Source: Lachnospiraceae bacterium
GTDB lineage: Bacteria; Bacillota; Clostridia; Lachnospirales; Lachnospiraceae
Reading direction: 5' to 3'
Assembly (NCBI GenBank): GCA_900199595.1
Contig: FZRB01000028.1
Span: 1-38,272 of the forward strand
Length of the DNA stretch: 38,272 nucleotides
Of this stretch, positions 1 through 38,272 are shown in pieces. The stretch's first letter is position 1. Every line of letters starts with the position of its first letter. The notes below the pieces were generated by a model. That model saw only the letters and a list, made by a program, of their open reading frames with translations. It was not told the origin of the DNA and did not search any database. Made by a program: the position numbers and the translations under genes.

Positions 1-527
1 ATAAAAGGCTCCAGGGTATTGGTATCTCCTGTATATATGGTATTTTTGCCATCTACTGTTATGTTATAGCCAAAGCATTTACCATCAAGTTCAGGAACAT
101 GCGTTGTGGGAATAGCAGCTTTCAGCCACGAATATTCTGATATACCCTCCTCGGCAGTCAGAAGTCTGTAGGTTTCTTCACTGCAGCCATCCAGATTCTT
201 AAGCATATAGGCAAGATTTGTCCTTACCTCCTCAGAAGGCGCAATGACTGTAACCCTTATCTTCCAGATGAAACGTGCATAATGAATTGTAAGTGCCAGT
301 CCACCGATGTGATCACTATGGGTATGAGTTATAACGGCAACTATCTCATCTACCTTTTCATCATTACCGAGCCCTGCAAAGACTGCCGGTCCATCTTTTT
401 TCAGTTTATTAAATGTAACCAGCGGGCAGTCCATTATTATAAGCTTCCCGTCCGATCCGAAGCAGGCCCCATTATGATAATCGGAAAAGCCGGCGCCTCT
501 TCCAAAGAATCTAAGCATCTTATTCAT
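1..527 (-). CDS. Metallo-beta-lactamase fold hydrolase, C-terminus cut by window edge
   Basis: About 175 residues are visible, read from the ATG at 525-527 down to the window edge, so the gene is partial. It has the MBL-fold metal motif HTHSDHIGG (HxHxDH) and a second metal-region segment near the edge (TGDTNT, a GD motif). The usual first strand, with a G-AGFSDYHNG segment, is also present. The enzyme class is a Zn or Fe hydrolase of the MBL superfamily; the substrate cannot be told from this. The start overlaps the stop of the upstream cyclase gene (ATGAATAA), with a GGAGG 3-4 bases ahead, so translation is probably coupled to the cyclase. Given that neighbour, a phosphodiesterase-like role is possible, but that is inference only. 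Confidence 0.85.
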   Translation of the reverse strand, partial: MNKMLRFFGRGAGFSDYHNGACFGSDGKLIIMDCPLVTFNKLKKDGPAVFAGLGNDEKVDEIVAVITHTHSDHIGGLALTIHYARFIWKIRVTVIAPSEEVRTNLAYMLKNLDGCSEETYRLLTAEEGISEYSWLKAAIPTTHVPELDGKCFGYNITVDGKNTIYTGDTNTLEPF

Positions 528-2304
528 GCACCTCCGTTACCTCATATACAAATACACCCTTGCTCTTTCCTTTAAGAGGTATCTCTCCTATAGGATTTAC
601 CTCGATTCTGTCCTTAAGTCTTTCATAGAGCACATCACTTATAAGCACCTGACTCTTCTTTGCATTAGCCTCGAGTCTGGCAGCTGTATTTACAGTATCT
701 CCTATAGCTGTAAAGTCCATTCTGAAATCACAGCCTATATTTCCTACAACCGCAGGACCTACATTAACTCCTACACCGAAGCCTACAGTTCTTCCGTACT
801 TCTCCATAAGAGTTTTTTCCAGCGCCTTGCCTCCATTAACTATATCCATGGCAGCACAGACAGATTTGAATTCATAGTCCGGAAGATCGAAGGGTGAGTT
901 AAATACCGCCATGGTACAGTCCCCAACGAACTTATCCAGAGTTCCCTTATTTTTAAATATCGCATTTGTGGTGAGTGTCAGATATTCATTAAGGATTTCA
1001 ACTACCTGTTCAGGCTCGAGAGCCTCTGACATAGTCGTAAAGCCTCTTATATCCACAAACAGGACTGCTATGTCTCTGTTTTCACCACCGACCTTGACAT
1101 TAAACTCTCCTGATTTTGAGATTTCCTCAACTATCTCAGGAGCAACATATTTTTTAAATGCGTTCAGTACCTTCTTCTTTCTTGCCTTCTCAAGAAGATA
1201 TACCATTACGATCGAATAAACATATGAGAGCAGCAGAATAAGAGGGAAATAAATAATGTTGAAGGCAAATCCCCTGTTATTCAGATTTACCAGCACCACA
1301 ACTTCTATAACTATGGCTGCAAGCATCACTATCAGTGACTGCCACAGCTTCAGCTTACGAAACAGCAGATACAGGAGCATTGCTGCTACTGCAGTTATTA
1401 TCGCCAGAAGGTAAGGATTGCCGGTTATAGCAAATCTTCCCTGTATATAAGCCTGAAGTATATTTGCATGAATCTCCACACCATACATCTGTCGGCTTCC
1501 ACCGTTAGGAACCTTAAAATTATCCTGCATTCCCGGAGCGTATGCTCCTACGAGAATTATACTGTCCTTAAAGGCTCTGGTATCTATCTTTCCATCCAGA
1601 ACATCTGACATGGATATGTACTCATAGTCTCCCGGTTTTCCTGAATAGTTAATTAAGGAAAGTCCAAACTCATCCACAGGCACAGACTTCGGTGAAGTCC
1701 CTGTAATCCTGCAGTATTCTTCATACAGAATTCTGGAGAACATTTTTTCATCAGAAGACTGATATTTTTCTACGGGAATTATACGTCTTACCACTCCATC
1801 TGAATCCTCAGCTACATTGCTGAAGCCTGTTTTACAGACAGCTTTCAGGCTGTCATAGGGTTCTTCTGTTCCCTCTACCTCCTGGTAGACGATTAATTCA
1901 TTATTATCCTTAGCAATCTTTTTTCCGTAAATAAGATGATTTACGACTACAACATTTCCGCTCTTTGCAGCTGCCTCGGTAAGTAGTTCATCGCCCTCAT
2001 CTACTCTTCCGGAAAAAATAATATCGAAGCCTACCAGGGCAGGCTTCGCATCATTGTTTTCGTTTAGTTTATTCAGAAGCAGGGCATAATTCTCCCTTGA
2101 CCAGGTCTGGATTGGGCCCAGCTTCTCCATAGTTTTCTCATCAATTCCTATTATTTTGATTTTAGAATCGATACCACGGGGCATCTGATACAGCTTGTCT
2201 CTGGCTATATAATCCAACGAGCTGAGAAGATTAGAGATAGTCAGCAGAAACACCAGAAGCCCTGCCACCAGTGTTTCTGCAATTACCTGAATCTTATTTT
2301 TCAT
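520..2304 (-). CDS. CHASE2 sensor domain adenylate/guanylate cyclase
   Basis: A 594-residue membrane signalling enzyme predicted to make a cyclic nucleotide. Order: one N-terminal membrane segment (about 7-28), an extracytoplasmic CHASE2 domain (about 30-295), three membrane segments (about 299-316, 322-341, 348-371), a short linker and a class III cyclase domain (about 405-590). Catalytic residues look complete: metal aspartates D418 (FVDIRGFT) and D462 (KFVGD), base-selecting K458 and D530 (MDFTAIGD), and transition-state N539 and R543 (DTVNTAAR). The Lys/Asp pair fits ATP, so cAMP is the likely product. It is the third gene of a FecR / repeat-protein / cyclase / MBL operon, with a 29-bp gap upstream and an 8-bp overlap downstream. 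The CHASE2 ligand is unknown. Confidence 0.93.
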   Translation of the reverse strand: MKNKIQVIAETLVAGLLVFLLTISNLLSSLDYIARDKLYQMPRGIDSKIKIIGIDEKTMEKLGPIQTWSRENYALLLNKLNENNDAKPALVGFDIIFSGRVDEGDELLTEAAAKSGNVVVVNHLIYGKKIAKDNNELIVYQEVEGTEEPYDSLKAVCKTGFSNVAEDSDGVVRRIIPVEKYQSSDEKMFSRILYEEYCRITGTSPKSVPVDEFGLSLINYSGKPGDYEYISMSDVLDGKIDTRAFKDSIILVGAYAPGMQDNFKVPNGGSRQMYGVEIHANILQAYIQGRFAITGNPYLLAIITAVAAMLLYLLFRKLKLWQSLIVMLAAIVIEVVVLVNLNNRGFAFNIIYFPLILLLSYVYSIVMVYLLEKARKKKVLNAFKKYVAPEIVEEISKSGEFNVKVGGENRDIAVLFVDIRGFTTMSEALEPEQVVEILNEYLTLTTNAIFKNKGTLDKFVGDCTMAVFNSPFDLPDYEFKSVCAAMDIVNGGKALEKTLMEKYGRTVGFGVGVNVGPAVVGNIGCDFRMDFTAIGDTVNTAARLEANAKKSQVLISDVLYERLKDRIEVNPIGEIPLKGKSKGVFVYEVTEVHE

Positions 2305-2333
2305 AATCTATACCTTACCAATAATTCCCACAT

Positions 2334-4994
2334 TTATTCAGCCGAGGTAAATGTATACTTACCCGGGGTTCTTACATAGAAGCCCATTCCACCAGTATAA
2401 GTAGTTGAATCGCCTCCTACCTTCCACATTCCCGAACCAAGGGTATACAGATTACCGGGATCAAGCATGACCTCACTTCCATCAGGAATAAGCTTTGTCT
2501 TCAGCCATTGAGCCAGTATAGTTACATTAATCTTAAATACATTTCCAGCCTCATCAACAGCTTCGATAGCATAATCCATTCTTCCGCCCAGTGATTCAAG
2601 GGTTATTTCTGCCACATTATCATCAACATCCATCTTAATTGAGTTTACTATTATGGATTTAAGATGTTCATCGGTAATGGTAAAGGTCAGATCTGTTGCA
2701 TAAATAGGTTCAGACAGATTGACTGTATTACCATCCTGATCCACAACCGAATCACCAAGTCTCGGAGTTCTGTAATCTATCTTAGGTTTTTCATTTACAC
2801 TTATTGGAACAGATACCGATCCATCGGCTATATTCTTAAGATATACCGGTCCCATTCCCTCTGTGTAATCTATTTTTTCATCAAAGGTTCCACCGGGCTC
2901 ATCTGATATCAAATAGCCCGTTTTAGCATACAGGCTTACTGCAGATACGTAATAATCATTATCGCCCTTCGTACCCTTAAGTTCATAAGGATCCTGTGGA
3001 GCCGGAGCCAGGGTTATGGAAAACTCTGCTTCCTTTACTGCCTTTTTATATTTTTTAGTAGCCGGAACAACAGCCTGAACTATGTAATTGCCTACATCCG
3101 TCGGTTTATTTTCAGAGAAGGCACCGTTTCTGCTGTCCTTATTCCTATACTTGAATTTTACTCTTCTTTTACCATCCGAGTTAGTCTCTATCTTAGGTTC
3201 GTAATATACACCATAATACTGATTCTCTATAGAAATACTAAGCGTTGTATCCTTACGGTCATCATCCTTTCTCGGCTTTTTAGTCGGTTTAGGAGTGCTC
3301 GTCGGTTTAGCAGTAGGTTTCTTAGTAGGTACTGCTGTTGGTTCCTCTGTCGGCTGTCCAGTCGGTTCATTAGTCTGTGTAGGCTCCGCTGTCGGTTTAT
3401 CCGTCGGAACCGGTGTTTCTGTCGGAGTTTCAGTTGGTTTATTCGTCGGAGTCTCTGTCGGACTTACCGTAGGTGTAGCTGTAGGCATTCCACTCGGTGT
3501 TACCGTTGGGGTAACAGACGGTGTTGGAGATGCAGTTTCCGTAGGAGTCGCGGTCGGTGTCTCCGTTGGTGTTGCTGTCGGTGTCTCCGTCGGTGTTGGC
3601 GTTGGCGTCTCCGTTGGCGTCGCTGTTGGCGTTGCTGTCGGTGTAGCCGTTGGCGTCGCTGTCGGTGTAGCCGTTGGCGTCGCTGTCGGTGTAGCCGTTG
3701 GCGTTGCTGTCGGTGTAGCCGTTGGCGTCGCCGTCGGCGTTGGTGTCTTCGTAGGCGTCGCCGTCGGCGTTGGTGTCTTCGTAGGCGTCGCCGTCGGCGT
3801 TGGTGTCTTCGTAGGCGTCGCTGTCGGTGTTGGCGTCTTCGTAGGTGTTGCCGTTGGTGTTGGTGTCTTTGTCGGTGTTGCCGTTGGCGTTGGTGTCTTT
3901 GTCGGCGTTGGTGTCTTTGTCGGTGTCGCCGTTGGCGTTGGTGTCTTCGTTGGCGTTGATGTCGGCGTTGGTGTCTTTGTCGGTGTCACCGTAGCCGTTG
4001 GAGTTGACGTAGGTGTTGCCGTAGCTGTCGGCGTTGAAGTTGGTGTCGCTGTTGGTGTTGCCGTTGGCTTACCATAATCATCAGGATGCATCAACGTAAA
4101 TTCCAATGAAGTACTGTTTCCGGAAAAATCCTCCGCATATAGAACCAGTGTCAACGGACTTCCCTTAACTGCACTCATAAAGACATTTTTTATTCCACCA
4201 TCAAAATCCTCTTCAGTATATGTATTTCCACCAAACGAAACCTTAGCCAGGTTTGGATCGGCCACTTCTATTTCAATATCATTTCCAACTACAACCTCGC
4301 CGTTACTTACCGGCATCGGTGAGCTGCCTACATAAGGGGTTCCTAATTCAGGAGCATTAGCATCAAATGTTATATCCGGCAGCTTCGATAATGGAGAATA
4401 CATATAGTCTGTTATTGCATCATCATTATCTCTTCTTAAGGTATAACTAAGTGATGAACCGGATTTAGCTATGTCCTCTCCAACATCAAAGGAACTTACA
4501 TAGTCATCAAATCCTCCATAGTTAAATAATATCTTGTATCCGGATGGTGCGGAAACTGTAACCTTTTCCTTTGCATATTGTCCATTAACAATTCCTGATA
4601 AGCTGGCGCTTACTCCGGCATCCAGATAAGCAACATGATATTCTATTTTTGAAGAAGAATACTCATTATAGTGACTGGTTGGTTCAGCAATCACTTTAAA
4701 TGAATACCAGCCGGTAACCTTAGGCTTGGCAGAAAGCGCTGTTGAGCCACTATAATAATCAATACTGATAGAACCATCATAATCAGACGGAACATGAACG
4801 AACTTGGTAAGATCATAATCCGTTCCTGCCAAAACCTCTATATTACTGTCTATCGTAACCTCAAGATCCATCATGTCTGATGTAGAAGCAGCCTCTGTAT
4901 ATGGCATGGAGTACGTGGTAGTAAGGACTAATACGGCTGAAAGTATCAGACACAGTATTCTTTTTTTCTTTGTATCAAAAAATATACTCTTCAT
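2334..4994 (-). CDS. Secreted Thr/Pro-repeat protein with Ig-like flanking regions
   Basis: An 886-residue exported protein of unknown function. A signal peptide is clear (KKKR, then a hydrophobic stretch, with likely cleavage after about residue 36, near YTEAAS). Residues about 40-300 look like beta-rich, Ig-like extracellular domains. Residues about 306-570 are an extended Thr/Pro tract built from [10 protein letters not shown]-like units, and residues about 580-886 are a second beta-rich region. No sortase LPXTG motif or C-terminal membrane anchor is seen. The Thr/Pro tract is typical of a stiff, possibly glycosylated, linker or stalk. The gene lies 12 bp after the FecR gene and 29 bp before the CHASE2 cyclase, so it may be an extracellular partner of that sensor; this is inference. 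Confidence 0.85.
3260..4077 (-). repeat. Coding tandem repeat (Thr/Pro tract)
   Basis: Degenerate 6-, 12-, 18- and 30-bp units repeat in frame inside the secreted protein gene. The clearest block is at 3720-3960, where a 30-bp unit encoding [10 protein letters not shown] recurs. Synonymous third-base differences separate the units, so the tract is partly aged rather than a single recent expansion. The repeat keeps a long frame open on the opposite strand, but that frame is a by-product. Confidence 0.92.
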
Positions 4995-5006
4995 CGTTTA
5001 TCCTCC

Positions 5007-5936
5007 TTACTCCCATTTTATAGTTATATCTTCCTCAACCGGATCTGAAAAATCCCACTGCCAGCTTCCTTCCTGAGCCGGAACAAGTGAAGGTTCCGAA
5101 GCGGTTGATCCTGCTTCAACGGTCTGTGTACCGAATACGGAATCTCCATACATAAAGGTTACTGTTACGATCTTTCCTGTTTCACCGGAAGGATTATCCG
5201 TATTTCCTGAGAATCCTTCTCCATTCTTATCGTAGGCAACATCTCTGCCATCATCTATGGCTTCGTCAAGTATTTCGCCAACTGATTCCGGAACCTTTGC
5301 ATATTCGATAGGCTTTGGAGCAGTTAAATAAGCCGTTGTCGTTTCATTCTCGTAAATGATAACCTCATTACCTTTTTCAATTATTACTTCTTCATCAGAA
5401 ATCGTGCCATCTGCATATACAAGACGGGAAGCCACTTTTCCTTCAAATACAGAAATCTTGGTGTATTTTACTCCATCTTCTTCATAAACCGATACACGGA
5501 AGATAGTACCACGAACCGACATGGTCGAATTCGGAGTATTAACCTCGTAGGTCGAGTTATTTGAAAGCTTATTCTTTATATCGTTTGTTATTGTACCCTT
5601 CTTTAACTCTATAGTTGTCTTACTGTTGGTACTGCTTCCTGCCGCATTTAATACAAGCTCTGTATCCTCCTCCAGGCTGATGAACTTATCTTCATCAGCC
5701 TGAAGCATCATAACACCTTTAACTAATGCTACAGTATCACCTGATTCAAGAACCATGTTATTGTAAGGGTCTATGGCGCCTATGTCCTTTCGGGTAACAC
5801 TGGCCTGACCTTCAACCTCAAAAACCTTGAGAATTCTGTAAGCATCTTTTTTAAGTACAACAAATATAACAATAACCGAAATAATAGCCGCAAGTACTAT
5901 AGCCGATACAATTATTATAATCTTTTTTTTGTTCAT
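5007..5936 (-). CDS. FecR-domain membrane-anchored protein
   Basis: A 309-residue protein with a single N-terminal membrane segment (about 5-27), the rest predicted outside the cell. Residues about 45-165 match the FecR domain, including the typical YEVNTPNSTMSVRGTIFRV segment. The C-terminal 55 residues (VTFMYGDSVFGTQTVEAGS...) resemble an InlB-type B-repeat / Listeria-Bacteroides repeat. A Shine-Dalgarno-like AAGGCGGC precedes the ATG. It appears to be the first gene of the operon ending in the CHASE2 cyclase. Classical FecR relays a signal to an ECF sigma factor, but here the partner by position is the CHASE2 cyclase. No TonB receptor is expected in this Gram-positive setting. Confidence 0.88.
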   Translation of the reverse strand: MNKKKIIIIVSAIVLAAIISVIVIFVVLKKDAYRILKVFEVEGQASVTRKDIGAIDPYNNMVLESGDTVALVKGVMMLQADEDKFISLEEDTELVLNAAGSSTNSKTTIELKKGTITNDIKNKLSNNSTYEVNTPNSTMSVRGTIFRVSVYEEDGVKYTKISVFEGKVASRLVYADGTISDEEVIIEKGNEVIIYENETTTAYLTAPKPIEYAKVPESVGEILDEAIDDGRDVAYDKNGEGFSGNTDNPSGETGKIVTVTFMYGDSVFGTQTVEAGSTASEPSLVPAQEGSWQWDFSDPVEEDITIKWE

Positions 5937-6021
5937 ACTGCCGCCTTTGAAAACCTAAAAAATCAGACAAATATCCACTTTCAATTTTACATCAATACAC
6001 GGCTAAAGTAAACAAAAATGA

Positions 6022-8622
6022 TTATTCCACACGTAGTCTTTCCACTACACTTTTTTTACTGAGTTTGTTATATGCAATTACCGGAATTATAAGTATAAGT
6101 ATGCATAGAATTGGCAGGCATACAACAAGAGGCATAAGTGTAAAATGCCATTTAAACATTGCGATGCCGTTTACAAAGGCTTTTATCAATGTACAGTTGA
6201 GTAATGTACCAAGTATAGCTGAAACTACTGCTGTCCATATAAAGTAAGTAAAGCCATCTTTTATGAGACTTATCTTCTGCTGTTTTCCTGTCATACCAAC
6301 AGCTTCAAGCATAGCAAGCTCTCTGCTTCTTACAAGTATTGATGTGATGATGGTATTTGCGAAGTTCAGAAGTCCGATAAGTCCAAGTATCGCACTTACA
6401 ACCGAACCAACCAGAGCAATCATATCGCCAAATGACTTATATTCAGCAACGATACTGTCTTTTGATTTATAGCTAAGACTTGAATCAACCTTAGTTGTAT
6501 AGTTTTCCAGCCACTCTTCAAAGCTTTTTTCTTTAGAATCCTCAACATCGATAATGGTTCTCATTGGACACCAGTCACCATTCTGACTAAGGAACTCATC
6601 TTCAGGAAGAATAATATCACAGTTGAATTCTGAGTACATCTGAAGGCCTAAGGAATAAGGTATTTCTACTACCGCATAGACCTCATACTCCTTCATTGGC
6701 GCATTTTCATAGGTCTCCTTCGGATATATATTTCCAATCATATCTTTTGCTTCAATGGTTTCAGCATACTTAGGATTGTGATTTCTGATACTAACTTTTT
6801 CACCAGGGTTGAAGAAGTTGAGATACTCCTGGTTATCATGATTATAATTGAACCTTATGGCCAGTACATAATTACCGGAATTAAACTTATCCCAGTCTAT
6901 TTCTGTCGAACCGTCAATAGATTCAAGTACTTTTAATCTCTTTACGGCAAGTTCACTCATTCCGTAAGTGTTTCCATCAATTGACTTATCCTCATCATAA
7001 CTTGCAAGGTAGTCGTTAAGATTAAAGTCACTAAATTGTGAATAGTCTGCTTCAAGTTTTCTCTTTACCAGATCTTTACTGAGGAAGTTCTCCTTCAGCT
7101 TTGCCCAGGATTCATCATCAAATTCTTGGTCACCACAATGGATGTAAACATTTCCAACTTCCTCCACGCCATCCTGAGCTTTTAGCTCACTAAGGAATTC
7201 CTTACTTACTCCCTGTGTCTCCTTGTCGTAAACTCCAGGATTATCAAGAGCCGCATCCTGCACGCTGTAATCAGCGATTACCAGATTGCCAACATAATCA
7301 TCCATGCTGAAACCGGTGATAAATGCATACGCGCCAATCAGCACTATAATTGAAAGACTAAGTGACAGAACAACAATTGCCATCTTCTTCTTAGGCTTTC
7401 CATCCTTTCCTCTGGCCTCCGTAAACCTAAGTGCTTCGATAGGCGAAACTTTGGAAGCCTTCCTGCAAGGCTTTCCGGCACTTATTAAAACTGTCAAGTA
7501 TGAGAAGAGAGCCGCTCCCAGAATTATCCAGATATTCATGTGAAGCTGTCCCTTATCGATAGAAACAGTAGATAACTCATTTGAAATAGTCGGTAAGAGC
7601 AAGGCACCTACACCAATACCCATTGCAAGACCGATAGGTATACCGATAGCTGATATGAAACTTGCGCGTCTCATAACCATTTTGCGAAGCTGCTTACCTG
7701 TGGTACCGATGGTTTTCAGAAGTCCATACTCCTGCATATCGGAAATGATATTGAGATAGAAAATATTATATATAATAAGATAACCTGCTGCGAAGAAGGT
7801 AAGAATCAATATACTGCAAATTACTACCATACTGGGATCGATGCTGCTGCCGGCATATGCCCAGTTAACTCCGTACTCTACATCATCTCTGAGTCCGGTT
7901 CTTTCTATTAGAGCAATTGTTTTCTTTTCTATATTAAAGGGATTACTGAAGTTAAAATCTGCAGAAATCCAGCCAGCGTAATCATTATGTTCATATTCAG
8001 ATATAGGCTTTTGCTTTGTAGGTGCGTACTTTTCCTGAAAGGCTTTTGATACAAGTCCCTGCTGCGCCATAGAAATCGGATCTCCTCTGTAATATCCGGA
8101 GAGAACAAAATCATATGTATTCGTTTCTCCAGCTATAGACATATCTATGGAAAATTTTGAACCGATTTCTTCCGGAACACCAAGTGCCTTTAATGTAAGA
8201 TCACTCAGAACGATTTCATTTTCTGCCTCCGGCATCTTTCCTACTTCCGGGTAACAGAAGCAGCCTTTAGCATTCTCCGGCTGAAAGTAATTAAACTCAG
8301 TATAGGTCTTCGCAAGTCTCTCGTCATCACCTGCACCAACTATAATTCGATAGCTTAAATCCTTAATCTCCTGATCATCCTTGAACTGGTCATATTCTGA
8401 CTGACAAAGATATTTGAATCCCGAATGTGAAGTTCCGCCCACCTGTCTCATGGTTGAAAGCTGAACCTCCTTCATCATGCTTCCACCAACTGTGAAGAGT
8501 GATGAAAATAGAAGTGTTGTAAGTATTACGGATGCAATAAGCACCAGATATTTCTTTATATTTACCTTTATGCCACTGAGGGCAAGATTGTTGATTGCCT
8601 TTTTGTTGTTAACTCTGTTCAT
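6022..8622 (-). CDS. FtsX-like ABC transporter permease
   Basis: About 866 residues. The topology is that of large MacB/FtsX-family permeases: an N-terminal membrane helix, a big extracytoplasmic domain, three helices with the FtsX signature (about 265-390: YGLLKTIGTTGKQLRKM), a further helix, a second large extracytoplasmic domain and a second FtsX unit at the C-terminus (RELAMLEAVGMTGKQ). An upstream ATG at 8664 lies inside the ATPase gene. I prefer the ATG at 8622, with AAGGAT ahead of it, because MNRVNNKKAINNLALSGIK is the usual N-terminus of this family. Together with the ATPase it forms a probable exporter or mechanotransmission complex for peptides, lipids or antibiotics; the substrate is unknown. 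Confidence 0.9.
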   Translation of the reverse strand: MNRVNNKKAINNLALSGIKVNIKKYLVLIASVILTTLLFSSLFTVGGSMMKEVQLSTMRQVGGTSHSGFKYLCQSEYDQFKDDQEIKDLSYRIIVGAGDDERLAKTYTEFNYFQPENAKGCFCYPEVGKMPEAENEIVLSDLTLKALGVPEEIGSKFSIDMSIAGETNTYDFVLSGYYRGDPISMAQQGLVSKAFQEKYAPTKQKPISEYEHNDYAGWISADFNFSNPFNIEKKTIALIERTGLRDDVEYGVNWAYAGSSIDPSMVVICSILILTFFAAGYLIIYNIFYLNIISDMQEYGLLKTIGTTGKQLRKMVMRRASFISAIGIPIGLAMGIGVGALLLPTISNELSTVSIDKGQLHMNIWIILGAALFSYLTVLISAGKPCRKASKVSPIEALRFTEARGKDGKPKKKMAIVVLSLSLSIIVLIGAYAFITGFSMDDYVGNLVIADYSVQDAALDNPGVYDKETQGVSKEFLSELKAQDGVEEVGNVYIHCGDQEFDDESWAKLKENFLSKDLVKRKLEADYSQFSDFNLNDYLASYDEDKSIDGNTYGMSELAVKRLKVLESIDGSTEIDWDKFNSGNYVLAIRFNYNHDNQEYLNFFNPGEKVSIRNHNPKYAETIEAKDMIGNIYPKETYENAPMKEYEVYAVVEIPYSLGLQMYSEFNCDIILPEDEFLSQNGDWCPMRTIIDVEDSKEKSFEEWLENYTTKVDSSLSYKSKDSIVAEYKSFGDMIALVGSVVSAILGLIGLLNFANTIITSILVRSRELAMLEAVGMTGKQQKISLIKDGFTYFIWTAVVSAILGTLLNCTLIKAFVNGIAMFKWHFTLMPLVVCLPILCILILIIPVIAYNKLSKKSVVERLRVE

Positions 8623-8647
8623 TGTCTTATCCTTTTGTTTATATTTA

Positions 8648-9310
8648 TTAAACGATGTGTCCATCTTCGATTCTTATTGTCCTGTCTGCCATCTGAGCAA
8701 TCTCATCGTTATGAGTGATCATCACTATGGTCTGATTGAACTTCTTTCCTGTGGTTTTAAGAAGTCCCAGCACATCCTGACTGGTCTTGCTGTCCAGGTT
8801 TCCTGTTGGTTCATCCGCCAGGATTATTGCAGGCTTAGAAGCAAGCGCTCTTGCGATTGCAACTCTCTGCTGCTGTCCTCCTGAAAGCTTGGAAGGGAGT
8901 ACCTTAAGCTTCGACTGAAGTCCAAGAGTTTCGATGACCTGTTTCACAAAATCCTTATCAACCTGTTTACCATCAAGCTGTATCGGTAAGATTATGTTGT
9001 CATACACACTTATTGAAGGAACCAGATTGAAGCTCTGGAATATAAATCCTATCTTCCTTCGTCTGAAGATGCAGAGCTCATCTCCCTTCAGCTTCGATAT
9101 ATCTTTATCATCGATGACAACCGTTCCGGAAGTTGGTGTATCAAGACCTCCCAGCATATGAAGCAGGGTTGATTTTCCGCTTCCACTTGTTCCGATGATG
9201 CTGACGAACTCACCTCGCTCAACACTGAGTGATACTCCATCCAGGGCTTTCACAAGCGTGTCATCCTGTCCATAATGTTTTGTTAAATCTTTAGCAACTA
9301 GAATACTCAT
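8648..9310 (-). CDS. ABC transporter ATP-binding protein (LolD/MacB type)
   Basis: A 220-residue ATPase with Walker A (GTSGSGKST, about 36-44), Q-loop (FQSFNLVP), signature LSGGQQQR, Walker B ([13 protein letters not shown]) and H-loop (ITHND). The length and the sequence next to the signature are typical of the MacB/LolD/BceA group that pairs with FtsX-like permeases. The permease gene follows directly, with its start region next to this stop codon, indicating one transcription unit. An inverted repeat at 9396-9417, about 85 bp upstream, may be its operator. Confidence 0.95.
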
Positions 9311-9395
9311 TTTCTTTCCTCCATCTATTTGAACATTGGTTTATTTTTAACTCTGAATTAAGATTAACACAGGACTCTTACCAGAATATTTCTGA

Positions 9396-9417
9396 AATCT
9401 TTCACTTTTGAAAGATT
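9396..9417. promoter_or_regulatory. Perfect 9-bp inverted repeat upstream of the ABC operon
   Basis: AATCTTTCA and TGAAAGATT are separated by 4 bases, about 85 bp upstream of the ATPase start. No T-run follows on the minus strand, so it does not look like a terminator. A dimeric regulator site is possible. Confidence 0.4.
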
Positions 9418-9451
9418 CTAATTATGTTGTGTGTAAAAAAACACTTACACA

Positions 9452-9497
9452 TAAAAAGAGCAGCGGGGACAGCCCTGCTATATCAAGGTCTGTCCCC
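9452..9497 (-). terminator. Rho-independent terminator after the DUF3021/LytTR operon
   Basis: Read on the minus strand, GC-rich arms (GGGGACAG/CTGTCCCC at 9490-9497 and 9465-9472, or the alternative AGCAGGG hairpin next to the T-run) are followed by CTTTTTAT. It lies 30-75 bp after the stop of the last gene. Confidence 0.75.
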
Positions 9498-9526
9498 ACT
9501 TACACATTTATTCCTGAACTTTTATT

Positions 9527-9946
9527 TTATTCCTGATTTAGTTGATCAATGATTGCATTTGCCTTTCTGATTTGTCTGAAGAAGATCAGGTAGTACACAA
9601 GTGCACATATGACAAATGGAATGGTTACGGATATGAACATGTCACGATATGCTGTGGGCGCCAGTGTAGCGTAATGTCCTATCACCCAGACGATTCCCAG
9701 AATCAGTCCTTCTGTTATCAGATACTGTCCGATGAATACAGGGATAAATGGAAATCTCTGCAAATAGTAATGTATTGCCAGTATCGTCGTTATCAGCAGC
9801 GCTATACCAAAACATAAGAATATATTTTCTGTATAATGAGGATCCGTGAGGCCATTTGCTTTTTCCCATATTAATTTAACAAGGACATTTAGTGTGAAGC
9901 AGATGCATACGATAGATATAAAGTTTTTTCGGTTTATTAGCTTCAC
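9527..9946 (-). CDS. DUF3021-like membrane protein (distal copy)
   Basis: 139 residues with four predicted membrane segments (about 9-27, 43-62, 68-92, 104-126). The motif TAYRDMFISVTIPF is shared with the protein at 10401-10808 (TAYRDVFINYTAGF), so the two are paralogues. The start codon is GTG, overlapping the stop of the LytTR gene (GTGA), which indicates translational coupling. DUF3021 proteins usually sit beside a LytTR regulator and are thought to restrain it at the membrane, by analogy with HdrM/BrsM of streptococcal LytTR regulatory systems. Confidence 0.8.
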   Translation of the reverse strand: MKLINRKNFISIVCICFTLNVLVKLIWEKANGLTDPHYTENIFLCFGIALLITTILAIHYYLQRFPFIPVFIGQYLITEGLILGIVWVIGHYATLAPTAYRDMFISVTIPFVICALVYYLIFFRQIRKANAIIDQLNQE

Positions 9947-10401
9947 TTTGTTTTTCCTCCTTGAATTTTAGCCAGTTTATCATAAAACTCTTTCTTATAG
10001 CTTCGGTTCATTATCAGCTTCTCATCATTTTTCAGGTAAATGATAACCCGCATATTCAGGTCACCCTGCAGCTTCTTTATCTTATATATATTCACCACCG
10101 ATGATTTGCTGATTCTCACGAAGCCAAGCTTCGAATACTCTTCTATTATATCTCTAAGAGCTTCCTTCACCTCGATACACATATCCCTGGTGTAAGCAAA
10201 TATCTTTCTATCTACAGTTTCAAAGTAGAATATATCAGTTACTGCGACAGTTACTTTCTTCTCGTCTACAGTTCCTTCTATATATCTGAGGGTATCCCTT
10301 AGTCTGTCCAGAACTGCATTTGTCTCTTCATCGAGCCTGTCATAATGTAGCTCCAGATAGTTTTCTTCAATATTCTCTTCTTTTGTTTTAACCAGTCTCA
10401 T
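9943..10401 (-). CDS. LytTR-family DNA-binding regulator without receiver domain
   Basis: 152 residues. About 45 N-terminal residues (acidic, helical) precede a LytTR domain at about 46-148, with the hallmark ...DIFYFETVDRKIFAYT... and FVRISKSSVVNIYKIKKL segments. There is no phospho-acceptor receiver domain, which fits the class of stand-alone LytTR regulators controlled by a membrane partner. The gene is sandwiched between two DUF3021-like genes, overlapping the upstream stop by one base (TAATG) and the downstream start by four (GTGA). Autoregulation is likely for such systems but no site was identified here. Confidence 0.9.
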   Translation of the reverse strand: MRLVKTKEENIEENYLELHYDRLDEETNAVLDRLRDTLRYIEGTVDEKKVTVAVTDIFYFETVDRKIFAYTRDMCIEVKEALRDIIEEYSKLGFVRISKSSVVNIYKIKKLQGDLNMRVIIYLKNDEKLIMNRSYKKEFYDKLAKIQGGKTK

Positions 10402-10808
10402 TAATCCTTCTTAGCTTTCCTTCTGATTATATTTACTACAAGCACAACGATTGTAACAAATATAAAGCCTGCTGTATAGTTAATAAATACATCTCTATAA
10501 GCTGTGCTGGCAAGTTCTGCTGTAAGACCTCTTAAGAATACATATAAGAGAACAAGAAGTAATGTTGGTACATATACTGTGATAACCTTAACGAAGAAGT
10601 TATTGATCTTCACATACTTTATAAGTGCATATGCAACTACTGCGATTGCTACAAGAACAGCTCTGTCAAGCTCATGCCAGTTACCTGATGGATCCTCGAA
10701 AACTCCCTTGCCGAGGTAGATCAGACTGTTCAGTATTGTTGCTGCAAAATAAATCTCAAAATATAAGAATAATGGTCCTCTTAAATATTTCTCCCACACG
10801 TTTTTCAT
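10401..10808 (-). CDS. DUF3021-like membrane protein (proximal copy)
   Basis: 135 residues with four predicted membrane segments (about 12-30, 46-65, 71-91, 106-128) and a basic C-terminal tail (RRKAKKD). It carries the TAYRDVFI motif seen in the other copy in the same operon. A strong GGGAGGA ribosome site lies 9 bases before the ATG. As first gene of the operon it likely sets the level of the LytTR regulator that follows. Assignment to DUF3021 rests on layout, motif and context, not on a search. Confidence 0.72.
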   Translation of the reverse strand: MKNVWEKYLRGPLFLYFEIYFAATILNSLIYLGKGVFEDPSGNWHELDRAVLVAIAVVAYALIKYVKINNFFVKVITVYVPTLLLVLLYVFLRGLTAELASTAYRDVFINYTAGFIFVTIVVLVVNIIRRKAKKD

Positions 10809-11065
10809 AATTATTTCCTCCCTTTAATTGGCTTTGTTTTGTTTGTTTTTTGATTACAAACGCATAATAACCCCGCCTAGGAGATAACACAATAGAACGT
10901 GTGCTAAGTTGCACCTCAACATGTCTATGTTGCGAAAAAGGGGTACTATTCAGTGCTGCGATAGCAGCGATAGAGCATCGTACAACACTTATTTATGCTT
11001 GCATAAGAATAAGTGTTTTGCGATGCGGACTTATGAGTGCATTTTGAGTCAACCGTGAATAAGCA
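10809..11065. other. Intergenic region with a hairpin array
   Basis: No coding potential is recognised. Four inverted repeats follow each other: 10901-10914, 10917-10932 (CAACAT/ATGTTG), 10955-10968 (GCTGC, GATA loop, GCAGC) and a long compound hairpin at 10975-11026 with three paired blocks (GCATCG, AACACTTATT and TATGC arms). Similar arrays occur at 18415-18557 and 37680-37800. Confidence 0.7.
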
Positions 11066-11100
11066 ATAAAAAAGATGCAGTAGAGTCAATCTCCACTGCA
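11066..11100 (-). terminator. Rho-independent terminator of the two-component operon
   Basis: On the minus strand a 10-bp stem (TGCAGTGGAG with CTCTACTGCA, one G-T pair, 5-base loop) is followed by ATCTTTTTTATTG. It lies 25 bp after the histidine kinase stop codon. Confidence 0.88.
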
Positions 11101-11124
11101 CCAATACTCATTTCCTATTACATT

Positions 11125-11979
11125 TTATCTTCTCAGGTAAATGATCAGCTCTCCACCTTCTCTTTTATTGTTTGGAACAACTTTGATGTAGCCATCCTCT
11201 TTTGAAATAATCTCTCTAGTAAGATAGAGACCAATGCCGACCCCTTCCTCCTGCTGGACTTCACTTCCCCGGTAGAATCTTCCGAAGATTTTAGCCATAT
11301 CTTCTTCACTGATTCCCGGACCGTTATCAACAACATGTATCGCCTGATACATATCGAACTGCTCAGTAAACACCTCTATAGAACCATTCTCAGGACTATA
11401 CTTTACAGCATTATCGAGAATGTTGATAAGTGCTTCATTCGTCCACTTAAGATCAAAGGCTGCTTTAAGGGTTTCATCTTTTTTATGATTAATTGCTATA
11501 TTCTTAAGTTTCGCCTTAGATTCAACAGCAGATATGGATGTTGCTATCAGTTTATCAACCTGTTCCTCCTGCGGAACAACCGCAAGGGTTCCATTTTCCA
11601 GACGAGACAGCTTTGTGAGCGAATCAACAAGGAATTCAAGTCGGGCATTCTGTTTTTCTATCATAGAAGCATAGCTGCTTATCTTTTCAATAGATGCAGC
11701 TTCTCCACGGGCCGCTTCTTCTCTGAGGAGTTCTGTGTACATCTTGATGTTTGTCATAGGTGTTTTCGTCTGGTGGGATATATCGGATATAAACTGTTCC
11801 AGCCGATGCCGCTCTGTCTCCAGATTCTTATTGGATAAAGCGGAGCTGCCGAGAAATTCCTTCCATCTGGATTCAAGCCTTGACAGCTTTGTCTCATCAT
11901 ATTCACTTTCAACAAAATTGCCTTCTATAGCAGCATCCAGCATTTCTTCCAGCCGGGCAATTACTTTATTTTCAAACAT
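11125..11979 (-). CDS. Sensor histidine kinase without visible membrane segments
   Basis: 284 residues with a complete kinase core: H-box FISDISHQTKTPMTNI (phospho-acceptor His near residue 92), N-box NILDNAVKYS, G1 VVDNGPGIS, F-box IFGRFYRG and G2 GVGIGLYL. The N-terminal 80 residues are charged and helical and contain no hydrophobic segment, so the protein appears cytosolic. The 66-bp gap to the response regulator leaves no room for a missing membrane part. It is paired with the OmpR-type regulator upstream. The signal must be cytosolic or delivered through a partner; the ABC exporter nearby is one candidate. Confidence 0.92.
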   Translation of the reverse strand: MFENKVIARLEEMLDAAIEGNFVESEYDETKLSRLESRWKEFLGSSALSNKNLETERHRLEQFISDISHQTKTPMTNIKMYTELLREEAARGEAASIEKISSYASMIEKQNARLEFLVDSLTKLSRLENGTLAVVPQEEQVDKLIATSISAVESKAKLKNIAINHKKDETLKAAFDLKWTNEALINILDNAVKYSPENGSIEVFTEQFDMYQAIHVVDNGPGISEEDMAKIFGRFYRGSEVQQEEGVGIGLYLTREIISKEDGYIKVVPNNKREGGELIIYLRR

Positions 11980-12045
11980 TTCCTGTCACCTATAGTCAAA
12001 ACCGATTTAATATTTGATTTCCTGGATCTGATATCAGTCTGTGTA

Positions 12046-12747
12046 TTAATCATCAAACCTGTAGCCCTGACCATATACTGTACTGATATGTTTCTTCCCA
12101 GCTCCGTCTTCCAGTTTGCTTCTCAGTCTATTAATGGTAACGGAGAGCGCATTTTCATCTACAAAATCGCCATCATTTCCCCAGAGCCTGTCCATCAGCA
12201 GATTTCTTGTGAGCACTCTTCCCTTATTATCCAGGAAAATCTTTAACAGTCGCTGCTCATTAACGCTTAAGACTATTTCTTCATTACCCTTCGTGAAAAT
12301 AAGCTTATCAAAATCAAAGGTCATATCATCCAGTTCATATATAAGAGAGTTTTCTCCGGAGGCTCCTCCTGAAGCTTCTTTAGTTATCTCGCTTCTTCTG
12401 ATAAGAGAAGCAACTCTGGCACGAAGAACCGCAAGACTGAAGGGTTTGGTTAGAAAATCGTCTGCTCCCAGCGTAAGTCCTGTCACCTCATCCATTTCCA
12501 GATCATTTGCGGTCAGTATAAGGACAGGAACATTGCTTCTGTCACGGACAAACTTCAGATAATCATATCCACTTCCATCAGGAAGATTCAGGTCCAGTAT
12601 TATAAGACTTAAGGAATTTCCGTAATTGAGATATCCGGTCTTTGCATCCTGAATGGTATATTCCTTATGAAAATCATTGCCGTCACTTAAGGTTATAGCC
12701 ACGCCCTCGCTGAGGGAGCGGTCATCTTCAACTATCTGTATATTCAT
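12046..12747 (-). CDS. OmpR/PhoB-family response regulator
   Basis: About 233 residues. The receiver domain (about 1-115) has the acidic pair EDD, phospho-acceptor in LIILDLNLPDGSG, the Thr in LILTAND and the Lys in FLTKPF. A winged-helix Trans_reg_C domain follows (about 140-232), including NEQRLLKIFL and the recognition-helix region VTINRLRSKLE. I chose the ATG at 12747 (MNIQIVEDD), which has TTGGAG six bases ahead, over the TTG twelve bases upstream. It is co-transcribed with the soluble histidine kinase. Confidence 0.95.
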   Translation of the reverse strand: MNIQIVEDDRSLSEGVAITLSDGNDFHKEYTIQDAKTGYLNYGNSLSLIILDLNLPDGSGYDYLKFVRDRSNVPVLILTANDLEMDEVTGLTLGADDFLTKPFSLAVLRARVASLIRRSEITKEASGGASGENSLIYELDDMTFDFDKLIFTKGNEEIVLSVNEQRLLKIFLDNKGRVLTRNLLMDRLWGNDGDFVDENALSVTINRLRSKLEDGAGKKHISTVYGQGYRFDD

Positions 12748-12775
12748 TTCATACTCCAATAACTAGTGTTATTAA

Positions 12776-13657
12776 TTATTCAGGTCTCTTACTGCCACAT
12801 TCACTGCAGTACTTTCCTTCATTCTTGGTTCCGCATTCCTGACAGAACCATACTCCATCTTTTGCATCTGCATCGGAATCGTCATCTCCGGCTGTTGCCT
12901 GCTCTTCAGTGGAATACTGCATCCAGGCTTTCCAAAGTATTTCTGATATGGAGGAAAATGCGTTCCTTCCCTCTTCAGGCATATCGTCTGAGGTTATCCT
13001 GAAGTCCTTGGCATTATGGCTGAACTTGATCACATAAAACTTACCTGTGATGCCCTGACCATCCGTCCAGTTTTCCATATCATAACCTCTGACTATACCC
13101 ATACAGTCATCTATGGTATCCTCAGGAACAAGACAGGCTGAAACTGTTTCTTCCTTTCCTTCCTCTTTTACGTACCTTGCAAGAATCATGCCTGCTCCCT
13201 CATCACGTTCATAAAGAACCATTTCTTCATGTTCATCTTCTGAATCTGTGGCAACAGTTTTCTCGAAGTAATCAAAAACCATATTGTCAGGATTTATCTC
13301 ATCGAGCACATTTTCGGTTTTATCAGGTATAAATACACCGGGATCATATTCCATGGTATTTCTTGAATCAACCTTCATGGTTACATCATGCTCCGGCATA
13401 GTAAAATTAAATATGTATCCGTGCTTATCATCAAAATCACGCTTTAGCTCTACATCGTCACTGTCGGTGTAAAAGCTGTAATCAGTATCAGTTGCTATCA
13501 TGTCATAATATACCGTTACATTTTCCCCGGCAGCATACTTAGTCTTCTCGGATTCAAAGCCATATCCGTCAAACTTAAGTTCGTACTTTTGTTTTCCACA
13601 GCCTGATAAACCAAACATAATCAATAACCCCCATAAAAACAAAAAAACTCGTTTCAT
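12776..13657 (-). CDS. Lipoprotein with C-terminal zinc ribbon
   Basis: About 293 residues. The N-terminus is a lipoprotein signal (MKRVFLFLWGLLIMFGLSGC) with the lipobox Cys at residue 20. The middle region is acidic and unclassified. The last 25 residues form a four-Cys zinc ribbon (FCQECGTKNEGKYCSECGSK). The ATG at 13657, preceded by GGAAGG, is preferred to an in-frame TTG 15 bases upstream. A double CxxC ribbon of this kind is usual in cytosolic or membrane zinc-ribbon proteins and odd at the end of an exported lipoprotein. It lies 28 bp upstream of the response regulator on the same strand and may belong to its operon. Confidence 0.82.
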   Translation of the reverse strand: MKRVFLFLWGLLIMFGLSGCGKQKYELKFDGYGFESEKTKYAAGENVTVYYDMIATDTDYSFYTDSDDVELKRDFDDKHGYIFNFTMPEHDVTMKVDSRNTMEYDPGVFIPDKTENVLDEINPDNMVFDYFEKTVATDSEDEHEEMVLYERDEGAGMILARYVKEEGKEETVSACLVPEDTIDDCMGIVRGYDMENWTDGQGITGKFYVIKFSHNAKDFRITSDDMPEEGRNAFSSISEILWKAWMQYSTEEQATAGDDDSDADAKDGVWFCQECGTKNEGKYCSECGSKRPE

Positions 13658-13711
13658 ACAATAACCTTCCAATCAATTACAAATTTATAAATCAAGCTCA
13701 TATCTGATATC

Positions 13712-14416
13712 TCATTTTAACATTTTCTCTATCCATTCATCTTCAACATCCGGAAGTATCTTCTTAAAATGCTTAAACACTCTGTCATAGGACTGCTCCG
13801 GAGTACGCTTATATACTTTATCAGTGAATTTCTTTCCAAAGAATTTCTCCGGTGTAGAGTACTCGGCTATCCCCCAGCCATATTCATTTCCAAACTTATC
13901 AGTAGCATATCTGAAATCAGAAGTGATAACATAGCACTGCTTCTGAAGTCTTGTAATGGAAGAATCATAGCCTTTACGACCGCCCTTTTTGTAGTTGCCA
14001 AGCTGTTTCAGAGGTTTAGAAAGGATCGGTGCATTTGCATCCAGAAGATTATACAGGTCTCTGTCATCAAAAGAAGCAAGTCCATCTTCAAACCTGGCGT
14101 CAAAATCATAACCATCTCTTCTGAAATTAGCAAAGTCTGGGAACCATTTGGCACTTATATACATGGCTTTTCCCCTAAGAAACTTACCATACGCGCATTT
14201 AGTTTGTCTGATAACAGGTCCTTTCCATTCCCATGCATCCCAGAAACCGTCCTCTGAATCATCGTACCAATGTCCGGGCGCTATATGCTCTTCAATAGAA
14301 AAGCCCTCTATCTCATTTTCAAAGAAAGGGACAAAGCCAAGTTCATCTATAAGACTGATCAGGTCGTCCATAGAATCAATTTCAAATTCATCAAGATATG
14401 TCATATAAAGCATCAC
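13712..14416 (-). CDS. Uncharacterised protein, resembles AlkZ-related family
   Basis: 234 residues, soluble, rich in aromatic and acidic residues, with no signal or membrane segment. Distinctive segments are WEWKGPVIRQTKCAYGKF, WFPDFANFRRDGYDFDARFEDGLAS and LGNYKKGGRKGYDSSITRLQKQCY. From memory this pattern matches a Clostridia family named AlkZ-related, distantly connected to winged-helix DNA glycosylases, but I cannot confirm it. The start is uncertain among three in-frame Mets within the first five residues. It is a single gene; no terminator was recognised after it. Confidence 0.6.
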   Translation of the reverse strand: MMLYMTYLDEFEIDSMDDLISLIDELGFVPFFENEIEGFSIEEHIAPGHWYDDSEDGFWDAWEWKGPVIRQTKCAYGKFLRGKAMYISAKWFPDFANFRRDGYDFDARFEDGLASFDDRDLYNLLDANAPILSKPLKQLGNYKKGGRKGYDSSITRLQKQCYVITSDFRYATDKFGNEYGWGIAEYSTPEKFFGKKFTDKVYKRTPEQSYDRVFKHFKKILPDVEDEWIEKMLK

Positions 14417-14434
14417 CTCAGATTCATGAATCGG

Positions 14435-14556
14435 CTAAGAATTATATACATTCAAATCCAGAAGCTTTTCTGATTTTCCAACTATCAGAGTCACTACAGC
14501 ATCACCAGTAACATTTACACAGGTCTGCATCATTCCTACTATGGAATAAATATCAG
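14435..14556 (-). pseudogene. 3' remnant of a dicarboxylate/amino acid:cation symporter gene
   Basis: On the minus strand an open stretch of about 39 codons ends with GMMQTCVNVTGDAVVTLIVG, then KSEKLLDLN and a stop. NVTGDA is the hallmark of the last transmembrane region of the SDF (GltP/DctA) symporter family. An in-frame stop and unrelated sequence lie upstream, and no start codon context exists, so only the C-terminal tenth of the gene survives. It directly abuts the region that holds the ECF sigma factor operon. Confidence 0.8.
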
Positions 14557-14799
14557 CTCAAATGCATCGTTTATCTATATTGCTCGTATAGTATACCATA
14601 AATATCGCGGAAATAGTGAAGAAACCAGTTCTTTCGTTTGAAAAGTGAGGATATTATGATATATTTGGAAATATTATGATGATTTTTATCACCTGCAAAA
14701 AATTATGTCACTTTTTATGCTGTTCAGTCATATATAAGGTGAAGGGGCGAGGAAGACTTTCCGTATCGCGACGCACCTAAAAAAGTGAAGGAGACTAAT
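14557..14799. promoter_or_regulatory. AT-rich upstream region of the ECF sigma operon
   Basis: No gene is recognised. The stretch at 14555-14585 resembles, in decayed form, the terminator stem at 16505-16545 (AGCTCAAATG then GTTTATCTA). A direct repeat ATATTATGAT occurs near 14652 and 14672. A promoter for the sigma gene must lie here, but no unambiguous -35/-10 pair was found, which is common when an ECF factor drives its own gene. Confidence 0.4.
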
Positions 14800-15315
14800 A
14801 TGAATAAAAATGTCACAGATGCAGATTTAGAACAGACCATAAATAAATATAGTGACACTTTATATAAGATATGTTTTCTGATTCTTAAGGATGAAAATGA
14901 TATTAAGGATGTATTGCAGGAGACATTTATAAAGTATATGACTAAAGCGCCTGATTTTAAGTCTGAGGAGCATAAAAAAGCGTGGTTGATAAAAGTATCA
15001 CAGAATAAGTGCAGGGAATTTCTGAGATTTCACAAAAGACATGCCGCAGTCCCTCTTGATGAGGTGGAGGAAAGCATAAGTGTTACAAATGGGATGGATA
15101 CATATTCAATCGAACTTTTAAGTCTAATATGGAATCTGAAATATAATCTAAAGTCAGTAGTTATCCTTTACTACATGGAAGGCTACAATATAAAGGAAAT
15201 ATCTCAAATACTGAGTATTTCCGAGTCTGCTGTAAAAAAGAGACTGGAAAGAGCCAGAAAAGAACTAAGAATGCTTACAAGTGTAGAAGGAGAATTATTT
15301 TATGAGAGAACATGA
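14800..15315 (+). CDS. ECF-type RNA polymerase sigma factor
   Basis: 171 residues. Sigma region 2 is at about 10-75 (YSDTLYKICFLILKDENDIKDVLQETFIKY) and region 4 at about 110-165 (YYMEGYNIKEISQILSISESAVKKRLERARKEL), joined by a short linker as in ECF factors. I prefer the ATG at 14800, with GAAGGAG six bases upstream, to the GTG at 14785. The stop overlaps the start of the next gene by 14 bp, so the two are translationally coupled. The target promoters are unknown; self-activation is likely. Confidence 0.93.
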   Translation: MNKNVTDADLEQTINKYSDTLYKICFLILKDENDIKDVLQETFIKYMTKAPDFKSEEHKKAWLIKVSQNKCREFLRFHKRHAAVPLDEVEESISVTNGMDTYSIELLSLIWNLKYNLKSVVILYYMEGYNIKEISQILSISESAVKKRLERARKELRMLTSVEGELFYERT

Positions 15316-16465
15316 TATAGATAAACATCTTATTAGTAATATTGAAATACCTGATGCTATGAGAGAAAGCCTTATTCAAGATGTTAAAAGTGGAAAAAGA
15401 ACAAAGGATATCAGGTTTAGATATTCAACAACATTAATGGCGTTATGTGTTATAGGTGTTCTGGTTATTAGTGGCAGTAGTGCCAGTGCCGCATATATAA
15501 GCTATAAGAATCGTGTAGAGAATATGCCTCAGGAAGAACAACAGGAATATGTCGAGGAGTTAGAAAATGATACCTATAGTGCTGTTGATGAGTCTATGAC
15601 CAGAAGCTTAACCAGATCAGAAAAGGAAAGACTTGCTGTACTTCAAAATTCATATTATAAGGATGGTGTATTCCCAGAAGAGAATATGGCTTTCCTTGAG
15701 ACGCTTAGTGAGCTTAAACCGGATATGCTTGCATATGTTGAAGAGGATAATAAGATTCATTTTCCAGAAGGTGAGATGACTGATGAGCAGCTTCTTCAGT
15801 ATATTGATCATGAGGCTAAATATATGCATACTATAGAGGAAAATGATGAACAGACTAATGCAGAGGATGAATCGGCAGATCAAGAAACCAAAGCATTAGA
15901 TGAGCAGGATAACGTAATAACATATGATGTATCTGCTGAAGATGAAGAGACTCTTAAACAGAAGTCAAAAGAACTGATAAATAAAATATATGGTGAAGAA
16001 GTGGATGATTCCTGGAACTTTGATGTCTATGGAATGGATTGGTCAGAGTCGGATGAGTTTGATGAAGCCAGCAATCTATATGAAATAAACTGGTATGAAA
16101 GTGATGCGCCTAATGCTAAAACTTTCCAGATAACAATTCCTAAAAATTCAGATGGAACATTTATAATTAACAGATATGGAATGGAAGTCTTTGCAGACTG
16201 TGACGATTTTACATGGAAAGAAGCTCAGGAGTATCTTCCTCAGGGAGAAGAAACTGTAAAGACGTTTGTTAAAGAAAAGTTTGGACTAGGTGAACCGGAT
16301 CGTATAGAGTATGGTGGAGCTGAAAATGTGGATGGAGAATCAGTAGAATGTGCCTGGATACCTTTTAAGTTATATTATGGAGATGATTATGTAGTAGTTC
16401 ATTGGCTTATTTCTACAAATGAAGTAAATAGTGTCATGAGTAAAAGTCTAATTAAAGTTGATTGA
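15302..16465 (+). CDS. Putative membrane anti-sigma factor / sigma partner
   Basis: 387 residues. A short cytosolic N-terminus of about 40 residues is followed by one membrane helix (about 42-66: TLMALCVIGVLVISGSSAS) and a large, very acidic extracellular region. The position right after an ECF sigma gene, with overlap, and the single-pass topology argue for an anti-sigma factor. No zinc HxxxCxxC motif is present, so it is not a ZAS-type anti-sigma. The extracytoplasmic part is unclassified and probably senses the signal. A strong stem-loop at 16505-16545 ends the operon. Confidence 0.75.
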   Translation: MREHDIDKHLISNIEIPDAMRESLIQDVKSGKRTKDIRFRYSTTLMALCVIGVLVISGSSASAAYISYKNRVENMPQEEQQEYVEELENDTYSAVDESMTRSLTRSEKERLAVLQNSYYKDGVFPEENMAFLETLSELKPDMLAYVEEDNKIHFPEGEMTDEQLLQYIDHEAKYMHTIEENDEQTNAEDESADQETKALDEQDNVITYDVSAEDEETLKQKSKELINKIYGEEVDDSWNFDVYGMDWSESDEFDEASNLYEINWYESDAPNAKTFQITIPKNSDGTFIINRYGMEVFADCDDFTWKEAQEYLPQGEETVKTFVKEKFGLGEPDRIEYGGAENVDGESVECAWIPFKLYYGDDYVVVHWLISTNEVNSVMSKSLIKVD

Positions 16466-16498
16466 TTTGCTAAAATGGAATAATGTCATAGCAGAAAA

Positions 16499-16550
16499 AT
16501 GAAAAATAAGCTCAAATGTAGTGTTTATCTACATTTGAGCTTATTCTTTA
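16499..16550. terminator. Bidirectional terminator between sigma operon and tRNA-Leu
   Basis: A perfect 17-bp stem (16505-16521 with 16529-16545) has a 7-base loop. Read on the minus strand it is followed by TTTTTCATTTTT and terminates the tRNA-Leu unit. Read on the plus strand it is followed by a weaker CTTTAG and serves the sigma operon. Confidence 0.9.
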
Positions 16551-16551
16551 G

Positions 16552-16637
16552 TGCCGGCGACCGGGGTCGAACCGGTACGAGGATCGCTCCTCACGGGATT
16601 TTAAGTCCCGGGCGTCTGCCAATTCCGCCACGCCGGC
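16552..16637 (-). tRNA. tRNA-Leu (anticodon TAA)
   Basis: The minus strand gives an 86-base tRNA with acceptor GCCGGCG/CGCCGGC, discriminator A, a D-arm TGGCGGAATTGGCAGACGC, anticodon stem CGGGA/TCCCG with loop CTTAAAA (anticodon TAA), a long variable arm (class II) and GGTTCGACCCC. CCA is not encoded. Confidence 0.97.
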
Positions 16638-16697
16638 ATCATGCTGAAAAACAAAATCAGCAAAAAACATTATATATGCTTTTAAGGTTTTATGCAA

Positions 16698-17645
16698 CTA
16701 GAATTTCATGCTGCTTATTATTTTATCCACATGTTTTTCCAGATATGGGTCCGTAGTATCAGTCAATCCCTGTTCTGTCATCATTTTTACTATTGCCTCT
16801 GCGATTCTCTCCGAAAGGAGAACCACTCTGTCAGACATATTCAGATAGTTAGGGCTATAGGTTTTTCCTTCCCAGACCTCCGGGTCTCCTGTACATTCGG
16901 CCAGTTCCTTTATCCATTTAGAATACAGTCCTCCCTGGTCCAGCTCTGTCAGTTTCCTGTATGTCCACTTATAATAAGGCGGATATATTCTTTTCATCAG
17001 GAAATATAGCTGCATAGCGGCTTCTAGTCCGTGTAGATGGCACAGGCGGGCAGCCACTGTATCTCCTCTGGACATACATCTTGCGTAATTGACCTGCAGC
17101 GCCGCGGAGTATTTATGTAATTCATTTACTATTCTTCTTTTCCATATTTTTTCAGGATAGTAATCAAGAAGCAGTTTTCGATATGCGGAAAAAACCCCGA
17201 GATCATCTCTAAAAACTTCCCCATTTACAGCTGTAGCGAGGCATGTATGATCCAAATTATTCCAGTCATCTTCGCTGATAGCAGCTGATTTTATATCGCA
17301 GTCAATACCAAGTATACCTGAATAATAATCATGTATACTCATTACTCCTCTCCTGGCCTTAAGTCTCTCAGTCAGGCGGCTGGCAGGATGCTGCTCCATA
17401 AGCTTATTATATTCTTCTTTCAGCCGTTCTCCGAATAAAAGCATATCCTCATCTGTAAGCCATAGACATACGCCTGTTCCGAAATCATGATCTCTTGATA
17501 CAAAATCATCATATCCAAAACAGTCTGAGCCTTCTCCGGCTATTCCCACTGCAATTCTGTTTTCATATTCAAAAAAATACTGGTGTATCATTACAGACAC
17601 CTGGTTATCATAAAACCGGCGGCTGCTCTCTATATGAGAACTCAC
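16698..17645 (-). CDS. DUF4037 nucleotidyltransferase-like protein
   Basis: 315 residues. The N-terminal part carries the polymerase-beta-type motif GEGSDCFGYDDFVSRDHDFG (GS followed by acidic D-H-D), typical of DUF4037 proteins. The rest is helical and resembles kanamycin nucleotidyltransferase-like helices. The start is a GTG that shares one base with the stop of the upstream HAD gene (TAGTG), and GGAGG lies within the end of that gene, so expression is coupled. The substrate is unknown. The tRNA-Leu gene follows 60 bp downstream on the same strand. Confidence 0.82.
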   Translation of the reverse strand: MSSHIESSRRFYDNQVSVMIHQYFFEYENRIAVGIAGEGSDCFGYDDFVSRDHDFGTGVCLWLTDEDMLLFGERLKEEYNKLMEQHPASRLTERLKARRGVMSIHDYYSGILGIDCDIKSAAISEDDWNNLDHTCLATAVNGEVFRDDLGVFSAYRKLLLDYYPEKIWKRRIVNELHKYSAALQVNYARCMSRGDTVAARLCHLHGLEAAMQLYFLMKRIYPPYYKWTYRKLTELDQGGLYSKWIKELAECTGDPEVWEGKTYSPNYLNMSDRVVLLSERIAEAIVKMMTEQGLTDTTDPYLEKHVDKIISSMKF

Positions 17646-18304
17646 TATACATTTTCCTCCGTACCTGTTATGACATCCAGGATATCTCTTGGAGTATCAG
17701 CAATATATGTAGCTCCGGCCTTCTCCAGCTCATCTCTTTCACCATAACCATACAGAACTCCTATTGAAGCTATATCGTTGGCATTTGCTCCATCTATATC
17801 ATAGAATCTGTCTCCGATCATTATACATTCATCCGGAGCTCCCGAAGTTTTCTCTATAGCTCTTGCAACTATTTCTTCTTTGGTGTAGCTTTTATCAGAA
17901 ACCTCCGGTCCGATGACAGCTTCAAAATATTTCATTATGTCAAAATGCTCGACTATTCTTGATGCAAAGACAGTTGGTTTTGATGTCACCACATAAAGCT
18001 TTTTATTTTTTTCTTTTAATGCTTTCAACGTATCTTCGATTCCGTCATACAGAGGTGCATTATAAAGTTCACCGGCATTATAGTATTCTCTGTAATAAGC
18101 TGTTGCCTGATCTGCATCCTGGTCATTCATGTTATAAAACTCTTTAAATGCTTTTGTAAGTGGAGGTCCTATAAAGTTTTTTATATACTCCGGATCATCA
18201 ACTTCTATCCCCATTTTATTCAGGGCATATATTATAGAATTAATAATTCCGAACTCAGACTGTGTAAGGGTTCCATCCAAATCAAAGAAGATATGATTGT
18301 ACAT
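17645..18304 (-). CDS. HAD-superfamily hydrolase, phosphoglycolate phosphatase-like
   Basis: 219 residues of HAD subfamily IA type. Motif I is FFDLDGTLTQ (nucleophile Asp near residue 8), the helical cap domain lies at about 15-85, motif II is VVTSKP, the motif III Lys is in the YTKEEIV region, and motif IV is MIGDRFYDIDGA. It is close in pattern to Gph/PpaX-type phosphatases. The physiological substrate (phosphoglycolate, pyrophosphate, nucleotide) cannot be decided from sequence alone. It is the first gene of a two-gene unit with the DUF4037 protein. Confidence 0.88.
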   Translation of the reverse strand: MYNHIFFDLDGTLTQSEFGIINSIIYALNKMGIEVDDPEYIKNFIGPPLTKAFKEFYNMNDQDADQATAYYREYYNAGELYNAPLYDGIEDTLKALKEKNKKLYVVTSKPTVFASRIVEHFDIMKYFEAVIGPEVSDKSYTKEEIVARAIEKTSGAPDECIMIGDRFYDIDGANANDIASIGVLYGYGERDELEKAGATYIADTPRDILDVITGTEENV

Positions 18305-18379
18305 TTTAAACTCCTGCTTTTTCTCTATATGCTTTTTTATTGACTTTAGGCATATATATTTATTATCATGTTTTTAGTT

Positions 18380-18404
18380 TTTGACTTTTGACACTTATGT
18401 CATT
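18380..18404. repeat. 25-bp direct repeat, copy 1
   Basis: Identical to 18660-18684. It reads TTTGACTTTTGACACTTATG and then TCATT, and contains the near-palindrome TGACA-CTTA-TGTCA. Confidence 0.9.
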
Positions 18405-18414
18405 TATGTCATAC

Positions 18415-18557
18415 GGATTGCTTCATTGCTAAAGCAATTCGTGCCATATCTCCAGAGGAGATATGCAAGCCTTGCTTTGCAAGTCTTGGTTCTGCTTTGC
18501 AGAACGCATCCTTCGGATCCTCGATTATTGCATAATCGAGGACTGTTCTCGCAATCC
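18415..18557. repeat. Multi-hairpin element enclosed by a 7-bp outer stem
   Basis: GGATTGC at 18415-18421 can pair with GCAATCC at 18551-18557, enclosing six inverted repeats: 18425-18438, 18445-18465 (9 bp), 18467-18487, 18489-18505 (7 bp), 18508-18518 and 18519-18541 (10 bp, loop TGC). Loops are mostly 3-4 bases. Confidence 0.8.
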
Positions 18558-18659
18558 TAGAAACATTCGGAAACCGCTGATTTTTTACAAAAATCGCTAT
18601 TTCCTCATGTTTCAGCGTGTCATAAGGTCAAAATGCTTTTCCTGCAAGCAGGAACACAT

Positions 18660-18684
18660 TTTGACTTTTGACACTTATGTCATT
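18660..18684. repeat. 25-bp direct repeat, copy 2
   Basis: Exact second copy of 18380-18404. It lies about 45 bp upstream of the TM1266-type gene and contains a TTGACA hexamer that might serve as a -35, though no good -10 follows at the right distance. Confidence 0.9.
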
Positions 18685-18729
18685 CTACCATAACCAAAAC
18701 AAAATGGATATAATAATCAGGAGGTTTAT

Positions 18730-18975
18730 ATGGATTCTCGAGCTGCCGTTATCGCAATCATTGTAAAAAGAAATGAATCTGCAAATGAGATCAATGCAGT
18801 ACTCCATGAGTATGGAGAATATATAATAGGACGAATGGGCATACCATATCATAAAAAAAATATCAACATAATCAGCATTGCTATTGATGCCCCTCAGGAT
18901 ATAATCAATACTCTGGCAGGAAAAATAGGACGAATCGAAGGCGTTACCACTAAAACAGTATATTCACCTGAATAA
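18730..18975 (+). CDS. TM1266-family (iron-only hydrogenase system) putative regulator
   Basis: 81 residues, a single small ferredoxin-like/ACT-type fold as in TM1266 (alternating strands and helices: AAVIAIIV..., INVI-like SIAIDA, IEGVTTKTVYS). The length fits the family. TM1266 proteins are commonly encoded with HydE, HydF and HydG, and the present gene lies 1.5 kb upstream of HydF. CAGGAGG precedes the ATG. No DNA-binding domain is seen, so regulation, if any, would be through protein or ligand binding. The direct-repeat element immediately upstream may carry its promoter. Confidence 0.85.
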   Translation: MDSRAAVIAIIVKRNESANEINAVLHEYGEYIIGRMGIPYHKKNINIISIAIDAPQDIINTLAGKIGRIEGVTTKTVYSPE

Positions 18976-18998
18976 AAAAAAGGAGATTCTTTTCAGAT

Positions 18999-19844
18999 AT
19001 GAAAAAAAGAACATTTATATTTAAATTAATCGCAATAATACTGCTTTTTTGTATAGTTTTTCCGAATACAGGAACTACTGTATCTGCGAAAAAGAAAAAA
19101 GAAAAGACCTATGTAGTATGTCTGGATCCCGGACACTATGGAAGTCAGAATAAAATTAAGGGCAAAACCGGTTATGGTTATTCTGAGGCTGAGTTTAATC
19201 TGAAGCTGGCTAAAGAACTGAAGTCGGAACTTGAAAGCTACGGAATAAAAGTCAAAATGACAAGAACAGGAAAGAACATAAAGATAGGCGGCTATAAGAA
19301 TAAGACCCTTGATGACATTTTCCTTGCTCTCAGAGGTGAATATGCTGAAGGCTGTGACCTCTTTGTTTCACTTCACACTAATTCAAATGCAATAAATGCC
19401 AACAACAGAAAGACCTTTGAACAGAGTCTTACATTAAATAAGACAATAGTGATAGTAAACAAGAAAACTATGCAGAGCAACAAGTATATGAAGATAGCCA
19501 ACGAAGTCGGAAAAGCCGTTACTAACGAAAGCTATGAAGAGGGTCTTCTGAAAAAGAATAAATTTAAAACAAGAAACGTGAATAACATTATAGAATGGAC
19601 CGGAGAATACAACGATAAAGAAGGTGCGAAGGGAACCGTATGCTATCGCCTGAACAGCTATGGCAACGATTACTATGCAGTTCTCAGAGGCTCCGCAAAT
19701 GTGGATGTCCCCGGAATGATAATAGAACATGGTTATCATTCAATAAAAGCTGTGAGAAAAGCTGCCATGAAGGAAGACCTCGCATATGGCTGGGCTAAAG
19801 CAGATGCATACGGAATCGCAAAAGGCTTTGGTCTGATAGAATAA
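18999..19844 (+). CDS. N-acetylmuramoyl-L-alanine amidase (Amidase_3), secreted
   Basis: 281 residues. A signal peptide (MKKRTFIFKLIAIILLFCIVFPN, cleavage near SAKK) is followed by one Amidase_3 domain with the zinc and catalytic residues in order: CLDPGH (His), SEAEFNL (Glu), LFVSLHTNSN (His) and MIIEHGYHS (catalytic Glu). It cleaves the amide between muramic acid and the stem peptide. No extra cell-wall binding repeats are present. It lies 23 bp after the TM1266-type gene on the same strand, so co-transcription is likely although the functions look unrelated. A perfect palindrome spans its stop codon and that of the convergent thioesterase. Confidence 0.93.
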   Translation: MKKRTFIFKLIAIILLFCIVFPNTGTTVSAKKKKEKTYVVCLDPGHYGSQNKIKGKTGYGYSEAEFNLKLAKELKSELESYGIKVKMTRTGKNIKIGGYKNKTLDDIFLALRGEYAEGCDLFVSLHTNSNAINANNRKTFEQSLTLNKTIVIVNKKTMQSNKYMKIANEVGKAVTNESYEEGLLKKNKFKTRNVNNIIEWTGEYNDKEGAKGTVCYRLNSYGNDYYAVLRGSANVDVPGMIIEHGYHSIKAVRKAAMKEDLAYGWAKADAYGIAKGFGLIE

Positions 19845-19854
19845 GCCGGCTTAT
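19841..19854. terminator. 14-bp perfect palindrome covering two convergent stop codons
   Basis: ATAAGCCGGCTTAT contains the TAA of the amidase gene and the TAA of the thioesterase gene on the other strand. It is short and lacks T-runs, so a terminator role is weakly supported. Confidence 0.3.
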
Positions 19855-20258
19855 ATCCGTGCCGATTCTAATACCTTATAGAACTCAGGGTAATCATTTG
19901 CCAGTCTGACAAATTTACCCTCTTTATTTAAAAAGCAGTGTTCGGAGTGGCCTTCAAATACTATCTGACCATCCTGCTTAGTCATCAGATAATCAAGTTT
20001 CAGGGTGACACCTTTTAATGAGGCTACTGATATTTTTATCTCAACCTCATCCGAAAATGTTGTGCTTGCTTTATATTTACAGCTTATTCCTGTAACCGGC
20101 GAGATAAGTCCTTCTTCTTCAAGTCTGTCATAGCCCCATCCGGACTGTTTCAGGAAGTCAACCCTGGCCTCTTCCATCCATCTGATGTAGTTAGAATGAT
20201 GAGTAATTCCCATTCTGTCGGTTTCATAATACTGTACTATATGTTTATAAGTATTCAT
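19851..20258 (-). CDS. Acyl-CoA/acyl-ACP thioesterase (4HBT hot-dog, YbgC-like)
   Basis: 135 residues with the hot-dog motif YYETDRMGITHHSNYIRWMEEAR, including the conserved Asp (TDxxG) and the HxNY segment of the 4HBT/YbgC group. It likely hydrolyses a thioester of CoA or ACP in the cytosol; the acyl chain is unknown. Transcribed leftward, it diverges from the HydF operon with a 250-bp intergenic region between them and converges on the amidase gene. Its 3' end is 6 bp from the amidase stop. Confidence 0.88.
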   Translation of the reverse strand: MNTYKHIVQYYETDRMGITHHSNYIRWMEEARVDFLKQSGWGYDRLEEEGLISPVTGISCKYKASTTFSDEVEIKISVASLKGVTLKLDYLMTKQDGQIVFEGHSEHCFLNKEGKFVRLANDYPEFYKVLESARI

Positions 20259-20330
20259 AATAATTTATAACCTCCTGTCACGCCTATGATAGCAATTAAT
20301 AACAAATGTGTCAAAAGACTAATATTTATC

Positions 20331-20359
20331 TTAACAAATCAGGGATTATAAGTTATAAT
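20331..20359 (+). promoter_or_regulatory. Sigma-A type promoter of the hydF operon
   Basis: TTAACA (20331-20336) and TATAAT (20354-20359) are spaced by 17 bases, giving a likely start near 20366. It would yield a leader of about 144 bases before the HydF ATG. It is the best promoter seen in the window. Confidence 0.75.
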
Positions 20360-20390
20360 GTGCTTCACAAATGAATTATTAGTTTTTACA

Positions 20391-20493
20391 TCCTGACGTC
20401 AAAACCGGACAAACCGTTTGAGATGAAAGCATGTAGTGTGGTTTTTTATTGTGTTTTTTCTGCACTTCCTGCTGTCAGGAAGTGCATTTTTAT
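20391..20493 (+). promoter_or_regulatory. Leader with terminator hairpin and possible antiterminator, before hydF
   Basis: A perfect hairpin (TGCACTTCCTG, loop CTGT, CAGGAAGTGCA at 20461-20486) followed by TTTTTATTT sits 17 bases before the HydF start, although no plus-strand gene precedes it that would need a terminator. TCCTGAC at 20391-20397 can pair with GTCAGGA at 20474-20480 inside the 3' arm and break the hairpin. This layout is that of an attenuator or riboswitch expression platform. No known riboswitch class was recognised. Confidence 0.6.
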
Positions 20494-20509
20494 TTATGAG
20501 GAAGAAAAA

Positions 20510-21745
20510 ATGAGTTTAAATGATACACCCTCCGGCGAAAGACTCCGCATCAGCTTCTTCGGAAAGCGTAATGCAGGAAAGTCCAGTCTTGTAAATGTAA
20601 TAACCAATCAGGAAATCTCTGTGGTATCCGATACTCTCGGAACAACTACGGATCCTGTTGTAAAGGCTATGGAGCTGCTCCCTCTGGGACCCGTCCTTAT
20701 CACGGACACTCCGGGCTTCGACGATCAGGGAACCCTTGGTGAACTTCGTGTAAGAAGAACAAGACAGATTCTTAACAAAACAGATATAGCAGTCCTGGTT
20801 ACAGATGCCACAAGAGCTATGGATAATTCTGAAAAAGAGCTTACTGAACTTTTTGAAAAAAAGAATATTCCATATATCATTGCAAAGAATAAATGCGATC
20901 TTATTGCTTCAAACGAGAATACTTCTGCTACAGAGACTAAAACAAACAATATAGCTGTAAATGAGATATATGTCAGCGCCACCGAAAGGATTCATATAGA
21001 AGAACTGAAGGAGCTTATAGGCCACCTTATTCCTTCTTCCGAAACCAATGTAAGGCTTGTGGGTGACATTATCTCCAAAAACCAGACCATAGTTCTGGTA
21101 ATCCCTATAGATGAATCCGCTCCAAAGGGCAGACTTATACTCCCTCAGCAACAGGCCATAAGGGATATCCTGGAAAGCGGTGCCTATGCAGTTACTACCA
21201 GAGAAACAGAACTGAAGGACCTGCTGAGTAACATGAGTCCAAAACCGGATCTGGTTATCACTGACAGCCAGGCCTTTGGGCAGGTAAATAAGGATACACC
21301 TGAAGATATAAAACTGACTTCCTTCTCTATACTGATGGCCAGATATAAGGGCTTCCTCGATACAGCAGTCATGGGAGCAAAGACCATAGACAGTCTGAAG
21401 GATGGGGATAAGGTTCTTATATGCGAGGGCTGTACCCATCACAGACAGTGTGGTGATATAGGAACTGTAAAGCTTCCTAAATGGCTGAAGGAAAGAACCG
21501 GAAAAGAGCTTGTCATCACTGCTACCTCAGGAAATGATTATCCCGATGATCTGTCTGAATATAGTTTGATAATTCATTGCGGAGGCTGCATGCTCAGCCC
21601 GCGTGAAATGATTTACAGGATGAAATGCGCTGAAGACGCCGGGGTTCCATTTACCAATTACGGCGTAGCCATTGCTTATATGAGAGGAATACTTGAAAGA
21701 AGTATAAGCGTATTTCCGGAGCTCCTGGAAAGATATAAGAAGTAA
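20510..21745 (+). CDS. hydF: [FeFe]-hydrogenase H-cluster maturation GTPase HydF
   Basis: 412 codons including the stop, from the ATG at 20510. An in-frame ATG at 20423 would put the leader hairpin inside the coding region and lacks a ribosome site, so it is rejected. The GTPase domain (1-170) has G1 GKRNAGKSS, G2 TTTDP, G3 DTPGFDD and G4 NKCD. A dimerisation domain follows, then the cluster-binding domain with CTH (in CEGCTHHRQC) and HCGGC, matching the CxH...HCxxC ligand set. HydF is the scaffold on which the 2Fe subcluster is carried and delivered to apo-HydA. It begins the long run that includes HydE, two nitrogenase-like sets and Hyp proteins. Confidence 0.96.
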   Translation: MSLNDTPSGERLRISFFGKRNAGKSSLVNVITNQEISVVSDTLGTTTDPVVKAMELLPLGPVLITDTPGFDDQGTLGELRVRRTRQILNKTDIAVLVTDATRAMDNSEKELTELFEKKNIPYIIAKNKCDLIASNENTSATETKTNNIAVNEIYVSATERIHIEELKELIGHLIPSSETNVRLVGDIISKNQTIVLVIPIDESAPKGRLILPQQQAIRDILESGAYAVTTRETELKDLLSNMSPKPDLVITDSQAFGQVNKDTPEDIKLTSFSILMARYKGFLDTAVMGAKTIDSLKDGDKVLICEGCTHHRQCGDIGTVKLPKWLKERTGKELVITATSGNDYPDDLSEYSLIIHCGGCMLSPREMIYRMKCAEDAGVPFTNYGVAIAYMRGILERSISVFPELLERYKK

Positions 21746-21776
21746 AAGTTTCAGAAAAGATATAACAGGTTTTAAA

Positions 21777-22823
21777 ATGTCAGATAATATAAAGCTTATT
21801 GATAAACTGAAAAATGAAAATACACTGTCAGGGGATGAATGGTTTTCTCTTCTGTCCAGTTTTACAGATGAAAACAGACTCTATGCAGCTAAGGCAGCCC
21901 GCGAGATAACAGACAGCATATATGGCAAGGATATCTATATCAGAGGTATAGTCGAATTCTCCAACATATGCAAAAATGACTGCTATTACTGCGGACTCAG
22001 AGCAGGGAACAGTAATCTGGAAAGATATAGACTTACTGAAGAAGAGATATATGAATGCTGCAAGGAAGGCTATGAATATGGCTTTCGTACCTTTGTGCTT
22101 CAAAGCGGCGAGGATCTGCATTTCGACACCGAAACCATATGCCGTATCATTTCCCGGATAAAGAATGATTATCCCGAATGTGCAATAACTCTTTCAATAG
22201 GTGAAAAAACTTACGAAGAATATAAAGCCTACAAAGAATCCGGTGCCGACAGATATCTACTAAGACATGAGACTGCCAATAAAGCTCATTATGAAAGACT
22301 GCATCCCGAAAATATGTCCTGGGACAACCGCATCAGATGTCTTTATGACCTTAAATCTCTCGGTTATCAGACCGGATGTGGAATAATGATTGGTTCACCT
22401 TATCAGACCACCGAATGCATCGTGGATGATATGCTCTTCATGGCAGACTTTAAGCCGGAAATGATTGGACTGGGCCCCTTCCTTCCACACAGTGACACCC
22501 CCTTCAGGGATGAGCCAAAGGGCTCCTATGAGCTCACACTTTTACTCATAAGTCTTTGCAGACTCATGCTGCCACATGCACTCATCCCCGCTACTACTGC
22601 TCTCGGCACCATAAAGCCACTGGGACGTGAAGAAGGCGTTCAGGCAGGTGCAAATGTAATCATGCCGAACCTTTCGCCTGTAGCAGTCAGAAAAAAATAT
22701 ATGCTCTATGATAACAAAATCTGCACCGGAGATTCCTCCGGAGAATGCAGAGGCTGCATAGAAAAAAGAATGGAAGTAATCGGCTATAACGTAGTTATAT
22801 CACGTGGTGATTTTAAAGCTTAA
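21777..22823 (+). CDS. hydE: [FeFe]-hydrogenase radical SAM maturase HydE
   Basis: 348 residues of radical-SAM TIM-barrel type with the CxxxCxxC motif CKNDCYYC (C65, C69, C72) for the SAM-binding 4Fe-4S cluster. A C-terminal Cys set (C-x7-C-x2-C in the segment CTGDSSGECRGC) marks the second cluster found in many HydE proteins. The length and the segments GEDLHFDTETI, LRHETANKAHYERLHP and GCGIMIGSPYQT agree with HydE rather than PylB or BioB. HydE acts on the Fe(CO)2(CN)(Cys) unit made by HydG, which is not in this window. It lies 31 bp after HydF and 31 bp before the first NifH-like gene. Confidence 0.95.
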   Translation: MSDNIKLIDKLKNENTLSGDEWFSLLSSFTDENRLYAAKAAREITDSIYGKDIYIRGIVEFSNICKNDCYYCGLRAGNSNLERYRLTEEEIYECCKEGYEYGFRTFVLQSGEDLHFDTETICRIISRIKNDYPECAITLSIGEKTYEEYKAYKESGADRYLLRHETANKAHYERLHPENMSWDNRIRCLYDLKSLGYQTGCGIMIGSPYQTTECIVDDMLFMADFKPEMIGLGPFLPHSDTPFRDEPKGSYELTLLLISLCRLMLPHALIPATTALGTIKPLGREEGVQAGANVIMPNLSPVAVRKKYMLYDNKICTGDSSGECRGCIEKRMEVIGYNVVISRGDFKA

Positions 22824-22854
22824 TTCTGTTTAGAATCTCTCAGGAGTAAAAGAT

Positions 22855-23601
22855 ATGATTAAATTTGCAATATACGGAAAAGGCGGAATAGGTAAATCTA
22901 CTCTGTCATCAAATCTAAGTGCAGCTTTTGCAAAATGTGGACTTAAGGTCATGCAGATAGGCTGTGACCCGAAAGCTGACTCAACCTCTCTCCTATGTCC
23001 AAAGGAAAAGGTTACCACTGTTCTGGATCTTGTAAGAAGCGGCAAGCCCTTCACTCTTCAGGACATGGTCAAGGAAAGTACTTCAGGAGTCCTCTGCGTT
23101 GAAGCCGGCGGACCTGTTCCCGGTCTTGGCTGTGCAGGACGAGGAATAATAAATGCCCTGGAATCACTGGAGCAAAAGGGTGCCTACGATTATTATAAAC
23201 CCGACATCGTAATTTATGATGTTCTGGGTGACGTAGTCTGCGGAGGCTTCACCATGCCTATGCGTAAAGGCTATGCTGACAAGGTTTATATAGTCACCTC
23301 CGGAGAAAAAATGGCTATCTACGCTGCTGCAAATATAGCCATGGCGGTAAATAACTTCAAGAAGCGTGACTATGCCAAGCTCGGGGGCATAATCCTTAAT
23401 TGCCGCGGTGTTGAAAATGAAGAAGAAAATGCTGCTACCCTTGCAGCGGATTTTGATACAGAGGTTCTTGCAACCATACCAAGAAGTCCGCTTTTTGAAA
23501 AAGCAGAGGCAGCAGGAAAAACTATTGTAGAACTTTATCCGGACAGCGATATCTGTGCGAAAATGATTGCACTTGCTGACAGAATCAAGATGTCTTTCTG
23601 A
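22855..23601 (+). CDS. NifH-like nitrogenase reductase homologue, set 1
   Basis: 248 residues with the full NifH/BchL/ChlL-type core: P-loop GKGGIGKST (8-16), switch I DPKADST, cluster-binding cysteines C93 (GLGCAGRG) and C129 ([11 protein letters not shown]), and the ADP-ribosylation-site-like Arg in CAGRG. These Cys positions match those that bridge the 4Fe-4S cluster between two subunits. It should be an ATP-dependent electron donor to the component-1-like proteins encoded next. It is shorter than NifH (about 275-295 residues). AGGAG lies 8 bases before the ATG. A second homologue is at 26985. Confidence 0.93.
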
Positions 23602-23652
23602 GAAACTGCATTAAGATCAATGAACGATAAAATAATCTAAAAAGAGGATCCT

Positions 23653-25047
23653 ATGATTAAATCATTATCCACAACTGAAAACAGAATGCCTGAACCTGTG
23701 AGACTCGCAGACATCGACTTTCCTTCTCCTTTTTATGAAGGACTTCAGTACAATGCCCCTGCAAGAGGTGTCTGGAATATCGTTCATACAGGAATGCTTA
23801 TTCCCGAGTCACATCAGGTATATGTCTGCGCCCAGGGATGTCTCCGCGGAGTTATTCTTACTGCGGCTGAAATGAATGAGATGAAACGTATGTCCTGGGT
23901 TGCCCTCAGAGAAAGCGATATGTGGAACGGTGAGATGGAGAACCGTGTCATAGACGGCACCTCTCATATAGTTGACCAGCTTGAAACAAAGCCAAGATGT
24001 GTGCTTATCTATCTCAGCTGCATGCATATGTTCGAAGGCTGTGATTTTAAAATGATCACTGATGAGCTTAACTTAAGATATCCCGACATAGATTTTGTAG
24101 AGTGTTACATGATACCTACTATGCGTAAGACCATGTCTCCGGATGCCATGATGAAAATCAGTCTGTATGAATCCGTTAAAAAGCTTAAACGTGATGACAA
24201 CCTTGTTGCAGTTATAGGAAATCATCTTCCTATTGATCCTTCTTCAGACTTATCCCAGCTTATCCAAATGTCCGGCAAAAAGCTGTGGGATATCACTAAC
24301 TTCAGAACCTACGATGAATACTTAAATCTCGGTTCGTCCGGAACACTTGTTTCCTTCTTATCAGTTGCTGATGCAGGTGCAAAGCAGCTGTCTGAAAGAC
24401 TGGACGGAAACTGGATTCGTGTTCTGCTTCGCTTTGATGAAGAAAAAACAGATCAGGGACTTCTTCTGCTGGGAGAAACTCTCGGACTAAAAAAAGATGT
24501 TATAAACGACTGGATTAAAGAACGAAAAGACAGTGCCTACGCAGCACTTAAAAAAGCTCACGATATAATCGGAAGCTGTGAGATAGCCATCGATTATACA
24601 GCTGTCCCTTATATCCTTGAACTCAGCGAGCTTCTTCTTAAATACGGCTTTAATGTTAAGAAAATCTTTGCGGATAATTTCCCTGCAGATGAGAAGAATT
24701 CTTTTGAAAGAATTATCAAAGATTATCCTCATCAGGACATAGAAGTATATCCGACTAATGAACCGGCCATGAGATTTGAGGCTTCAGGAAGGACAGACCA
24801 CAAAACTACCGATGGTCAGATATCAGAGAATGCGCTAATGAATGACCCCCGCATTCTCGCCATCGGACAGAAGGCTGCTTACTTTACAAACACTTCTTAT
24901 TTCGTAGATATAATAGAGGGTGGCGGAGCCTATGGCTATCAGGCTATAGAACGATTAGCTAATGACCTGGTAGAAGCTTACCTGTCACCAAAGGATACAA
25001 AGAAACTTATCAGTCACAAAGGATGGGGGTGCGAAAGCTGCCTATGA
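23653..25047 (+). CDS. Nitrogenase component 1-like subunit (NifD-like), set 1
   Basis: 464 residues of the nitrogenase/oxidoreductase component 1 superfamily. In the P-cluster region it keeps Cys at C59/C63 (VYVCAQGCLRG) and C123/C130 (LSCMHMFEGCDF), but the first ligand site (RGCAYAG in NifD) is not present: the corresponding segment is ARGVWN. The FeMo-cofactor Cys and His regions of NifD are not recognisable. The protein ends in GWGCESCL, a CxxC tail. Its partner starts inside its stop codon (ATGA). Probably the cluster-bearing alpha-type subunit of an uncharacterised reductase; substrate unknown. Confidence 0.88.
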   Translation: MIKSLSTTENRMPEPVRLADIDFPSPFYEGLQYNAPARGVWNIVHTGMLIPESHQVYVCAQGCLRGVILTAAEMNEMKRMSWVALRESDMWNGEMENRVIDGTSHIVDQLETKPRCVLIYLSCMHMFEGCDFKMITDELNLRYPDIDFVECYMIPTMRKTMSPDAMMKISLYESVKKLKRDDNLVAVIGNHLPIDPSSDLSQLIQMSGKKLWDITNFRTYDEYLNLGSSGTLVSFLSVADAGAKQLSERLDGNWIRVLLRFDEEKTDQGLLLLGETLGLKKDVINDWIKERKDSAYAALKKAHDIIGSCEIAIDYTAVPYILELSELLLKYGFNVKKIFADNFPADEKNSFERIIKDYPHQDIEVYPTNEPAMRFEASGRTDHKTTDGQISENALMNDPRILAIGQKAAYFTNTSYFVDIIEGGGAYGYQAIERLANDLVEAYLSPKDTKKLISHKGWGCESCL

Positions 25048-26393
25048 ATCAGACTGCAAGAATAATATCCATATATGCTGCAGACACCTCGGGCTTCTGC
25101 TCTGCTCTTTACGAGTATGGCGGAATGTCTGTAATACATGATGCTTCCGGCTGTAATTCAACCTATACGACTCATGACGAGCCAAGATGGTACGACATGG
25201 ACAGCATGATGTATATATCAGGACTCACCGAAAGCGATGCAGTAATGGGTAATGACGAAAAATTCATATCAGATCTCTGCCTGGCAGCCGAGGAACTGAA
25301 TCCGAAGTTTGTTGCCATCTGTGCTTCTGCTCTTCCTGCAATGGTGGGAATAGATATGCAGGCTATAGCTTATGAGGTGGAGAGCAGAACCGGCATACCT
25401 TCATTTGAGGTTAAGACAAATGCCATGCAGAGCTATATCACAGGAGCAGCCAATGCATTTGTTGAACTTGCCAGAAGATTTGCCCTGAGACAAGATGATA
25501 CAACTGACAGCAATGTATCTGTCCATGAAAACAAAAACACTATGTCAGATCAAGAAAACGAAAGTTCCCTGTCTGTCAAAGAAAACGGAAACACTTCTTC
25601 CATATCCGTAAATATCCTGGGACTTACTCCTCTGGATTTTCCTCTTTACAGCACAACAAAACTTATCAGACAGTGGCTGGAAAGTGAAGGATTCACGGTA
25701 AATGCATTTGTGGGAATGGATACAGATCTGGAAGATATCAGACGTCTTCCTAAGGCAGATGTAAATCTTGTTATTTCCTCTATCGGACGGCCACTGGCAG
25801 ATTATCTTATGAATGAATATGGGCTTCCTTATGTTATCGGAACCCCTTACGGAAAAAGCTTCGCAGGATATCTTGCAGATAAGCTTAGGCAATCTGCAGC
25901 TGATAAAAATAGCATAAATGCAGTCAAGCTCTGCAGAGAAGAAACAGCTTCCGGGTCTGGAAAAAACAGATCCGAAGAAAACATTTTCGAAGAAAGCAGG
26001 AATACTAAGATTTCTATCATAGGTGAAAGCATCCTGTCCACATCTCTTGCCGCTGCACTTTTGTTAGAAAAGGGAGTGCAGGCAAGGGTTCTGGAAAGTA
26101 TAGGTGATGGAGATATGTCGGTACTCAGAACCTCTGGTTCAGCCGACGCTGCCTTAATGAATTATGAAGAAAAATCTACTACACCTATGTTGTTTGATGT
26201 CTCCTGCACCGAAGAAGATGAACTGGAAAACGAGCTGTCAAAGTCTGACATCATAATAGCTGACCCTCTCTTCGAACCTATCTGCAGTGGAAAACATTTT
26301 ATAAGACTTCCTCACAGAGCATTTTCGGGAAGAACTTTTGACAGAGAAGAAAAACAATTGATTGGAGATATATCATATGTCACCAACAACTGA
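25044..26393 (+). CDS. Nitrogenase component 1-like subunit (NifK-like), set 1
   Basis: 449 residues, from the ATG at 25044 that overlaps the previous stop (ATGA). An in-frame ATG at 25023 is less likely. Three cysteines fall where the NifK P-cluster ligands are expected: C19 (SGFCSALYEYGG), C37 (ASGCNSTYTTHDEPRW) and C93 (AICASALPAMVGIDM). Residues about 150-190 are a low-complexity Ser/Asn/Asp/Glu linker. It is likely the beta-type partner of the protein at 23653. The THDEPRW segment is echoed in the second set (GFDEPRW). Confidence 0.87.
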   Translation: MNQTARIISIYAADTSGFCSALYEYGGMSVIHDASGCNSTYTTHDEPRWYDMDSMMYISGLTESDAVMGNDEKFISDLCLAAEELNPKFVAICASALPAMVGIDMQAIAYEVESRTGIPSFEVKTNAMQSYITGAANAFVELARRFALRQDDTTDSNVSVHENKNTMSDQENESSLSVKENGNTSSISVNILGLTPLDFPLYSTTKLIRQWLESEGFTVNAFVGMDTDLEDIRRLPKADVNLVISSIGRPLADYLMNEYGLPYVIGTPYGKSFAGYLADKLRQSAADKNSINAVKLCREETASGSGKNRSEENIFEESRNTKISIIGESILSTSLAAALLLEKGVQARVLESIGDGDMSVLRTSGSADAALMNYEEKSTTPMLFDVSCTEEDELENELSKSDIIIADPLFEPICSGKHFIRLPHRAFSGRTFDREEKQLIGDISYVTNN

Positions 26394-26973
26394 AATGTAC
26401 ATATTATGCGCCATACTATGCCTGATAGGATTCTTCTTCATGGGTCTTTGCTACTATACAGTGTTCTTCACAGAGAGTTCAGGTGCTCCTTTTATCGGAA
26501 GTATATTTGTTGCCATAGGCTTCCTCCTCTCTCCTTTTAAATGGCTTGCCCTTCTGGGACTGCTGGACTATGGTGTATGGGCACTTCCTCACGCTATAAT
26601 AAGTGAACATCTTGAATCAAAAAGAAGACAAAAGTTCTTTGATCCGTTTTATACCGAGAAGAATTATCAGGAAAGTAAGCACGATGAAACCAAGGCTATG
26701 TTTGTCAGAATTAAAGAGCGCGATGAAGAGCTTGAGTGGCCATACGTTACGAGGTCCACATACAGTCTGAACATCCCAAAGATTGTATTCTCTATATGCC
26801 TGGATAAAGCCGGAAACAGATTTCTTCTCACCGAAGAGCCTTATAAATCAAAGCAGATAAAGGTATATCCTTTTGATGAAGATATAATCACCGTCACCGA
26901 TCTTCCTACAAAAAAGGGAAATATGACGGTTGAAATCGAAGTACGTGATAACGAAAGAAATAATAACTCATAA
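26377..26973 (+). CDS. Uncharacterised two-helix membrane protein between the nitrogenase-like sets
   Basis: 198 residues. Two hydrophobic segments (about 6-30 and 37-65) are followed by a charged cytosolic part (about 75-198) with no recognised domain and no cysteine pair suitable for a cluster. The start chosen is the ATG at 26377, preceded by GGAG, rather than the TTG at 26362. The gene overlaps the end of the NifK-like gene by 17 bp and ends 11 bp before the second NifH-like gene, so it is firmly inside the operon. Possible roles are membrane tethering or metal/substrate transport; neither is shown by the sequence. Confidence 0.7.
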
Positions 26974-26984
26974 AGGAAACAATT

Positions 26985-27746
26985 ATGATAAAAATAGCAA
27001 TCTACGGCAAGGGCGGTATCGGTAAGTCCACTGTGACCTCCAACCTCTCCGCAGCACTTGCCTCACTTGGAAAAAAAGTAATACAGATCGGATGTGATCC
27101 CAAAGCGGATTCCACCGCAAATCTTCTGAATGGCGAGCCTGTAACTCCCGTTATGAATTACATGCGTGAACTGGATGAAGAACCCACTTCTCTCGACCAG
27201 ATCACAAGGGAAGGCTTCGGCGGTGTTGTATGTATCGAGACCGGAGGTCCCACACCGGGACTGGGGTGTGCAGGACGTGGTATAATCACTACATTTTCCC
27301 TGCTGGAAGAACTGGAGCTGTTTGAAAAATATAAACCGGATGCTGTTCTCTATGATGTCCTCGGTGACGTTGTGTGCGGCGGCTTTGCCGCTCCCATACG
27401 CGAGGGTTATGCCGAAAAGGTCCTTATAGTTACATCCGGCGAAAAGATGGCTCTCTATGCCGCAAATAACATCAATACAGCCGTAAAGAATTTTGAGGAC
27501 AGAAGCTATGCCAAGGTCCGCGGTATCATAATGAACCGTCGTGCTGTGGAAAATGAGGAAGAAAAGGTTCGCGCCTTTGCCGATAAGGCCGGTCTGGAAA
27601 TAATAGCCGACATCCCCAGAACCAATGACATAATCCACTACGAAGATATGGGTAAAACCGTAATCGAAGGAGACCCTTCACTGGAAGTAAGCAAGCGATT
27701 CTTAGATCTTGCCCAGCTTCTTATTGATGAGGATGAAAACAACTAG
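26985..27746 (+). CDS. NifH-like nitrogenase reductase homologue, set 2
   Basis: 253 residues and clearly paralogous to the set-1 protein. It has P-loop GKGGIGKST (8-16), DPKADST, C95 (GLGCAGRG) and C131 ([11 protein letters not shown]). The conserved segments [12 protein letters not shown] and [10 protein letters not shown] correspond to [12 protein letters not shown] and [10 protein letters not shown] in set 1. It should hydrolyse MgATP and pass electrons to the second component-1 pair. AAAGGA precedes the ATG. Its lower bound lies 33 bp before the next start. Confidence 0.93.
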
Positions 27747-27779
27747 AGCTTCTCTGTGAAGCTTACCTGTGAGGTACAT

Positions 27780-29066
27780 ATGACAAGCAACGCATTTTAT
27801 AAAACTGCAAAAGAACTGGCTGAGCTGGGACTTGCCGGACTGCCTTCTGAGATGAAAAGCTCCGACCATCTGATCTACAGCTCTCCTGCTACACTCTACT
27901 TCAATTCACCCGGTGCTAAGGGCTTTGGAGTTAAGCGTGCCGGACTGGCTGTACCGGAATCGGTAATGCTTCTGGTATCACCGGGCTGCTGCGGAAGAAA
28001 TACTTCTCTTTTCAGAAGTGCACCCGAATACAAGGATAAATTCTTCTTCCAGCTACTGGATGACACAGACATAGTTACAGGAAGACATCTGACCAAGATA
28101 CCCGAAGCCTGTGAAGAGATACTTACTGTTCTGGATAAAAAACCTTCAGCCATAATGATCTGTATAACCTGCGTGGATGCACTTCTTGGAACTGATATGG
28201 AGCGTATCTGCAAGAAGGTTACCGAACGTACCGGTCTTCCGGCTGTAGCCTGCTACATGTATGCACTAACACGTGAGAAAAGGCTTCCTCCTATGGCTGC
28301 GGTAAGAACTGCTGTTTACAGTCTTCTTGAAAAGGATGAGAAGGTTCCTCAGGACATGAACATCATGGGATATTTTTCTCCTCTTTTCAACAGTTCGGAG
28401 ATCTATCCTCTGATGAAATCCATCGGAATAAAGAATATCAGAGAAATAGCAAGATGTAAAACCTTTGATGAATATAAGGAAATGTCACGTGCCAATTTTA
28501 ATCTCGTGCTGAATCCCGAAGCCAGAGCCGCTGCTCAGGATATCCAGGAGAGACTGGGAATACCATTTATCGAGCTTCTCAGACTTTACAGACCGGAAAA
28601 GATTCATAACCAGTATAAGCTTCTGGGAAATGCACTGGGTGCTGACATAGATGACTCCTCTTACTATGAAAAAACAAAGAAAGTCATCAGAGAATTCAAA
28701 GAAAAGCACGGTGCCGTCAGCTTCTCGGTAGGTGAGATACAGAACGGAGATCCTATCGACATTTCCCTGATGCTGCTTGAAGAAGGCTTTAAGGTTCCCG
28801 AGATCTTTGCGACCATCGGAGAACTAAACTACCGCCTGCTGAGGCCACTGGCAGAGCTGAGTCCGGACACAAAGATATACTCAAACCTTTCTCCTACCAT
28901 GATGTTCTATGAAGAGGAAAAGGTAGACATGTACATCGGTTCAGACTGCAAATACTATCACCCCGATACTCCGGGAATCGAATGGTGCGACGACAAACAG
29001 CCCTTCGGTTACGATGCAGTGATCAAACTATTCGAACAATTAGACCAGAACACAAAAAAAAGATGA
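27780..29066 (+). CDS. Nitrogenase component 1-like subunit (NifD-like), set 2
   Basis: 428 residues, counted from the ATG at 27780 (GAGGT ahead); an in-frame GTG lies 24 bases upstream. Cysteines in the P-cluster-like region are C70/C71 (VSPGCCGRN) and C128/C131 (ICITCVDALLGTDM), the latter aligning with the TCPxGLIGDD segment of NifD. As in set 1, the first NifD P-cluster Cys has no equivalent (GAKGFGV). The segment aligning around the NifD FeMo-co Cys (LNPEARAAAQDIQERLGIPF) lacks Cys. The protein ends in GIEWCDDKQPFGYDAVIKLFEQL. It is a divergent, uncharacterised member. Confidence 0.87.
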   Translation: MTSNAFYKTAKELAELGLAGLPSEMKSSDHLIYSSPATLYFNSPGAKGFGVKRAGLAVPESVMLLVSPGCCGRNTSLFRSAPEYKDKFFFQLLDDTDIVTGRHLTKIPEACEEILTVLDKKPSAIMICITCVDALLGTDMERICKKVTERTGLPAVACYMYALTREKRLPPMAAVRTAVYSLLEKDEKVPQDMNIMGYFSPLFNSSEIYPLMKSIGIKNIREIARCKTFDEYKEMSRANFNLVLNPEARAAAQDIQERLGIPFIELLRLYRPEKIHNQYKLLGNALGADIDDSSYYEKTKKVIREFKEKHGAVSFSVGEIQNGDPIDISLMLLEEGFKVPEIFATIGELNYRLLRPLAELSPDTKIYSNLSPTMMFYEEEKVDMYIGSDCKYYHPDTPGIEWCDDKQPFGYDAVIKLFEQLDQNTKKR

Positions 29067-29114
29067 CAATTTTTTATCAGATGAAAAACTGTCACCTTTT
29101 ATAGGAAGAATATT

Positions 29115-30236
29115 ATGAAGAAATTACTAAAGTATTTATCTCCCTTCGCGCCGGATCAGTCCGGTGCAAGCGGTGTTTTATATGAGCTGGGCGGACTCAT
29201 CGTTATCTGTGACGCCGGTGGCTGTGCAGGAAATATCTGCGGTTTTGATGAGCCCAGATGGTTCACCCAAAAAAGCGCAGTATTCAGCGCAGGCCTCAGA
29301 GATATGGATGCAATAATGGGACGTGATGACAGGCTTATAGCTAAGCTGAAAAGTGCTCAGGAGTCCCTTAACTGCTCCTTCTCTGCCATCATCGGAACTC
29401 CGGTTCCTGCAGTTATTGCAACTGACATGAAGGCGCTTAAAAGAATGGCTGAAAAAGGCCTTGGTATACCAAGTATAACCATAAGCTGTGACGGCACAAA
29501 ATATTACGACAAGGGTGAGGAAGATGCATGGCTTGCTCTTTTCCGGGAGTTTGTCGGTAAAGCTCCAATCAGCGGTGCAGATGATAGCGGTAAAGAAAAC
29601 TCCGATTCAAATACCGAGAAAGAGCTGATCGGAATCATCGGTGCAACACCTCTTGAAACAGGTTATTCATCCGATACTCCTCTTAAGGATGCACTTAAGA
29701 CGGCCGGTATTAATAATGCTCTTATTTACTCTATGGGGGCCGGGCTTTCCGACATATCAAATGCCGGAAATGTTTCAAAAAATATTGTTGTTAGTGCACA
29801 GGCGCTAAAGACAGCCCAGTATCTTAAAGAAACATATGGCACACCTTATGAAGTCGGATATCCATTTATCCCCGACTCTGTGGTTTCTGCCGTAATAAGC
29901 AAAATAAATAATAAGCATAAAAAGATCCTTATACTGCATTCTCAGTTTGCCGCTAATGAACTGAGAACCATAATAAGGAGTTTTCATAGTAACAGAGTAT
30001 CCTCTGATGACCTTCAGATAGACTGTGCAACCTTCTTCATGCAAAGTCCTGACTACAAAGAGGAACAGGATTATATGCTATCTGATGAAGACGAGCTCTT
30101 TGAACTCGCTTCCGAAGAGCGCTACGATCTGATAATAGGCGACGGCGACCTGCAGCCTCTTCTTAAAGCCGCAGGTTATAGAAGAGACTTTATTGATTAT
30201 CCTCACTTCGCCATATCAGGACGCACTAACGACTAG
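29115..30236 (+). CDS. Nitrogenase component 1-like subunit (NifK-like), set 2
   Basis: 373 residues, shorter than the set-1 partner because the acidic linker is reduced. It keeps C37 (AGGCAGNICGFDEPRW) but has Ala at position 18 (SGASGVLYELGG) and Gly-Thr near 94-95 (IIGTPVPAVIATDM) where set 1 has P-cluster-type cysteines. Two extra cysteines, C32 and C42, flank C37. The cluster chemistry must therefore differ from that of set 1. GGAAGA lies ahead of the ATG. The 48-bp gap to the NifD-like gene holds an imperfect inverted repeat (TGACA...TGTCA). Confidence 0.86.
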   Translation: MKKLLKYLSPFAPDQSGASGVLYELGGLIVICDAGGCAGNICGFDEPRWFTQKSAVFSAGLRDMDAIMGRDDRLIAKLKSAQESLNCSFSAIIGTPVPAVIATDMKALKRMAEKGLGIPSITISCDGTKYYDKGEEDAWLALFREFVGKAPISGADDSGKENSDSNTEKELIGIIGATPLETGYSSDTPLKDALKTAGINNALIYSMGAGLSDISNAGNVSKNIVVSAQALKTAQYLKETYGTPYEVGYPFIPDSVVSAVISKINNKHKKILILHSQFAANELRTIIRSFHSNRVSSDDLQIDCATFFMQSPDYKEEQDYMLSDEDELFELASEERYDLIIGDGDLQPLLKAAGYRRDFIDYPHFAISGRTND

Positions 30237-30283
30237 TGCAACCCATTTCAAAAATATGACTATTACTTAGGAAAGGAGTCGAC

Positions 30284-32665
30284 ATGATTACCAACAACAT
30301 AAGAGTATATGGCATCGTTCAGGGTGTCGGCTTCAGACCCTTTGTAAGCCGTGTATGTCTGGAAAACAACATAAAAGGAACCGTATCCAACAGGGGCTCT
30401 TATGTGGAAATATTTGCCCAGGGAGAAAATGTACCGGAGCTCTTTTCCATGCTTTATTATAATGCCCCAGACCGTTCCATGATCCTGAATGTCATTAACA
30501 AAATGGTAGATCTTCCACCATTTGAAAATTTTGAAATAATAGAAAGTGAAAAGGATACCGGAGATATATTTGTCTCTCCTGATATCGCTATCTGCGATAA
30601 ATGTAAACAGGAGCTTTATGACAAAAATAACCGCCGCTACCTTCACCCCTTCATTAACTGCACAAACTGCGGTCCCAGACTCACAATTCTAGACAACATG
30701 CCTTATGACCGCGAGCGCACCAGTATGAAACATTTTAAAATGTGTCCTCAGTGCGAATATGAATATACTCATCCTGAGACAAGACGATATGATGCGCAGC
30801 CCGTGTGCTGCCCTGAGTGTGGACCTGAAGTTTACCTGCTTAAGAAGCAGTCTGATCAAAATCAGGAGTCGAAAACTGGAAAGCTCATTTCTACTGATAT
30901 AAAGGGCAGAGAAGCCATCAGTCTTATCAGAAAAGCGATCACTGAAGGAAAGATATGTGCCATTAAAGGAATAGGCGGTTATCACCTCTGCTGCGACGCC
31001 ACTAATGAAGCCGCAGTCTCAAGGCTGAGACTGCTTAAGCATCGTCCCATGAAGCCCTTTGCAGTTATGATGAGGGATACAGATACTGTAAAAAGAAATT
31101 GTGATATATCGTGCAGTGAAATGTATGAGCTGCTGACAGGCCATGAGAAGCCCATAATACTTATGGACAGAAAAGAGATTTCAAACCTTGCTCCATCTGT
31201 CGCACCGGATAATCCGAAGGTGGGAGTAATGCTGCCCTACACTCCTGTGCACTGTCTGCTCTTTGATTATGACGATGAATATGAGATTTCCGACTGTCTT
31301 GTCATGACAAGCGCAAATGCATCCGGAGCCCCCATTTGCAGGACCGATGAAGATGTTATAAGTGAAATATCCGGCTTTACAGATTATGTCCTATCAAATA
31401 ACAGAATCATCCTGACCAGAGCCGATGACTCTGTAATGGATTTCTATAAAGAAAAACCATATATGATAAGACGCTCCAGAGGATTTGCTCCTCTGCCGAT
31501 AATGATAGGTAAAGGCGAGAATGAATCCGCTGAAAAAGCTAAAAATCTGAAGGGCCACGTTCTTGCCATTGGCGGAGAGCTTAAGAATACATTTGCCATA
31601 GCAAAGGATAATCTGATATATCCATCAGCATATGTTGGTGATATGGAGGATATCAGAACAATGGATGCCCTGGTTGAATCAGTTAAACGAATGGAAGAGC
31701 TTCTCGAGGCAAAGCCATCAGTAGTTGTATGTGACATGCATCCGAAGTATAATACTACTGCTGTCGCCGAATCCCTGGAACTTCCGGTGATAAAAGTTCA
31801 GCATCACTATGCACATATACTTTCGTGCATGGCAGAGAATGATTACCTGGACGAAGTTATCGGTGTATCCTTTGATGGAACGGGTTATGGAACCGACGGA
31901 ACCATCTGGGGTGGAGAATACCTGCTCTCAAGACTTGATGGTTTTGAAAGACTTGGAAGTATCACTCCGTTTATTCAGTCCGGCGGTGACCTTTCTTCTA
32001 AAGAAGGCTGGAGAATTGCAACGTCCATTCTGGGGGACTTCAATAATCCTGAGATATCCGAGCTGGAAAGACTTAATGGAATAAACAAAAACGATATCAC
32101 TTCACGACTTGGTCTATGCTCTGAAATGGAATATGATATGCTTTCAAACATGGCGAGAAACGGCATAAACAGTATACTCTCAACCAGTGCAGGAAGACTG
32201 TTTGATGCTGTAAGTGCAGTACTTGGTATCAGAAGAAGCTCTACCTTTGAGGGAGAAGCATCTACTTCTCTGATGTTTGAGGCAGAAGCATTTCTGAAGA
32301 AAACAGGGAAGCTGAATCAGGACATATCTAATTCTATCGAAGGAATCGGATATGACACCAACAGACTTGTTAAAGATATAGCATATAAGTATTTAGAAGG
32401 AATAAGTAAAGACAAACTAGCATATTATTTTCATCTCGGACTCGCTGAAATAATTACTGAAAACTGCATAAATTTCAGTGCCGATACGGGAATAAAAACC
32501 GTTGCTCTAAGTGGTGGTGTTTTTCAGAACAGACTTCTGCTTGGACTTGTGGATGATAAATTAGAAAAAAAAGGGTTCAGAGTACTTCGTCACAGTCTGA
32601 TCCCACCTAATGACGGTGGTTTATGTGTTGGTCAGGCGCTGGCCGGAATGTACAGAAATAGATAA
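30284..32665 (+). CDS. hypF: Hydrogenase maturation carbamoyltransferase HypF
   Basis: 793 residues with all HypF parts: an acylphosphatase domain (about 1-90, VQGVGFRPFV), two zinc fingers built from four CxxC pairs (CDKC, CTNC, CPQC and CPEC, about 106-182), a YrdC-like domain (about 205-390, KGIGGYHLCCDA and KHRPMKPFAVM) and a Kae1-like domain (about 415-793, QHHYAHILSCM, FDGTGYGTDGTIWGGE, LSGGVFQN). It uses carbamoyl phosphate and ATP to make the carbamoyl group placed on HypE, the source of the CN ligands of the hydrogenase iron. AGGAG precedes the ATG. The length is usual for HypF. Confidence 0.97.
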   Translation: MITNNIRVYGIVQGVGFRPFVSRVCLENNIKGTVSNRGSYVEIFAQGENVPELFSMLYYNAPDRSMILNVINKMVDLPPFENFEIIESEKDTGDIFVSPDIAICDKCKQELYDKNNRRYLHPFINCTNCGPRLTILDNMPYDRERTSMKHFKMCPQCEYEYTHPETRRYDAQPVCCPECGPEVYLLKKQSDQNQESKTGKLISTDIKGREAISLIRKAITEGKICAIKGIGGYHLCCDATNEAAVSRLRLLKHRPMKPFAVMMRDTDTVKRNCDISCSEMYELLTGHEKPIILMDRKEISNLAPSVAPDNPKVGVMLPYTPVHCLLFDYDDEYEISDCLVMTSANASGAPICRTDEDVISEISGFTDYVLSNNRIILTRADDSVMDFYKEKPYMIRRSRGFAPLPIMIGKGENESAEKAKNLKGHVLAIGGELKNTFAIAKDNLIYPSAYVGDMEDIRTMDALVESVKRMEELLEAKPSVVVCDMHPKYNTTAVAESLELPVIKVQHHYAHILSCMAENDYLDEVIGVSFDGTGYGTDGTIWGGEYLLSRLDGFERLGSITPFIQSGGDLSSKEGWRIATSILGDFNNPEISELERLNGINKNDITSRLGLCSEMEYDMLSNMARNGINSILSTSAGRLFDAVSAVLGIRRSSTFEGEASTSLMFEAEAFLKKTGKLNQDISNSIEGIGYDTNRLVKDIAYKYLEGISKDKLAYYFHLGLAEIITENCINFSADTGIKTVALSGGVFQNRLLLGLVDDKLEKKGFRVLRHSLIPPNDGGLCVGQALAGMYRNR

Positions 32666-32741
32666 TCTGAAATAGATGAATTGAATTAGTTGAATTATAA
32701 AAACAAATAAATCGATACTAGATAATTAGGAGGAAAAACAA

Positions 32742-32954
32742 ATGTGTGTAGGACTTGCTGCAAAAGTAGTAAATGTCAAGGATGGTACTGCGATTATCGA
32801 TGCAGGCGGAGCAAAGAGAGATGTAAGTGCTGAGCTTCTTGAAGATCTTGAGCCGGGCGATTATGTTATGGTTCACGCCGGTGTTGCTATTGCTAAAATC
32901 ACAGATGATGATGCCAATGAAACTATGGGTATCTTAAAAACTCACGCAAGATAA
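32742..32954 (+). CDS. hypC: Hydrogenase maturation chaperone HypC
   Basis: 70 residues of the HypC/HupF family: N-terminal MCVG with the essential Cys2, then an OB-fold-like body (GTAIIDAGGAKRDVSAELL, GDYVMVHAGVAI). HypC pairs with HypD to assemble the Fe(CN)2CO unit. TAGGAGG lies 8 bases before the ATG. A 76-bp AT-rich gap separates it from HypF, the largest gap inside the run, so a second transcription start could lie there. Confidence 0.95.
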   Translation: MCVGLAAKVVNVKDGTAIIDAGGAKRDVSAELLEDLEPGDYVMVHAGVAIAKITDDDANETMGILKTHAR

Positions 32955-32966
32955 GGATGATTTAAA

Positions 32967-33443
32967 ATGGTTGGATTAATAGTAGCACGTTCAGAAAACA
33001 ACGTGATTGGAAAAAACGGAATGATTCCCTGGAGAATAAAGGGTGAACAAAAACAGTTTAAAGAACTGACCACAGGAAATATCGTGGTAATGGGTAGAAA
33101 GTCTTATGAGGAGATCGGTCATCCTCTTCCTAACAGAGAAACTATAGTTGTTTCAAGAACAAAGAAGTATGAGGGAGAAAATCTTTCTACAGCTTCATCT
33201 GTACAGGAAGCAATTGAAATGGCCGGTACTGATAAGAATGTATATATATCCGGAGGATATGGTCTGTATAAGGAAGCATTACCACTGGTCGATGTAATGT
33301 ATATCACAGAAGTTAATACAGTTATAGAAGACGGTGATGTATTCTTCCCGGAGTTCAATGCAGATGATTTTGATATCACCATCGGTGAAACAGGTGGTGA
33401 TGAGATTACATTTACCAGAACTACTTATACGAGGAAGAAATAA
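32967..33443 (+). CDS. Dihydrofolate reductase-like protein
   Basis: 158 residues with the DHFR fold features: VARSENNVIGKNGMIPWRI, MGRKSYEEI (NADPH-binding), TIVVSRT and ISGGYGLYKEAL. The length matches bacterial DHFR. It may reduce dihydrofolate or a related pterin. Its place between HypC and the DUF89/HypD genes is unusual. The stop overlaps the next start by one base (TAATG), showing translational coupling. The catalytic acidic residue of DHFR is replaced or shifted in the WRIKGEQKQFKEL segment compared with the usual W-x-x-P-x-D(E), so activity should not be assumed. Confidence 0.85.
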   Translation: MVGLIVARSENNVIGKNGMIPWRIKGEQKQFKELTTGNIVVMGRKSYEEIGHPLPNRETIVVSRTKKYEGENLSTASSVQEAIEMAGTDKNVYISGGYGLYKEALPLVDVMYITEVNTVIEDGDVFFPEFNADDFDITIGETGGDEITFTRTTYTRKK

Positions 33444-34288
33444 TGCGAATATCCGAGAGCTGTGCTAAATGTCTCTATGACAGGCAGAAAGAAAAGACTG
33501 ATAACGAGGAGTACCTTGCTGAGGTTAAACGAATAATTGATGAAAGAGGCGAAAATGACACCAGCCCTTATCTGGTTTATCTGTTTAATAAAACACATGA
33601 GAGAATGTTTGGCAGCAGCGCAGACTATAAAGAAATAAAAAAACAATATAACGATTTGGTGCTTGGAATGGAAAGTAAGCTCAGGGCGGAGATTGAGGAT
33701 TCTAAGAATCCGTTAGCGAAGTCACTTGTTGCAGCACGTATCGGAAATTACATAGATTTTGGTGCTATGAATCACGTGGACCAGAATGAATTCTTATCGC
33801 TGTTTGATGATATCGATATGACATCTGATGGTGACATTCTGACTTACGAGAGTTTTATAAAGGAATGTACGCAGGCTAAAAGATTTCTTCTGATTACAGA
33901 TAACTGTGGAGAAATTGTATTAGATAAATTAATGCTGGAACAGCTTAAGAAGAGATTCCCTCATTTAGATATTAAGGTTATGGTTCGTGGCAAAGATGTC
34001 CTTAATGATGCAACTCTGGAAGATGCAGAATATTCAGGTATTAATGAAATTGCAGAGATTATCTCCAATGGAGAAGCCATTGCGGGAACTGTATATGACA
34101 TGCTTCCGGAAGATGCAAAGAAAGCATTTGATGAAGCGGATGTAATTCTTGCTAAAGGACAGGGAAACTATGAATCAATGTATGGTCAGGGCTTTCATGC
34201 ATTTTATGAATTCTTATGTAAGTGCGAACTCTTTACAAGCAGATTCGAAGTGCCAAGACTGACAGGTATTTTTATTGAAGATAAATAA
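33443..34288 (+). CDS. DUF89 (damage-control phosphatase/ARMT1-like) protein
   Basis: 281 residues. An N-terminal CxxC (C8, C11: SCAKCLYD) marks the prokaryotic subgroup of DUF89. The metal and catalytic residues are present: LITDNCGEIVLDKLM (Asp and Asn) and ADVILAKGQGNYES. DUF89 proteins are metal-dependent phosphatases proposed to remove damaged phosphometabolites. Being translated from a start overlapping the DHFR-like gene and followed by HypD 59 bp later, it is part of the Hyp operon here. The link may be to a phosphorylated intermediate, an inference from position. Confidence 0.88.
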   Translation: MRISESCAKCLYDRQKEKTDNEEYLAEVKRIIDERGENDTSPYLVYLFNKTHERMFGSSADYKEIKKQYNDLVLGMESKLRAEIEDSKNPLAKSLVAARIGNYIDFGAMNHVDQNEFLSLFDDIDMTSDGDILTYESFIKECTQAKRFLLITDNCGEIVLDKLMLEQLKKRFPHLDIKVMVRGKDVLNDATLEDAEYSGINEIAEIISNGEAIAGTVYDMLPEDAKKAFDEADVILAKGQGNYESMYGQGFHAFYEFLCKCELFTSRFEVPRLTGIFIEDK

Positions 34289-34347
34289 AACAGGGAAAAA
34301 AGGCTTATGAATTATGGGATGACGAGCTAAAGGAAGGAAAATAAATC

Positions 34348-35406
34348 ATGAGTGAAATAATTGAAAATGCAAGAGAGATAATAACGGGGTATAAAGGCAG
34401 AAAACTCCGAATCATGGAAGTGTGCGGAACACATACCCATGAGATATTCCGTCTGGGAATAAGAGGTCTTCTTCCTGAAGATGTAGACCTTATATCCGGT
34501 CCCGGATGTCCGGTATGTGTAACTCCGGTTGGATTTATAGATGAAGCTATCTTCCTTGCCCTTGAGAAAAAATGTACTATCTGTACTTTCGGTGATCTGA
34601 TAAAGGTTCCGGGTACTACAATGAATATGGCAGGAGTACGAGCAGAAGGTGCAGATATCCGCCCTGTATACTCTCCTGATGATGCAGTGGAACTTGCAAA
34701 GGATAATCCGGATATGGAGGTGGTGTTCCTTGCAGTCGGATTTGAAACTACTACCCCATCAGCCTGCCTTGCAGTTAAGAAGGCAAAACGTCTGGGACTT
34801 AAAAACTTCTCAATCCTGACTGCGAATAAAACCATGCCAAACGCTTATGCAAAGCTTAAGAACAGTGCAGATGCATTTCTCTATCCGGGACATGTTAATG
34901 CCATAACAGGAACTGAAATCTGTGAGAAGCTGAAGGATGAAGGTGTTTCCGGAGTAGTTGCAGGCTTTACTGCAAATGAGCTCATGACTGCACTTGCGGT
35001 AACAATAGATAACCTCTCAAAGGGTGAACCATTCTTTGAAAACTGCTATCCAAGAGTCGTACGGCCTGAAGGAAATCCGGCGGCTAAGAAGCTTATGGAC
35101 GAAGTAATGGAACTATGTGATACAGAGTGGCGTGGTCTTGGAATAATAGAAATGTCAGGTCAGAAGCTTAAGAGTGAATATGCCGATTTCGATGCAAGAA
35201 TAAAGCATGATATTCCTGATATTACAGGAAAGCCAAATCCGGCCTGCAGATGCGGTGAAGTTCTCCAGGGTAAATGTAAGCCATCAGATTGTCCAATGTT
35301 CGGAAAAGCCTGCACACCGCTTCATGCAGTAGGTGCATGTATGGTATCAGATGAAGGCGCCTGCGCTGCATATTACACTTATGGAGCTTCAATAGGATTA
35401 CAATAA
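34348..35406 (+). CDS. hypD: Hydrogenase maturation protein HypD
   Basis: 352 residues with the HypD signatures: EVCGTHTHEIFR, GPGCPVCVTP, the TFGDLIKVPG segment, GFETTTP, LYPGHVNAITG and the C-terminal Cys cluster motif (CRCGEVLQGKC, then DCPMFGKACTP). HypD carries a 4Fe-4S cluster and, with HypC and HypE, reduces and transfers CN to iron. AAAGGAAGG lies ahead of the ATG. It precedes HypE by 26 bp. Confidence 0.97.
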   Translation: MSEIIENAREIITGYKGRKLRIMEVCGTHTHEIFRLGIRGLLPEDVDLISGPGCPVCVTPVGFIDEAIFLALEKKCTICTFGDLIKVPGTTMNMAGVRAEGADIRPVYSPDDAVELAKDNPDMEVVFLAVGFETTTPSACLAVKKAKRLGLKNFSILTANKTMPNAYAKLKNSADAFLYPGHVNAITGTEICEKLKDEGVSGVVAGFTANELMTALAVTIDNLSKGEPFFENCYPRVVRPEGNPAAKKLMDEVMELCDTEWRGLGIIEMSGQKLKSEYADFDARIKHDIPDITGKPNPACRCGEVLQGKCKPSDCPMFGKACTPLHAVGACMVSDEGACAAYYTYGASIGLQ

Positions 35407-35432
35407 AAAATTATAGATAGAGGAAAAATATT

Positions 35433-36437
35433 ATGGAAGATAAAATAACACTTGCTCATGGTGCCGGAGGAGTTCAGACATCAGATCTTATAGGAAATCT
35501 ATTTAAAAAACATTTCAGTAACCCATATCTTACAGCTGACGACGCTGCAGTGCTTGATATGACACCGGGAAAGATTGCCATGTCTACAGATGGATTTATC
35601 GTTTCTCCTTATGAATTTCCGGGAGGAAATATAGGAAAGCTTTCAATCTGTGGAACAGTAAATGATGTGGCCTGTATGGGTGCAAAGCCGGAATATCTTA
35701 CATGCTCATTCGTTATAGAAGAAGGCTTCCCTGTTGCTAAGCTTGAAGAGATAGCCGAAGCAATGGGAAAAACAGCAAGAGATGCCGGAGTATATCTTGT
35801 TGCCGGTGATACCAAAGTTGCCGGAAAAGGACAGGTTGATAAGGTATTCATTACAACAACAGGAATCGGTCATATCATAGAAGGAGCTTCAACTTCAGGT
35901 GCATTTGCAAAACCCGGAGATAAGATCATTGTAACCGGAGATATCGGACGTCATGGCTGTACAATTCTTCTTGCAAGAAACGATTTCAAGATCGATGCAG
36001 ATATAACAAGTGACTGTGCACCACTTAATAAGAACATAGAAGCAATGCTTGAGGCCACAAAAGATGTACATGTTATAAGAGACGCAACACGTGGTGGTGT
36101 AGGTACAGTTCTCTATGAAATAGCAGCTGAAAGCAACGTAGGCATATCTCTCGACTCTGAGAGTATTCCGGTTCAGGATGGTGTAAGAGGTGTATGTCAG
36201 ATGCTCGGACTTGAACCACTGTATCTTGCATGCGAAGGCAGACTTGTAATCTTTGCTCCTGCTTCTGAAGCAGATAAGATTCTGGAAGCTCTGCATGGAT
36301 GTCCAAATTCAGAAGGCGCATGTATTATCGGAGAAGTTACAGAAGAAAATGTCGGAAAAGTAATTCTTAATACCGCTGTCGGCGCAAAAACATTTCTCGC
36401 CAGACCAAGCGGAGAACTACTCCCCCGTATCTGCTAA
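35433..36437 (+). CDS. hypE: Hydrogenase maturation protein HypE (carbamoyl dehydratase)
   Basis: 334 residues of the PurM/SelD-like ATP-binding fold. It begins with ITLAHGAGG, contains TADDAAVLDM, STDGFIVSPYEFPGG, TRGGVGTVLYEIA and the dehydratase residues, and ends in ...LLPRIC, with the C-terminal Cys that is carbamoylated by HypF and dehydrated to thiocyanate. The intact tail indicates a working enzyme. The last gene of the cluster, it overlaps the convergent YfiH-type gene by 4 bp, with no terminator between them. Confidence 0.97.
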   Translation: MEDKITLAHGAGGVQTSDLIGNLFKKHFSNPYLTADDAAVLDMTPGKIAMSTDGFIVSPYEFPGGNIGKLSICGTVNDVACMGAKPEYLTCSFVIEEGFPVAKLEEIAEAMGKTARDAGVYLVAGDTKVAGKGQVDKVFITTTGIGHIIEGASTSGAFAKPGDKIIVTGDIGRHGCTILLARNDFKIDADITSDCAPLNKNIEAMLEATKDVHVIRDATRGGVGTVLYEIAAESNVGISLDSESIPVQDGVRGVCQMLGLEPLYLACEGRLVIFAPASEADKILEALHGCPNSEGACIIGEVTEENVGKVILNTAVGAKTFLARPSGELLPRIC

Positions 36438-37411
36438 CATAGAGATATTATTCCGGCATTAAGTCCTCTTTTGCCGTTTGTATACCTATGGGAGAAAAAC
36501 ATATCATGATTCTTCATTGTGCATAACTGAGTCTGATGAACATGTGACATTTTCAGACCTGCATTTATAAGAATCAGTTCATTAAGATTCCACAGGTTAA
36601 GCATGTATTTATTTCTGAATCTGACAGTTCTGAAAAGCTCATAAACAGCCCCCTTATTTGGCTGAGTAACACCCAAATACTGGTCTGGCATGTTTTCTCT
36701 GATAAAAGAGCCGGAATAACAACATACCAGCTTATCTTTCCGGCTTTCGTCAGATTCAGAAAAAATATCTGTATAAGAAATATTTTCAGAACTCATATCT
36801 ATGAATGGACAGTTGAATATCTCATCAATAACTGTCTGATCTACTTCATAATTATCAGGTCCAATGGAAGGGCCTATTATTGCATGAATATTCTCAGGAA
36901 GACATCCATATACTTCCATCATCTTATTCACTGTTTTAGCAGCAATTCCCTGAACAGTTCCTCTCCATCCTGCATGAACTGTACCTATCACACGGCTTAC
37001 AGGATCCGCCATAAGAATTGGAACACAGTCTGCTGCATAAACTATCAGAGGAATATTTTTTACATTAGTTATCTGTGCATCTATTTCAAAATGAGACAGT
37101 TCACGGGTGATCCCGTCTCCCGCATCTTCTTCAGTTACTACAAGCACTTCAGACTTATGAACCTGATTGGGACAGGACATTCTCTCTATATCGATATCCA
37201 TAGCTCTACCTACACGGCGGTAATTCTCCATTACATTTTCCTTTTCGTCACCCAGATAAAAACCCATATTAAGAGATTTATAGATTCCCTTACTGACTCC
37301 ACCTATTCGTGTAGTAAATCCATGCTTAATTCCCCTCATATTCATAAAATCATCTATTTGAACTATAGGAGTTCCTTTATCTGTATTTATTTTGTAAAGC
37401 TCTTTCGACAT
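36434..37411 (-). CDS. YfiH/LACC1-family (laccase domain) protein
   Basis: 325 residues of the YfiH (DUF152) family, with GFTTRIGGVSKGIY, AADCVPILMADP, GTVHAGWRGTVQGI and IGPSIGPDNYEV containing the Cys/His metal-site residues. These proteins act on purine nucleosides (adenosine deaminase/phosphorylase-like activity) rather than as true laccases. It is longer than typical YfiH (about 250-280) by an internal insertion at about 215-260 (SDESRKDKLV). It is unrelated by strand to the Hyp operon and converges with it, overlapping the HypE stop. Confidence 0.92.
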   Translation of the reverse strand: MSKELYKINTDKGTPIVQIDDFMNMRGIKHGFTTRIGGVSKGIYKSLNMGFYLGDEKENVMENYRRVGRAMDIDIERMSCPNQVHKSEVLVVTEEDAGDGITRELSHFEIDAQITNVKNIPLIVYAADCVPILMADPVSRVIGTVHAGWRGTVQGIAAKTVNKMMEVYGCLPENIHAIIGPSIGPDNYEVDQTVIDEIFNCPFIDMSSENISYTDIFSESDESRKDKLVCCYSGSFIRENMPDQYLGVTQPNKGAVYELFRTVRFRNKYMLNLWNLNELILINAGLKMSHVHQTQLCTMKNHDMFFSHRYTNGKRGLNAGIISLC

Positions 37412-37461
37412 AAATAATCCTCATCTTTATATAGATTCTTGATACACATATCATAGATACG

Positions 37462-37490
37462 AAAAAACCTCGACTACCACATAGTCGAGG
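37462..37490 (-). terminator. Terminator of the rRNA-tRNA operon
   Basis: On the minus strand a perfect 9-bp stem (CCTCGACTA with TAGTCGAGG, 5-base loop) is followed by TTTTTT. It lies 5 bp after the last tRNA. Confidence 0.9.
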
Positions 37491-37495
37491 AAATG

Positions 37496-37569
37496 TGGAC
37501 GCTCGGGGACTCGAACCCTGGACCGTCCGGTTATGAGCCGGATGCTCTAACCAACTGAGCTAAGCGTCC
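37496..37569 (-). tRNA. tRNA with CAT anticodon (Ile2 or Met)
   Basis: 74 bases on the minus strand: acceptor GGACGCT/AGCGTCC, discriminator A, anticodon stem TCCGG/CCGGA with loop CTCATAA, and GGTTCGAGTCC. The loop CTCATAA is that of Bacillus-type tRNA-Ile2, in which the C is converted to lysidine. Elongator Met usually has TTCATAC. CCA is not encoded. Confidence 0.85.
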
Positions 37570-37597
37570 TTATAAATATTCATATAAAATTGAAAAG

Positions 37598-37669
37598 TGA
37601 CCCGGACGGGAATTGAACCCGTGTTACCGCCGTGAAAGGGCGATGTCTTAACCTCTTGACCACCGGGCC
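37598..37669 (-). tRNA. tRNA-Glu (anticodon TTC)
   Basis: 72 bases on the minus strand with acceptor GGCCCGG/CCGGGTC (one G-T pair), anticodon loop CTTTCAC giving TTC, and T-arm GGGTTCAATTCCC. CCA is not encoded. Confidence 0.95.
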
Positions 37670-37679
37670 AGAATAGACC

Positions 37680-37801
37680 AAGATTGCTTTAGCAATCTTG
37701 CTGAAACAATTGCATCTGCAATTGTTTCTAGTAGCTGCTGTAGCAGCTGAAGTATCACAAAGTGATACGTAAGTTGACACACAGCTTACACTGTTGTGTC
37801 C
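37680..37801 (-). repeat. Hairpin array in the tRNA-Asn/tRNA-Glu spacer
   Basis: Five consecutive inverted repeats fill the spacer: 37680-37699 (9 bp), 37703-37728 (11-12 bp), 37733-37748 (7 bp), 37752-37768 (7 bp, loop AAA) and an imperfect one at 37776-37800. Each has its own sequence. As the spacer is inside the rRNA-tRNA transcript they may be processing signals or a repetitive element. Confidence 0.8.
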
Positions 37802-37804
37802 AAG

Positions 37805-37876
37805 CTCCCCGAGTTGGGCTCGAACCAACAACCCCTCGGTTAACAGCCGAGTGCTCTACCATTGAGCTATCGAGGA
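37805..37876 (-). tRNA. tRNA-Asn (anticodon GTT)
   Basis: 72 bases on the minus strand: acceptor TCCTCGA/TCGGGGA (one T-G pair), discriminator G, anticodon stem CTCGG/CCGAG with loop CTGTTAA, giving GTT, and T-arm TTGGTTCGAGCCCAA. CCA is not encoded. Confidence 0.95.
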
Positions 37877-37930
37877 ATAAAACTTCACACATTTAAACAA
37901 ATCACTTTATCTGATGTATCTTCTTAATTA

Positions 37931-38272
<342 letters not shown>

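Follow-up and report, generated by a model that had tools for sequence, protein, structure and literature searches.

A gene block in a rumen bacterium of the Lachnospiraceae probably replaces HydG in the maturation of [FeFe]-hydrogenase (we put the probability at about 0.7): Hyp proteins and two nitrogenase-like sets would supply HydE and HydF, and the known H-cluster would be made. The block lies in a window (the whole stretch of DNA analysed, 38,272 nucleotides) and consists of HydF, HydE, two NifH/D/K-like triplets (sets 1 and 2) and HypF, HypC, HypD and HypE, all on the + strand between positions 20510 and 36437. By ORF coordinates, the genes inside the block are separated by 9–76 bases or overlap by at most 32 bases. 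The features are as follows.

18730..18975, + strand: TM1266-family 'iron-only hydrogenase system regulator', separated from hydF by two genes
20331..20359, + strand: promoter-like site, TTAACA-17-TATAAT (11/12)
20387..20437, + strand: predicted leader-RNA element, a covarying 4-bp stem flanked by two GA/AA internal loops
20461..20486, + strand: terminator-like hairpin and T run directly before hydF; attenuator candidate
20510..21745, + strand: hydF, start ATG at 20510 from the HMM match and relatives (longest ORF from 20423)
21777..22823, + strand: hydE, radical SAM maturase (NCBIfam)
22855..23601, + strand: H1, NifH-like ATPase of set 1 (NCBIfam, Pfam)
23653..25047, + strand: D1, component-1-like subunit of set 1 (Pfam), with a CxxC tail at the C-terminus
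25023..26393, + strand: K1, component-1-like partner of D1 (NCBIfam, Pfam)
26362..26973, + strand: 203-aa orphan ORF, non-core insert (2/79 relatives)
26985..27746, + strand: H2, NifH-like ATPase of set 2 (NCBIfam, Pfam)
27756..29066, + strand: D2, component-1-like subunit of set 2 (NCBIfam, Pfam), with an in-frame ATG at 27780
29115..30236, + strand: K2, component-1-like partner of D2 (NCBIfam, Pfam)
30284..32665, + strand: hypF (NCBIfam)
32742..32954, + strand: hypC, N-terminus MC (NCBIfam)
32967..33443, + strand: dihydrofolate reductase, non-core insert (4/79 relatives)
33443..34288, + strand: DUF89/ARMT1-type phosphatase, non-core insert (1/79 relatives)
34348..35406, + strand: hypD (NCBIfam)
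35433..36437, + strand: hypE, C-terminus PRIC (NCBIfam)

Both HydF (559.9 bits, cut-off 325.6) and HydE (557.4, cut-off 254.6) exceed their NCBIfam cut-offs, as do HypF (737.6, cut-off 466.1), HypC (65.2, cut-off 48), HypD (396.3, cut-off 192.8) and HypE (426.0, cut-off 251.6). In Pfam, H1 and H2 match Fer4_NifH with 289 and 301 bits, and Oxidored_nitro is the sole match of the D and K proteins (D1 46.7, K1 98.9, D2 95.4 and K2 62.9 bits). The gene set, single strand and tight spacing described in an earlier note on this DNA are borne out by the ORFs and by both family collections. All of the genes it named are there, but the 203-aa orphan, which has no family match in NCBIfam or Pfam, and the dihydrofolate reductase and DUF89/ARMT1 genes stand outside the conserved set. 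The latter two were rejected as a folate-based CO source, being found in just 4 and 1 of 79 relatives.

The block is a conserved module, not an accidental neighbourhood. A scan with D1 yielded 79 named loci, those nearest to the window's D1, in Lachnospiraceae, Ruminococcus, Clostridium ljungdahlii, Lentisphaeria and one Spirochaetaceae MAG. The module genes recur in unchanged orientation across many genera and several phyla (taxa as labelled in the records). The earlier note had proposed a search of other genomes for co-occurring HydE/HydF, NifHDK-like sets and Hyp genes, with unconserved neighbours as grounds for giving up its reading; the block was found again among these loci and its neighbours are conserved. 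Set 2 and the Hyp genes are present in 59 of the 79, and set 1 stands without them in 20. A FecCD-type ABC importer is seen in 14 of these 20 and neither importer nor set 2 in six; importer and set 2/Hyp never share a locus (0/79; 14 vs 59). Three Lachnospiraceae genomes (G117, G134 and G175) carry D1 with no HypD anywhere in the genome, and their set 1 is accompanied by a FecCD-type importer; G175 is also without HydF. Fusions occur in some loci, joining H1 to D1 (as in L141 and L163) or D2 to K2. In many relatives the TM1266-family gene is found within the cluster itself. The first gene of the cluster encodes HydA in a Victivallales MAG, and the HydA in the cluster of L171 lacks the MPC motif. 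Weak D1-like proteins from six genomes (G004, G048, G059, G072, G143 and G152) fall outside the D1 clade and were rejected as members of the system; a FecCD-type permease and ATPase are found at all six loci, and two of the genomes (G072 and G143) have HydG. The weak D1 match of G167 was likewise rejected, the protein being that genome's D2.

HydG is regarded as the source of all H-cluster CO and CN (PMC3105041). In the window's own genome there is no HydG: the best matches of the profile are ThiH (178 bits) and HydE (71 bits), with nothing else at E 0.001. Across 200 Lachnospiraceae genomes, HydG occurs in none of the 14 with D1. Among the 118 of these with HydF, it is found in 0 of 13 with D1 vs 96 of 105 without (Fisher 7e-12, kinship ignored). 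Named carriers give a similar picture, with HydG over cut-off in one of the 50 searched (50 of the 79 loci) and in none of the 42 with set 2/Hyp genes; the single HydG-bearing carrier, L168, has set 1 without set 2/Hyp. For C. ljungdahlii, HydE is the only match of the HydG profile (4.4 Mb searched, in contigs of at least 3 kb). The absence of HydG does not always go with the module: in nine HydF-bearing Lachnospiraceae genomes D1 is lacking and no HydG passes the cut-off; one of these (G167) carries set 2 and another (G047) a HydG fragment. At 37 loci fetched around HydG, the neighbours include HydF (34), HydE (27) and TM1266 (21), and no H/D/K or Hyp gene of the module sets. In the carriers, H1D1K1 stands among these usual partners of HydG. 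By occurrence and gene neighbours, H1D1K1, with or without H2D2K2-HypFCDE, thus appears to replace HydG.

The remaining parts of [FeFe]-hydrogenase maturation are kept. The own genome encodes an [FeFe]-hydrogenase HydA that passes the group A cut-off and has 7q4v as its closest solved chain, and HydA with H-cluster motifs is present there and in six other genomes (G220, G217, G227, G225, G219 and G238). PF02906 is matched in all 50 named carriers searched. The presence of HydA was rejected as proof of maturation, because HydA genes also occur without HydF: PF02906 is found in 185 of the 200 Lachnospiraceae genomes vs 118 with HydF over cut-off, and G160, of the same genus as the source, has HydA genes and no HydF. 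Of 109 HydE positions conserved to at least 90% in 27 HydG-type proteins, 100 are equally conserved in 47 module-type proteins, so the module HydE probably receives the same substrate as the HydG-type enzyme. The HydE tree requires 8 switches, at least 3 of which are forced by well-supported branches. The module thus resembles the HydEFG system in HydE and HydF over their cut-offs, HydA, TM1266 and shared gene partners, and differs from it in having H1D1K1, with or without H2D2K2-HypFCDE, in the place of HydG.

The Hyp proteins likewise resemble their counterparts in HypABCDEF maturation of [NiFe]-hydrogenases. Residues that we take to be signatures of the families are intact: PRIC in HypE (46/46, including G051), MCVG in HypC (55/55) and CGTH with GPGCPVC in HypD (52/52). 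However, no PF00374 match, i.e. no [NiFe]-hydrogenase large subunit for Hyp to serve, is found in the own genome or in 45 of 50 named carriers; five carriers have a match, at full length in one. Twelve of the 200 Lachnospiraceae genomes have HypD without PF00374, and 11 of the 12 carry D2. Module HypD is also set off from other HypD by a 100/100 branch (G069 has two copies, of which the block copy alone was included), and is linked to nitrogenase-like genes.

The description of the triplets as NifHDK-like holds at the level of the superfamily, since all scores stay below the nif, bch and cfb cut-offs. H1 and H2 score 299.0 and 310.6 bits against the NifH cut-off of 394.35 in NCBIfam and 299.3 and 296.4 bits against the CfbC cut-off of 402, and are below those of BchL and BchX; D1, K1, D2 and K2 are under every nif cut-off. 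Of solved structures, NifEN, the FeMo-co scaffold, comes closest to D1 by profile and is one of the closest to D2; it too is a component-1-like protein working in cofactor assembly. With regard to possible P-cluster cysteines, profile alignments place D2 C79 and C139 and D1 C123 on NifE cysteines; further invariant cysteines are D1 C59 and C63, D2 C78 and C136, K1 C44, and K2 C37 and C42. Foldseek identity to NifEN is 10–18% over the model, and the FeMo-co ligand, which we take to be NifD Cys275, is not conserved: the NifE/NifD cysteine aligns with Asn or a gap in D2 and with Leu in D1. The C-terminal CxxC of D1 matches the pattern in 78 of 92 proteins, and 10 of the 14 misses still end in CESC; it was rejected as a universal feature, being absent in L082, L088 and L146. 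CfbCD, DPOR, COR and methylthio-alkane reductase share the arrangement of a NifH-like ATPase with a component-1-like pair, but the window's H proteins fall under the CfbC, BchL and BchX cut-offs, and with methylthio-alkane reductase the likeness is one of fold (9fmg and 9d9u among the Foldseek matches of D1/D2). We know of no NifH/D/K-like enzyme with other substrates that is tied to hydrogenase maturation, and a literature search found no CfbCD-, DPOR-, COR- or methylthio-alkane-reductase-type enzyme linked to it.

HypF and HypE convert carbamoyl phosphate to cyanide ligands, and HypC and HypD assemble low-spin Fe with CN and CO. HypCDEF are known to yield Fe(CN)2CO, whereas the unit that HydE is thought to need is Fe(CO)2CN. 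H2/D2K2 track Hyp genes that lack a [NiFe]-hydrogenase to serve, and H1/D1K1 sit where HydG sits elsewhere. In the proposed route, the Hyp proteins would make their usual CN ligands and low-spin Fe-CN/CO unit, and H2 with D2K2 would remodel it with ATP-driven electrons, for example by swapping CN for CO or by making CO from CO2. H1 with D1K1 would then finish the unit and pass to HydE an Fe(CO)2(CN) synthon of the HydG type; we infer both the chemistry and the order of these two steps. Lastly, HydE and HydF would finish the [2Fe] cluster and deliver it to HydA, as is established elsewhere.

The earlier note had also suggested that Hyp provides an Fe(CN)2CO-type unit, that HydE/HydF work on a product of it and that the nitrogenase-like enzymes add ATP-driven steps, which fits; its new cofactor as the end product is unsupported. 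HydG is missing while HydA, HydE and HydF are kept and the HydE residues are conserved, so the known H-cluster would be reached by an undescribed route. That Hyp, HydE/HydF and nitrogenase-like reductions instead build a new cofactor for an undescribed enzyme, HydG loss being incidental, is quite improbable: D1 and D2 are without a close solved relative, and in most carriers neighbour identities cover the named genes only, but the reading is lowered by the replacement of HydG in occurrence and gene partners and by HydE unchanged at conserved sites. Two side-by-side systems are also unlikely, in which HydE/HydF and free CO and CN would mature HydA weakly and Hyp and the nitrogenase-like sets would have another client, such as an undetected [NiFe] enzyme. 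PMC9431212 proposes that CO and CN from the environment or set free by enzymes are used for maturation, and cites weak HydG-free activation by HydE/HydF; a [NiFe] large subunit is encoded in C. ljungdahlii, and set-1 loci without Hyp exist. Against this are the lack of PF00374 matches in the own genome and most carriers, the separation of module HypD from NiFe-linked HypD, and the company of D2 and HypD in genomes with no PF00374 match.

It is very improbable that a HydG is present but diverged beyond recognition. PMC9431212 names, for these acetogens, radical SAM proteins whose C-terminal cysteines resemble those of HydG, but the profile reaches far relatives, since ThiH and HydE are found, and neither the own genome nor C. 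ljungdahlii gives any further match in the searches above. A narrower form of our preferred explanation, overlapping with it, is that set 1 alone replaces HydG, making or unloading the CO/CN synthon from a putative imported or salvaged compound, with Hyp and set 2 as one among several possible suppliers. This may be so, though we consider it doubtful. Set 1 has a FecCD-type importer beside it in 14 of the 79 named loci and likewise in G117, G134 and G175, which is consistent with this reading, as is a midpoint-rooted tree that places the D1 clade within HDK proteins adjoining such importers. However, the importer is unspecific, because G072 has a FecCD-like permease between HydG and HydF too, and the six set-1 loci with neither importer nor set 2 do not fit. 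Within the preferred replacement of HydG, importer-bearing relatives without Hyp may take up a precursor from outside. We would only tentatively suggest the more specific picture of a nitrogenase-like conversion of Fe(CN)2CO to Fe(CO)2CN, import of an organometallic precursor shed by neighbours where Hyp is lacking, and a riboswitch-like leader on several of the variants.

The predicted leader-RNA motif upstream of hydF is new. Rfam gives no family over its gathering score at 20300–20520 (best PyrR, 25 bits vs 54), and a known riboswitch was rejected on that result. The element scores 50.9 bits in the window (R2, E 1.2e-10), where the sequence belonged to the training set. The motif lies ahead of 64 of the 79 named loci and is absent from 15; at E 0.02 or better it is absent from 12 of 13 other Lachnospiraceae genomes with D1. 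Of 27 other loci inspected, 16 have a terminator-like hairpin ahead of hydF. The promoter-like site is put forward for its position, because shuffled sequence yields as many such sites.

The 2022 paper PMC9431212 leaves the missing HydG of C. ljungdahlii unexplained and reports HypCDEF without HypA/HypB there and in four others; the replacement, if true, would explain both in C. ljungdahlii and its relatives. In PMC9431212, hypEDCF carry the locus tags CLAU_RS01730–01745. A term search of the main text of a Tn-seq paper on C. autoethanogenum (PMC9004356) found no mention of the module genes. If the ligand conversion takes place, it would join two hydrogenase maturations that evolved separately. 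The proposed route would also give a role to two nitrogenase-like protein families and a new handle on [FeFe]-hydrogenase production. As a non-homologous route in Lachnospiraceae, Ruminococcus, acetogens and Lentisphaeria, it would place a considerable share of anaerobic H2 metabolism on an undescribed pathway.

The block of interest, delimited by ORF calls and profile matches, combines HydF and HydE with two sets of nitrogenase-like genes, each encoding a NifH-like ATPase (H) and a component-1-like pair (D, K), and with four Hyp proteins.

20510–36437, forward strand throughout: block of interest, in the order hydF, hydE, H1-D1-K1 (set 1), 203-aa orphan, H2-D2-K2 (set 2), hypF, hypC, dihydrofolate reductase, DUF89-type phosphatase, hypD, hypE
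20387–20437, forward strand: leader-RNA motif, two GA/AA internal loops around a covarying 4-bp stem
18529–18682, reverse strand: Clostridiales-1 RNA (Rfam RF01699, 85 bits), before the TM1266-family regulator gene and on the opposite strand to it

The earlier note had described HydF/HydE, both NifH/D/K-like sets and HypFCDE on one strand, and this is borne out by the ORFs and profiles; HydE, HydF and all four Hyp proteins pass curated cut-offs. The description 'NifH/D/K-like' holds for membership of the nitrogenase superfamily. However, the H, D and K proteins pass none of the cut-offs for nitrogenase, protochlorophyllide reductase, chlorophyllide reductase or CfbC, the relatives with which they share it. 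The nearest named relative among the loci listed is a sheep omasum MAG filed as Eubacterium sp. (L121), whose D1 is 98% identical.

HydG derives an Fe(CO)2CN synthon from tyrosine, and the [2Fe] cluster is completed by HydE and HydF. HypEF produce cyanide from carbamoyl phosphate, while HypCD hold Fe(CN)2CO. Parts of this background also appear in PMC9431212 and PMC3105041. A profile search of the window's whole genome (3.49 Mb; 100% complete by tool estimate) gave two HydG matches, of 178 and 71 bits, both below the cut-off of 312. The stronger is ThiH (511 bits against a ThiH cut-off of 380), flanked by ORFs that we take to be ThiG and ThiE, and the weaker is HydE. The genome encodes an [FeFe]-hydrogenase (521 bits against a group-A cut-off of 406); its closest solved chain is 7q4v, and both have the TSCSPGW and SSCKSP motifs. 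HydA, HydE and HydF are thus left without their usual CO/CN source. Since the [NiFe] large subunit profile (PF00374) has no match in this genome, HypCDEF in turn have no visible usual client. A separate 694-aa protein (L004, 328–2412) joins an [FeFe]-hydrogenase-like domain to a GGDEF diguanylate-cyclase domain and is a candidate H2 or redox sensor.

We propose that a module of set 1, with or without set 2 and HypF/C/D/E, alongside HydF/HydE, replaces HydG for the H-cluster. Taken as a whole, this reading has a probability of roughly 0.7, the evidence being gene content, conservation, the pattern of HydG replacement, intact Hyp residues and a conserved HydE.

The replacement pattern was examined in 200 Lachnospiraceae genomes, approximately one per genus, searched with D1, HydG, PF02906 ([FeFe]-hydrogenase), PF00374, HydF and HypD. 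D1 occurs in 14, including the window's own genome, and the other 13 show 32–44% identity to the window D1 (E 4.6e-50 or better). G048 (E 1.0e-50, 28% identity), which also lacks HydG, was excluded, as its protein is not a member of the D1 clade. HydG exceeds its cut-off in 100 of the 200 genomes and in none of the 14. Restricted to the 118 HydF-positive genomes, its count is 0/13 with D1 versus 96/105 without (Fisher 7e-12, kinship ignored). Counting against the pattern are nine HydF-positive genomes that lack D1 and have no HydG above its cut-off (G011, G047, G048, G114, G122, G128, G142, G167 and G181), four HydG-positive genomes without HydF over cut-off, and G175, which has D1 and lacks HydF. 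Among the nine, G167 has a short contig bearing set 2 and HypD, and G047 has a HydG fragment (262 bits, below cut-off). PF02906 matches extend to 185 genomes, compared with 118 for HydF; one genome from the window's genus, G160, has a group-A6 HydA (L222, 2378–4147; 862 bits) with HydF not over cut-off and no HydG, D1 or HypD match.

HypD exceeds its cut-off in 31 of these genomes, 19 of which also match PF00374, mostly over the first 70 positions only. D2 is present in 11 of the other 12. The exception, G051, encodes HypD and HypE (L104, 3–2246) with no PF00374, D1 or D2 match, and its HypD groups with NiFe-linked HypD. D2 was seen in 12 family genomes in all (D1 search and fetched regions), every one HydF-positive, and HypD is absent genome-wide from G117, G134 and G175.

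The earlier note would have been refuted by a lack of conservation as a block, and the set does recur, co-oriented, in both the family regions and the best 79 loci from named genomes. Comparison by BLAST of the family regions fetched around module genes found both sets and HypFCDE together in G025, G124, G159, G183 and G191, usually in the order H2-D2-K2-HypF-HypC-HypD-HypE-TM1266-H1-D1-K1. HydF and/or HydE adjoin the cluster, or its part on the same contig, in G025, G069, G071 and G083; H1 was not found in the fetched regions of G069 and G083. Scanning named genomes with a D1 alignment yielded a relative in 572 of the 596 stretches listed, of which the best 79 loci were kept, so the named set is biased towards close kin of the window. 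Among its members are Ruminococcus bicirculans 80/3, Clostridium ljungdahlii ERI-2, Clostridiaceae BL-3, Lentisphaeria and Victivallales MAGs and one Spirochaetaceae MAG. HydE, HydF or TM1266 is present in 76 of these 79 loci and HydG in none, and no recognised HydE, H, D, K or Hyp gene lies on the opposite strand. H1 and D1 are fused in two loci, as are D2 and K2 in G071. One Victivallales MAG has the order HydA-HydF-H1-D1-K1-H2-D2-K2-HypF; its HydA (L171, 1582–3393) passes group-A cut-offs and lacks the MPC motif.

Genome-wide searches covered 50 of the 79 (42 with set 2/Hyp, 7 importer-type, 1 of undetermined type), many of them MAGs of unstated completeness; those without a MAG label include R. 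bicirculans, C. ljungdahlii, AC2031 and BL-3. HydG exceeds its cut-off in one, the importer-type L168 (G246), where it is complete, and in 0/42 with set 2/Hyp. All 50 match PF02906 (G211 with only 113 bits) and five match PF00374, C. ljungdahlii at full length and four over the first 68–69 positions only. PMC9431212 reports HydE and HydF, and no HydG, in C. ljungdahlii, C. carboxidivorans, AWRP and C. coskatii. It also mentions C. autoethanogenum and C. ragsdalei, and HydG candidates are named in C. autoethanogenum, C. drakei and C. scatologenes. It offers an atypical HydG or free diatomics as scenarios, and the passages covered draw no link to nitrogenase-like genes. Titles and abstract openings, mostly from outside subscription journals, likewise tie neither nitrogenase-like genes nor a riboswitch to H-cluster maturation.

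In carriers, H1D1K1 sits among the gene partners that HydG has elsewhere. The 37 loci fetched around HydG contain HydF (34), HydE (27) and TM1266 (21), all three in 16, and none has H/D/K or Hyp genes of the module sets. HydE was aligned from 27 HydG-positive genomes, 47 module carriers (two of these loci, L128 and L140, being truncated ahead of set 2) and 7 others. Of 109 positions at least 90% conserved in the HydG-type group, 100 keep the same residue at that level in the module type, and the enzyme probably acts on the same substrate in both. On a tree of 61 of the 81 sequences (20 near-copies or long rows removed by hand), HydG presence requires at least 8 changes (6–8 in bootstraps), 3 forced by well-supported branches; the C. 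ljungdahlii HydE branch is very long, so its place is unsure. The HypD tree places 25 module sequences (12 family, and 13 hand-picked from 44 named loci with HypD) on one side of a 100/100 branch, with 19 others opposite (18 NiFe-linked and the lone G051 HypD; a second HypD of G069 was left out). Because module HypD stands apart as one clade, unlike HydE, the Hyp/HDK module appears to be a transferable unit added to resident HydE/HydF.

The leader RNA has the form CCUGA-YRUC-RAAA ... UUGA-GAYR-AAAG and lies upstream of a terminator-like hairpin and T run ending 23 bases before hydF. Similar hairpins with changed stems precede hydF in 16/22 named and 0/5 family loci examined. A search of 2.9 Mb for the strict motif with a paired stem recovered the window plus 12 further loci, every one a carrier, and a single mononucleotide-shuffled version of that sequence gave no match. 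Named loci in which the motif was matched include:

L117, 6667–6724: leader RNA
L141, 7830–7872: leader RNA
L154, 5574–5617: leader RNA

A first covariance model (13 sequences) gave 61 matches at E<=1 across the window and the 79 loci, every match lying on the operon strand, and a second was built from 53 aligned matches. The second raised the number of named loci with a match at E<=0.02 to 64/79, training sequences included (49/59 set-2/Hyp, 12/14 importer, 3/6 others). The best E-values at 37 HydG-positive loci are 0.27 (first model, L213) and 0.61 (second, L207). In an alignment fitted to the structure, 59 cells change on both sides, all in the 4-bp stem, a count reached in 0/500 shuffles (slid controls, 0–18). 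No Rfam family matches the motif. Against a general role, only G134 of the other 13 D1 family genomes has a clear match, with weak ones in the expected place in G175 (E 0.049) and G183 (E 0.19), and the C. ljungdahlii locus has none. HydG-negative G142 has a clear match upstream of HydF-HydE. The motif is new and precedes HydG-less maturation operons in several phyla; in a large subset of carriers it is read as a candidate attenuator of HydG-free maturation, controlled as a riboswitch or by a protein.

Structures predicted by AlphaFold for D1 and D2 (mean pLDDT 87.2 and 86.2) match component-1 folds (NifK, NifN, NifE, VnfK, methylthio-alkane reductase and DPOR), with query-length TM-scores of 0.56–0.68 and 10–18% identity in the 50 best rows. 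By profile, D1 is nearest NifE, and D2 the nitrogenase alpha chain, then NifE. The NifD/NifE cofactor cysteine is not conserved; invariant cysteines in the D/K proteins are candidate Fe-S cluster holders at the D/K interface, and most D1 proteins have a C-terminal CxxC. Since D1 nests, on a midpoint-rooted tree, among six HDK proteins adjoining FecCD-type importers (three from genomes without HydF), the ancestral function may have been to act on an imported compound. Other NifH/D/K-like sets beside such importers, in genomes with or without HydF and perhaps D1-ancestral, occur at L090, L099, L100, L101, L102 and L103.

Mechanistically, D2K2 with H2 would remodel the Hyp product, and D1K1 with H1 would pass it to HydE; any single chemical step is much less probable than the replacement as a whole. 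An NMT1/SsuA-type ABC importer (52–55% alike) adjoins HydF/HydE in G181, G142 and G048:

L091, 4718–7278: NMT1/SsuA-type importer
L092, 3681–6187: NMT1/SsuA-type importer
L097, 5098–7742: NMT1/SsuA-type importer

The 37 HydG-positive loci contain only two permeases resembling it (24–26% identity), and it is possibly a third way to get the precursor. By type, 59 of the best 79 named loci have set 2 and/or Hyp, 14 a FecCD-type importer, and 6 neither, some cut by contig ends. The two never occur together (0/79). No other observation hints as strongly that a single thing is provided by both, synthesised in the cell through Hyp/set 2 or imported through the FecCD-type importer.
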